DNA from: a virus
Length of the DNA stretch: 57,267 nt
Virus record (IMG/VR): IMGVR_UViG_3300006869_000011
Location: 1-57,267 of that record
Strand: one strand, 5' to 3'
Shown here piece by piece: positions 1-57,267 of the stretch. A program made the translations under genes and the position numbers. Positions within the stretch are counted from its first letter, which is position 1. The number at the start of each line of letters is the position of its first letter. The notes under the pieces are model-generated. The model worked only from the letters and a program-made list of their open reading frames with translations, did no database searches and was not told where the DNA came from.

Positions 1-306
1 GACGACTGGGCAGAGTACACACCTGCTGAGAAGCAAGAGTGCTGGGACATGCTTTGCGAGGAGATGGATCGCTCTATGAAAGAGCAAGCGGCTGCTGAAG
101 CTGCTGCACTGGTAGAGTTCCGCAAGCAAGTTGCAGCAACTATGAAGTTCTGCGATTGTAACTGGAAAAAGGCAGTAGAGTTTCTTGCAGACGCAGAAGA
201 CGACGATATTGATTGTGATCAGTATTTTGACTACTTTCTTTGGAAACAAGGCATCGGTTACAGCGACCGTGCTAAAATCCGTAAACTTTATAAAGAGGTT
301 GACTAA
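1..306 (+). CDS. Hypothetical protein, 5' end outside window
   Basis: The frame is open from base 1, so the gene begins upstream; the first internal Met is at base 49. The visible part is about 101 residues, acidic and Ala/Glu-rich at first, with a possible helical stretch (KEQAAAEAAALVEF) and an acidic run (DAEDDDIDCD). No family recognised. By eye its first half is clearly richer in G and C than the genes further right. It is followed by a 55-nt gap and the MoxR gene on the same strand. Confidence 0.7.
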   Translation, partial: DDWAEYTPAEKQECWDMLCEEMDRSMKEQAAAEAAALVEFRKQVAATMKFCDCNWKKAVEFLADAEDDDIDCDQYFDYFLWKQGIGYSDRAKIRKLYKEVD

Positions 307-327
307 CTTACAAATTGTTGCTAATAT
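299..327 (+). promoter_or_regulatory. Weak sigma70-like promoter candidate before the MoxR gene
   Basis: TTGACT at 299-304, overlapping the preceding stop codon, is followed by a 17-nt spacer and TAATAT at 322-327. The -10 match is only 4 of 6. Placement 35 nt before the ATG at 362 is sensible. An AAGGA ribosome site lies before that ATG. Confidence 0.35.
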
Positions 328-361
328 AAGATATAGCACTGATTAGAAAAGGAATACAAAA

Positions 362-1444
362 ATGGAAGTAACACGTACTCTAAGTCCAAACAAAGCGAAA
401 ATTGCAATTAAACATGCAATGAGTAAAAAACGTCCAATCTTTTTATGGGGTCCTCCTGGTATTGGTAAGTCTGATATTATTGCTCAAATTACAGATAGTT
501 TGCCTAACTCACATTTGATCGATATTCGACTATCTCTTTGGGAGCCAACTGATATTAAAGGCATTCCATATTTTGATGCTAACCTGGGTAAAATGGTTTG
601 GGGGTCTCCTAGTGAACTGCCAGACGAAGAATTTGCTGCACAATACGACAATATTGTTGTTTTCTTTGACGAAATGAACTCAGCTGCTCCTGCTGTACAA
701 GCGGCAGCATATCAGTTAATTTTGAATCGTCGTGTAGGACAATATAAACTGCCAGACAATGTTATCATTGTTGCTGCGGGTAACCGCGAATCAGACAAAG
801 GCGTTACATATCGTATGCCTGCTCCGTTAGCAAACCGTTTTGTACACATTGAAATGGAAGTTAGCTTCGATGATTGGTTCCAATGGGCTGTTGATAACAA
901 TCAGCATAAAGACGTTGTTGGCTACATTACTTTTGCTAAAAAAGACTTGTATGATTTTGATCCTCGTTCTCCAAGCCGTTCATTTGCAACTCCACGTAGT
1001 TGGGCATTTGTAAGTGAATTGCTAGATGATGAATTAGACGAATCAACTACAACAGATCTTGTTTCAGGTTCAGTTGGCGAAGGTACAGGTGTCAAGTTTA
1101 TGGCTCACCGTAAAATTGCATCTAGCATGCCTAACCCAACAGATATTCTATCTGGTAAAGTAAAAGAGTTGAAAACTAAAGAAATCAGTGCTATGTATTC
1201 CTTAACCGTTTCACTCTGCTACGAACTTAAAGAATCATCAGATAGAAATGATTCCAAATTTGACAAAAAAGTAAATAATTTCCTTCGTTTTGCGATGGAT
1301 AATTTTGACACTGAACTTGTTGTAATGGGAATCAAACTTGCACTAACACAATATGCATTACCTATTGATCCAGACGAAGTAGAATGCTTCGACGAATTCC
1401 ATGATAGATATGGAAAGTATATCAAGGCTGCACAGGCTGCATAA
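362..1444 (+). CDS. MoxR-type AAA+ ATPase
   Basis: 360 residues. Walker A is GPPGIGKS at residues 30-37; Walker B (VVFFDEMNSA) follows near residue 100; a sensor-1 stretch (IIVAAGNRES) and an arginine-finger region (PLANRF) come after. This order is that of the MoxR/CobS branch of AAA+ ATPases, which use ATP hydrolysis to remodel partner proteins and are often encoded beside a VWA-domain partner. The next gene encodes such a VWA protein, so the two probably work together (inference). The substrate is unknown. The ATG has an AAGGA site 9 nt upstream. Confidence 0.85.
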   Translation: MEVTRTLSPNKAKIAIKHAMSKKRPIFLWGPPGIGKSDIIAQITDSLPNSHLIDIRLSLWEPTDIKGIPYFDANLGKMVWGSPSELPDEEFAAQYDNIVVFFDEMNSAAPAVQAAAYQLILNRRVGQYKLPDNVIIVAAGNRESDKGVTYRMPAPLANRFVHIEMEVSFDDWFQWAVDNNQHKDVVGYITFAKKDLYDFDPRSPSRSFATPRSWAFVSELLDDELDESTTTDLVSGSVGEGTGVKFMAHRKIASSMPNPTDILSGKVKELKTKEISAMYSLTVSLCYELKESSDRNDSKFDKKVNNFLRFAMDNFDTELVVMGIKLALTQYALPIDPDEVECFDEFHDRYGKYIKAAQAA

Positions 1445-1452
1445 GGTGCATA

Positions 1453-1482
1453 ATGGGCAGTTTCGACTGCCCATTTTTTTTT
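1453..1482 (+). terminator. Intrinsic terminator after the MoxR gene
   Basis: A perfect 9-bp stem, ATGGGCAGT (1453-1461) with ACTGCCCAT (1466-1474), encloses a TTCG loop and runs into a tract of nine T residues. It starts 8 nt after the MoxR stop codon. It is the only clear rho-independent terminator I found in the window. Confidence 0.9.
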
Positions 1483-1489
1483 GAAAAGG

Positions 1490-1517
1490 TTGACATATTG
1501 TTTAAATATGTTATATT
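1490..1517 (+). promoter_or_regulatory. Sigma70-like promoter for the VWA/metallopeptidase gene
   Basis: TTGACA at 1490-1495, a 16-nt spacer, and TATATT at 1512-1517 (5 of 6). It lies directly after the terminator and leaves a leader of about 20 nt with a GAGGA ribosome site before the ATG at 1545. The partner gene of the MoxR ATPase therefore has its own promoter. Confidence 0.75.
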
Positions 1518-1544
1518 AATACTGAAACAACAAATGAGGATAAC

Positions 1545-2807
1545 ATGTCTGTAAAACAAACGTCTAGTAAGCCAAAGAAAAATTGGCAACCTAATCCAGA
1601 TATTACAGAAAATGAACTTGCTACAATGCGTGAAGAAGTACTTGATCGTATTATCATTGCACGAGTAGGTTTGTTACTTCGTCATCCGTTTTTTGGTAAT
1701 ATGGCAACTCGTTTGCGTATTATTGCAGCAGATGAATGGTGTCCTACTGCCGCAGTAGACGGACGCAATCTTTATTTTAACACTCAGTTCTTTAATGCAA
1801 TGGACAATAAAGAAATTGAGTTTGTTATTGCACATGAAATTCTGCATTGTGTTTACGGACACTTAGACCGTCGTGAAGACAGAGATCCGCATTTGTATAA
1901 TATTTCAGCTGATTATAAAGTCAACAATCTGCTAGTACGTGATCGCATTGGAACAAAACCCAAACTTGTTGATTGTTTTCAAGACTTTCAATATGATGCA
2001 GATACATCAGAAGAAATTTATGATAAATTGTACGAGAAATATGACGAACAACAGCTAGAAGCACTAGGCGAATTGTTGGATGAACATATTGATTGGGAAG
2101 ATAAAGGAGAGGACGACGGAAAAGGTCCTTCTAAATATAGTAAAGACGAACTTCGTAAAATTAGAGACGAAATAAAAGATAGTATGCTTCAAGCAGCTCA
2201 ATCTGCAGGTGCTGGCAATGTTCCAGGCGAAATTCAGCGCATGATTAAAGAGCTAACAGAACCTAAAATGAATTGGCGTGAGCTTATACGTTCACAAATT
2301 CAAAGCACTATCCGTAACGATTTTACATTCCAACGTCCTAACCGCAAAAGCTGGCATACTGGTGCTATTCTGCCAGGTATGAACTTTCAAGAAACTATTG
2401 ATATTTGTATTAGTTTAGATATGAGTGGTTCAATTGGCGATCCACAAGCACAAGACTTTTTAGGAGAAGTCAAAGGTATTATGGACGAGTTCAAAGACTA
2501 CAAAATTAAAATCTGGTGTTTTGATACTAAAGTTTACAATGAACAAGACTTTAGTGCAGATGGTGGTGATGAACTAACAGATTATGAAATTTTAGGCGGC
2601 GGTGGTACCGACTTTATGGTTAATTGGGAATATATGAAAGAAAATGACATCCAGCCTAAAAAGTTCATTATGTTTACAGACGGCTATGCTTGGGATAGTT
2701 GGGGTGACCCAGATTATTGCGATACTATTTTTATTATTCATAGTAACCACAATAAAAATTTAGAAGGACCTTTTGGTATCACTGCACATTATGAGGAAGC
2801 TGCGTGA
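1545..2807 (+). CDS. Putative zincin-like metallopeptidase with C-terminal VWA-like domain
   Basis: 420 residues. An HExxH motif (H97, E98, H101, in IAHEILHCVYGH) marks a zinc-peptidase-like N-terminal domain. An acidic linker follows (residues about 170-210). A C-terminal VWA-like domain has a DMSGS MIDAS-type motif at residues 292-296. This layout is that of the VWA-like metallopeptidase proteins found beside MoxR ATPases. Inferred role: the MoxR ATPase remodels a complex recognised through the VWA domain. Peptidase activity is not proven by the sequence. The stop codon overlaps the next start. Confidence 0.8.
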   Translation: MSVKQTSSKPKKNWQPNPDITENELATMREEVLDRIIIARVGLLLRHPFFGNMATRLRIIAADEWCPTAAVDGRNLYFNTQFFNAMDNKEIEFVIAHEILHCVYGHLDRREDRDPHLYNISADYKVNNLLVRDRIGTKPKLVDCFQDFQYDADTSEEIYDKLYEKYDEQQLEALGELLDEHIDWEDKGEDDGKGPSKYSKDELRKIRDEIKDSMLQAAQSAGAGNVPGEIQRMIKELTEPKMNWRELIRSQIQSTIRNDFTFQRPNRKSWHTGAILPGMNFQETIDICISLDMSGSIGDPQAQDFLGEVKGIMDEFKDYKIKIWCFDTKVYNEQDFSADGGDELTDYEILGGGGTDFMVNWEYMKENDIQPKKFIMFTDGYAWDSWGDPDYCDTIFIIHSNHNKNLEGPFGITAHYEEAA

Positions 2808-3073
2808 AACTAAATGTTCTAGACATACTTGAAAAAAGGCGGGTAGATTTTTGTCCGCCTCATTTTTCAACTCATAGTATTAAAAGAGTTTACAACTTAG
2901 AAAAAGTTATTTGTCAGTGGATTAATGACCATTTAAGTGGTAGATACTACTTAGGCAAAAATATAAAACTAGATGGTAACAATGGAATTGAAGGCATCTA
3001 CACAATAGGATTTGAGAATCCTAAAGAATTAAGTTTCTTTATGTTGGCTTGTCCACATTTGAAATATAATTAA
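2804..3073 (+). CDS. Small hypothetical protein
   Basis: 89 residues, GTG start overlapping the TGA of the preceding gene (GTGA), so translationally coupled. The only nearby ATG (2812) is out of frame. No signal peptide, membrane segment or recognised domain. Not identified; probably a phage-specific small protein expressed with the VWA gene. Confidence 0.6.
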   Translation: MKLNVLDILEKRRVDFCPPHFSTHSIKRVYNLEKVICQWINDHLSGRYYLGKNIKLDGNNGIEGIYTIGFENPKELSFFMLACPHLKYN

Positions 3074-3112
3074 AAAAATCAGTATATATATAATATAGGA
3101 GTTAATTAAAAT

Positions 3113-3376
3113 ATGGCTGAACAAACACAATCTAATCCAAACGAACTAAACATTCAAGATTTGGTTTTGGCAAGAGCAGTAATTGAGCTTGCTACTGAAC
3201 GCGGCACATTTAAAGCAAATGAACTTGCAAGTGTTGGAGCATTATATAATAAACTTGATGCTTTCTTAAAAGAAGTTGAAGCACAAGCAAAAGCAGCACA
3301 AGAAGGTGCAGCAGCAGCGGCGGCACAACCGCCAGAAACCCCAGAGCCAGCTACAGAGGCTGCAGAAGGAGCATAA
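3113..3376 (+). CDS. Small phage protein with Ala/Pro/Glu-rich tail
   Basis: 87 residues. The N-terminal half (LNIQDLVLARAVIELATERGTF) looks helical; the last 30 residues are a low-complexity run of Ala, Gln, Pro and Glu. It resembles short hypothetical proteins I associate with marine T4-like phages in this gene order; this is from memory, not a search. TAGGAG ribosome site at about 3096-3101. The stop is followed immediately by the next ATG at 3378. Confidence 0.65.
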   Translation: MAEQTQSNPNELNIQDLVLARAVIELATERGTFKANELASVGALYNKLDAFLKEVEAQAKAAQEGAAAAAAQPPETPEPATEAAEGA

Positions 3377-3377
3377 A

Positions 3378-4007
3378 ATGGCATTAAAACATGTAGGTAG
3401 GGTAAAAAATAACCGCCGAAAAGTTGTAGTAGCATATAGAGTAGTTCCAGGTGATCCTGATCACTGCCTAGTTGTACAAACTGAAAATTTATCTGCAGAC
3501 GAGCACGATGCTCTTATTCGTGTAGTGGAATCAGCAGCAGGACAAGAGGCATATGAATTTGGCGAAGCAATGTCAAGATCATACTTGCCTGATGGCCGCA
3601 ATATGTTAGCAGGATTTCATACAACTGGTAAATTAAACAAATTACCAACAAACGTTATCGAAATGGTACCTAATAATAATACTATTATTAGTCTTGACGA
3701 ACTTAACAAGACTATTGCAGAACAAAAAGGTGTAACCGTTGCCGATTTAGCACTTAAAGGACCAACAGGAGAAACTACTCAACCTCCTGAAAATGTTACC
3801 GAAGCACCTGTTAATCCGCAAGAACTTTATACTGAACCAACTTCCACAACAGATGGAGTTTTGACAAATGAAGAACTAGCAGCACAATACAGATCGCAAG
3901 CAGATGCTTTATTTAAAGAAGCAAAAGCGTTGAGAGAACAAGCTGAATCTCTTGTTCCCACAAAAAAGAAGGTAACAAAAAAGAGTGTCGAATCAGCTGA
4001 AACCTGA
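3378..4007 (+). CDS. Conserved marine T4-like phage protein
   Basis: 209 residues from the ATG at 3378. The open frame continues upstream to 3276, but that part lies inside the previous gene and is low-complexity, so 3378 is preferred. The start, MALKHVGRVKNNRRKVVVAY, is of a type I recall from marine T4-like phages next to short tail-region genes. The middle is compact and mixed; the C terminus is Gln/Ala/Lys-rich and probably coiled or disordered. Function unknown; a virion role is plausible from its position upstream of tail-fibre genes. Confidence 0.7.
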   Translation: MALKHVGRVKNNRRKVVVAYRVVPGDPDHCLVVQTENLSADEHDALIRVVESAAGQEAYEFGEAMSRSYLPDGRNMLAGFHTTGKLNKLPTNVIEMVPNNNTIISLDELNKTIAEQKGVTVADLALKGPTGETTQPPENVTEAPVNPQELYTEPTSTTDGVLTNEELAAQYRSQADALFKEAKALREQAESLVPTKKKVTKKSVESAET

Positions 4008-4290
4008 ACAAACCGACGAATATTGGGAGGAAATATTTAACTCCGTAACTATGGATTACCTCCCTTTAGAATATATTAAATGTATTATTGTTAAATTTGA
4101 AGATGGCAAGATTTGGGAAATTGATATTAAGCAATCTAAAAAAGAGTCGGTAGATATTGAAAAGACATTGGACGATTTTTTTCAAGAATTTGAACAAAAA
4201 ATAACCGATGTAGATTTTAGACTTAACACTGAAGCACTAAAAAAAGACATTGGTCGTCGAACAAAACGTTTTTTAAAATTAAATAAATGA
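3985..4290 (+). CDS. Conserved marine T4-like phage protein
   Basis: 101 residues, GTG start inside the end of the previous gene (23-nt overlap). Acidic N-terminal half with the stretch YWEEIFNSVTMDYLPLEYI, basic C terminus (GRRTKRFLKLNK). It resembles a short protein of unknown function that recurs in marine T4-like phages (recollection, not a search). Its TGA overlaps the next ATG (ATGA), so the unit is translationally coupled. Confidence 0.7.
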   Translation: MSNQLKPEQTDEYWEEIFNSVTMDYLPLEYIKCIIVKFEDGKIWEIDIKQSKKESVDIEKTLDDFFQEFEQKITDVDFRLNTEALKKDIGRRTKRFLKLNK

Positions 4291-4856
4291 TGTTAAAAAC
4301 TTTAGATATAGATATTGATTACGGCTTAATTACCCAAGAATACAAAAAGCTAGAAGTTGATAGACTTCTAAATGAAGCTAATCATTTAAAACAAATAGCA
4401 ATACAATGTAGAAAAGAAACTTCCGCAACAGATCAATTGTATGAAAGTTGCGGAAGTTTATTTTTTGATTGGACCAAATACGATGGCAACGGTGAAGTAC
4501 CGTTAAGAGAAGACAGAATCGACGAAACGGATATTACTGAAACTTGTGACTATTTTGTTGGTTCATACTTTGAAGATATAATTGAAAAAATAAAATTAAA
4601 ATACGGTTATCAATTATATAGAGGACGTTTTTTAAAAAGTTTACATAAAACTTGTCTAACATATCACACAGATCCAAGTCCAAGATTACATATTCCAATA
4701 TACACCAATGAAAATTGCATGATGATTGTTAATGACAATGTAATAAGACTACCTTTTGGAAATACTTATGTAGTAGATACAACACTTCCACATACAGCAT
4801 TAAACGCTAGTAAATATACTCGTGTACACTTGGTATTCTGTCTCGACAAGTTTTAA
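4287..4856 (+). CDS. 2-oxoglutarate/Fe(II) oxygenase-like protein (Asp/Asn beta-hydroxylase-like)
   Basis: 189 residues. A textbook iron and cosubstrate pattern is visible: H127-T-D129, H169 in PHTALN, and R179 ten residues later. The surrounding text (SPRLHIPI, YVVDTTLPH, RVHLVF) fits the jelly-roll core of aspartyl/asparaginyl beta-hydroxylase-like enzymes, which hydroxylate protein side chains using O2 and 2-oxoglutarate. The target is unknown; the next genes are tail-fibre-like proteins. A second in-frame Met follows directly. ATGA coupling to the preceding gene. Confidence 0.75.
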   Translation: MMLKTLDIDIDYGLITQEYKKLEVDRLLNEANHLKQIAIQCRKETSATDQLYESCGSLFFDWTKYDGNGEVPLREDRIDETDITETCDYFVGSYFEDIIEKIKLKYGYQLYRGRFLKSLHKTCLTYHTDPSPRLHIPIYTNENCMMIVNDNVIRLPFGNTYVVDTTLPHTALNASKYTRVHLVFCLDKF

Positions 4857-4892
4857 TGTTTTATCATAAAGTGATAAATATATAAAACATTA
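4854..4892 (+). repeat. 11-bp inverted repeat flanking a late-promoter-like octamer
   Basis: TAATGTTTTAT (4854-4864) and ATAAAACATTA (4882-4892) are perfect reverse complements. They start exactly at the stop codon of the oxygenase-like gene and enclose GATAAATA. A nested TTATCA/TGATAA pair lies inside. There is no T-tract, so a simple terminator is unlikely. Confidence 0.7.
4873..4880 (+). promoter_or_regulatory. T4-late-promoter-like element for the tail-fibre gene
   Basis: GATAAATA matches 7 of 8 positions of the T4 late consensus TATAAATA. It lies 27 nt before the ATG at 4908, with a GGAGAG ribosome site in between. The same octamer precedes the second tail-fibre-like gene at 46455. Confidence 0.5.
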
Positions 4893-4907
4893 CCTAGGAG
4901 AGAATAA

Positions 4908-6707
4908 ATGGCATTGCGATTAAGACGCGGAACCAATTTACAAAGACTTGATTTCACCCCAGAGCAAGGTGAACTTATTTACGTTACAGATTATGATACA
5001 GCAAGCGTTTCACCCTTATGGATTGGTGACGGTACTACCGTAGGTGGTGTTGAAGTATCATCAAGCGGGGGCGGTGGAATAACAGATGTTTCAAGCGACA
5101 CAACTCCAGAACTAGGTGGTAATTTATCTTTAGCAGGCTTTGAAATTAATGGTACAGGTGATATTGATATTACAGGTGATATCACAGCAGTAGGTAATGT
5201 TTATGCTAATAACATAGTCGGCGACTTAACAGGCGCTGTAACAGGCAATGTGTCAGGTAATGTAACAGGTAACTTAACAGGTAATGCAGCAGGTAACCAT
5301 ACTGGTTTTTTCACAGGTGAAATAAATGCCACAGGTGCTTTTGATGGAGATATAACAGGTAGTGTTTTTGCAGACGATTCAACTCTATTGATTGACGGCG
5401 TAGGACAATTAGTAAAAGGTGCATTTTTAAATAACGCCATTGATTTACAAGAAGGCGCATTTAAAATTAATTATCCAACAACAGGTAGTGATCCTTATGT
5501 AGACATACAAGTTATAGGTAATAATAACAAACGTGTCGATACAACATTTGTAAGAAAATTAGTTGGCGGAAATATAGGCGACAGCGATTTACTTTATCAA
5601 GAAGTTATAGTACGTGATGATGATATTGGTTTCCAAAGAGAATGGACCACTTTTGTTAATTCAAATGCATACATCATAAACAAAGGTAATACTTATTCAC
5701 CAGCAAATTCAGTAGCAATTTTAGATGGACAAGTAGGTATCGGTACTTTTGCTCCTAATGCTGAACTAGAAGTAAATGGTTCAATTATTGCAACATCAGG
5801 TATATTAGGTGATTTAAAAGGTAGTGTTGCAGCAGACGATAGCACAATACTTGTAGATTCTGTAAGTGGTTCAATAAACATTGCAAATACAAACATAGGT
5901 GCTTTTAATGTAACTTCTCCACAAGCAGGTCAAGTTTTAAAATGGAACGGTAGTGAATGGACTAACGCTGCTGATAATTCAGGCGGCGGCGGTGCTGGCG
6001 GTAGTGCATTTACAAATATTGGAATTGGTGCAGATGATAGTGTACTTAGACTAATTGAAGAAGGTGAAAGTTTCTTAATTTTAGGTGGTGCAGGTATTTC
6101 AACTGCTAGTGACACAGAAGGCAACATTACTATCACAGGATTTGATGGTGCATTTAGTTCATTAACTGGCAAACCAACAACTATAGCAGGTTATGGAATT
6201 ACAGATGCATTTGATGGTGCGTTTGGTAGTTTAACAGGAACACCTACTACTCTTGCAGGTTATGGAATAACAGATGCAGCAACCTCAGCTCAAGGTGCTT
6301 TAGCAGATACTGCTATACAACCTGCAGATTTAGGGTCACTTACATTTACAGCAAGCGTACTTGATACTTCAGATTCTAGTGAAATTACATTTACACCAGC
6401 AGTAAGATTTAGTAGCGACATTAACGTAGAAAACGATTTAGTAGTAACTAATAAAATTATTGCAAATACAATAGAAGTAGAAAATATTATTACCAATGCA
6501 AGCGGTACACCTGAGATAGCATCTGACACGGATATCATTCTTGCAGCAGGAACAAGAGTTGAAGTATCGTCAAGTCCTTTGAAAATGGCTAGTTACACAA
6601 CAAGCGACAGAGGAAACATTTCAGCAGAAAATGGCGATGTAATTTACAACACAACAGCAGGTAAATTTCAAGGATATGCAAACGGCGTTTGGGTAGACTT
6701 ACACTAA
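4908..6707 (+). CDS. Tail-fibre-like structural protein
   Basis: 599 residues. The N terminus (LRLRRGTNLQRLDFTPEQGE, then WIGDG) resembles the N-terminal module of phage receptor-binding proteins of the Mtd type. A run of short Gly-Asn-Val-Thr-Gly repeats follows (residues about 105-140), then spacer domains, two 23-residue tandem repeats (AGYGITDA endings), and a C-terminal cap ending KFQGYANGVWVDLH. The C-terminal cap is shared with the protein at 46455. Expected role: host recognition or fibre shaft on the virion. Followed 10 nt later by the S8 protease-like gene, whose AGGGGG ribosome site sits in the gap. Confidence 0.85.
   Translation: MALRLRRGTNLQRLDFTPEQGELIYVTDYDTASVSPLWIGDGTTVGGVEVSSSGGGGITDVSSDTTPELGGNLSLAGFEINGTGDIDITGDITAVGNVYANNIVGDLTGAVTGNVSGNVTGNLTGNAAGNHTGFFTGEINATGAFDGDITGSVFADDSTLLIDGVGQLVKGAFLNNAIDLQEGAFKINYPTTGSDPYVDIQVIGNNNKRVDTTFVRKLVGGNIGDSDLLYQEVIVRDDDIGFQREWTTFVNSNAYIINKGNTYSPANSVAILDGQVGIGTFAPNAELEVNGSIIATSGILGDLKGSVAADDSTILVDSVSGSINIANTNIGAFNVTSPQAGQVLKWNGSEWTNAADNSGGGGAGGSAFTNIGIGADDSVLRLIEEGESFLILGGAGISTASDTEGNITITGFDGAFSSLTGKPTTIAGYGITDAFDGAFGSLTGTPTTLAGYGITDAATSAQGALADTAIQPADLGSLTFTASVLDTSDSSEITFTPAVRFSSDINVENDLVVTNKIIANTIEVENIITNASGTPEIASDTDIILAAGTRVEVSSSPLKMASYTTSDRGNISAENGDVIYNTTAGKFQGYANGVWVDLH
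5218..5370 (+). repeat. Degenerate short repeats coding G-N-V/L-T-G units
   Basis: Repeated units of about 12 nt of the form aca-ggt-aat-gta code for successive GNVTG/GNLTG/GNAAG peptides within the tail-fibre-like gene. Such repeats form a triple-stranded beta shaft in other phage fibres (family knowledge). A comparable run lies at about 46901-47025. Confidence 0.65.
6141..6278 (+). repeat. Two tandem 69-bp repeats in the tail-fibre-like gene
   Basis: Units 6141-6209 and 6210-6278 each encode a 23-residue block beginning FDGAF and ending AGYGITDA. They differ at scattered, mostly synonymous positions, which suggests an older duplication kept under selection. Confidence 0.8.
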
Positions 6708-6717
6708 GGGGGCATAA

Positions 6718-9717
6718 ATGACCGAATCACATTACTCGTTAGGTACTTATACAGCAGAGCAGTATACCGCACTACACAACGAGCTTACAAGCTCTACGGA
6801 CATAGCAAATGTACCAGATAGGGTTTGCAGTTGCTCAGACGAAAAAGAACATAGTCCAACAAGAGGATGTTTTCTTTTAACAGAAGATGAAGCAACAGCA
6901 CTTAAAAACGATCCTAGGGTATTGTTTATAAACATAGATTACTTATCATATCCTGAAACATACGCACCGCCGCCAGACGAACTACATGCATCAGTAAGTC
7001 CATCACTATTAAACAGATGGGGCGGAAATGTAAAAGTTTACAAAGAATTTGAAGATAGTAACACTCTACCATCAACTCCAACTTCGGCAGATTGGAACAG
7101 AACTGGTTATCAAATACTAAGAGGAATGTATGAAGTAGATCCTTGGATAAATGATGGCGTTGCAGATGATACCGTAAAGTTTGAAAATATTACACAATTA
7201 GGCGACGGTATAGATGTCGATGTTATTGTTGCAGATGACGGAGCAGGATGGATAGGTCATCCAGAGTTTCAAAACAATTGTGAGGCACCTAAACCAGATG
7301 GATACACAGGTGGCAATCTCTTGCCTGGTGAAGGTACATGCGATGTTTTAGATTTAGTTCTTGATGCGCCTTATTATTTAGATCCGGATTACTTTAATGC
7401 AGATCCTGATAATAGACTCACTACACGCTGGGACGGAACAATAGTACCTGTAGAAACTCATTCACGTAACTGGTGGTCTAGTTCACTTTATAGGAGCAGT
7501 GCCTTTAAAGCAAAACATCCAGGTGCTGGTTATACAAGTAGTATAACAACTAGTTACACAAGAAGTAATTGTAATGGTAGTAACACAGCACAGAGCGCTG
7601 TAGGACAGCACTGCACGCCCTGTATGGCGCTTACATACGGTAGAACACAAGGTTGGGCATACAATGCTAACAAATGGGTTTTAAACTTGTATGGTACATA
7701 TGGCTCAGATATCGAGCGTGGATTTGACATTCAAAAAATATTTCATAATACAAAACCTGTGAATAGAAAATATGGTACGCAGGATCCAACGGTGAGCTCA
7801 AATAGTTGGGGTTATCGTGCAAGCAAAGGTGATAACCCAGGATGGTATCATTTTAGAGAAGATTCACCTGTAACATATGCAGGAACAGGTGCAGAACCTA
7901 CATTTATCTCGCACATGGGATCACAAGGGGATAGCGGTCGCTGGAAAAGTGAAATGAAAACCAACTCACTTACAACTGCATTAGACGAACTTATCGACAG
8001 CGGAGTAATATTTGTGTGTGCTGCTGGTAATAGTAACCAAAAACAAACCAACTGGGGGCATCCTGATTTTGACAACTATATCAGTGCCAACAGCGATGAC
8101 ACTATCGAAGAAAGCAGTTATTTTGAATTTAGCGTAGAAACCACTGGTACAACCAATAGACGTGGATTTCCGCAACAAGGTGGCAAACATGATTTAAGTG
8201 ACGGTCTCGGTAGCGATTTCTTTAAGCGTGAACTTACGGTTAATGGTGTACGTATTGTAGGAGCCGGTAGCGTTGGTGGGCAGGTAGCAGTGCCAGATGC
8301 GTGGTTAGAAAAAGTTGGACGTATGTTTGAACTTTTCTTAGACAAAAATGCCGCAGGTATTAACGAAGAATACCAAAGAAACTTAATCAAAACACTAAGT
8401 GGCGACACAGGAACTTATCACGCAGGCTTACCAACACTTCAAAGAGTAGCAAGAGGCGCCGGTGGAGACTATAGCACAAACTTCTTAACAGATGATGGTA
8501 TTACTTTTTGGAATCTATCACCACTATTTGATAGCCATGTAGCAAACGATATGGTTTGGTATTTGAATTCAACCGGTGATGGGTATGGCGATGGTGACAA
8601 CGATGCACAAGAAGTTATTGAACACGTATTCCACACACTACACATGCACGGGTTACCTGCAGATGATATAAAACTATATCAGTTCTTGGCCCCTGATTGG
8701 CAGTCAGGTGATTTGTATGCGGCAATGGAAGAAGCCTATGATGCAGGCAAGTGGGATAGTTCGGGATATGGCGGAAATGCTTGGAAGACTGATGCAGATG
8801 CATTTGAAGTAGCAGCAAAAGAATATTTGTATCTGCTAAACTTTTGTATGTTTGAATACACAGAATTATGGGACGGCGGAAGTCTTGCTCCTGAATGGAC
8901 AGACGATATGCGTACCCAAGCAGGCATTCAAGCAAATAATCCATTGGGTTATGCTTTCCATAATACTTGGATTGCTCCGGTTATTAGTAAGCCATCGCTT
9001 GCTACTATTAGAAGCATATTCCAAGATGGCAACACACCAGAACAAGACGATCCAAGTCTAGCAGGTGTATCAGGATATGTTGTAAGTAACGGAAGTACGC
9101 AGGACCCTGAATACAACAATGGACCGCTTATTAGCAATGGAGAAGTTGCATATAAAACAATCAACATTGGTGCACTAAATGATCAACATGCTACAGGTCC
9201 TAAAGAAAGAAAAGTTGGCTATAGTGATAGAGGAAATGCCATAGACGTATATGCACCTGCTGATGGTACACTAGCAGCAAATAGAAGTTATACTCCAGAA
9301 GGTAGATACCCTGACACGTATCCTGGATTCACAGCAAACAGCGGATCAGGTGCAGGTGTTCCTGAAGAAACTGGATTTAGTGGTACTAGTGCTGCATGTC
9401 CTGTCGCAGCTGGTTTTATTTCTACACTTGTAGGTTTAAATAGAAACTGGGGTTGGCGTGAAGTCAAAGATTATTTTGAAAGTTTGAACGAACAAAGTGA
9501 TGCTAATTTTTACAAAGGTAGCGTGTCGACTAGTGCAACTGATGCTAACTGGCTAGACTATGATGGTTTAGAAGGTGGAAGAGCAACCGTTATGTACCAA
9601 GATGCTAATTTGATTAATCAAACTACATTTCCTAAACGTCAAAGTAAAATTTCAAACGGGTTGCAAACAAGTGGAATAACTATAAACTATATTAACAAGT
9701 TTGATAGAGGACGTTAA
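6718..9717 (+). CDS. Subtilisin-type (S8) serine peptidase-like protein
   Basis: 999 residues. The S8 triad is complete: D173 in ADDGAGWIGHPEF, H298 in GQHCTPCM and S891 in GFSGTSAACP; N438 in CAAGN fits the oxyanion position. The S8 core is usually near 300 residues, so large segments are inserted between H298 and S891, notably residues 450-790. No signal peptide or membrane segment is visible. Placed directly behind a tail-fibre gene with an AGGGGG ribosome site, it may be a virion-associated protease or a fibre-processing enzyme (inference). The TAA overlaps the stop codon of the converging minus-strand gene. Confidence 0.85.
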   Translation: MTESHYSLGTYTAEQYTALHNELTSSTDIANVPDRVCSCSDEKEHSPTRGCFLLTEDEATALKNDPRVLFINIDYLSYPETYAPPPDELHASVSPSLLNRWGGNVKVYKEFEDSNTLPSTPTSADWNRTGYQILRGMYEVDPWINDGVADDTVKFENITQLGDGIDVDVIVADDGAGWIGHPEFQNNCEAPKPDGYTGGNLLPGEGTCDVLDLVLDAPYYLDPDYFNADPDNRLTTRWDGTIVPVETHSRNWWSSSLYRSSAFKAKHPGAGYTSSITTSYTRSNCNGSNTAQSAVGQHCTPCMALTYGRTQGWAYNANKWVLNLYGTYGSDIERGFDIQKIFHNTKPVNRKYGTQDPTVSSNSWGYRASKGDNPGWYHFREDSPVTYAGTGAEPTFISHMGSQGDSGRWKSEMKTNSLTTALDELIDSGVIFVCAAGNSNQKQTNWGHPDFDNYISANSDDTIEESSYFEFSVETTGTTNRRGFPQQGGKHDLSDGLGSDFFKRELTVNGVRIVGAGSVGGQVAVPDAWLEKVGRMFELFLDKNAAGINEEYQRNLIKTLSGDTGTYHAGLPTLQRVARGAGGDYSTNFLTDDGITFWNLSPLFDSHVANDMVWYLNSTGDGYGDGDNDAQEVIEHVFHTLHMHGLPADDIKLYQFLAPDWQSGDLYAAMEEAYDAGKWDSSGYGGNAWKTDADAFEVAAKEYLYLLNFCMFEYTELWDGGSLAPEWTDDMRTQAGIQANNPLGYAFHNTWIAPVISKPSLATIRSIFQDGNTPEQDDPSLAGVSGYVVSNGSTQDPEYNNGPLISNGEVAYKTINIGALNDQHATGPKERKVGYSDRGNAIDVYAPADGTLAANRSYTPEGRYPDTYPGFTANSGSGAGVPEETGFSGTSAACPVAAGFISTLVGLNRNWGWREVKDYFESLNEQSDANFYKGSVSTSATDANWLDYDGLEGGRATVMYQDANLINQTTFPKRQSKISNGLQTSGITINYINKFDRGR

Positions 9718-10556
9718 AAAGGAATAGGTTTAAGATTATAATTGTCTTCTAACAAAGCATAATTTAAACCTACTCTATTTACATACCCTTCTCTTGAATA
9801 TTTTTTACCAAATGTTTTGTTTGTAAAGCTGTATCCTAAAAATACCGTATCACTTGGTTCAAAATCTATTTCATTGCATATCTTTATTTGTTTACTTCTG
9901 TATTTGTTATACACATAGTCTGCTGAAAAATTTTTAAGCAAGTTTGTATGCATTCCTAAACTTACATGATTTACATAATAGTATTCATTAATTAATTTCA
10001 TTGCAATATTTTGTTCATTGGTAAAACATATTCCTGTTCTACAAAATCCAGTAACAAATGTTTTGCTTAAACTAAACGCAACAAATTTAATACAAGGTTG
10101 ATGTACATTTATATTTACATTAGCACAAGTTCCAAAAAAGGCCATATCTAAAAAGACAGGAATATCACACAAATTACAATAATCGATTATGTCATCAAAA
10201 TGTTCGTGTTTGTTTCCATGGGCAGAAAATGGATAACTTATAATCAATTTATTTTGTTTAGATAACTCTTTTAAGTTATCGATTGATTTTATTCCTAAAG
10301 TATGATGATAAGGATATTCACCTCTAAATACACATGTTTCTAAATGTTTATAGCTTTTTTCAAAATCGCTAAATGCACTTGTAACTCCATCAGTGACATA
10401 TGCACTAAAATTATTTAATCCAGTTACACAATTATTTTTGCTTGTTATAATCCAGTTTTTATATGTTACAATAAAAGTTTCAATATTATGCCATTTTGCA
10501 ACTAAATCATATTCAAAATTTGGATCTTTTATTCCTTCAGCTCTATACGTTATCAT
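9714..10556 (-). CDS. PLP-dependent aminotransferase-like protein (fold type I)
   Basis: 280 residues from the ATG at 10556. Fold-type-I marks: D137 in VFLDMAF (pairs with the pyridine nitrogen) and K165 in FSLSKTF (Schiff-base lysine), then GFCRTG resembling the phosphate-binding SLSK..G.R.G pattern. Shorter than usual (350-400), lacking much of the N-terminal small domain. An in-frame GTG at 10595 would extend it by 13 residues but overlap the upstream radical SAM gene by 53 nt; ATG gives 14 nt. Could be an aminotransferase or a relative with another PLP reaction. Last gene of its operon. Confidence 0.65.
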   Translation of the reverse strand: MITYRAEGIKDPNFEYDLVAKWHNIETFIVTYKNWIITSKNNCVTGLNNFSAYVTDGVTSAFSDFEKSYKHLETCVFRGEYPYHHTLGIKSIDNLKELSKQNKLIISYPFSAHGNKHEHFDDIIDYCNLCDIPVFLDMAFFGTCANVNINVHQPCIKFVAFSLSKTFVTGFCRTGICFTNEQNIAMKLINEYYYVNHVSLGMHTNLLKNFSADYVYNKYRSKQIKICNEIDFEPSDTVFLGYSFTNKTFGKKYSREGYVNRVGLNYALLEDNYNLKPIPF

Positions 10557-11664
10557 ATTTTCTTTTGGGAATTTTACTATCTGCTGAACTAACACAACTT
10601 TCAGTCATACAAGGCATCGGTTTATCAAACAATTTAAATCCTGTTTCTATATTGCCAAGTGGAACGTCATGACAGCTATAACTACGCTTAATACTACCGT
10701 CTGGTTCTCTAATAATAATTCCTTGATATCCTGCATTGCAATTCCACCCTTTAAATTTATTAAAGTTAAACGCATTAAAACGTTCTGCTTGATCCATATA
10801 CCATGCTTTACCAGTACTATCTCTAAATTCAACTTGCATATGCCAAGGTACACTTGCATCATGCTTGTACATAATGTCAGTAGGTATTTCAAACTTTGGT
10901 TTTGGCCTATCTACAAATTTTCTTTTTGATTCTGTGTAGGCTCTTTGTGGCATACCGTTCCAGAGTCTTTTAAGCATTTCGTCACTATACCCATCCACAA
11001 CACGGGAGGCCGTTGGATCGGACTGGGGCTTAAGAGTAACATTAATTCCTTGTTCATGGAAGAATAAGGCGTTTTCCCAATCTCGCTCAAACCATTCAGG
11101 AACCATAACCATATTAATTGTAACTTGTACATCGTGTTCTTGACACAGGATTAGTTTATCTGCAAAATCCTGCATTTTCTCCTTTGTGTCTAAATGCTCT
11201 GTATGAAGACTTGCTGTAATACTTGCTCTATGAAACGGCTTAACACGTTCTACATAATCCTCAAACCACTTCATTGGGCGTGAGCAGTTTGATGTCATAT
11301 GGACAGAAGTATAATTAGTATTATCGACATCATCAGCCAAGTGACCAAGTATGTCCAAGTACCCTGGATGAAAGGTAGGCTCGCCCCCAGACAAACTAAA
11401 ATGAAAGCTATTAAATCCGTTATCACGTGCTTGCCTCTTTATTTCATCAATTGTTTTAAGACAGAGTTCAGTCGGTCTGTGGTCTTTTCGGTCACTCCTG
11501 GCATAAGGCCAACAATAACTGCAACGATAATTGCAAAATCTACCTAGTAACCAAGATACCGTAAAGATATCTCTGTAGAGCAGCGTTCGTTGTCCCACTT
11601 GGACAATGTCGTTAAAAGGTATTTTAGTAAAGTCATAGTTTGACCATTTTAAATCTTCTGTCAT
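10543..11664 (-). CDS. Radical SAM protein with C-terminal cysteine region
   Basis: 373 residues. Cluster motif C44xxxC48xxC51 (CNYRCSYC) binds the [4Fe-4S] cluster that cleaves SAM; SLSGGEPTFHP follows. The C terminus has extra cysteines in FKGWNC, SCHD and CMTESC, as expected for an auxiliary cluster of SPASM/twitch type. Closest in the window to the gene at 29853 (shared start pattern, FKGWNC). First gene of a two-gene unit with the aminotransferase-like gene, directly behind a consensus promoter whose -10 is 6 nt before the ATG, predicting a leaderless mRNA. No other Met lies before the cluster motif. Confidence 0.88.
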   Translation of the reverse strand: MTEDLKWSNYDFTKIPFNDIVQVGQRTLLYRDIFTVSWLLGRFCNYRCSYCWPYARSDRKDHRPTELCLKTIDEIKRQARDNGFNSFHFSLSGGEPTFHPGYLDILGHLADDVDNTNYTSVHMTSNCSRPMKWFEDYVERVKPFHRASITASLHTEHLDTKEKMQDFADKLILCQEHDVQVTINMVMVPEWFERDWENALFFHEQGINVTLKPQSDPTASRVVDGYSDEMLKRLWNGMPQRAYTESKRKFVDRPKPKFEIPTDIMYKHDASVPWHMQVEFRDSTGKAWYMDQAERFNAFNFNKFKGWNCNAGYQGIIIREPDGSIKRSYSCHDVPLGNIETGFKLFDKPMPCMTESCVSSADSKIPKRKYDNV

Positions 11665-11670
11665 ATTAGT

Positions 11671-11699
11671 ATTATATACTCATTTATTGTTTTTGTCAA
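11671..11699 (-). promoter_or_regulatory. Consensus sigma70-like promoter, leaderless start
   Basis: On the minus strand: TTGACA (11699-11694), 17-nt spacer, TATAAT (11676-11671), then 6 nt to the ATG at 11664. Both hexamers are perfect. The expected transcription start falls on or next to the A of the ATG. It fills the 31-nt gap between two enzyme genes. Confidence 0.85.
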
Positions 11700-12358
11700 T
11701 TATGATATTTTATAAATTTTCCTACTTCCGGTCTAGGCTGATTTGAATGCACACCACGTTTGTATACAATACCATCAACCGGGCATCTCCAATATCCTTC
11801 GGCTTCAGGATTATGATCAAAATTTGGTTTTGTTCCAATACCCAAGCAAACCCATGTTTGATGATTGGCATAACCAATTTTTTTAGCAAAATAACTAGGG
11901 TCAGGAATACAACCACAAAATCCTGCTTGGTATCCTAAATCATATGCAGCATGTACTAGGTGCATTGCAGCCATTCCTACTTCCATATGTGATTGTGCAA
12001 CATTGTCTATCATAACTCCAATAGGCCAATCTGTTTCAGGAACTGGTAAGTCTGTAATAGGTGTAGTAGGAACGGTAAAAGTTATAAGCAATGGTGCTGC
12101 CATTTGGGGTTGTTTGTTAAATGGTTTATGATTAGAACTATCTTGATCAATCCAAGTACAATATTCATACATCCATAATCTTAAATCTTTATTGCTCCAA
12201 TTGAAAACATCTATAAAGTATGGATATCTTCCTTGCTTACTAGGCAATGTTGCACATAAATCATTCATTAGTTTTTCAACATGTTCTTCGGGTATAACTT
12301 CATTCATATTAAAATTGTTAAAGCTGTGCCGTGAATAAATTAATTCATTCCAGTCCAT
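11696..12358 (-). CDS. Nitroreductase-like flavoprotein
   Basis: 220 residues. RHSFNNF near the start, APLLITF, a helix GMAAMHLVHAAYDLGYQAGF followed by CGCIPD, and VCLGIG near the end match the FMN-binding nitroreductase fold, which uses NAD(P)H to reduce or FMN to oxidise small molecules or peptides. The C-terminal 40 residues (YWRCPVDG) are extra. Last gene of the 21809-11696 unit; its start overlaps the preceding radical SAM gene by 14 nt. Related in fold to the protein at 43146. Substrate unknown; some relatives dehydrogenate azoline rings in peptide natural products (family knowledge). Confidence 0.7.
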   Translation of the reverse strand: MDWNELIYSRHSFNNFNMNEVIPEEHVEKLMNDLCATLPSKQGRYPYFIDVFNWSNKDLRLWMYEYCTWIDQDSSNHKPFNKQPQMAAPLLITFTVPTTPITDLPVPETDWPIGVMIDNVAQSHMEVGMAAMHLVHAAYDLGYQAGFCGCIPDPSYFAKKIGYANHQTWVCLGIGTKPNFDHNPEAEGYWRCPVDGIVYKRGVHSNQPRPEVGKFIKYHN

Positions 12359-13562
12359 TTAATACTTCTCCTAACCAAGGAAATTCAACAAAATAATCTT
12401 TTTGCTTCATTCCTCCTTGTAAAATATACCAATCTTTAGCTTTTTGTAATTGGTCTAATTTCCTGTTTGTTCCTAGCATTGCTGCAACATTTTTACATAA
12501 ATTTATATGATGTATGTTATGCTTTATGTTCAAACTTTCTAAGTAATCTATTGTCTTGTTGATTTCTGTTTTATATTTTAGCGGCAAAATACGAGGACTC
12601 ATTGCAGCAGGTTCATTAACATAATTATGTCCTAGTTCCCATTTATCATTACCTCTATTTTTAATTGAAATATCTGTAATAGTTTTTATCATATTATAAT
12701 GATAAGGCACACTTAATGCACTTATAGTAGGAAGCCAGCTAACACTTGTTACAGAACTATCTTGCAAAATAGTTTCTGCATTTTTCCAAAATCTTTCCCA
12801 TATCAATCCTTCACGTATTGTACTTCCTTCGTTACCCATGGCATCTATACTAGGACAAATACGTAGATTTTTTAATCCACTATCTTTCCACATATCTAAA
12901 AAGTTTTCTAAAACCTTTGGTTTTACATTTAGGTTTGTTGTTAAACTTATTCCACCAAATTTAGCATTTGAATTTTTATGTGCATCGATGATATTTTTAA
13001 AAACATCTGTAAACATAGGATCAAGTAAAGGTTCTCCACCAATAAAATTATAATCTAACCATTGTTCAGATTTTCTAATATATTTGTACAAGTTGTCTAA
13101 GATTTTTGTTTTCCAAATATCTTCATCTGTATTATTGTTTTTTAATCCATCAATATCTGACCACATACTACTTACATAACCATTACAATACATACATGTC
13201 ATATTGCAAGTATTACTAAGCATTATTTCAATATGTCTTCCAGTATCATAATTAGGATTTTGCAGTTTTATTAAATCACTTTGTGTAAAATTATAATTTT
13301 TCCATGTATTCCAAACGCTCCACAAACTATCAGGATGATTTAAAGCACATTCTTTACATCCATCAGGAAAATTATTTTGTTTTACAAAAAACTTTTTTTC
13401 TTTTTGTTCTTTTTTTCTATGTAAAAAAACTTGAGTGCCTTTTTCATCAATTTCATCTATGGTTACTTTTTGATTAGTTTTTTTACAACAATTGACTATA
13501 GACTGCTGTGGCACACGAATGTTAATATCTGTCCACATTTTACTACAAACCATATGTTTCAT
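12345..13562 (-). CDS. Radical SAM protein with N-terminal twitch-like domain
   Basis: 405 residues. N-terminal cysteines C6, C25-C26 and C69xxC72 precede the core motif C119xxxC123xxC126 (CNMTCMYC). FIGGEPLLDP marks the SAM-binding loop. The N-terminal domain is longer between CC and CxxC than in most relatives, with a lysine-rich insert (residues 48-61). The C terminus (FVEFPWLGEVL) departs from the usual D-x-x-R ending. ATGA overlap with the SGNH-like gene upstream. Substrate unknown. Confidence 0.82.
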   Translation of the reverse strand: MKHMVCSKMWTDINIRVPQQSIVNCCKKTNQKVTIDEIDEKGTQVFLHRKKEQKEKKFFVKQNNFPDGCKECALNHPDSLWSVWNTWKNYNFTQSDLIKLQNPNYDTGRHIEIMLSNTCNMTCMYCNGYVSSMWSDIDGLKNNNTDEDIWKTKILDNLYKYIRKSEQWLDYNFIGGEPLLDPMFTDVFKNIIDAHKNSNAKFGGISLTTNLNVKPKVLENFLDMWKDSGLKNLRICPSIDAMGNEGSTIREGLIWERFWKNAETILQDSSVTSVSWLPTISALSVPYHYNMIKTITDISIKNRGNDKWELGHNYVNEPAAMSPRILPLKYKTEINKTIDYLESLNIKHNIHHINLCKNVAAMLGTNRKLDQLQKAKDWYILQGGMKQKDYFVEFPWLGEVLNGLE

Positions 13563-14269
13563 TTATAGGATCCTATAACGAGTTCATCTGCATCTGGCGG
13601 ACCATACTCTTTTAAATTTATATCAAATTCACGTATATCATCAAAATGTTCTAAAATACGTTTGGCAAATTGTATGTTATTTTTTTGATTCATATGACAT
13701 GCTCTTAAATCAGCAAAATCGTCTTTCATAACATTTACCTTAAAAATTTCATGATCTATATCTGCTATCCGTGTCATAGAAGCTTTAATAGGTTCGTTTG
13801 CTGTTCTTGTCATAGCAGGAATACACAACTCAACATTTGGCATATTCCTAATTTCTTCAACCAACAATTTCCAGTACAAGTTTTGTTCACGTTCGTCACA
13901 AATATATTGATAATAAAATTTCAATCCTGGTGCCATCTTTTTTGCTAGTATTGATTTTGGATCCCAATCTGATCTGTTTTCTCTGCGCATTATATAATGA
14001 TATCCATAACAATGTTCAATATTGTAGTCAGTTAATTTTGGTAACCATAAACGATTAGGATTAGTATAAATTACTATCAATTTATCGTACGCAGCTTCGT
14101 GTTGTCTAATTTGGTTGTATGTCCAATACAAACTGCTACCTGCAAATCCATGGTTGCCAATATACCAATCTGGACGCATTTCTTGTAAATGCTCTGTCCA
14201 ACGTTTTTGTTTCGCTTCCAAATCGCCAGTATGTCCTGCAAAGCTATCTCCAAAAACACCGATCTTCAT
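13559..14269 (-). CDS. SGNH/GDSL hydrolase-like protein
   Basis: 236 residues from the ATG at 14269, which overlaps the TGA of the upstream FkbM-type gene (ATGA). A longer in-frame start at 14296 adds 9 residues inside that gene and is less likely. Block I is GVFGDSFAGH (Ser nucleophile in GDS); G-F-A-G-S-S and YTNPNR may represent the Gly and Asn blocks; a late DLRACHMNQ may supply the His. SGNH enzymes commonly remove or transfer O-acyl groups on sugars. Activity is inferred from the fold motifs only. Confidence 0.6.
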   Translation of the reverse strand: MKIGVFGDSFAGHTGDLEAKQKRWTEHLQEMRPDWYIGNHGFAGSSLYWTYNQIRQHEAAYDKLIVIYTNPNRLWLPKLTDYNIEHCYGYHYIMRRENRSDWDPKSILAKKMAPGLKFYYQYICDEREQNLYWKLLVEEIRNMPNVELCIPAMTRTANEPIKASMTRIADIDHEIFKVNVMKDDFADLRACHMNQKNNIQFAKRILEHFDDIREFDINLKEYGPPDADELVIGSYK

Positions 14270-14985
14270 GTAATCAACTCTCCTGGTATAAACCAATAAT
14301 CTACAGGACCGTGTGTCCTAGTAATAGCACTTTTAAATTGTACACTATAGTAATTATTCTCACGGAGCAAAGGAACCACTATATTCTGAGGACATTCAAT
14401 TTGTATTATAGGTTTATATTTACTTACCGTCCATTCTGCTCCTAAAATAATCTTAGCATCTGCACCTTCTGCATCAACTTTTATAAAGTCTATGTTTTTT
14501 ATATTTTTTATTCTAACAAATTTGTCTATTGTGTTGGTTTGTACATTTAAGACTTTTGGTTCAAAATCTTCTTTCCATCTAAATCTGTCTAGGGTGTTAC
14601 CTCCCATTTTTTCTGGATTTTTAGCTCTATATTCTTCAGGAACAACATAAAATTCTGTAAGTTTTCTGTGAGAGTATAAGGGTTGTTGTACTAAGGTAAA
14701 ATTTTCGTATCCTTGTTGTACACACCATTTTTTAATTTCATTAATTGTGAAATCAGGTTCAAAACCATAAACATAATCATGCCACGAACATACACCCATA
14801 GACGTCGGATAATGTAAACCAACATTTATATATGTTCCTAGTTTTTTATAATGTTTTGCAATTGCATAACCTATATGATAGTTATCGTATTGCTTTTTTC
14901 CTAGTATAAATTCATCTCTTGTAATATTTCTAACTAGTTCTATATGGTTAAGGTGAATAACTGGCAAACTCGGGAATAATTTCAA
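14266..14985 (-). CDS. FkbM-type SAM-dependent methyltransferase
   Basis: 239 residues. The FkbM signature is clear: a long-range block FIKVDAEGADAKIILGAEW followed by KPIIQIECP. YINVGLHYP near residue 52 stands in for the glycine-rich SAM loop. FkbM enzymes O-methylate sugars or polyketides. The start is uncertain: the frame opens at a TTG (14985) that overlaps the upstream radical SAM gene by 38 nt; no ATG occurs before residue 60. Part of the 21809-11696 operon. A second FkbM-type gene lies at 19997. Confidence 0.72.
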   Translation of the reverse strand: MKLFPSLPVIHLNHIELVRNITRDEFILGKKQYDNYHIGYAIAKHYKKLGTYINVGLHYPTSMGVCSWHDYVYGFEPDFTINEIKKWCVQQGYENFTLVQQPLYSHRKLTEFYVVPEEYRAKNPEKMGGNTLDRFRWKEDFEPKVLNVQTNTIDKFVRIKNIKNIDFIKVDAEGADAKIILGAEWTVSKYKPIIQIECPQNIVVPLLRENNYYSVQFKSAITRTHGPVDYWFIPGELIT

Positions 14986-16111
14986 TTAAATTTTCTTTCC
15001 TACTAATATCTAAATTTTTTGTATAATCAACAAACTTATTATATTTATTTGACCAATCTTCTGCATACATATAATCAATTATACCTTGCACTTTAGGTAA
15101 CCAAGTATATGGTTCTAAACGTTTTGCTGCAAGATCTTTTAATTCTTTTGGTAGAACTCTAATGTTAAGTTCTTCAGGATGATTAAGAATATTAAAGTAA
15201 ATCTTGTAGTCATAAGGCAATGCCCATTCTATAAAGTCATTTAGTTTTAATATATTGTACATTTGTACCGTACAATGAATTTCTACAAATGCATTTTCAA
15301 GTTTAGTTATTGCCTCAAAGTTTTCTACAATTTTATCCCAGTTGCTTGGATATCTAATATATCTATCTAACTCACCTGTAGCATCAATACTGCAATTTAG
15401 CTGTACACGTTTGAAATGACTCCATTTTTGCATCAATTCTGCAGGCACATTTGTAAGATTAGTATTGTATTTTAATTTAATTTTTTTTGCTTTACCGCTA
15501 TCAATATAATAATCTAATAATCTATGTTGTTCTTTGATAATAGTTGGCTCGCCACCAGTTAAATATATTTCCTCTACCGTATCTGCAATTTTAAAAAGAT
15601 TATCCCATACCGTTTCGTGTTCTGGCCAATCCATATTTTTTAATCTATTGTATTCACTTTCTTCTAGTGCATCACTTACTAAATGCCATTCTTTTACCCA
15701 TTGATTACTTGCATACGGATTGCACATACGGCATTTTAAGTTACATAGATTACCTAAACGTATATCAACATAACGTATTGTAAAAGGTGCTTCAACTGGA
15801 TAATCTCTATCTTGAGCCCATTTTTCATTCCAGTTTTGTCTAGTACTTGTTATACCAGCATCTTCTTCTCTAAAGCAACGTGTACACATTTCAGGACGTT
15901 CGCCGTTGAGCATTTCTTGTCTAATTTTTTTGTAGGTTTCGCTATTCCATGCTTCTTCTATATTGTCTTTGTTGACACGGTAAGCATTGCCATCATCTTT
16001 CATAATAAAATTCTTACCCGGTGTACTATTACAGCATACTCTCATAATGCCACTTGCACTTGTAGCTAAACTCATCCATGGTAATACGCAAAATGTTTTA
16101 GATTGAGTCAT
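14948..16111 (-). CDS. Radical SAM protein with N-terminal twitch-like domain
   Basis: 387 residues, a typical member of the window's main family. C8 in CVLPW, C26-C27, C76xxC79 (MCTRC), then SxRQ; core motif C123xxxC127xxC130 (CNLKCRMC) in RLGNLCNLKCRMC; LTGGEP loop near residue 195; C-terminal DISRKENLIEIIPEF. The N-terminal cysteines would hold an auxiliary Fe-S cluster placed before rather than after the core (inference from SPASM/twitch families). Overlaps the preceding gene by 14 nt. The substrate is unknown. Confidence 0.88.
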   Translation of the reverse strand: MTQSKTFCVLPWMSLATSASGIMRVCCNSTPGKNFIMKDDGNAYRVNKDNIEEAWNSETYKKIRQEMLNGERPEMCTRCFREEDAGITSTRQNWNEKWAQDRDYPVEAPFTIRYVDIRLGNLCNLKCRMCNPYASNQWVKEWHLVSDALEESEYNRLKNMDWPEHETVWDNLFKIADTVEEIYLTGGEPTIIKEQHRLLDYYIDSGKAKKIKLKYNTNLTNVPAELMQKWSHFKRVQLNCSIDATGELDRYIRYPSNWDKIVENFEAITKLENAFVEIHCTVQMYNILKLNDFIEWALPYDYKIYFNILNHPEELNIRVLPKELKDLAAKRLEPYTWLPKVQGIIDYMYAEDWSNKYNKFVDYTKNLDISRKENLIEIIPEFASYSP

Positions 16112-17195
16112 AAATTTCTATTCCCTTTTCATCTAATAAATGAGGCAAAACTTGTTTTAAAGATTGATTTCTTATTTTATCTAATCTAGCAGTACTAACT
16201 ATAAAGTTATTATACATTTTGAGATCAGTAGGTTGCTGCAACAAAGTTTTTATACCGTGTAATTTTGTAGGATCATTGTTGTATATATCTTCAATTTTTT
16301 CAATATCTGATATAATCGACTTTTTACTTTTTTCTGGCATCAAATTACATACCAAATATTTTGGATTATCTAATATTATCCAATTAATTCTATGGTTAAC
16401 AATTTTAGTAAATTCGTACATATTGTGTATGGTTAAATTTTGAACAACATAGTTATAACTAAAACTTGTAAAGTTTAATTCTTCAATTTGTTTGATTCTT
16501 TCCAAACATTGTTTCCAACTAAATGTATTATCACCTCTCACATATTCGTATGTATTGCCTACTCCGTCTATACTTAGCTGGTAATCAATTTCAATATGCG
16601 AGGATAAATCAATAAACCATTGAGGAAGTTTGGTACCATTAGAAATAACTACAAGTTTCACAGGAATGTTTAACTTGCTTATTTTTTCTAAAAAGTATTG
16701 TGCATTGGGATTAATTAAGGGCTCGCCGCCTTTGAGTTCAACTACAATACGTTTTTGATTTTTTATATAATTTAAAATTTTATCAATTTCTTCTTTGGTA
16801 ATTTGCCATTGAACCTGTTTCTTTCTTCCTAACTTTATTGCGTCTGCAAACCAGCTAGTGCTTAAATGTTCATTACACATCCTGCATTTTAAATTACAAA
16901 AATTACCTAAACTTATGTCTAATAAAAAATCACCATACTCAAATCTATAGTCATAACTTTGTCTACGACTTAGCAAATTATTTTCTTCAGCAAATTTACA
17001 ACTACTGCATCCGTCAGGCCAATATCCGTTTTGTAATAATTTTTTTGTTTTTTTCCATTGTTTGCTAGAAAAAATATTGTCCACACTTTTATAATCCATA
17101 AGCATATCAAAAGTGTCTCTAAACTTACAACAAGGTCTTACATAACCATTAGGATCAATAGAAATACTATGATGTAAACTATAACAATCATTCAT
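16098..17195 (-). CDS. Radical SAM protein with N-terminal twitch-like domain
   Basis: 365 residues. C4, C22-C23 (VRPCCKF) and C63xxC66 (GCSSC), then SRRQ; core C100xxxC104xxC107 (CNLKCRMC); ELKGGEPLINP. C terminus LDKIRNQSLKQVLPHL carries the shared D-x-x-R...P ending. Overlaps its upstream neighbour (17188) by 8 nt, with which it forms a tandem pair of equal architecture. By eye this stretch is among the most AT-rich of the window. Confidence 0.87.
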   Translation of the reverse strand: MNDCYSLHHSISIDPNGYVRPCCKFRDTFDMLMDYKSVDNIFSSKQWKKTKKLLQNGYWPDGCSSCKFAEENNLLSRRQSYDYRFEYGDFLLDISLGNFCNLKCRMCNEHLSTSWFADAIKLGRKKQVQWQITKEEIDKILNYIKNQKRIVVELKGGEPLINPNAQYFLEKISKLNIPVKLVVISNGTKLPQWFIDLSSHIEIDYQLSIDGVGNTYEYVRGDNTFSWKQCLERIKQIEELNFTSFSYNYVVQNLTIHNMYEFTKIVNHRINWIILDNPKYLVCNLMPEKSKKSIISDIEKIEDIYNNDPTKLHGIKTLLQQPTDLKMYNNFIVSTARLDKIRNQSLKQVLPHLLDEKGIEIYDSI

Positions 17196-18372
17196 AGTAC
17201 TTGTATACCTTTTGCTTTGTAAAATCTTGGTCTCTATAAGGATCTCTTATTTTTGTGTAAAGTAAAAATTTGTTTTTTTGTTGTAACTCGTCTTCAGGTT
17301 TTTGTTTAATTTTATTTTTTATATCGTTTATGAATGTTTTTTCGTTATTATTTAAAACTTTAATTTTTTGTATTTCATTTAATGCATCATTTTTTAAACT
17401 TATTGGCGCATTTTTCACATCTAAGTATAACGGATTATCCAAAGGTATACAATTAATTTTACTTTTTAAATTACGTGTTAAATGTAACATATTTTTTATT
17501 TCTAACATGTTGTAAATTTGTAAAGTAAAAGTTAAATTACATACTATGTTTTGATAACCTGAATTATGAGAAATTTTCAATCTATTATAAGTATCTTTCC
17601 AATCTGTAGGATATCTAATGTACTCATAAGTTTCTTTTGTACCATCAATACTAAAACTTAAAATACATAATTTAAACTTGCTTAATAAATCAATCCATTC
17701 TTGTGTAATCAAAGTACCATTTGTTATCAATTGTATTGTAATTTCTTTTGCTCTATCTGTTTTAATACAATAATCTATAACTTCCTTCACTCCTGGAACC
17801 ATCATAGGTTCGCCGCCAGTAAACTTTAATTCTAATAATCCTTTGTCTATGTAATGTTTTACTCTTGCAACAAAAACAGGATCTAAATACCATTTATCTT
17901 GTTTATAATTAAGTTCATTATCTTGCTTACTTGCTAAATTAATACCTGTTTCGTTATATATTTTAACATTTTCTGCATGTACTTTGCTGCTGCTGTAACT
18001 ATTACACATCCTACAACTTAAATTGCAGTAATTACCTAGTTTTAAATCTAATTCTAAAGGTGTTTCAACGGTAGTATGCAAATTATCAATATAATCTTGC
18101 CAACGTCCACTTTTTTTGTATTTGTGTATTAACCCTTGCCGTAAACTTTGTATACCTAAATCTTCTTTATTCCAACAAGATTGACATATTTCTGGTCTTT
18201 CATCGTTGAGCATTTGCTGCTTGACTTCTGATCGCAAGCCATGCCAGTGATTTTTAAAATTAGTTAGATACCAATCCTCATTCTGAGTTACTGCATTACA
18301 ACATAATCTATTTGATCCTCGTGTGTTAATACACAAATGATGCCATACAGCAGGACAAATAGTTTTAGACAT
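17188..18372 (-). CDS. Radical SAM protein with N-terminal twitch-like domain
   Basis: 394 residues. C6 in CPAVW, extra C14, C24-C25 and C63xxC66 (CQSC), then SLRQ; core C116xxxC120xxC123 (CNLSCRMC); LKFTGGEPMMVP. C terminus RDPYRDQDFTKQKVY is a variant of the family ending. Starts 8 nt inside the end of the 2OG oxygenase-like gene, so the two are translationally linked and may act in sequence. Confidence 0.87.
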   Translation of the reverse strand: MSKTICPAVWHHLCINTRGSNRLCCNAVTQNEDWYLTNFKNHWHGLRSEVKQQMLNDERPEICQSCWNKEDLGIQSLRQGLIHKYKKSGRWQDYIDNLHTTVETPLELDLKLGNYCNLSCRMCNSYSSSKVHAENVKIYNETGINLASKQDNELNYKQDKWYLDPVFVARVKHYIDKGLLELKFTGGEPMMVPGVKEVIDYCIKTDRAKEITIQLITNGTLITQEWIDLLSKFKLCILSFSIDGTKETYEYIRYPTDWKDTYNRLKISHNSGYQNIVCNLTFTLQIYNMLEIKNMLHLTRNLKSKINCIPLDNPLYLDVKNAPISLKNDALNEIQKIKVLNNNEKTFINDIKNKIKQKPEDELQQKNKFLLYTKIRDPYRDQDFTKQKVYKYYE

Positions 18373-19246
18373 TTACCTCTCTTAGAAACGTTAGCAATAA
18401 GCCCATTTTGTTACTCCAATGGTTGTCTGTAAATCCTTTATTAGTAGCGTGTAATTGTACTGCATCAAAAACAATAGGACAACCAGGCTTCCATTCACAA
18501 GTAGTTTCAGGTGCAAGTCCTGTTAAACGTCTATAAGGCGTATAATATAAGTATTTTTCGTGATGTTCTTTATCATACGGAGTTAGGTTATCATCTCTGT
18601 TTTGCTTGGTTCCGTCTAGTAAATGGAAATCAATATCTCCATGATTTTCAACAATAGGATAGGTAGTAGCTATTTTTTGTTCCGGTTTTTTACCATGATG
18701 ATAAACGTGTGCAAAATCAACATGTCTTTGTTTAAAGAATACACCATGACTTTCTACACCTACAGGATTTGTCCAAAGTGGTATAATTATATTTCTCCAA
18801 GGAACCCATTTACGTCCTTCTGCTAATAAAGGAGTACGTTCTAAACTATTTTGCCAATCACTTTCACGTGTGCTGTCGTTATGCAAACCATATTGATCAG
18901 GAGTAATAAAAAAGTTACCGCCAACAACAGGTGAATTTTCTGCTCCTGGAATCATTTCATCAATTTTATCTTTGAACTTACGATATACACCTTCTAAATT
19001 ACCACTTATAAAAATAGTACCGTTAGGATTATGACGAACACATCCGCAATTTGCAAATGCATAACCATACATCCATTTTAATTCTTCTTCAGTAAATTGA
19101 TTATCAAAAACACCAACAGGTTGAAAATTTTGAGCCATATCTGCAATAACTTTTTCATTGCTTAAATCCATCAGATGGTGTTCGTATTCTAACCTGTACT
19201 TTTTATATTCTTGTAATTCTTCAATTTGATCCATGTTTACTAACAT
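18365..19246 (-). CDS. 2-oxoglutarate/Fe(II) oxygenase-like protein
   Basis: 293 residues. H122-N-D124 in GLHNDST and H266 in LHATNKGF give the facial iron triad; NIIIPLW and CPIVFDAVQLH frame the jelly roll. A basic residue for 2-oxoglutarate is plausibly K276 or a neighbour in the HWSNK stretch; I cannot fix it. Strong AAGGAG ribosome site 5 nt before the ATG. Such enzymes hydroxylate, desaturate or cyclise. Lies between an SGNH-like gene and radical SAM genes in one operon. Confidence 0.72.
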   Translation of the reverse strand: MLVNMDQIEELQEYKKYRLEYEHHLMDLSNEKVIADMAQNFQPVGVFDNQFTEEELKWMYGYAFANCGCVRHNPNGTIFISGNLEGVYRKFKDKIDEMIPGAENSPVVGGNFFITPDQYGLHNDSTRESDWQNSLERTPLLAEGRKWVPWRNIIIPLWTNPVGVESHGVFFKQRHVDFAHVYHHGKKPEQKIATTYPIVENHGDIDFHLLDGTKQNRDDNLTPYDKEHHEKYLYYTPYRRLTGLAPETTCEWKPGCPIVFDAVQLHATNKGFTDNHWSNKMGLLLTFLREVNV

Positions 19247-20004
19247 AGTGTCTCCTTTAAATATTCTGCAAATGCATCGTGAGCATATTCTTTAAAATGA
19301 TATTGCGGATATAGATCGTAATATTTTGTTTCTTTTATTATACTATACTTTGCAAAATCTTGCAATCTTTTTTTGTTAGAAGCAATTTTTGTTAGCTCTT
19401 GCCCTGTTACTTTACTATTCATTTTATCTGCAATATTAATTAAATGTACTTTAGGAAATACACTTTTTATATAAAAATATATTCCTGCATTAAAAGCACA
19501 CCAACTAAAGTCTGTTGGGCCATGCATGTGTGCAAGTTTTATAAATTGCTTTACATCTGCACTTTTTCCTGCAACATAGTTGAGATTTCTATTACCATCA
19601 AATCGTGTTTCATCAAACATAAATCTATGTGCAAATGTATACGATACTAATACAATGTCAGTATCCCAATTTATTTTATCTGCATATTGATATAACATGT
19701 AAAGTGTTCTATCAGCACCGCTTCCTCTAATGCCATGATTTTCTAAATCAAAGTCTAATTTATTTGCCAACCTACCCACAAAACTTAATTCACGTTCCTT
19801 TTGGGCAATGTCAGTATTTGCTCTTAAGTTTTCTAATATATTATGCCATTCGTCTTGTAATTTTTCTCTTGAATTAGTATCCAAATGCATGATATCTGTA
19901 TGCCCAACACGTTCCTTCATCCATGCATCTGTATCCATATGCTCACTTACACCTAATTCGGCTCCTTGAACATGACTACATCCAAATCCCCATACCTTAG
20001 GCAT
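19240..20004 (-). CDS. SGNH-like protein
   Basis: 254 residues from the ATG at 20004, which has GGGAG 8 nt upstream; the open frame runs further up to 20100 but that part lies inside the FkbM-type gene and is rejected. GFGCSHVQGAE is a block-I-like motif with Ser before His; GIRGSGADRTLY may be the Gly block; a late DLYPQYHFKEYAHDAFAEY could provide Asp/His. Sequence is far from classical GDSL enzymes, so hydrolase activity is uncertain. Same motif style as 21842 and 22528. Confidence 0.6.
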   Translation of the reverse strand: MPKVWGFGCSHVQGAELGVSEHMDTDAWMKERVGHTDIMHLDTNSREKLQDEWHNILENLRANTDIAQKERELSFVGRLANKLDFDLENHGIRGSGADRTLYMLYQYADKINWDTDIVLVSYTFAHRFMFDETRFDGNRNLNYVAGKSADVKQFIKLAHMHGPTDFSWCAFNAGIYFYIKSVFPKVHLINIADKMNSKVTGQELTKIASNKKRLQDFAKYSIIKETKYYDLYPQYHFKEYAHDAFAEYLKETLC

Positions 20005-20620
20005 AATGCTTCTCCCAAATTTTTTTTGGTACAAAGTAAAATTTAAAAAAATTAGATGGTGTTTCAACTTTTTGATATTCAAGTTCTGTAAATACTTCAT
20101 CCATTGCTGTTTCGTAATGATGAACTTGAATTATAGGAGTATGTTTTTTAATAATTTCTTTAGCACCTTGTAATACAAAAATATCATTCCATTCTGTATC
20201 TATTTTTATATAATCAATTTTAAAATCATATTCAACAAATTCGTTGTCTAACGTGTTGCATTCAACTTCATATGTCGTAAAACTATGATTGTCTGGAATG
20301 TTATCTAATAAACTTGAACAACCTGCATTTTCCAAGTCCTCATTAAATTTTGCAGTACCTACAAAATTGCTAATTGCTTTGTTTTCTAAGAAAATATTAT
20401 TTAAATAATACGTCTGTGTTTCAGTTTGTTTTTGTTTTTCTAAAATTTTATTGAATAGCGTTTTATTGGGCTCATATGCATACACCATTTCGCACACATC
20501 GTTATAACGTTGAGCATAACTATAATCATATAACCCTACATCAATAATAGTATGAGGATCTATACCAAATTTATAAAATAAGTAAGTTGAATAATGGTGA
20601 TGCATCCAATGTCTACGCAT
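19997..20620 (-). CDS. FkbM-type methyltransferase-like protein
   Basis: 207 residues. TIIDVGLYD (degenerate SAM loop), VYAYEPN (acidic strand-2 region) and the FkbM block YIKIDTEWNDIFVLQGAKE with TPIIQVH. Compared with the FkbM-type protein at 14266, the usual D-x-E-G is D-T-E-W, so the active site may differ. Overlaps its neighbours by 8 nt on both sides. Likely O-methyltransferase; acceptor unknown. Confidence 0.68.
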   Translation of the reverse strand: MRRHWMHHHYSTYLFYKFGIDPHTIIDVGLYDYSYAQRYNDVCEMVYAYEPNKTLFNKILEKQKQTETQTYYLNNIFLENKAISNFVGTAKFNEDLENAGCSSLLDNIPDNHSFTTYEVECNTLDNEFVEYDFKIDYIKIDTEWNDIFVLQGAKEIIKKHTPIIQVHHYETAMDEVFTELEYQKVETPSNFFKFYFVPKKIWEKHYA

Positions 20621-21809
20621 AATATTTTTCCTTTAAATAATCAAAGTCTTCATAGTAATCAAACAAGCAAGTTTTGTTAATTTTGTCTTGAATGCGCATC
20701 CATGCAACAAATTGATCACTATAATCAATATCAGCAGGTTGTTGCAGCCAATCTATTACCTTTTGTAAGTTAGCGCCGTTTTGATTTTCAACCCATTCTT
20801 GGTAATAGATGTTATCAAACTTATAGTGATCATAGTGCAAATCAATTTTTGATAATTTATTTACAAGCTGCTGTTTTTGCCATTCGGGTAAATTTTTAAT
20901 ATTCATCATTTTAGGATATTGTACAAAACTTACATGAAATCTACTGCCTAAATCAGTAAACTCTTGCATAATTTTTGGAATGTTAAAAACGTTTAGTACA
21001 TTTACGGTGCAAGTAGCATGTAAATCAAGTGTTCTATTTTCTATTCTGTCTTGCATAGCCGATTCTATAGCAAACCAATTATTTTTTAATTTATTGTAAT
21101 CACCATTTGTTCTTACATAACTAAAAGTTTTTTCGTCTGCATCTACACTAACTCTACATGTAACTTTTTTAAATTTTTTCCAGTAATCGATCACATCATC
21201 AATAATATGTAAATTAGTATTATATTCAAGCCATATATTATGTTCATGTCCACGTAAACTTTGTAACAAATCTTTATGCTTAGGGTGCATCAGAGGTTCG
21301 CCGCCAGTTATCTTTATACGTTTTAGTGTAGGAGCAATTGTTTTAAATTCTTCTATAATATTATCTGGCAATTCTGTAATACTCAATTTTGTACTACTAT
21401 CATCAAATTTTTTCATTTCTTCAAGCAAATTTTTATTTTGTTTAATTTGCTTCATCCATTGACTGCTATATTTAGGAGAACAATGTCTGCATTGTAAATT
21501 ACACAAATTTCCAAAACGTATTTCTACTTCTTGTATATTTGGATTATCATAATCAACTGAATATTCTTTTAAGGCTGTTTGTCTAGTGCTTAATACACCA
21601 TTTTTTTCCGTTTCCCAACAACTACGACATCCTGCTGGTTGTTTATTGTTTCGATGTTGTTCTCTAAATTTTTGCCAAGCAGAATTATGCCATATTTCAA
21701 GCAAACCTTTTTGTGTGTAATCTCCATGGACTTCTAAACAACGCCAACAACTTGTAACACTTGTATCTGGCTTGATGTTCATATGCACAAACGGTAATGG
21801 ACATGTCAT
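20613..21809 (-). CDS. Radical SAM protein with N-terminal twitch-like domain (variant cysteine set)
   Basis: 398 residues. C3 in CPLPF; where relatives have CC this one has C21-W-R-C24; C61xxC64 then STRQ; core C103xxxC107xxC110 (CNLQCRHC); KITGGEPLMHP. The C terminus (RIQDKINKTCLFDYYED) keeps a D-x-x-x-N form of the ending. First gene of the minus-strand unit that ends at 11696; its ATG lies 32 nt from the divergent plus-strand SGNH-like gene. I saw no consensus promoter for it. Confidence 0.86.
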   Translation of the reverse strand: MTCPLPFVHMNIKPDTSVTSCWRCLEVHGDYTQKGLLEIWHNSAWQKFREQHRNNKQPAGCRSCWETEKNGVLSTRQTALKEYSVDYDNPNIQEVEIRFGNLCNLQCRHCSPKYSSQWMKQIKQNKNLLEEMKKFDDSSTKLSITELPDNIIEEFKTIAPTLKRIKITGGEPLMHPKHKDLLQSLRGHEHNIWLEYNTNLHIIDDVIDYWKKFKKVTCRVSVDADEKTFSYVRTNGDYNKLKNNWFAIESAMQDRIENRTLDLHATCTVNVLNVFNIPKIMQEFTDLGSRFHVSFVQYPKMMNIKNLPEWQKQQLVNKLSKIDLHYDHYKFDNIYYQEWVENQNGANLQKVIDWLQQPADIDYSDQFVAWMRIQDKINKTCLFDYYEDFDYLKEKYYA

Positions 21810-21816
21810 ATAAATA
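21809..21816 (+). promoter_or_regulatory. Exact T4-type late promoter element
   Basis: TATAAATA, identical to the T4 late consensus, lies 25 nt before the ATG at 21842 in a 32-nt divergent gap. Its first T is shared with the start codon of the minus-strand radical SAM gene. It would transcribe the three plus-strand SGNH-like genes late. Confidence 0.6.
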
Positions 21817-21841
21817 CTTATAATATGCGTAGTTTATTGTT

Positions 21842-22540
21842 ATGAAAATTGGTATCATCGGAACTAGTCACAGCGAAGGCAATATTCAATATACAGGTAG
21901 CGTAAAAAGAACATTACCTTTTGAACAGCATTTAAAAAATGCAATGCCTCAACACGAGTTTATAAATTTGGCAAAAGCAGGTAGAGGTAGTGAAAGATAT
22001 TTAGATTGTATTGTAACTGCAAAAGAAAAATATAATGTAGATGCTATACTAATAGAGTACGCAGCAGATAGATCAAGTAATCATTATTGGTATAACGAAT
22101 CTGCAATTGATAAACTAAAAGATGCAAAAACAATTGCTAGTGAACTGATTGAAGATACTCATTGTTATATACGTAGCCTACAAGGTATTAAAGAAGATAA
22201 CGAAGGAATATTAAAAGATATTCCTCAAAAGAAATTTGAAATATTTAAAGAAGTAAATTCAATAATTTTTAGAGAAAGCAAATATGTTATTACTATGGGG
22301 ATAAAAAATGTTTATCAATCACTACAACTTTGTAAACTATTAGATATAAAATTTATACCATGGGAGTACACCTACACAGAAATTCCAATAAAAAGAGAAT
22401 ATGTAAAAACAATGTTGCAGTATATAAAAGAAAATAATTTACAAGCCGAATTATGTGATGGTTATCATAGTAATGACAAAGTATATAATCTAGCAGCACA
22501 CAACTTTTTTAAGCCGTTGGTAGAACAATGTATAAAATAG
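21842..22540 (+). CDS. SGNH-like protein
   Basis: 232 residues. Block I GIIGTSHSEG, Gly block AGRGSERYLDC, and a late CDGYHSNDKVYN that could hold Asp/His. Strongly similar in layout to the next gene (LPFEQHLKNAMP versus FEWHLKKAMP; GSERYL in both), so a tandem duplication. No signal peptide. Possible role: acyl-ester hydrolysis or transfer on a glycan or tailored product (inference). Confidence 0.62.
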   Translation: MKIGIIGTSHSEGNIQYTGSVKRTLPFEQHLKNAMPQHEFINLAKAGRGSERYLDCIVTAKEKYNVDAILIEYAADRSSNHYWYNESAIDKLKDAKTIASELIEDTHCYIRSLQGIKEDNEGILKDIPQKKFEIFKEVNSIIFRESKYVITMGIKNVYQSLQLCKLLDIKFIPWEYTYTEIPIKREYVKTMLQYIKENNLQAELCDGYHSNDKVYNLAAHNFFKPLVEQCIK

Positions 22541-23202
22541 GAATAGTCGGTGGTAGTTTTGCTCAAGGCAAGCAAGAAATAAACAATACAGCAAAATTTA
22601 CAAAACCATTTGAATGGCATTTGAAAAAAGCAATGCCAAATTATGAATTTATAAATCTTAGTAGTAGCGGTACTGGCAGTGAAAGATATCTTAGTTGTAT
22701 TTTAGAACTACATAATAATCATAATATTGATTTGTTGTTGTTAGATATACAAACAGATAAAAGTAATACACAATATCCTCGAGGCGAGAAATATATGCAT
22801 AACAAGGATTATAAAGATTACATATATAATCATACAAAATATTCTACATTTTTACGCACAAAATGTGATAGTAGTGTACTAGTAGATGTTCCAGATAACA
22901 AAATAAAAATTTGGAAAGATGTTGGGTATTTTATAGATTATGAAAGCAAATTTCATGAATACAAAGGTAATCTAAATATTATACAAAGTGTTGAATTGTG
23001 CAACGTATTAAATTTGCCCTATGCAATTTGGGGAACAAGTGTTTGGGATAATACTTACAAATATTATCCTATGCATGATTATATTGAAGATAATAATTTA
23101 CAAACATGCGATGGGCATCATCCAGACGATGCTGCTATGGAACATATGGCACAAAACTATTTTAAGGATTTAATAAATGAAAATATTAATAGTAGGAGAT
23201 AG
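22528..23202 (+). CDS. SGNH-like protein, paralogue of the preceding gene
   Basis: 224 residues. Block I GIVGGSFAQG, Gly block SGTGSERYLSC, and late CDGHHPDDAAMEHMAQ with a DxxH-like pair. The ATG lies 13 nt inside the preceding gene. The shared FE.HLK.AMP and GSERYL stretches show common origin with 21842. Confidence 0.62.
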   Translation: MYKIGIVGGSFAQGKQEINNTAKFTKPFEWHLKKAMPNYEFINLSSSGTGSERYLSCILELHNNHNIDLLLLDIQTDKSNTQYPRGEKYMHNKDYKDYIYNHTKYSTFLRTKCDSSVLVDVPDNKIKIWKDVGYFIDYESKFHEYKGNLNIIQSVELCNVLNLPYAIWGTSVWDNTYKYYPMHDYIEDNNLQTCDGHHPDDAAMEHMAQNYFKDLINENINSRR

Positions 23203-23731
23203 TTTTAGTGCAGACTGGACTATAAAACACAAAGGCAGAGGATGGCCTAATTTATTAGCAAGCAAATATAATGTTACAAACTTATCACAAGCAGGTGTAA
23301 GTGAATACAAAATTTACAAACAAATAAAAAGTGTAGATACAGATTCCTATGATAAAATTATAATATCACACACTAATCCTTTTAGGATATACACAAAAGT
23401 AAATCCCTTTACTAGAAAAGATCCTCTTAGATATAATAGTGACATTGTGTTAAATGATTTATATTCAAAACATAATTTTAGTGCGTTTATAATTAAGAAA
23501 TTTTTAAAATATCATTTTGACGAAACTTATTATTTAGATATGTATCAATGTTGGTTTGAAAAACTTAAATCTTTTAATAATTGTGTACACATAAAACATT
23601 TAAATATACCTATTGATGTAGATATAGACTTTCATAAGTATTGGCTAAGTAATCGAGGATTTATAAATCATTACAATAGTCTTGGTAATCAACATATTTT
23701 TGAAATACTGGATGAACATTTAAAAGGTTAG
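23177..23731 (+). CDS. SGNH-like protein, short
   Basis: 184 residues. Block I LIVGDSFSADW, then LSQAGVSEYK and ISHTNPFR, like the protein at 13559 (YTNPNR). A C-terminal FINHYNSLGNQHIFEIL may supply the catalytic His. Starts 26 nt inside the preceding gene; its 3' end overlaps the converging radical SAM gene by 71 nt, so antisense coding is shared there. Confidence 0.6.
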   Translation: MKILIVGDSFSADWTIKHKGRGWPNLLASKYNVTNLSQAGVSEYKIYKQIKSVDTDSYDKIIISHTNPFRIYTKVNPFTRKDPLRYNSDIVLNDLYSKHNFSAFIIKKFLKYHFDETYYLDMYQCWFEKLKSFNNCVHIKHLNIPIDVDIDFHKYWLSNRGFINHYNSLGNQHIFEILDEHLKG

Positions 23732-24734
23732 TTTTTCTACTTTTATCTAAAATTTTATTTACTTTAAAAAATTCTTCTAAATTTGTGTATTCATTTGTAC
23801 ATTCAATTTTAATTAATTTTGAAAGCCTATCGTTTGAAATTTGTTTTAAAATTTGCTCTGCCTCGTATTTACTCCATTGACCTGTGCGTAAATATTTAGG
23901 TAAATTAACCGTGTCAAAATGCACATTCCAATTTGGAAAATTATTTTTTATAAAATTTAATATTTCTGGCATTCTGTGTAAATTTAATGCATTTAATACA
24001 ACATGAAATGTCAATATAAAATTATATTCATTTAATTTATTACAGGTGTTTATAACTTGTTCAAAGTTTCCACCTGTTCTAAAATATTCAAATCCTTCAA
24101 ATACATCATCTAAACTTACACTTACTATAACATTTTTTGCACGTTTCCAAATATCTAATATTTCTTTTTTTGGCAGCACACTTCCATTTGTTGTATATTC
24201 AAATGTAACTTGTTCAACATTTTTTATTCTTAACAATAATTCATCGTGAGATTTATTAAGTAATGGTTCACCACCTAAAAATTTGTAGTATTTTATATCA
24301 TCTATGTTATTAATCTTTTCAATATCAAATACAACTAATTTTTTATTAGGCAAAGGTCTACCTAACAATTTATCGTCTTCATACCATTTACTACTACTAA
24401 AACTATTACAATGTCTACAAGAATAATTACAATGGTTACTAAATGCAAGTTCTATACTTTGTAATTTTGATTTCCATTTGCCTTTAGACGAAAATTGTTG
24501 CCGCATACTTTCTACATTGGCATCTTCATCATGCCAACACTTCCTGCAACCGTCAATCTTTATACCATCCTGTAACTGAGATCGTATTTCTCCTATCCAA
24601 GGTCCATTAAAAATATTATGTAAATTATCATCTGCAATATTAGGACCTTCAGTTTTTTTGTAACGAGTACAAGGTAATACTCTGCCAGAAGTAGTAACAG
24701 CAACGTGATTTTCACTTAGCCAACAGCGTGTCAT
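23661..24734 (-). CDS. Radical SAM protein with N-terminal twitch-like domain
   Basis: 357 residues. C4, single C22 (PCTRY, where relatives have CC), C63xxC66 (GCRKC), then SMRQ; core C102xxxC106xxC109 (CNYSCRHC); FLGGEPLLNKS. C terminus LDKSRKTNLLNVHPVF. Close paralogue of 24731 (shared RCWLSE start, SNHCNY, WKRAK, LDKSR). ATGA overlap with that gene. Its end overlaps the converging plus-strand SGNH-like gene. Confidence 0.86.
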   Translation of the reverse strand: MTRCWLSENHVAVTTSGRVLPCTRYKKTEGPNIADDNLHNIFNGPWIGEIRSQLQDGIKIDGCRKCWHDEDANVESMRQQFSSKGKWKSKLQSIELAFSNHCNYSCRHCNSFSSSKWYEDDKLLGRPLPNKKLVVFDIEKINNIDDIKYYKFLGGEPLLNKSHDELLLRIKNVEQVTFEYTTNGSVLPKKEILDIWKRAKNVIVSVSLDDVFEGFEYFRTGGNFEQVINTCNKLNEYNFILTFHVVLNALNLHRMPEILNFIKNNFPNWNVHFDTVNLPKYLRTGQWSKYEAEQILKQISNDRLSKLIKIECTNEYTNLEEFFKVNKILDKSRKTNLLNVHPVFQKYVDYQDYCNDL

Positions 24735-25876
24735 AGATATCTCTCAAAATAAGGATGAACATCAAGTAAATGTGTATTTCTACTTTTGTCTAGTAATTGG
24801 TTTGTTTCAAGTAATCTTGTAAAGTCGCATTTATCACTAGTACAAGACGCTTTTAATAATTTTACAATTTTACTTATGTTACGTTTTTTATGATCATTTA
24901 ACAAACTATCTAACGGTATGCTTTTATCTATTTCTTGAAGTTTATATATTTGGTGTCCAGCATGTTGATGACTCCACTGCGAAATATCTAAGTATGCAGG
25001 ATGTATAATTTTATCAAATGTAAAATGCCAATTAGGAAAATTGTCTAACATAAACTGCACAATTTCATCTAGGTTATACAAATTTAATACATTAATACAA
25101 CAATGTATATTACACCACATGTAATGGTGCTGTTGACGTAGTTCTTCAAACTTATGCATAGTATCTTGTATTGTGTTAAAGTTGCTATCTGTTCTAAAAT
25201 AATCGCTTCTATCAAATATGTCATCAAGGCTTACAATTATGTGTAAACTTTTTGCACGTTTCCATAATTCTACAATTTCGTCGTCTGGCCATATACTACC
25301 GTTTGTAACATATTCTAAATTTATATTTTCAATGTCTATACTTTGTAATAATTTTTTATGTTGTTTACTAAGCAGAGGTTCGCCTCCAAGCATTTTTATG
25401 TGTTCTAAGTTTACAAGTTTATCTAATTCTAAACTTTCTACATCTGGTTCAAGCAGTAATCGTTCTGGTACAGGATTACCCAGCATTATATCATCTTCTT
25501 TCCAACGACTACTATTAAAAGTATTGCAATGTCTACATTTGTAATTGCAATGATTACTAAATGCAATTTCTAAACTATGTATTTTTTCATATGTTGAATA
25601 ATTTTCTAATAAAGAAAAGTCACGTTCTTTATTATACTGAACACGCATACTTAAAATGTTGTTTTCTTCCTGCATCCAACATTTACTACAACGTTTGTGT
25701 TTATTACCATTACGTAAACTATTTCTTAGTTCTTCAAGTTCTTCATTTTGGAATATATTTTTTATTTTATCATCAAAATTAACATTCCATTTGTTCTGCT
25801 TGAATCTACAGCAAGGTAAAACTTTGCCTACAGGAGTAATTGCTAAGTGTGTTTCGCTTAACCAACATCTACTCAA
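24731..25876 (-). CDS. Radical SAM protein with N-terminal twitch-like domain
   Basis: 381 residues. C4, C22-C23 (PCCRF), C63xxC66, then SMR; core C110xxxC114xxC117 (CNYKCRHC); MLGGEPLLSKQ. C terminus LDKSRNTHLLDVHPYF. Tandem paralogue of 23661 but with the CC pair intact. Extra CTSDKC cysteines occur near residue 340. Overlaps 25869 by 8 nt. Confidence 0.87.
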   Translation of the reverse strand: MSRCWLSETHLAITPVGKVLPCCRFKQNKWNVNFDDKIKNIFQNEELEELRNSLRNGNKHKRCSKCWMQEENNILSMRVQYNKERDFSLLENYSTYEKIHSLEIAFSNHCNYKCRHCNTFNSSRWKEDDIMLGNPVPERLLLEPDVESLELDKLVNLEHIKMLGGEPLLSKQHKKLLQSIDIENINLEYVTNGSIWPDDEIVELWKRAKSLHIIVSLDDIFDRSDYFRTDSNFNTIQDTMHKFEELRQQHHYMWCNIHCCINVLNLYNLDEIVQFMLDNFPNWHFTFDKIIHPAYLDISQWSHQHAGHQIYKLQEIDKSIPLDSLLNDHKKRNISKIVKLLKASCTSDKCDFTRLLETNQLLDKSRNTHLLDVHPYFERYL

Positions 25877-26861
25877 TTTTGTTATATCCTTGACAACTTA
25901 CACATCGAACAATTTCTTTATCTTTCCATTTTTTTGGTAATATATCTGTATAATATGTATTATTAAGAATTTCTTGTAATTTATTTTTGTTAATAGAATT
26001 AAATTTCCATAAATCTGTAAGTCTTTCTTTGCGTTCCATATTACCAAAGATATCTAATGTAAAGTAACAGCAAGGATATATTCTTCCATACATGTCTATT
26101 TGTACTCTATTATCTTGTGCCCACGGACAAACACTTTTGCTTTTTATAAAATCTACTTGTACGTCAGGTTGAAAGTTAAAACGATCTGACAAATCTTTAA
26201 CAACATTTTTTTCTGGTGCAGTTATAGTTTGTGCAGGAAAATCTTTATATAGTTTCATTTCAATTGTTTTTGAAATACTACGATTTAATTTAAATTCTTT
26301 AAAACCATATTCTTTTGCTAGTTTTGCTGCCTGCTCTACTTGATCTATATTATGATCAAAAACAATGTAACGCCATACAGCATACCCGCCGGCATCAATA
26401 AAACTTTTTGCATTGCTAATTACATTATTAAAATTTACACCTCTGCGATATTGCGGTGCAGTATCCTCTAAACCATCTACTCCAAAAGTTATATTGTGCA
26501 AAGCAAACTTGTTTAAAACTTTGCTAAGTTGTTTATAAAATTCTGGAGTTCTCGCACCGCCATTAGTGTGTATACTTACAAACATTTTATCTTTAACTTG
26601 TGCTAAGTGTTCTAAAAATTCTAGCAATAATGGATGCATTGTTGCATCACCGTAATTTCCATTAAAAATAATTTGTTTAATATTTCTTAAATTATCTTCT
26701 GTAGCTAGTTTAAACCATGTAGCTGGTTGCATATGATGTAGTTCCAACCGTGGATGATTTTCGCCACCTTGAACATTTCTACTGCATTCGCCGCAAAAGC
26801 TGTTGCAATAGCTAGTAACATCAATAGCCAAAGATGTTGTTGTTTCAAAAGAAAAACTCAT
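25869..26861 (-). CDS. Radical SAM protein with C-terminal SPASM-like domain
   Basis: 330 residues. The core motif is at the very N terminus: C19xxxC23xxC26 (CNSFCGEC). NGNYGDATMHP replaces the usual GGEP loop. The C-terminal domain has CPW, IYPCCYF and CVSC, the same cysteine order as the N-terminal domain of the larger family, here behind the core as in classical SPASM proteins. ATGA overlap with 26858. A consensus promoter inside the end of 26858 may drive it separately. Confidence 0.87.
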   Translation of the reverse strand: MSFSFETTTSLAIDVTSYCNSFCGECSRNVQGGENHPRLELHHMQPATWFKLATEDNLRNIKQIIFNGNYGDATMHPLLLEFLEHLAQVKDKMFVSIHTNGGARTPEFYKQLSKVLNKFALHNITFGVDGLEDTAPQYRRGVNFNNVISNAKSFIDAGGYAVWRYIVFDHNIDQVEQAAKLAKEYGFKEFKLNRSISKTIEMKLYKDFPAQTITAPEKNVVKDLSDRFNFQPDVQVDFIKSKSVCPWAQDNRVQIDMYGRIYPCCYFTLDIFGNMERKERLTDLWKFNSINKNKLQEILNNTYYTDILPKKWKDKEIVRCVSCQGYNKIE

Positions 26862-28174
26862 AGATATTTTCCAAGACTTGGCACTACTTCTATTATACTT
26901 TCGTTTCTAATTTTGTCAAGTGAGTAGGTATAATTTAAAAATTCATCCCATTGTTCATTATACGACTCGCTATTCATATAATTACAAACACCATTTTTAA
27001 CACTCTCTGCAGCAATAACATATTTCCTATCATAATTTTTTTCTGCAACCCAAAGAACAAAATCTTCAAATTTTTGTGTTATTTCTTGTTTGTATTCGTC
27101 TGGTAATACTCTTATGTTCAAATGGGGAGGGTTGTGTGCTACATGATATGTAATAATAGGCTTAATAGCACTACTATTAATTTTTACAAAATTACTTTTT
27201 TCTAATTTCCATTTCATAAAATCAATCATATGTTCTACATTATATGCAGTAACGGTAAACGCTATCCATGCTTTAATATTTTTTGGAAGTTCGTCAATGG
27301 TTTTTAAATTTTTTAAAACTTTTGTCCATTTTACTGGATGCCTTTGATATTCTAATACAGAACCCATGCCGTCGATACTAACACCTAATCTAACTTCCTT
27401 AAATTGTGTCCATAGTTTTACAACTCTAGGTGGCAAGGTTGTTCCATTAGTATTATATTCTAACATAATTTTTTCTGCGTAGCCGCTATCAATACATTTT
27501 TGTAAAAATTCGTAATGACGCTCAATCAACATTGGTTCGCCACCTGCAAAATAAACATGCTCCATGTATTCAATGTTGTTTTCTAGTTGTGTCCAAAACA
27601 TTTCGCTACTTGGCCAATCAAAATCAGCAGCGCAAAGTTTGCCATTTACTTCTTCTATAGTAATTTCGCCGCTAGTATCTCTAAAAGTATTTTTTCCAGT
27701 TAATTTAAGCCAATCTTCAAACCATGCATTACTATCACTAGGTCCGCACATTCTACATTTCAAATTACAAAAGTTGCCAAAACGTAAATCATAGTAACGT
27801 GTAGGAGATTTATTTACATCAATACTTCCATCTGGTTTTGTACTTTTAAGTGCGTCTACGATACTAAATTTCCACTGAACACGTTCGTATTGTCTTCTAC
27901 TTGTAAGTTTATTTTCTTCTTCTTGCCTACATCTGCCACACTCATCGCTCCATTTACTGCTTAACATGTTCTTGCGTATGTCTTTCATTAATTGAGCATT
28001 ACGTGCTTCGCTTAGGTCGTCTACGCCGGCATTGTAAGCTGTGCCGTCTTCTTTCCGTACAACACCTCTATTTTTTGTTACATTTGCTTGACAACAAACA
28101 CGTATATCACCGTTGCTGCGCACAGCTTGAAATATCCAAGGTATAGGGCAAAATGTTTTTTCACCTTTTATCAT
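26858..28174 (-). CDS. Radical SAM protein with N-terminal twitch-like domain
   Basis: 438 residues. C9 in CPIPW, C27-C28, C79xxC82 (CGRC), then TSRRQ; core C136xxxC140xxC143 (CNLKCRMC); YFAGGEPMLIE. C terminus LDKIRNESIIEVVPSL, whose DNA also spells a sigma70 consensus. Longer than most relatives because of inserts after the CC pair and in the C-terminal third. Most like 33980 and 14948 in layout (TFC.(L/I)PW, R.CC, GNFCNLKCRMC). Confidence 0.88.
   Translation of the reverse strand: MIKGEKTFCPIPWIFQAVRSNGDIRVCCQANVTKNRGVVRKEDGTAYNAGVDDLSEARNAQLMKDIRKNMLSSKWSDECGRCRQEEENKLTSRRQYERVQWKFSIVDALKSTKPDGSIDVNKSPTRYYDLRFGNFCNLKCRMCGPSDSNAWFEDWLKLTGKNTFRDTSGEITIEEVNGKLCAADFDWPSSEMFWTQLENNIEYMEHVYFAGGEPMLIERHYEFLQKCIDSGYAEKIMLEYNTNGTTLPPRVVKLWTQFKEVRLGVSIDGMGSVLEYQRHPVKWTKVLKNLKTIDELPKNIKAWIAFTVTAYNVEHMIDFMKWKLEKSNFVKINSSAIKPIITYHVAHNPPHLNIRVLPDEYKQEITQKFEDFVLWVAEKNYDRKYVIAAESVKNGVCNYMNSESYNEQWDEFLNYTYSLDKIRNESIIEVVPSLGKYL
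26892..26919 (-). promoter_or_regulatory. Intragenic sigma70-like consensus promoter
   Basis: Minus strand: TTGACA (26919-26914), 16-nt spacer, TATAAT (26897-26892), both perfect, inside the codons for the conserved LDKIR ending of 26858. The next start codon (26861) is 30 nt downstream of the -10. Because the sequence is also constrained by coding, function is less certain than for intergenic cases. Confidence 0.45.
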
Positions 28175-29322
28175 TAAAATATCTCCGGTACAATATACGG
28201 TTCAATCATATTCCATAGTTCTGTATTGTGTGTAAGCCAATGTTCTTTTCTTATCTTATTAAATTCAGCATCATTGCGCACAAACATGCCAAAATCACCG
28301 GGCTGTTCCAATTCATTTAACAACTTTTTCCATATACTTAAATTTCTATATTCATACTTTTGTTGTTGCATAGTAATTATATCATAAATTTTTGGTTTTA
28401 CTTTATCTGGTAAATTTTTTACAGCCATCCAAGTAGGACCGTCTAGCATGTCTATTTTTAAATCTGCTTCTACACTATCTGCATAATCAATTAATTTATC
28501 AAGCACATTAACATTATAAAAACTACACACACTATCTATGCCAAATGGCTTATCAATTTTACTTACTAAGTTTTCTTTATACCAAAGAAGATTAGAATTT
28601 ACATTTTTCCATACACTATCTTTACGTAAAAATTCATTTAATGAACCATATGCATCAATACTTAAATGTAAACTTACATTTTCACATTGTAGTAACAAAT
28701 CTAAAAGTTCTTTATTAGGAACTAAACTACCATTTGTAACTAATAAAATACCTAATTTAGGAAGATTACATTTCTTAAGTATTTTTATAAATTGTTCTTG
28801 CTCCATCAAAGGCTCGCCGCCGATTAGTTTTATGAAACGTAAATCGGTTAAATCATAATTTTCAATAATACTATTTTTTGCTACAACACCTCTTGGTATT
28901 TGATATCCTAATTTTTTAGCATCACTATACCAATGTGTGCTGAGATCAGGACCGCACATTCTACATTTGTTGTTGCATTTGTTACTAAATGCTAAATCTA
29001 TGTTTGTAAGTTTTTCCGTATTACCACGTTCAGGAGGAAATGGTAATCCAAATTCCCAACTTTGATTCATACGTGTACGCATACTGCTACCACTTAATTC
29101 TTCATCTTTGTAACAGCCTACACATCCATCTACATAAGCGTCTTCACGCATTTGTTGTCTTATATATTTTAGGTAAGGATGATTAAATGGATCTGGATGA
29201 CTAATGTTTAAATCTTTAGGAACAACTTCTTGCCTAAAATAACAACACGGAAATATTTGTCCATCAGGACGTATTGCCATATGATGAAATGGCAAATCAC
29301 ATCCATGTTTACGAAGCGTCAT
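28174..29322 (-). CDS. Radical SAM protein with N-terminal twitch-like domain
   Basis: 382 residues from the ATG at 29322, which has GGAG 7-8 nt upstream; an in-frame start at 29361 would lie deeper in the SDR gene. C8 in CDLPF, C26-C27 (FPCCYF), C67xxC70 (GCVGC), then SSMR; core C116xxxC120xxC123 (CNNKCRMC); LIGGEPLMEQ. C terminus FNKIRKEHWL. One-base overlap (TAATG) with 26858 downstream. Confidence 0.86.
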   Translation of the reverse strand: MTLRKHGCDLPFHHMAIRPDGQIFPCCYFRQEVVPKDLNISHPDPFNHPYLKYIRQQMREDAYVDGCVGCYKDEELSGSSMRTRMNQSWEFGLPFPPERGNTEKLTNIDLAFSNKCNNKCRMCGPDLSTHWYSDAKKLGYQIPRGVVAKNSIIENYDLTDLRFIKLIGGEPLMEQEQFIKILKKCNLPKLGILLVTNGSLVPNKELLDLLLQCENVSLHLSIDAYGSLNEFLRKDSVWKNVNSNLLWYKENLVSKIDKPFGIDSVCSFYNVNVLDKLIDYADSVEADLKIDMLDGPTWMAVKNLPDKVKPKIYDIITMQQQKYEYRNLSIWKKLLNELEQPGDFGMFVRNDAEFNKIRKEHWLTHNTELWNMIEPYIVPEIF

Positions 29323-29869
29323 ACCAAATCTCCGGTTGCATAGGATCAATACTAAGTTCATTTATATTCAAATGTTTAGGTTGATCAACTATCCATTTAA
29401 TGTATTCAGCAGCAACATCAATATCCATACACTTTCTGTCAGGGTGCTTTTCTTGATTATTACTAAGTGTACCAAAACTAATGTAAGTTACTTTTGGACC
29501 ACTTGCCCAAACACCAGTTAACCCTAATGTATTTGAATAATCACGCAACGCTTTCTTTTCCGCATTGTACAACCACGCTCCGCCTTTTTTTACACGATCA
29601 GTTGTACTACCAATATTAATAATATGACAATTATGTTTTTCTAAAATGCATTTTTTGTAAACAATATCTAATAAACTTGTTTGTGTAAATCTAAATAATG
29701 CACTACAATTAACAAAAACATCATGACGTAACACAGCTTCAGCACAACGTTCCATGTCAAGTTTTTTACCAAAGTCGTAACCTGTATCTCTACTAATAAA
29801 TTCAGCGTCTGGATATAGTTTAGCAAGTGCTCCTGCTACTCCTACGTCTTTATTACCTGTTATAATCAT
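29309..29869 (-). CDS. Short-chain dehydrogenase/reductase (SDR)-like protein
   Basis: 186 residues. MIITGNKDVGVAGALA replaces the classical TGxxxGIG dinucleotide loop; FVNCSALFRF fits the NNAG region; INIGSTTD then YNAEK gives the S...YxxxK catalytic pattern; VTYISFGTL follows. Shorter than usual (about 250), probably a minimal Rossmann domain. NAD(P)-linked oxidation or reduction of a sugar-like or polyketide-like substrate is the usual role. Sits between two radical SAM genes in one operon. Confidence 0.7.
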   Translation of the reverse strand: MIITGNKDVGVAGALAKLYPDAEFISRDTGYDFGKKLDMERCAEAVLRHDVFVNCSALFRFTQTSLLDIVYKKCILEKHNCHIINIGSTTDRVKKGGAWLYNAEKKALRDYSNTLGLTGVWASGPKVTYISFGTLSNNQEKHPDRKCMDIDVAAEYIKWIVDQPKHLNINELSIDPMQPEIWYDAS

Positions 29870-31007
29870 TCATTACCCCTAACTCAATATGATTGCCTAG
29901 TACATCAAAAAATCTATCTTGTTGCATACTTTTTGGCGCACACAATCCGCAGCCACAAGTTTGTTTAGGACAAACAATTGTAGGCAATGAGTTGCTTTCC
30001 ATTTGTTTTTTTAAGTCAGCAATTAATTTTTTTCCTTCACTGATACGTCCTATAGATCCACGCTTACCGTCAAAACGTGCTTGACATGTTTGATGATGAT
30101 ATATTTGATCTGTTTGTTGTTCTAAATGCAAAAAGAACCAGTTCACACTGCAATTCCAACCTTTGAATTCTCTAAAGTCTACAAAGTTGCTTTTGCGTGA
30201 CTCACTGCCGTTGTGTAACAACATGTCTCTACTGCCACAACAGGGTCTTCCAATGCTGTTGCCCAATTTTTTTGCATTTTTTACCACATCACCAGCAGCA
30301 CTATTAGCATATGTTGCATCATTTTTTTGTTTCCAGTAGTTTTTCATCCATGCTAATTGTTCTTCGCTATACTTATGTGCAAATGTAGGTTTACTATCTG
30401 GCTCTTCACCTATTACTCTTGGTACAAAATCAACATTATGCTTCTGTAAAAACTCAACAAGTTCAACACATTCATCAAAATATTCAGCATGAAACATAAC
30501 ATTTACACTACAAGTAAAGTCGAGCATATCTCCTTGATAATGAAATTGTAAAATTCTATCTTTAACTTGTTCTTTGAGCTTATCATCGCTTTCTGCATGA
30601 TAACTTACCGTTGCATGACCAAAATTGTTCATTACAGCATAACCCATTTTTTCACTCATAGCACCATTTGTTGTCAGTGCAAATCCAGCTTCCCATTTAT
30701 CTGAGTATTTCTTTTCGTATGTATCTCGTAAATATTGCGCAAATGGTATAAAATTAGGATTAACCGTTGGTTCGCCTCCTGTAAATCCAAAATTTGCTTC
30801 TTTAAAATTCCTATACGTCATATACAAGTCAACATATTCAAACAAAAAGTCAACATTGTTTTTTAATTCTTCTAAAGTTGCATGTTTGCTAAAATTATCG
30901 TGTCTATGCGCTGGACAATATGTGCAATCATAATTGCATCTACGTCCAGTATCCCATGTAACTTGAAAAACTTTGCCTGTTAACAGGTCAATTGTATCAA
31001 AACTCAT
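29853..31007 (-). CDS. Radical SAM protein with C-terminal cysteine domain
   Basis: 384 residues. C24xxxC28xxC31 (CNYDCTYC); FGFTGGEPTVNP. C-terminal cysteines in FKGWNCSVNW, HHQTCQARF and CPKQTCGCGLC suit one or two auxiliary clusters. Paralogue of 10543 (FQVTWDTGRRCNYD against FTVSWLLGRFCNYR; both have FKGWNC). Eleven-nt overlap with the PP-loop gene upstream. Confidence 0.86.
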   Translation of the reverse strand: MSFDTIDLLTGKVFQVTWDTGRRCNYDCTYCPAHRHDNFSKHATLEELKNNVDFLFEYVDLYMTYRNFKEANFGFTGGEPTVNPNFIPFAQYLRDTYEKKYSDKWEAGFALTTNGAMSEKMGYAVMNNFGHATVSYHAESDDKLKEQVKDRILQFHYQGDMLDFTCSVNVMFHAEYFDECVELVEFLQKHNVDFVPRVIGEEPDSKPTFAHKYSEEQLAWMKNYWKQKNDATYANSAAGDVVKNAKKLGNSIGRPCCGSRDMLLHNGSESRKSNFVDFREFKGWNCSVNWFFLHLEQQTDQIYHHQTCQARFDGKRGSIGRISEGKKLIADLKKQMESNSLPTIVCPKQTCGCGLCAPKSMQQDRFFDVLGNHIELGVMNDYNR

Positions 31008-31821
31008 TTATTTCCTTAATTGTTTCTACAACTTTTCTTTCTGCCCATGCTCTTTCCTCGCACCACCAACATTGTGTACAAATAGGAATAGTCATTCCTT
31101 CTTTATAATCCTTAAAATGGCTACATGCCTCTTTAACATTGTCATGATGATTGATATCTCCTTCACAACTTCTTGTAAGTCTGTATAAATCACCAATATT
31201 AAAAATGTAGTATTGAGCAACTATCCAATCTTTTTTTACAAATCTAAAAGGATGCACAAATATACTTTCGGCCTTTTTACTTTGCATCCATAAATCAGTA
31301 ATGTTTCCGTCTTCGGCATCTTTATCTCTATTTGTCATACGATCTTCACGTAAATCATCAGGATTTTTACTAGTAGCATTGTATACAGCATCTAAGTTAT
31401 ACTGCCATGCAGCAAACTTATTGTAACTTCCTACAATAATTTGATCACCACTACGTCCGTCAACAATTGGTCCTATAACTCCATGCTCTAATTCGGGTGG
31501 AATATAACATAAATGTCTTTCTTGTATAATATTAGGAAATCTATTTGCTAACCATGTGTAAACTTGATGTGCTATGTATCCTTGCCAAGGTCTAGTTTCC
31601 CAACAACGTTGATATGTAATAATATCAATTTTTGTATCAAGTTCGTTAGTATCAATAATTGTGCATAACAAAAAGGTAAGCAATGCACTATCAGCACCAC
31701 CACTTAGATTGACGCCAATTTTATTCCAATTTTTATCAAAAGGAATAATTAAATTTGAAAATTCAGATAATAAAATATCTTTAGGCACATTTTGATACAT
31801 GCTATTGTTAACTTTAAACAT
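30997..31821 (-). CDS. PP-loop ATP pyrophosphatase, QueC-like cysteine tail
   Basis: 274 residues. SGGADSA at residues 40-46 is the ATP-pyrophosphatase loop. The C terminus (RSCEGD, then CTQCWWCEERAW) has the Cys...CxxCxxC arrangement of QueC-type zinc sites. QueC adenylates a carboxylate and adds ammonia to make an amide and nitrile. No other 7-deazaguanine genes are in the window, so a queuosine role is not supported. The neighbours on both sides are radical SAM genes. Paralogue of 33139. Confidence 0.72.
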   Translation of the reverse strand: MFKVNNSMYQNVPKDILLSEFSNLIIPFDKNWNKIGVNLSGGADSALLTFLLCTIIDTNELDTKIDIITYQRCWETRPWQGYIAHQVYTWLANRFPNIIQERHLCYIPPELEHGVIGPIVDGRSGDQIIVGSYNKFAAWQYNLDAVYNATSKNPDDLREDRMTNRDKDAEDGNITDLWMQSKKAESIFVHPFRFVKKDWIVAQYYIFNIGDLYRLTRSCEGDINHHDNVKEACSHFKDYKEGMTIPICTQCWWCEERAWAERKVVETIKEINEF

Positions 31822-33142
31822 TTGCTACAATATCTCCATTTAAAAATTTATAATTTTCAAAATAATTATTAAAATCTTGTTTCCATATCACGTCAGTTTT
31901 TTCTATATACTTACAAAAACTTTTCCAATGACTACGTTTAGCCGAATAATTGAGAATATACTTACGTATATCTTCTAATGCACGAATAGCACTTAATATA
32001 TCTTGCCATACGTGTATATTTAAAACATCATCCCAATAATATGATTCTAACTTTTTAGTATTTTCTAAATCTAATTCTCTCTGCTTTTGCAAATCAAAAA
32101 TTGAATTACGTGTATTTTCAATGTCATTTAGAACTTTACTTCTAAATTTTAGCATCATAACAGCAGGATTAAGATAGAAGGGTGTGTATATAATACTTGC
32201 ATCTATAAAATTACAATTTAAATCCAAGAAATTTAAAAAAGCATCTTTTATTTCCATTAATTGATATGTACCTGTAGTACACACAACATTCATTTCTGTG
32301 TGTCCTTGATTGACTTCTCTAAATTTATCAATATTGCGTTTTAATACGTCCCAATCACCGTCTCTAAAATACGAATAGATACGTGGCCCTGCATCAATAC
32401 TCATCATAATATGTGCATATCCAAACTTTCTCAAAGCATCACTTAATTTTACAGGATCAAAATCAGCATTAAAGTTACTATGAAAAATAATTTTAATATT
32501 TTTTGCATTAGGGTGTTGAGCTAATCTTTCTAATGTTGGAAAAAATTGTTTTTGATACAATACTTCGCCGCCTGCAAAATCAACACGTTCTAAATTAGGA
32601 AAATTAGCATTCAAGTCATCGACAATTTCTAACGCTCTAGGCAAAGATAGTTGCATAGTCAGATCATCATTTGTATCTTGTCTATGCATCTTACCGGCTA
32701 ATTGTAATAAATCATATTTTTCAACTTCTTCGTCAGGTGTATATCTTTTGAGTTTACTTAACCAGCCACTGCTAAACACTTGACTGCAATGCAAACAAGC
32801 CATATTACAACTATGACTGAAACGTATTTCTACGGTTTTTAAACCTTCAAAACTACTTTCTCCAGTTTCTTTGTTATAAAAAGAAGTGTCAGCATCTAAC
32901 TGCTGTCTCATACTTTTACCAGCATTTACATGTTCAACATGCTCACACATATCACAGCCTTTACTCCATTTTCCTGACATCATTTCAAGTCTGTGTTTTT
33001 TAAAATACTCGTTATTAAATATTTCAGACGGTAAATAGGCTTCATCCATAATTTGCATTTTTTCATGCTGTTGTGGACAACTTGTTACAAATCCATTTTT
33101 ATAATTTAAACCACCTAATGTGTAATAGCAATCGAGACTCAT
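31814..33142 (-). CDS. Radical SAM protein with N-terminal twitch-like domain (single Cys variant)
   Basis: 442 residues. C5, one C22 (TSCPQQ) in place of CC, C63xxC66 (GCDMC), then SMRQQ; core C112xxxC116xxC119 (CNMACLHC); FAGGEVLYQ, with Val where relatives have Pro. No clear D-x-x-R ending. Lies between the two PP-loop genes, overlapping one by 8 and the other by 4 nt, so all three are probably co-translated. Confidence 0.84.
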   Translation of the reverse strand: MSLDCYYTLGGLNYKNGFVTSCPQQHEKMQIMDEAYLPSEIFNNEYFKKHRLEMMSGKWSKGCDMCEHVEHVNAGKSMRQQLDADTSFYNKETGESSFEGLKTVEIRFSHSCNMACLHCSQVFSSGWLSKLKRYTPDEEVEKYDLLQLAGKMHRQDTNDDLTMQLSLPRALEIVDDLNANFPNLERVDFAGGEVLYQKQFFPTLERLAQHPNAKNIKIIFHSNFNADFDPVKLSDALRKFGYAHIMMSIDAGPRIYSYFRDGDWDVLKRNIDKFREVNQGHTEMNVVCTTGTYQLMEIKDAFLNFLDLNCNFIDASIIYTPFYLNPAVMMLKFRSKVLNDIENTRNSIFDLQKQRELDLENTKKLESYYWDDVLNIHVWQDILSAIRALEDIRKYILNYSAKRSHWKSFCKYIEKTDVIWKQDFNNYFENYKFLNGDIVANV

Positions 33143-33990
33143 AAATTCTCCAATAAAAATCCTTCACTATTGTCAATACCCCACTGACGCTCTTGACAAA
33201 AGAAACAATCTCCACAAACAGGCGGCATTAAGCCATTCTTAATCCACATGTTACCTAGTTTTACAACATCTGCTTCGCAACTTCTTGTAAGACTTAATAA
33301 GTCATCTAAATCGTAATTTTTGTATTGAGCCATTGTAAAACTTTTTCTTACAAGGCCAAACGGATTACAATTATTTAAAGACAATACCCATTCAAGGTTG
33401 TCTTTTATTAATTCTTCGTCTCTAAACTTGGGCTGATCTTCAGTGTTTAAAGGTGGATTCATTGTAGTTCCTGTATACATAAAATCTATTTTGTGTTTTT
33501 TCATTAAAAAATGCTCATACTCATTAACACAAATAGTATCACACTTTGAATACTTAGGATATATTTTTTCTAAAAAAGGTTTGTTAAGTTGTGAAACATA
33601 AACATCTTCTAACTCCGTCGGAACAAATCCCCAATGATGTTCTTCAATTATATCTCCAAACTTTTCTTTTAAATAACTTGCTACTTCTTGTGCATTGCGT
33701 TCTAACCATGGCTTTGAATTCCAAAATCTTACTGCACTAAAAAAATGTACTTTGGTAGCAATCTTATTTGTTTTTATATAATCTAACAACATGTATGCTA
33801 ATATAGCACTATCAGCACCACCACTTAAACTAATAAGTATTTTATCAAAACTGCTATCAAAATGGATAGGTAATCCGTTGATATAAATCAAGTCAGGATA
33901 TTTTCTCCTGTACAAAAGTTCATATTTTGCAATTTCTTTTTTATTTTTGTAAAGATTATCTAAGTGCTTTAAATAATTTTTATCGTCCAT
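33139..33990 (-). CDS. PP-loop ATP pyrophosphatase, QueC-like cysteine tail
   Basis: 283 residues from the ATG at 33990 (AAGGA 9 nt upstream); the adjacent TTG at 33993 is less likely. SGGADSA at residues 56-62; C-terminal RSCEADV then CGDCFFCQERQW, the same four-cysteine pattern as 30997. Likely adenylates a carboxylate for amide, nitrile or related bond formation. Sits between two radical SAM genes, with an asparagine synthetase further upstream in the operon. Confidence 0.72.
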   Translation of the reverse strand: MDDKNYLKHLDNLYKNKKEIAKYELLYRRKYPDLIYINGLPIHFDSSFDKILISLSGGADSAILAYMLLDYIKTNKIATKVHFFSAVRFWNSKPWLERNAQEVASYLKEKFGDIIEEHHWGFVPTELEDVYVSQLNKPFLEKIYPKYSKCDTICVNEYEHFLMKKHKIDFMYTGTTMNPPLNTEDQPKFRDEELIKDNLEWVLSLNNCNPFGLVRKSFTMAQYKNYDLDDLLSLTRSCEADVVKLGNMWIKNGLMPPVCGDCFFCQERQWGIDNSEGFLLENL

Positions 33991-35380
33991 CAAATATGTC
34001 CTTCATTTCAGGAAATACTTCTGCAAAACTATTACCACGCTGAGCATCACATCTTTGTAAAAATTCTTGCATCTCTGGTAAACGTCTACTCCAGTCTTCA
34101 CTTTCCATAAATGATAACATACCTTCTAAACGTTTTAAGCCGTAAGGTGCGTTATCGAACATTTCTTTTGTGACTTTACCTTTGTGCCAACTGGGCACAC
34201 CAAGTTCCCAGTTTTCCTCCCACCAAGGATAAAACTCCTCATACTTTTTACGCACTTCTGCTTTAAACCATTCTGGTAACACTTTTACATTAAGGTGTGG
34301 CGGATGATACACAAAGTGATAGTTAATACCTCCTGCGCCAAATGGCCACATGTTTATTTTGTTAAACTTTTGTGTTAACTTCCATTTGATAAAATCAGGC
34401 AAATAATAGATGTTTAATGCTTGTACTGCACAAGCAACCGTAACTTCTACATTATTGCTTGTTTCTTTATCTAAAATATGAAACACTTCTTCTGTGCGTT
34501 TCCATTCACTTGGATAACGTATATAGCTGTTCATTTCATGTATACTATCTACCGAATAGTGAAAACGCACAAGTTTGAATTCTCTCCATAGATCAAATAA
34601 ATCTTCTCTCCATTCGACTCCATTTGAGTTATAACGTAGTTCAAGGTCTTTTGCAATACCTTGTCGAATTGCTTCTTCAAGTATTTCATAATGCTCCTCA
34701 ATAATAAGACTTTCGCCACCTGCAAAATATATCTGTTGCATATTTGGCATTTGTTCGTAAAACTGCTTCCAAAACACATCATTTTGTTTGTGCCAGTTGT
34801 AACTACTGCCATTTGTACTTCCTTTATCTTGCCATTGCATAGTTTCTTTAAGAGATTCATTTTGAACAGCAGGAAAAATCTTTTTATAATCTTTAATCCA
34901 GCCACTACTATCATGCGGACTACACATAACACAAGCAAGTTGACATTTTGTTCCAAAACGTAAATCAATGTATGCTAGTTGAGGAGGTACTTCTCCATCT
35001 TCTGTTGTATTTGCAATTAAGTCATTTACATTAACACGCTGACTCCAGTATGCTGTTTCCCACATACGTTTTGAATTGTGTCCTGCTGCTTCTTCTTTAT
35101 AACACTTTAAACAACTAGGAGGCTTTTCGCCATTCATCATTTGCTTGCGCACATTCTTCATATAATCACTATTCCAAGCAGTCTGGAAATCAGTAACATT
35201 CAAATTGTTGGGTTTACCATCATCTGTTTTTAAGATGCCAACTTGTCCACCATGTTCTTTGTCATTTGTTGGACCAACACTTGATGCATTGGCTGTGCAA
35301 CATACTCTCATGCTGCCATCTGGTCTTGTGCTTAGATGCACCCATGGTAGGATGCAGAATGTATCGGAAACTTTGCTCAT
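33980..35380 (-). CDS. Radical SAM protein with N-terminal twitch-like domain, longest of the set
   Basis: 466 residues. C9 in CILPW, C27-C28, C90xxC93 (CLKC), then NSKR; core C146xxxC150xxC153 (CQLACVMC, with Gln after the first Cys); YFAGGESLIIE, with Ser where relatives have Pro. The C terminus (CDAQRGNSFAEVFPEM) matches 49535 (FPEM). AGGT ribosome site and an 11-nt gap after the asparagine synthetase gene. Confidence 0.86.
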   Translation of the reverse strand: MSKVSDTFCILPWVHLSTRPDGSMRVCCTANASSVGPTNDKEHGGQVGILKTDDGKPNNLNVTDFQTAWNSDYMKNVRKQMMNGEKPPSCLKCYKEEAAGHNSKRMWETAYWSQRVNVNDLIANTTEDGEVPPQLAYIDLRFGTKCQLACVMCSPHDSSGWIKDYKKIFPAVQNESLKETMQWQDKGSTNGSSYNWHKQNDVFWKQFYEQMPNMQQIYFAGGESLIIEEHYEILEEAIRQGIAKDLELRYNSNGVEWREDLFDLWREFKLVRFHYSVDSIHEMNSYIRYPSEWKRTEEVFHILDKETSNNVEVTVACAVQALNIYYLPDFIKWKLTQKFNKINMWPFGAGGINYHFVYHPPHLNVKVLPEWFKAEVRKKYEEFYPWWEENWELGVPSWHKGKVTKEMFDNAPYGLKRLEGMLSFMESEDWSRRLPEMQEFLQRCDAQRGNSFAEVFPEMKDIFDGR

Positions 35381-35391
35381 ATTGTACTTAC

Positions 35392-36666
35392 CTAATTATC
35401 TGCGTATTTAATTAATGTTTGAAAACATGCGTCTTTCCAACTCGATGTTTTACCATATTCGTCAGGAAATCCAGCAAATCCTTGTTTAGGAGCTGGTGTT
35501 TTTTTATACATGAATTTATAATAGTCTTTTAACGTTTGCTTGTCTGCTTCTGCTAAGTATTGCTTGCTATTCATAAACCTTCTATCTAGAAATGGTGCTC
35601 TTGATTCAATAGTAAAACATCCTAATGCTAAATTTGCACCCATACATGCAGCTGGAATAAAATACTTTTGATCACTTAACTTATTATTAACTAAAAAGTT
35701 AGATTTGTCAATCTCAAAATAATCAGAATAAGGAGTTCTTTGTTTTAAACTATACCCAGGATAACCGCCAAATATTTCATCCGCACCTTCACCTGTGTAA
35801 AGTATGTTAATTTTTCCTTGTAATTTTTTACCTAAAATATAGTACCCTATCCAACTCCATGTATATGGAAACAAATATGTTGCTTCAATAAATTCATCTG
35901 TATAATTACACCATTCTTCTTCTGTGATATTATATGCAAAATCTAAGTCATTACTAACAAAATCTTTTCCAATATGATTGAGTGCCACTTGAAATTCACC
36001 AAACCATTTACTTACTAAACCGCTATCAACTCCACCGCTGTTTATACTTGCACTTTTAAGTTTACTAGAATAATCAATTATCATGTTATGGAACGTTGTA
36101 TACACAGGCACATCTTCATAACATGGTTCAACACTATAAGGTTCTACACTATAAATATCTTGCCACGGTGTTTCATTAAAAATATAATGTTTAGATTGTT
36201 TCCATAAATGTAAAGCATTTTTATTAATACATGTATTTGTAGTTTTTACTATACTTTTAATTGTATTAGATATAACAAAATGTCCGTCTTTGTTATATAC
36301 AAATAAAGGTATTTGTCCAGTTTTATCTCTACCATACTTTATTTCTTTAGTTTTTTTATTATAAAATACATAGGCATACATTCCGTTATAATGAGATATA
36401 GAATTACCATTTACTAAATCATGGAAAAACATTTCTGTATCGCAGGTAAACTTTCTATTGTAATTGTAAATTTCACCTGTGTACAAAAATAAAAAATTAT
36501 CATTTTCATATAAATCAAAATTTATATCATTTACACAAGGTAGCACACTTTGAATAGCAAAATAATCTTTGTCTATAAAAACCCTATCATCTATTCCACG
36601 TTGCAAAACATCTTTAAAATCATAATCAAATTTTGGATGCTGGTTACTAAAATAAAATCCGCACAT
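35392..36666 (-). CDS. asnB: Asparagine synthetase, glutamine-hydrolysing (AsnB-like)
   Basis: 424 residues. Met-Cys2-Gly start provides the N-terminal nucleophile of class II glutamine amidotransferases; YTGEIYN follows. SGGVDSG at 210-216 is the PP loop of the synthetase domain, and YTGEGADEIFGGYPG is the family signature. Typical AsnB is 500-600 residues, so this is short. It may make asparagine, or amidate another carboxylate in the tailoring pathway, as AsnB homologues do in natural-product clusters. Start overlaps the upstream stop (TAATG). Confidence 0.85.
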   Translation of the reverse strand: MCGFYFSNQHPKFDYDFKDVLQRGIDDRVFIDKDYFAIQSVLPCVNDINFDLYENDNFLFLYTGEIYNYNRKFTCDTEMFFHDLVNGNSISHYNGMYAYVFYNKKTKEIKYGRDKTGQIPLFVYNKDGHFVISNTIKSIVKTTNTCINKNALHLWKQSKHYIFNETPWQDIYSVEPYSVEPCYEDVPVYTTFHNMIIDYSSKLKSASINSGGVDSGLVSKWFGEFQVALNHIGKDFVSNDLDFAYNITEEEWCNYTDEFIEATYLFPYTWSWIGYYILGKKLQGKINILYTGEGADEIFGGYPGYSLKQRTPYSDYFEIDKSNFLVNNKLSDQKYFIPAACMGANLALGCFTIESRAPFLDRRFMNSKQYLAEADKQTLKDYYKFMYKKTPAPKQGFAGFPDEYGKTSSWKDACFQTLIKYADN

Positions 36667-37490
36667 TACAAATTGTTACTACCCCATTCAAACATTTCAA
36701 ACATTATTTTATTTTCAACTTCTTTACTATTAGGAATAGTAATTTCAAATTTTTGAAATTGATATTTGACGTTTAAAGGTATGCTAACTTTTTCTCCATC
36801 TAAATCTTGTGTGTGTTTTTGTAACCTTTCTAAAAATAAATCGATCCTAAAGCGGTCTTCTGGTACATCACTATTCCATCTTAAATATCCGTTAGGATCC
36901 CATCTATTAAAGTTACCATGTTTTACCATACATTGTAGTCCATGATGTTTTTCTTTTCCAACAAAAAATGCATATAATTTTTTATCTGCATATATGTCCT
37001 GTATGTCTTGTAAACTTTTTATTGTTTTTAAAACTTTGCCATTATCATTAAAAAATTGTGGAACTACTCTAATTACACAACAAGGCTTGTTAAGCCAAAT
37101 TAATGAGTTCATAAGTGTGTTACCAGGATGAACTCTACTAGGCCAAATGTATACTGGATAAACATTTACAGAATTCTTATACAAATCACAGCATAATTCA
37201 ATTATTTGGGTTGCACGCCGTTGACATTCGTCAGCTACAAAACATTTAAATAATTTCATGTCTGTATAACCTAAATACTTGTGTGGCGGATCGAGCCATT
37301 CTTTTCCTTTTACATACTTGTGCTGATCATACCATTCATGTGTTTTATAATATACAAATTCTACTTTAGATTGCTCAAACATAAATTTGTATTGCTTCTT
37401 TGTAGATTTTTTTACTTTTGCAGAATCTATTCCATTTTCTACATTGTAAGGATGAATAAATTTTTCAAAGTCAATGTCAAACTGGTTCAT
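36666..37490 (-). CDS. Unrecognised protein between asparagine synthetase and radical SAM genes
   Basis: 274 residues from the ATG at 37490, with GAG about 7 nt upstream; an in-frame start at 37526 lies deeper in the upstream gene. Mixed alpha/beta-looking composition with aromatic-rich stretches (HEWYDQHKYVKG, VYIWPSRVHPGN, NRWDPNGYLRW). No cofactor motif that I recognise. R-V-H-P-G-N and C-V-I-R-V are conserved-looking. TAATG coupling to asnB suggests a linked role. Confidence 0.65.
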   Translation of the reverse strand: MNQFDIDFEKFIHPYNVENGIDSAKVKKSTKKQYKFMFEQSKVEFVYYKTHEWYDQHKYVKGKEWLDPPHKYLGYTDMKLFKCFVADECQRRATQIIELCCDLYKNSVNVYPVYIWPSRVHPGNTLMNSLIWLNKPCCVIRVVPQFFNDNGKVLKTIKSLQDIQDIYADKKLYAFFVGKEKHHGLQCMVKHGNFNRWDPNGYLRWNSDVPEDRFRIDLFLERLQKHTQDLDGEKVSIPLNVKYQFQKFEITIPNSKEVENKIMFEMFEWGSNNL

Positions 37491-38535
37491 AATTAATCTC
37501 GTTATGATATGCTTTGTTTTTAGCACAAGTACGAATACATCTTGTAAAATGCAACGGGTGTGTTGGTTGCCAACTTGCTTCTAAAAGGTGTTCAAACCAT
37601 TTGTGTTTTTGTATTTGTTCAATAGTATGATGTTTCAAACTATTCCAATTTGGTTCAAATTGATTTAGTTTATATAAAATATCTTCTTTATTTTTAAATG
37701 CGCTATCCCACAAAAAACAACAAGGCCACATGGTCTGATCACTTGCAATAAAAATTTCTTGCTCATGTATATATTTACAAACAATGCTGTTTACAATGTT
37801 TTGTGTTTTTTCCTTGTCTACAACATTAGATTTATATTCAGTAATAAATTTATCTAGATCTTTTACAATATCTTTTTTGCTATGTTCTTTTTTACCTGTA
37901 GTTGTAATTTTTTGTTCAACTTTTTTATTTTTTTTGCCTAGTTGAGATATCCATTGATGATAACTATTTCTCATACCTGTACGTGTTGCAAATTCAAAAC
38001 CTAAAATATTAGCGTGTGCTTTGGCTTTTGCTAATTCATATTCGTTATGATCAAATACAATAAAAATCCAAGTAGCATGTTTATCAGGTGCAGTTTGCGC
38101 AAAGGCATTAATATTACGTTCAATAGTTTTCCACTTGGTGTTAACTCTATAAATATGATTTGTTTCTTCATATCCATCTATACAAAAATGAATATGCAAT
38201 TTTCCTGGGTGCTTTGTTGCTATTGAGCCTAATTCGTTCCACCATTTACCTGTGTTGTATCCGCCATTGGTGCTAACTTCACAATAACCACCTAAATCGG
38301 TAAGATACTTAACCATATCTAAAAAATCTTGATTTACAATAGGATCTCCTAAAACACCGCAAAACTTAAATTCTACTCCTGTATAATCATCAACAGGAAA
38401 AATACGTTGCAAATCTTGCAACGTAAATGAATTTATTTGCAACAATTCTTTGTTAAGTGTTCTAGCACAACCTGGACATGCTGCATTACAATCACTGGTA
38501 ATTTCTAGTTCAACTTTTTTGATAGAAGTATTCAT
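37477..38535 (-). CDS. Radical SAM protein with C-terminal SPASM-like domain
   Basis: 352 residues. C16xxxC20xxC23 (CNAACPGC); FCGVLGDPIVN in place of GGEP. A lysine-rich insert covers residues about 200-240. C-terminal cysteines: IVCKY, MWPCCFLW and RCIRTC. Same layout as 39607, 41266 and 25869. Starts 26 nt inside the preceding radical SAM gene. Confidence 0.86.
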   Translation of the reverse strand: MNTSIKKVELEITSDCNAACPGCARTLNKELLQINSFTLQDLQRIFPVDDYTGVEFKFCGVLGDPIVNQDFLDMVKYLTDLGGYCEVSTNGGYNTGKWWNELGSIATKHPGKLHIHFCIDGYEETNHIYRVNTKWKTIERNINAFAQTAPDKHATWIFIVFDHNEYELAKAKAHANILGFEFATRTGMRNSYHQWISQLGKKNKKVEQKITTTGKKEHSKKDIVKDLDKFITEYKSNVVDKEKTQNIVNSIVCKYIHEQEIFIASDQTMWPCCFLWDSAFKNKEDILYKLNQFEPNWNSLKHHTIEQIQKHKWFEHLLEASWQPTHPLHFTRCIRTCAKNKAYHNEINYEPV

Positions 38536-39610
38536 ATATTTCTTTGTTTAAATCTTTCAATTGTTCTTTTTGGAATTTGTCTAAAGAATTATTAAATTCT
38601 ATAAACTTATTTTTTAATGATGTATTATCTTCTTCTTGTAATATAATTATTTTATTTGCTTGTTGTGAAATTACATCATTTGATTTAAGCATCCAATTTT
38701 TTCTTGTATCAATATCAATCATATCAATTGATAAATGCTTAGGATATCTAACTTTATTAAAATTTAACCATAGTTTGTTTTCATTACAATAGGTTATTAA
38801 ATCAGATAATTTGTTTATGTTGTACACACTTACAGAACAATGAACACTATTAATTACATCTTTTGTAGCAGCCCATTGTTTTAAATTTGTGTCTATTATA
38901 TTCCAATTTACGCCCCATCTACATAATTTAGAAAGATCGCCTACAGCATCAATACTAAATTCTATATGTAATTTTTTACAAGCAAGTAATTTTTCTAATA
39001 ATTTTTTATTAGGAAATACACTACCATTTGTTGTTATATAAATTTGTAAATTTTTGTAATCAGTTTTTTGTTGTAAGTATTCTATAAACCATTCTAGTTT
39101 TTTACTATAAAATGGTTCGCCTCCTAAAATTTTTATTCTTTCTAATTTACTAATATCGCTATTTGTTATGATTTGTTTAACATCATACTTGGGATATGCA
39201 ACACTATAGTCGTCTATGTGATTTATTTCTTTTTTTAATTGATGTGCTGAATTCCATTTACTGCTTAACATAGGAGTGCAAATTCTACACATCATATTAC
39301 ATGTGTAATCAAGAGCAATTTTTAAACTGCGTAATTCTATAGTTTCTCTATCTTTACGTATATGATTTTCAATTTGCCTATCACTTACGCCATTGATGTT
39401 TTCAATATTCCAACACACATCACAAATAGAATCTTTTTTATTTTCAAGCATAGTATTTCTTACCCGTTGGTATGTTTTACTATGCAACAAATCGTTTAAA
39501 TTTATAATATTTTTTATGTGTAAATTTTCTTCATCTGGCATTATGTGGCAACATGGACTTGCAAAAGGTCTTGAAAAATCAATTTCTTCATATGCTAATA
39601 TGCATTTCAC
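38510..39610 (-). CDS. Radical SAM protein with N-terminal twitch-like domain
   Basis: 366 residues. C3, C20-C21 (SPCCHI), C63xxC66 (CDVC), then SDRQ; core C104xxxC108xxC111 (CNMMCRIC); ILGGEPFYSK. C terminus NNSLDKFQKEQLKDL is a divergent D-x-x-x ending. ATGA overlap with 39607. Confidence 0.86.
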   Translation of the reverse strand: MKCILAYEEIDFSRPFASPCCHIMPDEENLHIKNIINLNDLLHSKTYQRVRNTMLENKKDSICDVCWNIENINGVSDRQIENHIRKDRETIELRSLKIALDYTCNMMCRICTPMLSSKWNSAHQLKKEINHIDDYSVAYPKYDVKQIITNSDISKLERIKILGGEPFYSKKLEWFIEYLQQKTDYKNLQIYITTNGSVFPNKKLLEKLLACKKLHIEFSIDAVGDLSKLCRWGVNWNIIDTNLKQWAATKDVINSVHCSVSVYNINKLSDLITYCNENKLWLNFNKVRYPKHLSIDMIDIDTRKNWMLKSNDVISQQANKIIILQEEDNTSLKNKFIEFNNSLDKFQKEQLKDLNKEIYEYFYQKS

Positions 39611-40689
39611 TTAAATTGCTCCGCAAATGGATCAAATTCTGAACCACACTTTTGAGCACAAACTCCTAGTTTACCATCTTTGACGCTAGGAAGATTCCAA
39701 CTATCTGTAATACCTTTTAACAACTTTCCGTTGACAACGTCCTTAATATCATTTTCAATTATGTCAATGCCTTCTTTTCCTCCAGCATTGTCAATATGAT
39801 CCCAAATTTGTTCAACTCTAGGATCAGGATGCCACCATTTATACATACGTCCAGCAGTCCAGCAGCATGGCATTAATAGTCCTTCAGCAGTGATAAACAC
39901 ACTACCTTCTTCTGCTACTTTACATTTGATACTGCACTTATCAAAGTATTCTTTCATGCTTCCGTATGATTTCTCAATTTCTTTTTGTTTTAACAATGCT
40001 AAATTGTTATTTTTTTCGTCTTTAGGTTTTTCAAGTTTAGCAGTTTCATTGCCTTTTCTATCAACTGCTTGATGAGATTCTTTTGGTACAATATTGCTAG
40101 TAACAAATCTTCCGCTTTTCTTTTTAATAAATCGTTCACAACCCCACGCATTTGCTAATGCTTCTGCTTCTTCTACTTGATGTTCGTTATGTTGAAAAAT
40201 AAGAAAATCCCAACGTGCTCTGCCGCCTGCATCAATAAACGCCCGCATATTGCGTTCTACATTGTTCCAGACAACATTCTGCCTGTATAAATGATTAGTG
40301 TCACTAAGACCGTCCACACTAAAAATAACAGCACCCATTCTACCAAAGACTTGGGCAAGTTCACGCCACCATGTTTCATCTTTTGCTCCTGCGTTTGTGT
40401 TCATCGAGAGCCAAATGTCTGCATTATGTTCTCTAAAGTAACGGAATATTTCTAAAGTATCTCGTGCTACAATAGGATCACCTAAGTTACCACACATGAA
40501 CATTGTGTTAAGTTGTGCAATAAATTTTGGTTTGAAGATACGTTTGCAATCTTCTAAACTTAGTTCAGCATTTGTAATGTGTGGATTATCAGCACCACCG
40601 TTCATATTACGATCGCACATAGGACATGCTGCTTGACAACGCTGTGTAACTTCTAAATGAACTACTTTTATATCTTCATACTTGTACAT
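39607..40689 (-). CDS. Radical SAM protein with C-terminal SPASM-like domain
   Basis: 360 residues. HLEVTQRCQAACPMC holds C18xxxC22xxC25; MCGNLGDPIVA replaces GGEP. A charged insert (KLEKPKDEKNNN) lies before CSIKC; then MPCCW and CAQKC. Close paralogue of 41266, whose N terminus (MYK...HLEVT.RCQAACP) matches residue by residue, so the ATG is well supported. Leads the long unit running towards 23661. The -10 of its promoter is 6 nt from the ATG. Confidence 0.88.
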   Translation of the reverse strand: MYKYEDIKVVHLEVTQRCQAACPMCDRNMNGGADNPHITNAELSLEDCKRIFKPKFIAQLNTMFMCGNLGDPIVARDTLEIFRYFREHNADIWLSMNTNAGAKDETWWRELAQVFGRMGAVIFSVDGLSDTNHLYRQNVVWNNVERNMRAFIDAGGRARWDFLIFQHNEHQVEEAEALANAWGCERFIKKKSGRFVTSNIVPKESHQAVDRKGNETAKLEKPKDEKNNNLALLKQKEIEKSYGSMKEYFDKCSIKCKVAEEGSVFITAEGLLMPCCWTAGRMYKWWHPDPRVEQIWDHIDNAGGKEGIDIIENDIKDVVNGKLLKGITDSWNLPSVKDGKLGVCAQKCGSEFDPFAEQFK

Positions 40690-40695
40690 TGTTTT

Positions 40696-40723
40696 ATTAT
40701 AACACCTTTTTAGTTTTTGTCAA
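40696..40723 (-). promoter_or_regulatory. Consensus sigma70-like promoter, leaderless start
   Basis: Minus strand: TTGACA (40723-40718), 16-nt spacer, TATAAT (40701-40696), then 6 nt to the ATG at 40689. Its -35 overlaps the last codons of the upstream methyltransferase gene. It heads a unit of about 14 enzyme genes. Confidence 0.85.
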
Positions 40724-41276
40724 TAATCCAAAAATCATTATCAACAAATAATTTTTTATCAACAGAAAATAAGTCAACATCTTTTTTATTATGTTCATTA
40801 GTATAGCCAGTTCCACAAATAACACTATCTGCAAAAAATTCTAGTTGTTTTAACAAAACTGGCAGATGTTTTTGATTATCTAAAAATACAAAATCAAAAG
40901 TGTTTTTTTCATTTTCTATAAAATCCCATATATCTTGTTTAATTACAAAACAAGGGTTTTGATGTTGATCAATCAACCAGCAAAATATATTGTAATGTTC
41001 ATATGCATCATTAACAATTTGTTTATCTTGTTTTGCTTTTTCATAATAAAATTTATGTTCTTTAATTTTTTCTATTCTATATGGTTCTGTATTAAATTCA
41101 AATTTATCTAAAGCATAAACTATAGTGTTGGATACACTATCAAGTATATTCCAAGTGCTACTACCTAATCCAACTCCTACTTCAAGTATTTTTTTTGGAT
41201 TATATTTTTTAATTGCGTTAGAAAGATTAAAGTCAATTGACGGATCTTTAAAACTAGGAATATCATTATGCTTCAT
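40710..41276 (-). CDS. Class I SAM-dependent methyltransferase-like protein
   Basis: 188 residues. KKILEVGVGLGSST is the glycine-rich SAM loop (residues about 28-41); VYALDKFEF fits the strand-2 acidic position; FDFVFLDNQKHLPVLLKQLE resembles the Methyltransf_24-type DxxH region. The substrate is unknown. Last gene of the 46382-40710 unit; starts 11 nt inside the radical SAM gene 41266. Confidence 0.68.
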   Translation of the reverse strand: MKHNDIPSFKDPSIDFNLSNAIKKYNPKKILEVGVGLGSSTWNILDSVSNTIVYALDKFEFNTEPYRIEKIKEHKFYYEKAKQDKQIVNDAYEHYNIFCWLIDQHQNPCFVIKQDIWDFIENEKNTFDFVFLDNQKHLPVLLKQLEFFADSVICGTGYTNEHNKKDVDLFSVDKKLFVDNDFWIIDKN

Positions 41277-42093
41277 TATACTTCCTGTCTATAAATTGAG
41301 ATTCATATGGTTTGTAATATATGCTACATTTTCTTTTACAAACTTCTAACGGATTATCTATTATATCTGAGAACCTTTTTGCATCAAAATTCTTATCCCA
41401 ATCTTGCCATTCTTTTTTATATCTTGTACTGCCTATCCAACAACAAGGCATAACTTTGCCTTCGGCGCTAACATATATACTGCGTTCTTTTTGTACTTTA
41501 CATTCTACACCTTTAGGAACTTTTGGTAAAGATTTACCCCTAGTTGTTTCTTTGGTTACAAACTCTTTAAATCCTAACATGTCTGCCAATGCTTCGGCGT
41601 CCTTGACTTGATGCTTGTTATGATCAAATATTAAATAATCCCATCTTGCATATCCACCATTGGTAATATAAGTTCGTGCATTTTCAATAACTTTGTTCCA
41701 AACTACATTTTTTCTATACAAATGATTTGTATCATTAAGTCCATCTATACTGAATGTAACTACATCAACAACTTTTGCTATTTTCTCCCACCATGCTGTA
41801 TCTCTTGCACCGCCGTTGGTTACCATGCGTAAATGTATATTAGGATTTATACTTTTAAAATATTCAAATATTTCCAACGTATCATGAGCAATAATAGGAT
41901 CTCCAAAATTGCCACACATGTACATAACTTCTAATTGTTTAATAAAACTTTGAGAAAATAATTTTTTGCAGTCTTCTAAATTTAATTCTGCTTGCATGAT
42001 ATTTATACCTGTCCTTCCACACTGAGGACAGGCTGCTTGACAACGTTCAGTAACTTCTAAATGTAATGTTTGGATTTCGTTAATTTTGTACAT
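41266..42093 (-). CDS. Radical SAM protein with C-terminal SPASM-like domain, short
   Basis: 275 residues. HLEVTERCQAACPQC holds C18xxxC22xxC25; MCGNFGDPIIA replaces GGEP; C-terminal VECKV, MPCCWIG and VCKRKC. Paralogue of 39607 but about 85 residues shorter, lacking the charged insert and part of the C-terminal domain; the cysteine set is nevertheless complete. Overlaps 42080 by 14 nt. Confidence 0.87.
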   Translation of the reverse strand: MYKINEIQTLHLEVTERCQAACPQCGRTGINIMQAELNLEDCKKLFSQSFIKQLEVMYMCGNFGDPIIAHDTLEIFEYFKSINPNIHLRMVTNGGARDTAWWEKIAKVVDVVTFSIDGLNDTNHLYRKNVVWNKVIENARTYITNGGYARWDYLIFDHNKHQVKDAEALADMLGFKEFVTKETTRGKSLPKVPKGVECKVQKERSIYVSAEGKVMPCCWIGSTRYKKEWQDWDKNFDAKRFSDIIDNPLEVCKRKCSIYYKPYESQFIDRKYNEA

Positions 42094-43153
42094 TCCAGAA
42101 ATTTTGTTTTCTTAATTTATCTCTTATTTTTGTTTGCTCAACAAACATATCATACAAATGTTGGTCAAACGGTTTTTTTGTAGCAATAACACTAGGCATA
42201 TCTTTGTGCTTATTTGGATCTAAGTTGTAATTTTTACCTTGCACAAAAGGATACATGTAATTAGGTGTAATTAAAGGTGTCATATGAAACTCTGTATCGG
42301 CAAAATAATCAATTATGTTATTTAACTTAAAAATATTATATGCACTAACAACACAAACAACATTCATGTTACTATTATCTTTTATAGTATTATATGCTTT
42401 TTCAAAGTTTTTCCATTTACCTGGCCATCTGATATAATCGTAAACATCTTCAATTCCGTCGCAACTTATACTAATGTGTAAATCTTTAAACTTGTTTAAC
42501 AACTTAAAATGCTTTTGTTTTAATAACAAGCCGTTGGTAATAAATTTTAAACTTATTTCTTTTTTATTTTTTAATGATTCTAAAAATTCAAAAATTTTAG
42601 GATTTGCAAAAGGTTCGCCGCCTGTAAATTTTAATTCTTTTACATTTTGCTTTTGAATTTGATCAAAAGCATTTTGTTCCCATGTGCCAACATTTGCAGG
42701 AAATCTATATTCTTCTCTAAGCCAATTTTCATTAGGATTATTTTTAACTTCTGCTTCTAAAACACTGCTTATTCCAGGTGCACACATACGGCAGCCTAAA
42801 TTACACAAACTACTCATTTTCATATCAAAGTAAAATGGAGTAATTTTTGTTGAACCAGTTTTTGTAGTATTAGTTTTTATTTCTTCAATGTAATCTTGAA
42901 ATTTGTAATTGACACTTTGACGTCTGCTAAATTTTCCTAAATCTTCATGGTTCCAGCATGTAGTGCATTCTTTTCTACGAACTCCATTTAACAAATCTTT
43001 TCGTAAATCATCAAATTTACTATTGTTGTTTTCTATTGTATCAGACCAGTGAGCATCGTTACTAGGATTGTATACGCAACAAGGTCGATAAGCGCCAGTA
43101 CCTGTAATACTACTGGCACCTATCCAAGGTAAGACACAGAATGTGTCAGACAT
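42080..43153 (-). CDS. Radical SAM protein with N-terminal twitch-like domain
   Basis: 357 residues. C6 in CVLPW, C25-C26 (RPCCVY), C63xxC66 (CTTC), then SRRQ; core C117xxxC121xxC124 (CNLGCRMC); KFTGGEPFANP. C terminus RDKLRKQNFWNVQ. Starts 8 nt inside the nitroreductase-like gene, so reduction and radical steps may be coupled. Confidence 0.88.
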   Translation of the reverse strand: MSDTFCVLPWIGASSITGTGAYRPCCVYNPSNDAHWSDTIENNNSKFDDLRKDLLNGVRRKECTTCWNHEDLGKFSRRQSVNYKFQDYIEEIKTNTTKTGSTKITPFYFDMKMSSLCNLGCRMCAPGISSVLEAEVKNNPNENWLREEYRFPANVGTWEQNAFDQIQKQNVKELKFTGGEPFANPKIFEFLESLKNKKEISLKFITNGLLLKQKHFKLLNKFKDLHISISCDGIEDVYDYIRWPGKWKNFEKAYNTIKDNSNMNVVCVVSAYNIFKLNNIIDYFADTEFHMTPLITPNYMYPFVQGKNYNLDPNKHKDMPSVIATKKPFDQHLYDMFVEQTKIRDKLRKQNFWNVQN

Positions 43154-44084
43154 AACTTACATATGCATCCAAATCTGGTTTTGTGTCGTGATCACTTCTT
43201 GGAATTGGAACCATTTTTTGATAATACGGACAGAAATATTCTTCTGCTGGATCTTTGTAACCTATACCGATTGTCATTTCTGGAAAAAAGCCAATTGCTT
43301 CCTTTATTAGATCAGGATAATTTACACACCGACATAATCCAGTATATAAACCTTTATCTGCTGCACTATAAATTATAGTAGCAGTTGCAATTCCTACATC
43401 CATATAAAAATCCGTCATGCTATAATCATCACTAATTACTCTAGGTTTAAAGAATAATAAGTATGGAGCAAGCATTTGAGGGTTGTGTCTAGCCGTTTCA
43501 CTTTTACTTGCAGCGCCGGCTCTATAAATTTTGTTACGTTTTTCTTCATTGTCGTTTCTGTATATCTCAATACTATAACGTGTGACACGCTGCTTGCTAG
43601 GTGAAAAATTATGCACATCACTAATAATATCTTTTATCATATCAATTGGCGGAACTGCGTCTGTCCAATTATAAGTGTTAACTCTTTGTTGTGCTGCACG
43701 ATGCCATGTATTAGGCTGTTCAATCGGTCCTCTTTCAATAATAGTTTTTAAAGTATTTTTCAAATCACTAATTTGATTAGAAAAATCTTCTGAGCACATT
43801 AGTTGATTTTGTATAAAATCTACTATCCAATCGTATACTGCAAATTCAACTTCGGTACTAACAATTTGTCTTTTGCCTCTTACCCAAAATTTGTTACCAA
43901 TGTATATTGTATTAGTATTAGTGTTGTTTTCAACATCATGAATAAATGCATCAATAATGTATCCTAAATCTCTAAAACATTTTTCTGGTTCTTGCGTTCG
44001 CTCAGGATGATGTTGTTTCATATAAGATACAGCATTGTTTAATAAACGCTTTTTATTTTCTATTAGGATACTTAGATCACTCAT
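43146..44084 (-). CDS. Nitroreductase-like protein
   Basis: 312 residues. The C-terminal half carries the fold marks: APYLLFFKPR, DVGIATATIIYSAADKGLYTGLC with a following CVNYPD, and EMTIGIGYKD. The N-terminal 130 residues are extra compared with 11696. FMN and NAD(P)H would be the cofactors in a functional member. Separated by one base from the small gene upstream and overlapping the radical SAM gene downstream. Confidence 0.62.
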   Translation of the reverse strand: MSDLSILIENKKRLLNNAVSYMKQHHPERTQEPEKCFRDLGYIIDAFIHDVENNTNTNTIYIGNKFWVRGKRQIVSTEVEFAVYDWIVDFIQNQLMCSEDFSNQISDLKNTLKTIIERGPIEQPNTWHRAAQQRVNTYNWTDAVPPIDMIKDIISDVHNFSPSKQRVTRYSIEIYRNDNEEKRNKIYRAGAASKSETARHNPQMLAPYLLFFKPRVISDDYSMTDFYMDVGIATATIIYSAADKGLYTGLCRCVNYPDLIKEAIGFFPEMTIGIGYKDPAEEYFCPYYQKMVPIPRSDHDTKPDLDAYVSYV

Positions 44085-44085
44085 T

Positions 44086-44310
44086 TTAATTCTCCATTAC
44101 CAATTTAACATCTTTACCAGGGCCTACTTTGCTTGGCAAATCTCCGTATTGTTCTACATACCATTCAATAACAGCTTTATACCAATTTTGACTATTATGG
44201 TGAGCTTTTTTATTAAACTGCCATATGTTATTGTTTGTTGCTTGCATTGTACTCAATGCTCTTGCACTTTCCGTTTGTAATTGTCTTACACTTAGATCAT
44301 CTAATTCCAA
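44086..44310 (-). CDS. Small hypothetical protein
   Basis: 74 residues with a TTG start inside the preceding gene; no Shine-Dalgarno sequence is evident and the start is uncertain. Aromatic- and Asn-rich middle (NNNIWQFNKKAHHNSQNWYKAV), then a charged C terminus. Fills the space between two enzyme genes with 1 nt to spare, which argues for a real gene. It could be a substrate peptide or a small subunit; there is no cleavage motif such as a double glycine. Confidence 0.5.
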   Translation of the reverse strand: MELDDLSVRQLQTESARALSTMQATNNNIWQFNKKAHHNSQNWYKAVIEWYVEQYGDLPSKVGPGKDVKLVMEN

Positions 44311-45340
44311 TTTTCATAAACCTTGTATATTTTCCTAAATTTAATTCGCCTTCATATAAAGTTTGTGCCATAGGCGAATACTTGCTAAACTCTTCTAGTG
44401 TGTTGCAGCAATTAACATGCTCTGGTATTTCAAAATAATTATTACCTTGCAAAATACAAATTGTTCCTTCTGGAATTTTATGATACCATACATGATAATT
44501 TTCAATGTGCTCGGTGCTTGTGTTTATAACGGTGTTAGGTGTTTCCCAGATTGTTTCTTGGGTTCCGTCAAATTTATTTACATCGTAAATATGTCCATCA
44601 AATCTAATATCATGTATATCTTGTATGCAATGTTTATATGTCCAATTGTTTAAAATATAAGGCTTGTTAATAATGTTTGCAATTTTTTCGCAAGACTCAT
44701 CTACATCAAATGTTGTAATTTTATCAATTTTTAATTTTGCATCTAACATCATAGTTGCTAAAATACCATACCAGCCTGCACATAAAAAAACTATTCCTAA
44801 ATCTAAATTTAATTTTTTAAGTTCATCTATAAGCCAGAGTTTACTTTGTAATTGACCTCTACTTAAACAATCTTTATCAAACTCTATATCGTTTGTAATT
44901 AAATTTTTTAGTGCATTTACAAGAGTTGAATCTGAATATTCTGCAAGTAATCTAAACAAACTAAAAAGATTATCGTCTAAAACAAGTTTACGTATATCAT
45001 CATTACCAGCACATTTAAAAATTGAATTTTCATCTTTTTCTATAATAGCAAGTTTTAAACTATCGTTTCCTGCTAGTAATCTAAACAAACTATGAATATT
45101 TTGCTCAAGAATTGCTTTCCTTAAATCTTCAATATCGCCAATAATTCTTTTGTTAGTTACAAGCCTAAATATACTATGCCAATTTTCTTCTAAAATAGCA
45201 CGCCGTAACTCATCCTTTTCAACTAACTCAAATAAACTAGTGTAATCTTTATCTATGTATAATCTACGTAATTTACTAAAGCGAGAATCGTCAGCATGAA
45301 TTAATTCAAATCTATCTAATATTTCAAAAATTTCCAGCAT
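44297..45340 (-). CDS. Repeat-bearing N-terminal domain fused to SAM methyltransferase-like domain
   Basis: 347 residues. The ATG at 45340 is preferred to a TTG at 45343. Residues about 20-140 contain four to five degenerate repeats with the core L-R/K-x-A-I-L-E-x-N-x-x-S-L-F-R-L. The C-terminal half has VFLCAGWYGILATMMLDA and FDVDESCEKIA, a class I SAM-binding fold. Similar repeat-plus-methyltransferase proteins seem familiar from T4-like marine phages (recollection). Overlaps the glycosyltransferase-like gene by 17 nt. Confidence 0.65.
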   Translation of the reverse strand: MLEIFEILDRFELIHADDSRFSKLRRLYIDKDYTSLFELVEKDELRRAILEENWHSIFRLVTNKRIIGDIEDLRKAILEQNIHSLFRLLAGNDSLKLAIIEKDENSIFKCAGNDDIRKLVLDDNLFSLFRLLAEYSDSTLVNALKNLITNDIEFDKDCLSRGQLQSKLWLIDELKKLNLDLGIVFLCAGWYGILATMMLDAKLKIDKITTFDVDESCEKIANIINKPYILNNWTYKHCIQDIHDIRFDGHIYDVNKFDGTQETIWETPNTVINTSTEHIENYHVWYHKIPEGTICILQGNNYFEIPEHVNCCNTLEEFSKYSPMAQTLYEGELNLGKYTRFMKIGIR

Positions 45341-46382
45341 CAAATTTTTCTTTCAACCAATCAAAATCATTTATCTTTTTAAGCTCGTCTGGTTTACCTT
45401 GATTTCTAGCACCATATGCTGCACCTGCTTTAGCACCAATAATTGCATACTCTGCAAATTCTGCATCATCTTCTGTGTATGTGCACCAAGTTCTTAATCT
45501 ACGATTTGTTTCTTGATCCTTTTGCCTATCAATTACTTTACTACTTAATTTAGCACATTCTCTAAATGCACCTTTCCATGTTTCAAATGGACTAGTGTTA
45601 AATGCAGTAATGTTTGAAATTTTTTGCACAGCAACAAATTTATTACTAATGCTTGTTGTCATATCAGGCTTGTTTACATCCATATCAAGCGTTTGTTGCC
45701 TTGGCAACAACTTAACACCGCCGTAACCATAAACTAATCCATTTACTGGATTTTGTGATCTCCATACGTGAACTGCATCTTTATTATGTGTTTCAGGAAC
45801 AAAGGTGTCAAATTTAAAATAGTCTGTAAGTTGGGCATCGCCGTCGACAACAAAAAACATCTTAGATTGACACAATTTTGCTGCTTCAATATGCGCTTGG
45901 TGAATACCTTTTACTCCATGTACACGTTTTGCATGAGGTGCTTTTTCGAGAAGTTTTTCAAAATTTTCATCTGCATTAGGTTCTTTATAGCTAATAAACA
46001 CAACATCATACTGATCAATTTTTGGCCTGCTTGCAACAACAGGAACAAACTTTTTATTAATGTAATATCTTGCTTGTAATTCGCCTGGCCCGTGATGACT
46101 ATCTTTCGGCATTAAACACACGCCATCATAATATTCTTCTTTATAATATAATCTTTCATTCAAAAATACATGTGTGTATTCTTTACTATACTCATCTACT
46201 TTGTAATCAAATTTCCAATCATCAACCAAATCAACGTCATTATACACAATCCATAAATGTTTTGTAAGTGCTTTTTGTTTTGCTTCTGGCACCGTTTCTA
46301 CACAGCGAGCCATAGGAAATCTTTCTTTTAAGGCTTTGTAGCCACTCCAATGTTTTTGACCTATAAAAAATATATCATACAT
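45324..46382 (-). CDS. Glycosyltransferase-like (GT-A-type) phage protein
   Basis: 352 residues from the ATG at 46382; the frame runs on to 46538 but that part overlaps the plus-strand tail gene and promoter. YDVVFISYKEPNADENF and RVHGVKG are shared with 50908; FFVVDGDAQ supplies a DxD-like metal-binding motif. VYGYGGVKLLP follows in both. The first 140 residues repeat the pattern in degenerate form (YDIFFIGQKHW). Cytoplasmic sugar transfer is inferred from DxD only. The promoter -10 is 6 nt before the ATG. Confidence 0.6.
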   Translation of the reverse strand: MYDIFFIGQKHWSGYKALKERFPMARCVETVPEAKQKALTKHLWIVYNDVDLVDDWKFDYKVDEYSKEYTHVFLNERLYYKEEYYDGVCLMPKDSHHGPGELQARYYINKKFVPVVASRPKIDQYDVVFISYKEPNADENFEKLLEKAPHAKRVHGVKGIHQAHIEAAKLCQSKMFFVVDGDAQLTDYFKFDTFVPETHNKDAVHVWRSQNPVNGLVYGYGGVKLLPRQQTLDMDVNKPDMTTSISNKFVAVQKISNITAFNTSPFETWKGAFRECAKLSSKVIDRQKDQETNRRLRTWCTYTEDDAEFAEYAIIGAKAGAAYGARNQGKPDELKKINDFDWLKEKFDAGNF

Positions 46383-46388
46383 ACTATA

Positions 46389-46417
46389 ATTATATGATAA
46401 TATAACTAGCTTGTCAA
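46389..46417 (-). promoter_or_regulatory. Consensus sigma70-like promoter, leaderless start
   Basis: Minus strand: TTGACA (46417-46412), 17-nt spacer, TATAAT (46394-46389), then 6 nt to the ATG at 46382. Perfect hexamers in a 72-nt divergent gap that also holds a late-promoter-like element for the opposite strand. Confidence 0.82.
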
Positions 46418-46427
46418 GTTTAGAATT

Positions 46428-46435
46428 GATAAATA
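46428..46435 (+). promoter_or_regulatory. T4-late-promoter-like element
   Basis: GATAAATA, the same octamer as before the tail-fibre gene at 4908, lies 19 nt upstream of the ATG at 46455, with a GGAGG ribosome site between. Early (minus) and late (plus) signals thus share one divergent gap. Confidence 0.5.
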
Positions 46436-46454
46436 GTTTGTACGGAGGATTACC

Positions 46455-47882
46455 ATGACAATTATACCAGGTGACGCATATAGAATTGATGTTGTAGGCG
46501 CTGATGAACAAGTTATCGTTGACAGCTGGACAAGCCAAGTTAAAGGCAATGTTGTAACACGTGACGGTGTTTTACAAGTTGACACAACAAACGGAAAAAT
46601 ATATGGTCCATTAGTAGGAGATATTGAAGATATTTCCGGTAACACTATCTTTAATAACGATCTACGTTTATTTACTACTGATATTAAAGGTGATGTACGT
46701 AACACAAATGGTAATATTGTTTTAAACAGCGAACAAGCACTACTGGTAGGCAACATGCAAGGTAATATGTATGACAGCGAAGGTGTTGTCATGATTAACC
46801 ATACTACAAAATCAATAGATGCAACAACAATTGTAGCTGATAGTATTACTGGTACGTTTTACGGAACTCTTAACACAACAGGTACAATTAGAGGTAACTT
46901 AATTGGTAATGTTGTTGGCGATGTTACTGGAGAAGTTACTGGAAATACAACCGGACATCACTTTGGTAATGTAGACGGTAATGTTACGGGTGATGTTACT
47001 GGTAACGTTACCGGAGATTTGTACGGACAAATTATGGCTGTACAAAGAGATGAAACAGATCCAACCGTACTGATTGCTTACAACGAACATGCAGCTCATA
47101 GACAATGGGAAATGAGAGGCGGTATTTCTCATATTGATAATGCTGGAAAGGGACCTATTTTAGGAATTGGTGCTACACGCACAGATGCATATTTAAAAGC
47201 CGATATAGTTGCATATGATGGCACTCCACAGCTAACTTTAACACCAACAGAAGACTACGGTCTAGAAGCAGACATTGTAAAAAGTAATTACTTTGGTGCT
47301 GTACAAGGCAGGCTAATGGATGGAACAACTGACATTATGACATGGGTTGGTAGCACAACTTCGATATATGCTAATAACGGTGTACTACAACTTGGTATGG
47401 ATTACACAAGTGATATTGAGTTTAATGCAGAAAGTATTGTTAAAAACTTCAATATATCTGACGGAGATGCAACTGAATTAGTCAACGCTTTTAGAGGAAC
47501 ACCAGAAGCAAAAACAGCATTACAAACATCAGATCCAATGCTTATGGTTGCAGCTCTTGGTTATAATGGTGCAGGATTTGTTGATGCAGGACATTTTGGA
47601 TTCTTTGTTGACAGAAACACTGCTCCTACTTCAACTGATAGTAGTGTAAAAACAGGGTTTAGTGTTGCACTAGGAACAGGATCTGCAACTCCTATAGCAA
47701 ATCAAAGCATGAATTTAGAATTTAATAGTGCAGGTGTTTTAGAAGTTCCTGTTTTTAAAGCCCGTGGTACAAATTTTGCAGCAAGAGATAGTATGACTGC
47801 TGAAGCAGGAATGATTATTTTCAATACAAGTAATAATAAATTCCAAGGATACACAGGTTCTGCGTGGGTTGACTTACACTAA
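46455..47882 (+). CDS. Tail-fibre-like structural protein
   Basis: 475 residues. The N terminus (DAYRIDVVGADEQVIVDSW) differs from the protein at 4908. A run of GDVTG/GNVTG units covers residues about 150-190, followed by folded blocks and a C-terminal cap ending KFQGYTGSAWVDLH, matching 4908. Probably a fibre or baseplate-attached virion protein. Its last codons contain the -35 of the next gene's promoter. Confidence 0.8.
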   Translation: MTIIPGDAYRIDVVGADEQVIVDSWTSQVKGNVVTRDGVLQVDTTNGKIYGPLVGDIEDISGNTIFNNDLRLFTTDIKGDVRNTNGNIVLNSEQALLVGNMQGNMYDSEGVVMINHTTKSIDATTIVADSITGTFYGTLNTTGTIRGNLIGNVVGDVTGEVTGNTTGHHFGNVDGNVTGDVTGNVTGDLYGQIMAVQRDETDPTVLIAYNEHAAHRQWEMRGGISHIDNAGKGPILGIGATRTDAYLKADIVAYDGTPQLTLTPTEDYGLEADIVKSNYFGAVQGRLMDGTTDIMTWVGSTTSIYANNGVLQLGMDYTSDIEFNAESIVKNFNISDGDATELVNAFRGTPEAKTALQTSDPMLMVAALGYNGAGFVDAGHFGFFVDRNTAPTSTDSSVKTGFSVALGTGSATPIANQSMNLEFNSAGVLEVPVFKARGTNFAARDSMTAEAGMIIFNTSNNKFQGYTGSAWVDLH

Positions 47883-47896
47883 AATTGTGTTATAAT
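47869..47896 (+). promoter_or_regulatory. Sigma70-like promoter, leaderless start, before the ANL gene
   Basis: TTGACT (47869-47874), 16-nt spacer, TATAAT (47891-47896), then 5 nt to the ATG at 47902. The -35 lies in the final codons of the tail-fibre-like gene. Its -10 context (gtgttataataaa) is the same as that of the promoter at 40696. Confidence 0.75.
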
Positions 47897-47901
47897 AAAG
47901 C

Positions 47902-48963
47902 ATGAAAATTTACATAGATGGTGAACAAATCTCTGAACAATGGATTAGCGATTATACACTGAGCAATCCTGTAGATTGTTTTAGTGATAAGCCTGACTGG
48001 GAACAGAATGTATTAAAACTACTACACAACTGGTACTGGCAAAGTGGATATAGTTATGGCTATAGAGGCGATAAATTTTTAAATCTAAGTACAAGTGGCA
48101 CTACAGGATTTCCACAACATATCGGTCATAGTAAAGAAACTATTGAGCAAGCAGTAAATGCAAATATAAAAATTTTAAATTTAGAAAAAAATAGTAAAAT
48201 ACTTAGTTACTATTCACCTCGTGGTATTGCATTCAGTGTATTAAGTGTATATCTCGCTCTTAAATTAAATTGTGAACTTTACATTGAAACTTTTAAAGGA
48301 ATTGATTATGTAAATCGTATACATGATATCCGTCCTACACATACGCTGTTGTTACCTAATGTTTGGAAAACTTTATACAAACACAAAAAATGGCAGACAT
48401 TAGATTACAGCAGTGTAAACACACTTATTACAGGAAGTGATTTTACACCAATAGGAATGCTAGACGAATTACGTGAACATGGCCCAAATAAAGTTTACAA
48501 TGTGTATGGTAGCACAGAAGTACCTCCTATTGTTTTATACAGCGAAGAAGAAAATACTTATACAGCAGAAAGTATTGCACCAGGTGCAGAACTAGATATT
48601 GTAAATAATCAAATATGCTGTAAATGGAGTAGTCAACCTAATATATGGGTAAGTGGTGATTGTGTACAAGGTGATAGAAATCGTTTTACACTTAACGGAC
48701 GAATGCCAAATATGTTTAAGCAAGATACAATTAGAGTGTATCCAGAACAAATAGAAAAAGCAGCAGTAGCAGCAGGCGCAGAACTTGCATTATGTCGGCA
48801 AGTAGGAAATCAATGCGTGGTCCATTACACCGGACATATAAAATATATGGCGGAATTTGTAGAAGAATTTAGATATATTCCTCGCTTTAGATTGCGAGCA
48901 GTAAATGAAATAAAAATTGACGATAACTTGAAAAAGATTATAAGGACACAAACTTTTGTATAG
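47902..48963 (+). CDS. ANL-superfamily adenylate-forming enzyme
   Basis: 353 residues. LSTSGTTGFPQ (about 63-73) is the ATP-phosphate loop; NVYGSTEVPP the YGxTE motif; VSGDC...LNGRMPNMFK...VYPEQIE the hinge and GR region; NLKKIIR near the end resembles the A10 lysine region. ANL enzymes activate carboxylates as acyl-AMP for transfer to CoA, a carrier or an amine. At 353 residues it lacks much of the N-terminal subdomain (usual size 500-600). The loop has PQ instead of PK. Followed directly by a possible acyltransferase. Confidence 0.82.
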   Translation: MKIYIDGEQISEQWISDYTLSNPVDCFSDKPDWEQNVLKLLHNWYWQSGYSYGYRGDKFLNLSTSGTTGFPQHIGHSKETIEQAVNANIKILNLEKNSKILSYYSPRGIAFSVLSVYLALKLNCELYIETFKGIDYVNRIHDIRPTHTLLLPNVWKTLYKHKKWQTLDYSSVNTLITGSDFTPIGMLDELREHGPNKVYNVYGSTEVPPIVLYSEEENTYTAESIAPGAELDIVNNQICCKWSSQPNIWVSGDCVQGDRNRFTLNGRMPNMFKQDTIRVYPEQIEKAAVAAGAELALCRQVGNQCVVHYTGHIKYMAEFVEEFRYIPRFRLRAVNEIKIDDNLKKIIRTQTFV

Positions 48964-49570
48964 ACTAGAAATATACAACGGCACACAGGATTTGACAGAG
49001 TTTTATGCTGGCGCAGAAGCAAAAGGTTTTTACAATAATCATAATAAAACGGTACTTATTGACTACATTGACAAACACGAAGATGCTACACTATTTTTAA
49101 TGTATTACAAAGATAAAGTAGTTGGAACAAGTATAAGTCATAGTCTACGACAATTGGGTATATTAGGAAAAAACGCACATCGTATTAGTGCAAGGACCTG
49201 CGTATTAAATGATTTAATCGATGGCAATCGTGCTCATGCTGTGCATAACTATCGACACTCGCCAATGAATCATTGGACTAGTCAAATGCTGACTCCAGTT
49301 TGTATGCATTACGTAGGATTAGAAAAACCTATGTATATTAGCACAAACACAAACGAAGTTGGAAGCCAAAACAAAGTACATCGCATTTGGGCTAAAATAA
49401 TGCACAATCAAGGATATTTAAAAGACCCTATTGAACTAGAATACAAAGGCACTTTCCAAACATTTTGGCGTGTAGATGTAGATTTTTATATTAAAAAACT
49501 AAAAGAAAATATGTGGCCTGAAACAGAACTTGCACTAAACGTATTTCTTGCAGAGTTCAAAAAAGTCTGA
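48956..49570 (+). CDS. Possible GNAT-like acyltransferase
   Basis: 204 residues, TTG start overlapping the ANL gene by 8 nt, with AAGGA 9 nt upstream. LFLMYYKDKVVGTSI resembles the central strands of GNAT folds, and LNDLIDGNRAH sits where a receptor helix might follow, but no clear acetyl-CoA loop (Q/RxxGxG/A) is visible, so this is tentative. Its coupling to an adenylating enzyme supports an acyl-transfer role. The 3' end overlaps the converging radical SAM gene by 36 nt. Confidence 0.45.
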   Translation: MYRLEIYNGTQDLTEFYAGAEAKGFYNNHNKTVLIDYIDKHEDATLFLMYYKDKVVGTSISHSLRQLGILGKNAHRISARTCVLNDLIDGNRAHAVHNYRHSPMNHWTSQMLTPVCMHYVGLEKPMYISTNTNEVGSQNKVHRIWAKIMHNQGYLKDPIELEYKGTFQTFWRVDVDFYIKKLKENMWPETELALNVFLAEFKKV

Positions 49571-50908
49571 CATTTCTGGAAACACTTCTTCGTGATTGAC
49601 TCCACGTCTACGACCTTGTTCTGCAAAAAAGTTGTGAAAGTCTTTACGTCCTTGAATAATTTTATCTAATGGATATTCAGTTGTTTCCATATAGTCAACA
49701 ACACGTCTAAACTTTTCATACTCAATTGTACTAAATGCATCTTTACGATTATCATCTACATTTTCTTTTATAAATTGCAAATGATCACGCATATAACTCA
49801 TGTAGTTATTAGGCAAAATGTTAATATCATATTGTAACGGCTCTTTAAGATGTGGTGTATCAAAACCTAACCGCTGCCATCTGTGTGTTTCTACATCATT
49901 ATATTTTTTACGCCATTCTAATATTTTTTCTAGTAGTGTGCGAAATGTTGTTACACTGAAAATGTTGAACGTAATCATTAGTACCATTGGTGCTTGACAA
50001 TTACGCATAAAATAATCCAAGTTACGTTCAAACACTTCAATGTCTAATCCGTCTCGTATGTATTCTGCACGTTTGCCCCAAGTGTCAATACTAGTAAACA
50101 TTTTAAAGCGTCTAATCTTGTTGTTTGTTAACAAATCATTTACACGGTTTGTAAACTTTTCTAACTGCTTTGGTTTTCCACCTAAATTGCTGTTGCAATT
50201 AAGCTCTAAGTCAGGCTTAGGATCAGCATCAAGCATATCAAACAACCGGTATGTGCTTTGTTGTATAGTAGGTTCTCCACCAGTAATACGCAGTATGTGC
50301 AGTTCTTTACTAAGCTCGGGCCACCATCGCCAAAATGCATCTAAATAAGGATTGTTTTCTTCTTCAAATATTTGAAACCAATCAATATCACATCTGTGAT
50401 TTTTTACATTTGTGTACGGGCCATGTTGTTTAATTTCTTGATAGTATCTGCTGCTGGCTTTAGGATGACAATAACCGCAACGGAAGTTACACTCGTTGCC
50501 AAATGATACTTCTAAGTATTCTGGATTTACGTCAAACTCTGCACCGCCTTCTTTTACTGCTGCTAATCTATGTTTGAAGAAAATAGTTTGGTTACGCTGT
50601 TTCCTATCACTAACATAATCTTTGCCAAGTGCTTCAATTTTCCAGCAATAGTTGCAACCACTAGGCTGTTCGCCACGCATCATAGCAGCACGTTCTTGTT
50701 TCTTTTGTGCTGTGTTGTGTATTGCACTTGGATTTTCTAATAATGGTGCTGTGTCAATTTTATGGGGAGCAGGATGATAACAACTATGTGTTTCACCTGT
50801 TTGAAAATATATGTTGGCATGATACCATTTTGCAAAACAAAACGTTGGTGATATTTCTTGTGTTATACCATCGATGCGTTTAATTTCTTCGCTTTCGCTA
50901 CGCTCCAT
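49535..50908 (-). CDS. Radical SAM protein with N-terminal twitch-like domain
   Basis: 457 residues. C24 in CFAKW, single C43 (HSCYH), C85xxC88 (GCNYC), then SDRKQ; core C140xxxC144xxC147 (CNFRCGYC); ITGGEPTIQQ. C terminus EVFPEMSDFF matches 33980. It has an extra N-terminal 15 residues. The only radical SAM gene outside the main block, in an operon with glycosyltransferase-like genes. TAATG overlap with 50908. Confidence 0.87.
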   Translation of the reverse strand: MERSESEEIKRIDGITQEISPTFCFAKWYHANIYFQTGETHSCYHPAPHKIDTAPLLENPSAIHNTAQKKQERAAMMRGEQPSGCNYCWKIEALGKDYVSDRKQRNQTIFFKHRLAAVKEGGAEFDVNPEYLEVSFGNECNFRCGYCHPKASSRYYQEIKQHGPYTNVKNHRCDIDWFQIFEEENNPYLDAFWRWWPELSKELHILRITGGEPTIQQSTYRLFDMLDADPKPDLELNCNSNLGGKPKQLEKFTNRVNDLLTNNKIRRFKMFTSIDTWGKRAEYIRDGLDIEVFERNLDYFMRNCQAPMVLMITFNIFSVTTFRTLLEKILEWRKKYNDVETHRWQRLGFDTPHLKEPLQYDINILPNNYMSYMRDHLQFIKENVDDNRKDAFSTIEYEKFRRVVDYMETTEYPLDKIIQGRKDFHNFFAEQGRRRGVNHEEVFPEMSDFFELCKKYV

Positions 50909-51831
50909 TATTGCTCTCTATCTAAAAAGTTTTGACCTTTTGATCTATCTGGATTAATATATACCGTTTTGAAGAAACGACTTTGATTACCATTTAATGG
51001 CTCAGCTGCAATTGGCAAATCAAGTTCTTCAATCAAACTATAACCAAGCGATAATGTATTATCTTCCATTTCGTCTTCGTTGAGATCTTTGCTATTCCAA
51101 TATTCATTTAACCATTCAAAGTCACGTACATTAACAAAATCCCAATCAGTACACATTGTTTTGTACAATCCTTCACGTGCGCCGTAGATAGCCCAATCGC
51201 CGTTTTCTACATCAGCACCAACCATTAACCACACATACAGACGATGTAAATTTTTCCAATGATTTAATCTAAAATTTTCTAGTGTTGGACGTATACCTCT
51301 GTCCAATGCCATTTTTACACCTTCGCGGAAACCTGCCCGCCACGCTTGTTGGGGTGTAGCGTTATTATAAATTGTGCTAAATGCACCTTCCATTTGTACA
51401 TATTCTGTATCCCAACAAAAGTCAACTTGTGCATGTGGATTATCAGGATCTGCATTTTCGTGTGTACGCATATTTAAAACATGCATTTTAGGCCAACATT
51501 TAAGTCCGCCGTTTCCATACATTAATCCATTAATTTTGTTTTTTGCTTTCCAACTAATAACTTTGTTACTTAAATCAGCATTAACATCAAAATTAATAAC
51601 TTGTTGTAAAAACTCATCATTAATTTTATTGTCACCATCGACGGTTATAAATCTATCAGTTTCGCTTAATTCTGCACATGCTTTATGTGCAGCATCACTA
51701 CCTTTTACACCGTGAACACGTTTTGCCCACGGAACTTTTCTACATAAATCAGAATAATTTTCTTCTGCATTAGGTTCATCATAACTTAAATAAATGATAT
51801 CATAATCAACAACTCTAAAAACATTATCCAT
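50908..51831 (-). CDS. Glycosyltransferase-like (GT-A-type) phage protein
   Basis: 307 residues from the ATG at 51831 (AGGTAG upstream). YDIIYLSYDEPNAEENY, RVHGVKG, ITVDGDN (DxD-like) and MYGNGGLKCWP are shared with 45324. Such proteins seem familiar from marine T4-like phages (recollection), usually annotated as hypothetical or glycosyltransferase. Acceptor unknown. Overlaps 51824 by 8 nt. Confidence 0.6.
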   Translation of the reverse strand: MDNVFRVVDYDIIYLSYDEPNAEENYSDLCRKVPWAKRVHGVKGSDAAHKACAELSETDRFITVDGDNKINDEFLQQVINFDVNADLSNKVISWKAKNKINGLMYGNGGLKCWPKMHVLNMRTHENADPDNPHAQVDFCWDTEYVQMEGAFSTIYNNATPQQAWRAGFREGVKMALDRGIRPTLENFRLNHWKNLHRLYVWLMVGADVENGDWAIYGAREGLYKTMCTDWDFVNVRDFEWLNEYWNSKDLNEDEMEDNTLSLGYSLIEELDLPIAAEPLNGNQSRFFKTVYINPDRSKGQNFLDREQ

Positions 51832-52378
51832 CAACTACCTCATATCCATAAGAATGAAACTTTTTAGTAGTATAGATTGAAAATGGGTTATCGTCAAGTT
51901 CAAAATCGTATGCAAACGGAATAGTTTTTGTTTCAAATTGTATCATTCTATATAGAATATTAGGATCACCTTTTTTTGTTATACTATAAAAGTGTTTACT
52001 TGTATCAACAGGTATATTTTTTTCAAGCATTTGTGTTTCAAATTCTTTATCAATCTCTAATACCCATTGATAATTTGATTTATCTTGAATAATTTTTATT
52101 TGAGGATTTTCGACATTTGTTTCAATTTCAAACAAAAAAGAATTAACATGACTTTCTTCTTGTAATTGTGTTTGATTTTTTAACACAAACTTTTTTTCTA
52201 AAAAATCATATTGTACTTTATGACTTGCAAATGAATATTTTCCTGAAAGTAAATCTTTTACGTCATCAATGTTTACTTCTATAGTATTTGAATCTTGCAC
52301 AATTTTTTTACCAATTGATAAAATATTGCCATCGTTATCAAAAGATATCATTCTAGTTTTTTTAACTTTTAAGTCCAT
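51824..52378 (-). CDS. Hypothetical protein, probably beta-rich
   Basis: 184 residues without a recognised motif. Alternating hydrophobic/polar strands (MISFDNDGNILSI, YSFASHKVQYDFLEKKFVL) suggest a beta-sandwich. The C-terminal HSYGYEVVDG is conserved-looking. Placed between two glycosyltransferase-like genes; one base from 52380. Function unknown. Confidence 0.6.
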   Translation of the reverse strand: MDLKVKKTRMISFDNDGNILSIGKKIVQDSNTIEVNIDDVKDLLSGKYSFASHKVQYDFLEKKFVLKNQTQLQEESHVNSFLFEIETNVENPQIKIIQDKSNYQWVLEIDKEFETQMLEKNIPVDTSKHFYSITKKGDPNILYRMIQFETKTIPFAYDFELDDNPFSIYTTKKFHSYGYEVVDG

Positions 52379-52379
52379 G

Positions 52380-53225
52380 TTAGATTCCTAATAGTTTTTC
52401 GTACTTTTTTATAATATCGTCTGTTACAAAATCATCTTCAGTATAATGAAACACACCACTTTGACGATAGTTACCAATTGTTAATTTACAATTTTCATCT
52501 AAATACACACCTACACGAGATTGCCAGTTGTCTGAAAAATTCTTGTTCCAATTTTGCACTTTAGGTTTCATGTGTGTAAAGCTAGGATATTGTGTTTTGC
52601 TGTTGGTAATAATATTTTCTACATCCATAATTTTTGCAGCAATAGATGCATTCAAATCCATACTGCACCATCTTTGTATTTTTTTACCATTTGCTACTGA
52701 TTTATAAAATGTCATCCAATTATTATTAATCATTTCTAACCATGTATAAAACTCATGTGCTAAGTCTGACTTTTTAAAGTAATGTAATCCACAATACAAA
52801 TTAGGCAAATTATATGTATCCCAACTACGTCTGTAATAATTACTTGTTACTTTATCTCCTCTGTATGTATAAACATTACTAGTAAAAAATAAATCATAAT
52901 TGTTTAAAAAATCAAACCAATCGCTCATATCTTCTAATACAAGCATATCAGTATCCATTACTATAGTTTCAGTATAAGGAATAGCATGATATATTTTCCA
53001 TCTATTGCTGATTTTCCAATCTTCATCCGCAGCATGATCTCCCCAAGGTATTTCAACTACGTGATCAAAAAGATCTTTGTATTTGTTTGGTACTTGATCA
53101 TTTGTAATAAGACAGATACTTGCGTTACTATTTGTAGTTTTAATACTCATAGCAGCAAGACATGCTTGTTGAACATAATCTGTTGTAGAATTTTGTGCCA
53201 ACATTGTAAAGTTATTCGTTGTCAA
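52380..53225 (-). CDS. Glycosyltransferase-like protein (GT8-like, DxD)
   Basis: 281 residues. The TTG start at 53225 is supported by GGAGAG 5 nt upstream and by alignment with the start of 53212. IVMDTDMLVLEDM has D91-T-D93, the DxD metal/nucleotide-sugar motif after a Rossmann-like N-terminal half; CGLHYFKKSD and a late HYTEDD follow, as in glycogenin-type enzymes. It likely transfers a hexose from a nucleotide sugar. Confidence 0.68.
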   Translation of the reverse strand: MTTNNFTMLAQNSTTDYVQQACLAAMSIKTTNSNASICLITNDQVPNKYKDLFDHVVEIPWGDHAADEDWKISNRWKIYHAIPYTETIVMDTDMLVLEDMSDWFDFLNNYDLFFTSNVYTYRGDKVTSNYYRRSWDTYNLPNLYCGLHYFKKSDLAHEFYTWLEMINNNWMTFYKSVANGKKIQRWCSMDLNASIAAKIMDVENIITNSKTQYPSFTHMKPKVQNWNKNFSDNWQSRVGVYLDENCKLTIGNYRQSGVFHYTEDDFVTDDIIKKYEKLLGI

Positions 53226-54051
53226 TGATTCTCTCCAAACTAAATTTGTTCATAATATGCACGTTTGATCCTTTCATCCGCACTCCTGTGTACTCGCCAA
53301 ACCGATTTGTTTTTTGAACTAATACTTTAATTTCGTCATCTTTAATATCAAGTGCAACATCTTTACCAATTGTATAATATTTTTTGCCTGGTAACTTTCC
53401 TACAAAATTGCCTGCTTGATATCCGTTCATAATATGTGCTGCAATACTAAATGCAAAATCATTTCTAAACACACTACTAGTAAACTGATATACATTTCTA
53501 TAGTGCCAGTAATTTTCTTCTATGTGTTTAACTAGATCAAAAAATATTTTTGTTTCTTTGGTTTTTCTAAAAAAGCAAACCGTTGCCCAATAAAAATCTA
53601 CACTTGTGTCACTGATGTGTTGAAACTCTGGAGTTTTATCATGAATACCTAAATGTGTTGCATCTTTATACAACATTAGATCTTTGTGTTGTGTAAAACA
53701 ATTATTCAAAATATCGTTTGATATAATGTAGTCAGTATCCATAATAATTGTTTGATCATATGGAGTTAAATCATATGCAGATGCTCGGTGTTTATTATGA
53801 AATGGTAAAACTTGATTATGTAAGTCTCCGTCATAATGTCTACGACTAGAGCTGTTTTGCTTTAGCATTGCAAAAACAATGTTATCAAAATTTTCTACAT
53901 ATTCGGGATATTTTTCTTTTACTTTTACATCTGTAACTAAAGTTACTGGTAAATCCATATATTTTTTTATTCGTTTGGCAAGAAAATTTGCTTGTTTAAC
54001 ATAGTTCATAGACTGGTTATTACTTGCAAATAATAGTACACCTTTTGTCAT
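53212..54051 (-). CDS. Glycosyltransferase-like protein (GT8-like, DxD)
   Basis: 279 residues. LLFASNNQSMNYVKQANFLA at the start, IIMDTDY with D105-T-D107, WATVCFFRKTKETKIFF. Same fold layout as 52380 but only distantly similar, so an old duplication. ATGA overlap with 54048. Confidence 0.66.
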   Translation of the reverse strand: MTKGVLLFASNNQSMNYVKQANFLAKRIKKYMDLPVTLVTDVKVKEKYPEYVENFDNIVFAMLKQNSSSRRHYDGDLHNQVLPFHNKHRASAYDLTPYDQTIIMDTDYIISNDILNNCFTQHKDLMLYKDATHLGIHDKTPEFQHISDTSVDFYWATVCFFRKTKETKIFFDLVKHIEENYWHYRNVYQFTSSVFRNDFAFSIAAHIMNGYQAGNFVGKLPGKKYYTIGKDVALDIKDDEIKVLVQKTNRFGEYTGVRMKGSNVHIMNKFSLERIIDNE

Positions 54052-54395
54052 AGATTCATAATACTTTCTACTGATCTATTATTTTTTAGTTCGTTATATC
54101 CAAACAAGTATTCATTTGATGCTTCAAAGTATTTTGAATATACTTCAGTATTAAATTTTTCTAAATCTTCAACAACAATAGGAATATCGTTGTCATCTAC
54201 TAAAATAGTGGTATCAACATTCATTGCTGTTAAACTTTGGCAAAAACTAATCAAATCATGTGTGATAGAAAATTGTCCGCCATTGTAGTAATATACTAAA
54301 TTTTCTTTATACTTTTCATTTAGTAATCTTTTTTGATTGTTTAATGTAACCATATAGTTACTGATATCGAGTGCTTTTTCGAGACGTTCGTCCAT
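54048..54395 (-). CDS. Small conserved T4-like phage protein
   Basis: 115 residues. MDERLEKALDISNYMVTLNN, then a Tyr/Gly patch (VYYYNGGQF) and a helical C terminus (EASNEYLFGYNELKNNRS). It looks like a small protein I recall from marine T4-like phages; function unknown. First gene of the glycosyltransferase operon. Perfect AGGAGG ribosome site and a consensus promoter upstream; the start codon falls inside a small hairpin. Confidence 0.75.
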   Translation of the reverse strand: MDERLEKALDISNYMVTLNNQKRLLNEKYKENLVYYYNGGQFSITHDLISFCQSLTAMNVDTTILVDDNDIPIVVEDLEKFNTEVYSKYFEASNEYLFGYNELKNNRSVESIMNL

Positions 54396-54413
54396 AGAAT
54401 CCTCCTACTATGG
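54392..54413 (-). promoter_or_regulatory. Hairpin over ribosome site and start codon
   Basis: In the minus-strand transcript, CCATAG (54413-54408) pairs with CTATGG (54397-54392). The 10-nt loop contains AGGAGG and the 3' arm contains the ATG of the 54048-54395 gene. It could limit translation until melted or bound by a protein. Six pairs only, so stability is modest. Confidence 0.45.
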
Positions 54414-54417
54414 TTAA

Positions 54418-54446
54418 ATTATAACTAATTTTTATGTTGTTGTCAA
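54418..54446 (-). promoter_or_regulatory. Perfect-consensus sigma70-like promoter
   Basis: Minus strand: TTGACA (54446-54441), 17-nt spacer, TATAAT (54423-54418). Unlike the leaderless cases it leaves a 22-nt stretch with AGGAGG before the ATG. It would drive the 54395-49535 operon. Confidence 0.85.
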
Positions 54447-54447
54447 C

Positions 54448-55491
54448 TTATAAATTACTTACAACGGTGCCTGTAGGTGGTGATTGAGTAATAGCATCAT
54501 ATGTTATGCTATTGTAACTAAAATCACTATCAGGTGTGTATGTATATAAATTGCTTGTAATTGATGCTGTTACTGATTCGTCGATTGGATCAATGCCTGA
54601 TGTACCTGTATCTCCGTCATCAAATTCTATTTCAAAATTTAATTGTGTAGTGCTACTAAATGCACCATTTGTCCATGCATAAATTCTTGTATAGTTGTCG
54701 TTATAGATAGAACCGCCGCCTTGTTTTTCAAATATCAAAGTTTTACTGGCTTTTGCATCTGCTATATTAGCACCGCTAAATCCGGTTCCAGTGCCGCCAA
54801 CTGATTCACTTCTCCATGTTGTATTTGCTATTCTACCAAATCTAATTGTGCCCATGTCTGTATACATTTGTGCCCAGTTATAATCTTTTGTACCAGCTGT
54901 ACCAGTAGTACCACCTGTTGCACTTGCGTCAAATCTAATTTCTCCGCCTGCTGCAAGAAAATACAAAAGAGCATTGTGACTAGAAAAGTTTACAGAAACT
55001 TCATGTCGAATAATTTTAACTGCATCACTTGCACCTCCCCAACTGGTGCTTCTAGTAGAAGATGTACTTGCGGCGCCTGTTGTTAATAAGCCTGCTGTTG
55101 TAAAACTTGTTGAACTAAAATCAGTAGTAGCATGATTAAATCCTAAAATAGCAGTACCAATAGTGTTAAAATCTGTTATTTCTTGAATATCAACAGGATC
55201 TACGCCTTGTTCAAATGCTGTTGGATCAATAGTAGCGTTTACACTTCCAAAAATATGTACATGAGCTGCTTGTAAATCTTTCCATAAATCAAAGTATTGT
55301 TGTTCAGTTACGGTATCACTTACACCAGGGGTGTTACCACCAACAACTAGTCCACTTGTAAAATTTCTTCCATAACCACTAGATGTGGTACTTGTTGCAA
55401 TACTATGATCGGCCCATACACCAAAATTGCCTACTCTTTGAGCAATTGATTGTCTAACATTATTGTATTCACTAGCAGCTATTAGTGGCAT
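54448..55491 (-). CDS. Phage structural protein, tail-type
   Basis: 347 residues, Ser/Thr/Gly-rich. AASEYNNVRQSI at the start, YFDLWKDLQAAHVHIFG, LLYFLAAGGEIRFDASATGG and FEIEFDDGD. The layout (start block, ~100-residue helical part, then FF/LYFLAAGG.IRF and IEFDD.D) is shared with 55545, so they are paralogues. I recall similar proteins from marine T4-like phages, presumed virion components. No enzymatic motif. Confidence 0.72.
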   Translation of the reverse strand: MPLIAASEYNNVRQSIAQRVGNFGVWADHSIATSTTSSGYGRNFTSGLVVGGNTPGVSDTVTEQQYFDLWKDLQAAHVHIFGSVNATIDPTAFEQGVDPVDIQEITDFNTIGTAILGFNHATTDFSSTSFTTAGLLTTGAASTSSTRSTSWGGASDAVKIIRHEVSVNFSSHNALLYFLAAGGEIRFDASATGGTTGTAGTKDYNWAQMYTDMGTIRFGRIANTTWRSESVGGTGTGFSGANIADAKASKTLIFEKQGGGSIYNDNYTRIYAWTNGAFSSTTQLNFEIEFDDGDTGTSGIDPIDESVTASITSNLYTYTPDSDFSYNSITYDAITQSPPTGTVVSNL

Positions 55492-55511
55492 AAAATACTC
55501 CCTTTTAATCT

Positions 55512-55540
55512 ACTATAATATATAGTTTTCCATTTGTCAA
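55512..55540 (-). promoter_or_regulatory. Sigma70-like promoter
   Basis: Minus strand: TTGACA (55540-55535), 17-nt spacer, TATAGT (55517-55512, 5 of 6), 20 nt before the ATG at 55491, with a GGGAG ribosome site between. No late-type octamer is present here although the gene is structural. Confidence 0.65.
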
Positions 55541-55544
55541 GCCT

Positions 55545-56459
55545 TTATAAATCTTGAGTTTTTTGGAAGTTAGGAGCAGGGTTATTTACATATAATCCGT
55601 CTGCATCATATGGTCTATAATGTAGAACTTCACTTACTAGTTCTCCATCTACGTATTCGTCGCCGCCGCCTGTTCCTACATCAGCGTCACTAAATTCAAT
55701 CTCAAAATCAATTGTAGAATCATTAGGCGCTTTTGCTCTAATGATATATTCATTTTCTGTATAATCAGCCGTACCCTGTTTTGTGAATACAACTTGATAA
55801 CTTGTTGTCAAGTCTTCATTACCAATTGCAGAACCGGTACCACTTCCTGGATTAGTATTAGTTGTTTCTGTTCTGCCAAAATCAATTCTTTGCATGTTTG
55901 TAAGAATTGTTTCCCAGTTTTGGTTTTTCAAAACAATAACAGGATCTGTATTCGAAACATCTCTTGCAAAAGTTGCATTAAATTGTATCAATCCGCCTGC
56001 ATTAAAAAATCCTCTACGTGCATTTGGAGATGTAAACCCTGCGCTAAAACGATGATATATACTTTGTGGTAATGCTGTACCACCCCAATTATTTGTGCGA
56101 GTGCTGTTTATGCCGGCATTAGTTTGTAACATGGCATCTGGGTCAGCAACAAATCTATTTGTTTCAAGATCGGTAATCAGTAATTCGTATGCTGCATGTA
56201 ATGCTTCTGTAATTTCTGCTGTTGTAGTTACTTGTGTAATTGTTGTGGCAAGATCAGGAGCGTTTTGATGAAAATAAACTTTTTGAAAATCTGTATACAA
56301 TGCATTCATATGTGATGCTTGTACCGTTTCTCCAATAGGAACAGAACTACTAGACACAACGTTATTGTATCCTTTGTCACCTGCTCCTGTACCTAATAAT
56401 GCTGCTATTTTTCCTTGTAACTGATTGTACCTTGCTGCTGAAATGATTTGGTTAACCAT
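55545..56459 (-). CDS. Phage structural protein, paralogue of 54448
   Basis: 304 residues. ISAARYNQLQGKIAALLG, HMNALYTDFQKVYFHQ, ARRGFFNAGGLIQFNATF, FGRTETT and IDFEIEFSDADVG align in order with 54448. Presumed tail or fibre-associated virion protein. AAGGA ribosome site; the 22-nt gap upstream holds GTAAATA, only a weak match to a late promoter. Confidence 0.72.
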   Translation of the reverse strand: MVNQIISAARYNQLQGKIAALLGTGAGDKGYNNVVSSSSVPIGETVQASHMNALYTDFQKVYFHQNAPDLATTITQVTTTAEITEALHAAYELLITDLETNRFVADPDAMLQTNAGINSTRTNNWGGTALPQSIYHRFSAGFTSPNARRGFFNAGGLIQFNATFARDVSNTDPVIVLKNQNWETILTNMQRIDFGRTETTNTNPGSGTGSAIGNEDLTTSYQVVFTKQGTADYTENEYIIRAKAPNDSTIDFEIEFSDADVGTGGGDEYVDGELVSEVLHYRPYDADGLYVNNPAPNFQKTQDL

Positions 56460-56482
56460 AAAACTATCCTTTTATTTACTTA

Positions 56483-57267
56483 TCATTTAAGCACACACTC
56501 TACTAGTTTTTCATCATTGCTATCATTTGATTCAAGCGCCACTCCTACTAGTCCTGTGGTTGCTGTAGTTGTGCATACGCCCTCTTCCCATGCATAAACG
56601 GCTTGACCTTTTTTAACAGGTCCTTTTACACGTACTGGTACACGACCTTTAAGTGCAATGTATTGTCCTTCTGCTTCGCTGTTCATCATAAATGCTGGAT
56701 CAGTGCTTACAACACCAATACACATCGAACTGCTTTTTGCTGGAACAACTTCACAGCAATCATCATCACCAACTGCTACTGCTGTTCCTGGTTCTAAATC
56801 AGTATCACCTGTAGTATACTTTTCAGCTAGGTCTGCATAACGAGCTTTTGTAGCTGTACCATTAAATTCAACTGCTGTAATATCACCTGTGCTGTCTCTC
56901 GAAACAATAGATGTTTTATCAGAAGTTCCTGGTACTGCAATACTAGCTGCATATGTTATACCAGAAATAACTAAACCATTTGCTGCATCAGCAGTACCTT
57001 TAAATGCTGTAGCATGAATTTGAGCAAACTTTTTAGTTGTACTACCAATGTTGTATAAATCATTAGTAACTGGGAATAACCCTGTATTAGAAGCATCAGT
57101 ATTTTGGACTGCTAAAATTTTTGTTGCTGTTCCTGATGGTCTAGTTGCACCTAAGTATAGTTTATCACCGGCTGTTGTATTTTTATTCCAAATAATTGGA
57201 CTTGTACCATCTGTATCAATTTTAACTTCTAAATCATTGCTATCACCTAACGTAAATCCAGCATCGT
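56483..57267 (-). CDS. Tail-fibre-like protein, N-terminal part outside window
   Basis: Reading the minus strand, this frame stays open from the right edge of the window to the stop at 56483, giving at least 261 residues; the ATG at 56725 is internal. GSTTKKFAQIHATAFKG, then ARYADLAEKYTTGDTDLEPG and a compact C-terminal domain (GRVPVRVKGPVKKGQAVYAW). The KF..IHAT.F.G and YADLAE..Y patterns are typical of C-terminal regions of phage fibre or structural proteins. Same transcription unit direction as 55545 and 54448. Confidence 0.78.
   Translation of the reverse strand, partial: DAGFTLGDSNDLEVKIDTDGTSPIIWNKNTTAGDKLYLGATRPSGTATKILAVQNTDASNTGLFPVTNDLYNIGSTTKKFAQIHATAFKGTADAANGLVISGITYAASIAVPGTSDKTSIVSRDSTGDITAVEFNGTATKARYADLAEKYTTGDTDLEPGTAVAVGDDDCCEVVPAKSSSMCIGVVSTDPAFMMNSEAEGQYIALKGRVPVRVKGPVKKGQAVYAWEEGVCTTTATTGLVGVALESNDSNDEKLVECVLK

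Follow-up and report, generated by a model that had tools for sequence, protein, structure and literature searches.

Here we show that a genome fragment from an uncultured member of a jumbo-phage group carries an island packed with radical SAM (rSAM) genes, which is kept at a fixed place between tail-fibre and baseplate genes. Enzymes of the rSAM type catalyse demanding reactions at carbon. The fragment (hereafter the window) comprises 57,267 nt, positions 1 to 57,267 of IMG/VR virus record IMGVR_UViG_3300006869_000011, and the rSAM bank occupies ~46 kb of it between tail-fibre regions. The best explanation that we can offer, to which we give a probability of about one in three (0.35), is that the bank tailors a surface glycan with a role in host recognition or exclusion.

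The initial annotation had listed twenty genes with a CxxxCxxC motif, and all of them proved to encode rSAM proteins. Each (genes are named here by their first coordinate) is a minus-strand ORF of 275–466 aa with one CX3CX2C motif, and the overlapping operons described earlier are visible in the gene coordinates. A profile search with PF04055 matched 19 of the 20, 16 of them above its cut-off, 41266 being the single unmatched gene; NF033640 (N_Twi_rSAM) matched 20/20 at E≤1e-3, 13 above its cut-off of 170 bits. Fourteen enzymes have an N-terminal twitch-like cysteine set: 12345..13562 (the most divergent, with a further NF033640 score just below the cut-off at 167.9 bits), 14948..16111 (404 bits), 16098..17195 (201 bits), 17188..18372 (283 bits), 20613..21809 (278 bits), 23661..24734 (230 bits), 24731..25876 (229 bits), 26858..28174 (387 bits), 28174..29361 (232 bits), 31814..33142 (193 bits), 33980..35380 (423 bits), 38510..39610 (204 bits), 42080..43153 (251 bits) and 49535..50908 (299 bits; convergent to a fibre cassette). 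Four have C-terminal cysteines, namely 25869..26861 (PF04055 E 3.6e-11), 37477..38535 (E 7.3e-5), 39607..40689 (E 8.4e-12) and 41266..42093 (NF033640 35.6 bits; 40% identical to 39607), and two are of a third type, 10543..11664 (PF04055 E 4.7e-18) and 29853..31007 (E 7.4e-11).

These enzymes differ from one another and have evolved under purifying selection. Each is at most 41% identical to its best paralogue in the window, and dN/dS was 0.03–0.19 in all 25 calculable rSAM comparisons (0.03–0.04 for 49535, 0.04–0.07 for 33980 and 0.04–0.13 for 29853) and ≤0.2 in 41 of the 42 calculable comparisons among 46 gene comparisons in all. Further, when distinct proteins above a length limit were counted, CX3CX2C was retained in 467/469 N-terminal-twitch, 216/217 C-terminal and 131/131 third-type proteins.

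Because a longer linked contig, on which the block is present again, also encodes a T4-type capsid, portal and baseplate wedge, we conclude that the window is of phage origin. The capsid region of this contig resembles PA5oct and others, and its baseplate wedge resembles SCTP-2, Atu_ph07, CBB and others; one further rSAM gene of the same phage lies beside the capsid gene (L055:986-1840). Misassembly is unlikely, since parts of the window were matched without gaps at 99.5–100% identity over 7.0–21.3 kb by five contigs, each carrying a different dataset number. A bacterial island is likewise hard to reconcile with the jumbo-phage capsid on the linked contig, and NF033640, a model that gives no function, is rare in cells: just 3 of 299 Pseudomonadota genomes exceed its cut-off, one of which is a metagenome-assembled genome (MAG) with such a block on its contig. 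Misassembly and host origin, either of which had been named as grounds for discarding the bank, are thus extremely improbable and for practical purposes already refuted.

Viral contigs with the same block and flanks, as sought by the initial annotation, were found: the same genes form the borders in all five contigs that were read through from one border to the other (window/G001, G021, G032, G055 and G085). At one border lie a MoxR-type AAA ATPase (362..1444, plus strand; phrog_1297, E 1e-99) and a VWA/metallopeptidase-like protein (DUF2201; 1545..2807, plus; PF13203, PF09967, phrog_1314). At the other lie a relative of 45324 (50908..51834, minus) and genes 52380, 53212 (sugar-transferase-like by eye) and 54048 (52380..54395, minus), the last three having no Pfam match. 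All are syntenic in the four other spanning contigs. Among 92 related IMG/VR contigs, which were not dereplicated, 57 have at least 10 rSAM genes, with a maximum of 22; the 257-kb contig G085 has 19. A few rSAM genes also lie outside the island in G032, G055 and G085.

Within the island, a conserved core stands beside a variable set of enzymes that differs among relatives. The core comprises 45324, 44297, the 74-aa protein 44086 and the rSAM genes 39607, 33980 and 10543, and often also 26858, 29853, 37477, a QueC-like PP-loop ATPase and a short SDR-like protein. Gene 33980, the most conserved core enzyme, was found at 203 IMG/VR loci; reciprocal best hits were obtained for 10543 in 29 contig groups (identity up to 94%), for 37477 in 28 and for 26858 in 42, in a contig set collected with the 26858 protein itself. 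The first gene of the core operon, 45324 (45324..46382, minus; the probable start is ATG 46382, whereas the listed ORF begins at TTG 46538), is the second gene before 44086 in 64/82 contexts. By eye it is glycosyltransferase-like, as are 50908 and 52380; none of the three has Pfam or named-PHROG support for this reading, 45324 and 50908 have no PDB support for it, and 45324 has no Pfam, PHROG or PDB match. Similarly, 44297 (44297..45343, minus) reads as a methyltransferase by eye, with no Pfam, PHROG or PDB support.

The 74-aa cysteine-free protein 44086 (44086..44310, minus) heads the run of core rSAM genes. It directly follows 44297 in 78/85 contexts, and 39607 comes first or second after it in 68/85 (in 75 contexts two genes follow 44086). 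In the collections searched it was confined to virus contigs (442 IMG/VR loci) and two MAG contigs, and in 18 sequences its mean column identity was 76%, with 25/74 residues invariant. The core could therefore be a virus-specific pathway in which 44086 serves as substrate, carrier or recognition subunit for rSAMs 39607, 37477 and 33980 and from which a small molecule or modified peptide is released. The order of precursor followed by rSAM is RiPP-like, a subtilase gene (6718) lies in the same region, and Lake Baikal phages with PqqA or rSAM genes have been described in the part of the literature consulted (PMC7678222). However, 44086 is predicted to be a compact three-helix domain (pLDDT 90.8) rather than a leader with a flexible core; neither a variable core region nor a fixed C-terminus was seen in the 18 sequences; no transporter or peptidase family occurs among the 25 families listed, out of 28, for scanned neighbours; and the protein could instead be a regulator or chaperone. 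We consider such a pathway quite unlikely.

The promoters point to the timing of the core. TTGAC-N16-19-TATAAT occurs seven times in the window (0.64 expected), and six of the seven sigma70-type promoters, recognized by motif, lie immediately ahead of a bank or border gene on the same strand: 10543 (TTGACA-TATAAT, 11671..11699, minus), 25869 (26892..26919, minus), 39607 (40696..40723, minus), 45324 (TTGACA-TATAAT, 46389..46417, minus), 47902 (47869..47896, plus) and 54048. For the core operon a like layout is visible in relatives, and the strict pattern is present in 27/83 upstreams of 45324. The late-type box GATAAATA occurs only twice (6.4 expected), before the two fibre genes 4908 (4873..4880, plus) and 46455 (46428..46435, plus). 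[GT]ATAAATA was found in 5/6 distinct upstreams of the 4908 family and 26/39 of the 46455 family, and in 0/3 at the capsid gene. Because the core operon has a sigma70-type promoter and stands back to back with a fibre gene bearing the late-type box, these motifs suggest that the core is expressed early.

This arrangement also bears on a second possibility, that the targets are tail fibres or other virion proteins of the phage itself, which the enzymes would alter by epimerization, crosslinking, hydroxylation or acylation, in the manner of rSAM/SPASM enzymes acting on peptides. The two tail-fibre-like proteins, 4908 (4908..6707, plus; weak match to phrog_30742, tail fiber, E 0.0017; C-terminus ...FQGYANGVWVDLH) and 46455 (46455..47882, plus; no Pfam match; C-terminus ...FQGYTGSAWVDLH), have a C-terminus in common. 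Gene 4908 is directly preceded by an Asp/Asn beta-hydroxylase-like gene (4287..4856, plus; PF05118, E 1.3e-9) and adjoined by a gene for a 999-aa protein with a subtilase domain (6718..9717, plus; PF00082, phrog_9158). Gene 46455 is back to back with 45324 in 19/24 distinct fibres, and it is followed by an AMP-binding (adenylating) enzyme (47902..48963, plus; PF00501, E 1.8e-17; within two genes in 13/24) and a GNAT-like protein, so read by eye with no Pfam match (48956..49570, plus; within three genes in 14/24). The predicted fold of 33980 (pLDDT 89.9) has structural neighbours that include a sactipeptide thioether enzyme (5why), SkfB and anSME, but the sugar-acting BlsE and DesII score equally high. 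The late-type fibre box contrasts with the sigma70-type promoters of the bank, although enzymes made early would be ready for a late-made fibre. Moreover, a single fixed fibre target is hard to see because the median identity of fibre 46455 to its relatives is 28%, compared with 84% for 33980, 78% for 10543 and 71% for 39607. Overall, modification of virion proteins appears unlikely, though credible.

The proposed partner enzymes are borne out in part: Pfam matches support FkbM methyltransferases 14266..14985 and 19997..20620 (both minus; PF05050), a nitroreductase-family protein (11696..12358, minus; PF00881, E 4.4e-6), an asparagine-synthase-like amidotransferase (35392..36666, minus; PF00733, PF13537), the AMP-binding enzyme 47902 and the hydroxylase 4287, which lies outside the interval first described, whereas no Pfam family was matched by the proteins taken for glycosylating enzymes. 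A scan of 62 proteins, representing 59 gene families between rSAM genes plus three window enzymes, gave one match each to the UDP-glucose/GDP-mannose dehydrogenase, cytidylyltransferase, carbamoyltransferase and sulfotransferase families and three to FkbM methyltransferase; the majority matched none of the Pfam families listed. A short SDR-like protein with S...YxxxK (29309..29869, minus; weak SDR matches) is a common partner, with S88, Y101 and K105 invariant and 67 ORFs in 67 overlapping loci. The commonest partners are QueC-like PP-loop proteins (148 ORFs in 105 overlapping loci), represented by 30997..31821 and 33139..33993 (both minus; phrog_1550, QueC-like, E 7.5e-4 for the latter). By alignment, these share SGGxDS and four cysteines (C...CxxCxxC) with the QueC family (PF06508), as far as the consulted part of PMC13329287 describes it, but have a longer spacing after the first cysteine and no Pfam match at E 0.01.

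The PP-loop proteins raise the possibility that hypermodified DNA bases, which would shield the phage genome from restriction, are the product of the bank. Early expression would be compatible with this, and QueD-like genes were found in 4/19 viral records and thymidylate-synthase family genes in 6/19. Yet the QueD-like gene is far from the bank in G055 and G032, G085 lacks both QueD and thymidylate synthase despite its large bank, and the island sits among fibre genes, all of which makes DNA modification very unlikely.

We now return to surface-glycan tailoring. The phage origin and the bank itself are real, and the phage-directed tailoring pathway proposed in the initial annotation stays our best guess. 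The core operon would be transcribed early by host RNA polymerase from its strong sigma70-type promoter, and the clusters would be charged by host proteins or, in some relatives, by an Fe-S carrier, ferredoxin or ferredoxin reductase that the phage itself encodes. The core rSAMs would yield one common unusual building block, to which variable rSAMs, FkbM methyltransferases, amidotransferases and nitroreductases may each add one further change, as in O-antigen loci. The product would decorate a surface glycan, of the host envelope or the virion, and so set which phages adsorb; swaps of variable enzymes would alter the decoration while neighbouring fibre genes alter the receptor binder. We infer both the glycan target and the order of these steps. 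In favor of this reading are the constant island site and borders, the sugar-type families among scanned neighbours, the distinct and selected enzymes, the promoter and late-box timing and the Fe-S supply genes in some relatives: an A-type Fe-S carrier is present in 4/19 viral records, with a ferredoxin-NADP reductase close by in G055 and, in G032, a protein that looks ferredoxin-like by eye. A precedent is the hypervariable host-recognition island of pelagimyophages, reported to hold rSAM cassettes and sugar genes, including glycosyltransferases, among tail-fibre genes (PMC7029224). Against it, the conserved core has no recognized nucleotide-sugar gene, the sugar-type enzymes being single families of the variable set; most scanned neighbours match no listed Pfam family, and the glycosyltransferase readings were made by eye; a plain glycan pathway would not be expected to include a 74-aa protein in its core; the fold of 33980 lies as close to peptide as to sugar enzymes; the early timing is read from sequence motifs, with the strict promoter pattern in 27/83 upstreams of 45324 and no late box at the capsid gene; some rSAM genes lie outside the island; and the carrier was not found in 15/19 records, including G085.

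The initial annotation knew of no phage with so large a bank. Many contigs here do reach 10–22 genes, but an rSAM-rich phage has been published: TARA_ERS488813_N000010 (Nishimura et al. 2017, PMC5332604), a 183-kb T4-like genome with 12 rSAM superfamily genes, a gene for an A-type Fe-S carrier and further Fe-S genes. Set beside the window by description, the consulted part of that report treats the rSAMs as Fe-S metabolism and holds no island, core, promoter or partner analysis. The pelagimyophage island, as described in the consulted part of PMC7029224, belongs to SAR11 phages, lies between VrlC and gp14, averages 44.6 kb and features glycosyltransferases prominently, whereas rSAM genes dominate here and the capsid and wedge genes are PA5oct/SCTP-2-like. 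The cultured relative SCTP-2 (440 kb) has no PF04055 match, and Vibrio phage K566, the higher of two cultured phages counted, has far fewer rSAM genes than the window (six PF04055 matches, partly clustered, 24% identity) and no bank. In the literature searched we found no description of this island as a feature of the whole clade, nor of its core or promoters. Overall, these viruses appear to run their own, unexplored chemical tailoring pathway.

The initial annotation had listed twenty radical SAM (rSAM) genes in this phage segment, and an rSAM gene with one CX3CX2C motif per ORF was found at all 20 coordinates. In the HMM search that it proposed, PF04055 matched 19 of the 20 proteins and NF033640 matched all 20 (13 above the curated cut-off), so that of the two features defining the radical SAM superfamily, the motif is present in 20/20 and the core profile in 19/20. 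The sole listed gene without a PF04055 match, 41266 (genes are named by start coordinate), is 40% identical to 39607. NF033640 describes N_Twi_rSAM, a family of twitch-domain rSAM proteins whose members score above 170 bits; 13 of the 20 window proteins belong to it, 12345 reaches 167.9 bits, and the six others score 20–41 bits and are non-members. Three kinds can be distinguished. The N-terminal-cysteine kind (14 proteins) has four invariant cysteines ahead of the core (C9, C27, C90, and C93 in 33980; 47 sequences), and this pattern, a candidate auxiliary cluster site, occurs in 456 of 469 distinct proteins. In the C-terminal-cysteine kind (25869, 37477, 39607, and 41266), C256, C275, C276, and C348 are invariant and follow the core, marking a candidate auxiliary cluster domain of the SPASM/twitch sort. 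The two remaining proteins are of a third type, which in several relatives (L030–L040, L043, L046, and L047; for example, L036:11997-12461) seems to be divided into two pieces, the N-terminal one (∼240 aa) bearing CX3CX2C and the C-terminal one ∼150 aa long, and may be a true split enzyme.

The predicted structure of 33980 (mean pLDDT 89.9, pTM 0.89) confirms, at the level of a model, that this protein has the rSAM fold. Its core aligns best with the sactipeptide thioether enzyme 5why (Z 11.8, rmsd 3.8, 221 residues) and also with BlsE, DesII, anSME, and viperins, neighbors that, as modeled, leave a peptide and a sugar substrate undistinguished. A search of solved structures with the 39607 group gave no match at 1e-6. 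Recent tandem duplication was rejected as the origin of the bank because the best-paralogue identity is only 41% (23661/24731) or 40% (39607/41266) and, for the remaining 16 enzymes, less than 34%.

The window and five relatives yielded 46 distinct comparisons of genes with ≥60% identity, 42 of which were calculable. dN/dS was ≤0.2 in 41 of these, the exception being the border gene 52380 (0.25), and all 25 calculable rSAM comparisons gave 0.03–0.19, although many comparisons approach saturation at synonymous sites, which makes these values rough. In three of four relatives, 33980 keeps 95–96% amino acid identity at a dS of ∼1. Further, among proteins above a length limit, CX3CX2C is kept in 467/469 N-terminal-twitch, 216/217 C-terminal, and 131/131 third-type distinct proteins. 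Judged from sequence, the rSAM proteins of the bank look like working enzymes rather than decaying copies.

Misassembly was rejected because contigs with five different dataset numbers match parts of the window. One 98-kb contig (G001) carries the same block as the window, an IMG/VR record, with 20 PF04055 matches and 99.97% identity to the window across 21.3 kb. This contig extends the phage by ∼49 kb, which encode a major capsid protein, portal, SbcC-like exonuclease, baseplate wedge, fiber proteins, a tryptophan halogenase, and one further rSAM protein. Matches to the capsid region come from PA5oct and further jumbo phages, and the wedge resembles those of Atu_ph07, SCTP-2, CBB, and others at ∼33–37% identity; a pelagimyophage identity was dropped because capsid and wedge match the PA5oct/SCTP-2 group. 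The wedge family phrog_10646 was found in 20 of 46 contigs related to rSAM 26858 and in 18 of the 19 of those of at least 60 kb. Jumbo phages are taken to have genomes above 200 kb; the window (57 kb) and G001 (98 kb) are fragments, and the long relatives measure 251, 257, and 275 kb, with the same layout in the two that were read. Tryptophan-halogenase family genes of these phages lie at L055:13972-15615, at ∼37 kb in G082, and at ∼73 kb in G021, the latter two within the rSAM island near the fiber cassette. Scanning the window for tRNAs and Rfam families gave no hit; a tmRNA-like gene with the tag ANSNFKPEVFANFDEVAIAA lies at L292:10771-11164 in the 275-kb phage contig (G055).

The initial annotation had also named a lack of viral contigs sharing the flanks as grounds for abandoning a viral origin, and here the viral assignment held. 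In the five contigs read over both borders (window/G001, G021, G032, G055, and G085), the bank is bounded by the same genes: fiber proteins, 54048, 53212, 52380, and 50908 at one border and fiber 4908 (recognized in all but G032), 3276, 1545, and 362 at the other. A few additional rSAM genes lie outside the island in G032, G055, and G085. Similarly, a bacterial host island was rejected because NF033640 scored above cut-off in just 3 of 299 Pseudomonadota genomes, one of them a metagenome-assembled genome (MAG) whose contig holds a phage block of this kind. By comparison, at least 10 PF04055 matches were counted in 57 of 92 related viral records, which were not dereplicated and include G001, from the window's own phage: 23 of the 46 found with 26858 and 34 of the 46 found with the 74-aa protein 44086 or with 33980 and picked mainly for length (maxima 22 and 21, minimum 1). 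Thus, N_Twi_rSAM is rare in these Pseudomonadota cells and abundant in these phages. In a tree with 173 viral representatives, the four cellular sequences group together in a single clade (support 0.995); its nearest-leaf list shows 5 of 14 window enzymes, the others being represented by identical copies. One Pseudomonadota genome has four tandem N_Twi_rSAM genes (G170:C19:4283-9859, L237), the only cellular array met apart from the phage-bearing MAG. A comparable block is present on two MAG contigs whose bins are Gammaproteobacteria and Neisseriaceae (L234 and L235) and which are probably phage sequence placed in the wrong bins. Among cultured phages, SCTP-2 has no PF04055 match and Vibrio phage K566 has six, and tblastn of four window rSAM proteins against 50,697 phage records gave distant relatives only, in at most five places per record. 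The system is common, with 442 IMG/VR loci for the 74-aa gene (the best 80 of 442 were kept) and 203 for 33980.

Within these borders, gene 44297 precedes the 74-aa gene 44086 in 78 of 85 distinct contexts, 45324 lies upstream of 44297 in 64 of 82 contexts of 44086, and rSAM 39607 follows 44086 within two genes in 68 of 85 contexts (two genes follow in 75). Reciprocal best hits, counted over loci many of which are incomplete at their ends, were found in 42 other contig groups for 26858 (the bait), 40 for 33980, 35 for 39607, 31 for 29853, 29 for 10543, and 28 for 37477; in 6 to 21 groups for six further window rSAM genes; and in 0 to 2 for 14948, 16098, 17188, 23661, 24731, 38510, 41266, and 42080. 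Because the counts range from 28–42 groups down to 0–2, the bank comprises a core and a variable set. The commonest partners between rSAM genes are PP-loop proteins (148 ORFs in 105 loci), followed by a short SDR-like protein (67), 18365-like proteins (28), and nitroreductase-like proteins (24), counts that serve for ranking only because loci overlap. The PP-loop proteins of the window, 30997 and 33139, matched no Pfam family at E 0.01 and hence not the QueC profile PF06508, and their best hit among solved structures was to TtuA, at only E 0.035. SGGxDS and QueC-type cysteine motifs are present in most of 20 PP-loop sequences, but whereas QueC spaces its first cysteine by C(x)8CxxCxxC, the window proteins have ∼20 or more residues instead of 8. 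Against solved structures, 45324 and 50908 had no match at E 1 and 44297 nothing better than E 0.11. Five proteins that are SGNH/GDSL-like by eye, with no Pfam match, are scattered in the bank (13559, 19240, 21842, 22528, and 23177), and similar ones recur in relatives. Directly after fiber 4908, positions 6718–9717 encode a 999-aa protein with a subtilase domain, by position a virion protease or fiber-processing enzyme.

Two promoter-like sites stand back to back in the 72 bases that separate 45324 (likely ATG 46382) from fiber 46455: TTGACA-TATAAT, which points at the enzymes and ends 6 bases upstream of ATG 46382, and GATAAATA, which points at the fiber. Over the window, TTGAC-N16-19-TATAAT occurs 7 times versus 0.64 expected (0/100 shuffles reach 7). 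Six of the seven lie just upstream of same-strand bank or border genes, among them the AMP-binding gene 47902, which is downstream of fiber 46455 and carries a sigma70-type site of its own; the match at 15049 falls within 14948 on the opposite strand and was taken as chance. Both copies of GATAAATA lie just upstream of a fiber gene, one for each fiber, and the box resembles the T4 late box, so we presume it to be a late promoter. In relatives, [GT]ATAAATA was found in 26/39 distinct upstream regions of the 46455 fiber family and 5/6 of the 4908 family, versus 182 among all 2,950 ORFs; the strict sigma70 pattern was found in 27/83 for 45324, where the search extended 200 bases into the ORF and so had a higher chance level, and 15/70 for 10543, versus 167 of 2,950. 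Upstream regions of the 54448/55545 family are mixed (late-type box 11/27, sigma70-type 4/27), and the late-type box precedes 0/3 capsid, 1/3 portal, and 1/4 wedge genes. A further candidate box, TATAAATA, was set aside, one copy in four preceding a gene (21842). Both boxes are depleted over the whole window (TATAAATA, 4 versus 12.9 expected; GATAAATA, 2 versus 6.4), as if such boxes had been removed where unwanted. Because the sigma70-type sites face enzymes and the late-type boxes face fibers, early expression of the core operon enzymes is suggested. The same region bears on whether the enzymes modify the tail fibers of the phage, a possible but tentative reading: a fiber, AMP-binding, and GNAT-like cassette stands back to back with the core, but fiber and enzyme promoters differ, and the conservation of fibers and enzymes is mismatched.

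The 74-aa protein 44086 had no match in Pfam, PHROG, or cultured phages, and in a set of 84,980 genomes it was found on two contigs, both from MAGs. Its predicted structure (pLDDT 90.8, 18 sequences) has three helices and a short fourth; the model gave no Foldseek match at E 0.001, and a close solved fold was not found. The best VIA-align hit was the ankyrin-B death domain (Z 4.7, rmsd 3.5, 69 residues), a likeness that we took as a common helical arrangement. The place of 44086 ahead of rSAM genes resembles that of the precursor in a RiPP cluster, and a pathway built on this protein would accord with such a gene order; unlike RiPP precursors, however, 44086 has a compact predicted fold and even conservation, and we regard that pathway as unlikely.

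An A-type Fe-S carrier was found in 4 of 19 viral records searched and a QueD-like gene in the same four. Between these two genes, G055 has a ferredoxin-NADP reductase (E 1.6e-57 against a solved reductase; L289:16532-19999 and L290:1-471 for all three genes), and in G032 the carrier adjoins a ferredoxin-like protein (by eye), with a QueD-like gene (L072:1474-4695). PF00175 (ferredoxin reductase) was found in 2 of 20 records, and only the G055 copy is near an Fe-S carrier. The 257-kb G085 has neither carrier nor QueD-like gene, so the support from supply genes does not extend to all records; shorter ones may end before this region. DNA hypermodification could draw on the QueD-like genes and on PF00303 (6 of 19 records), a family that covers hydroxymethylase and thymidylate synthase alike, but G085 also has no PF00303 gene, and this explanation seems very improbable.

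Like the host recognition cluster of pelagimyophages, the bank is a hypervariable island with tail fibers amid structural genes; as reported in PMC7029224, that cluster is flanked by VrlC and gp14, belongs to phages of SAR11, and already includes rSAM cassettes. Tailoring of a surface glycan by the island ranks first, at a probability of roughly one in three, because sugar-type enzymes are among the variable partners, its location is a host-recognition island like that of pelagimyophages, and early-made enzymes would fit a change to the host surface. A further, doubtful proposal is a virus-native biosynthesis in which the virus-specific 44086 would be a carrier or recognition subunit for the conserved rSAM enzymes and a QueC-like ligase, all made early, and a swappable bank of at least a dozen rSAM enzymes would diversify the product. 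If true, the N-terminal-twitch rSAM family would owe its origin mainly to viruses and would have radiated within jumbo phages.

Published reports describe a T4-like genome that carries 12 rSAM genes (PMC5332604) and phages from Lake Baikal that have PqqA or rSAM genes (PMC7678222). In the non-subscription journal literature covered, mostly judged from search listings, no clade-wide jumbo-phage rSAM island, core, 74-aa protein, or paired promoters were described. Enzymes of the rSAM superfamily perform chemistry rarely within reach of other enzymes. Overall, uncultured phages of one clade set aside tens of kilobases for genes of this superfamily, which are under purifying selection and come with a core, constant border genes, and promoters of their own; such investment points to a phage product for which no report was found. 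The named genes 44086, 39607, and 33980 make this target testable, and the bank is a large reservoir of putative enzymes.
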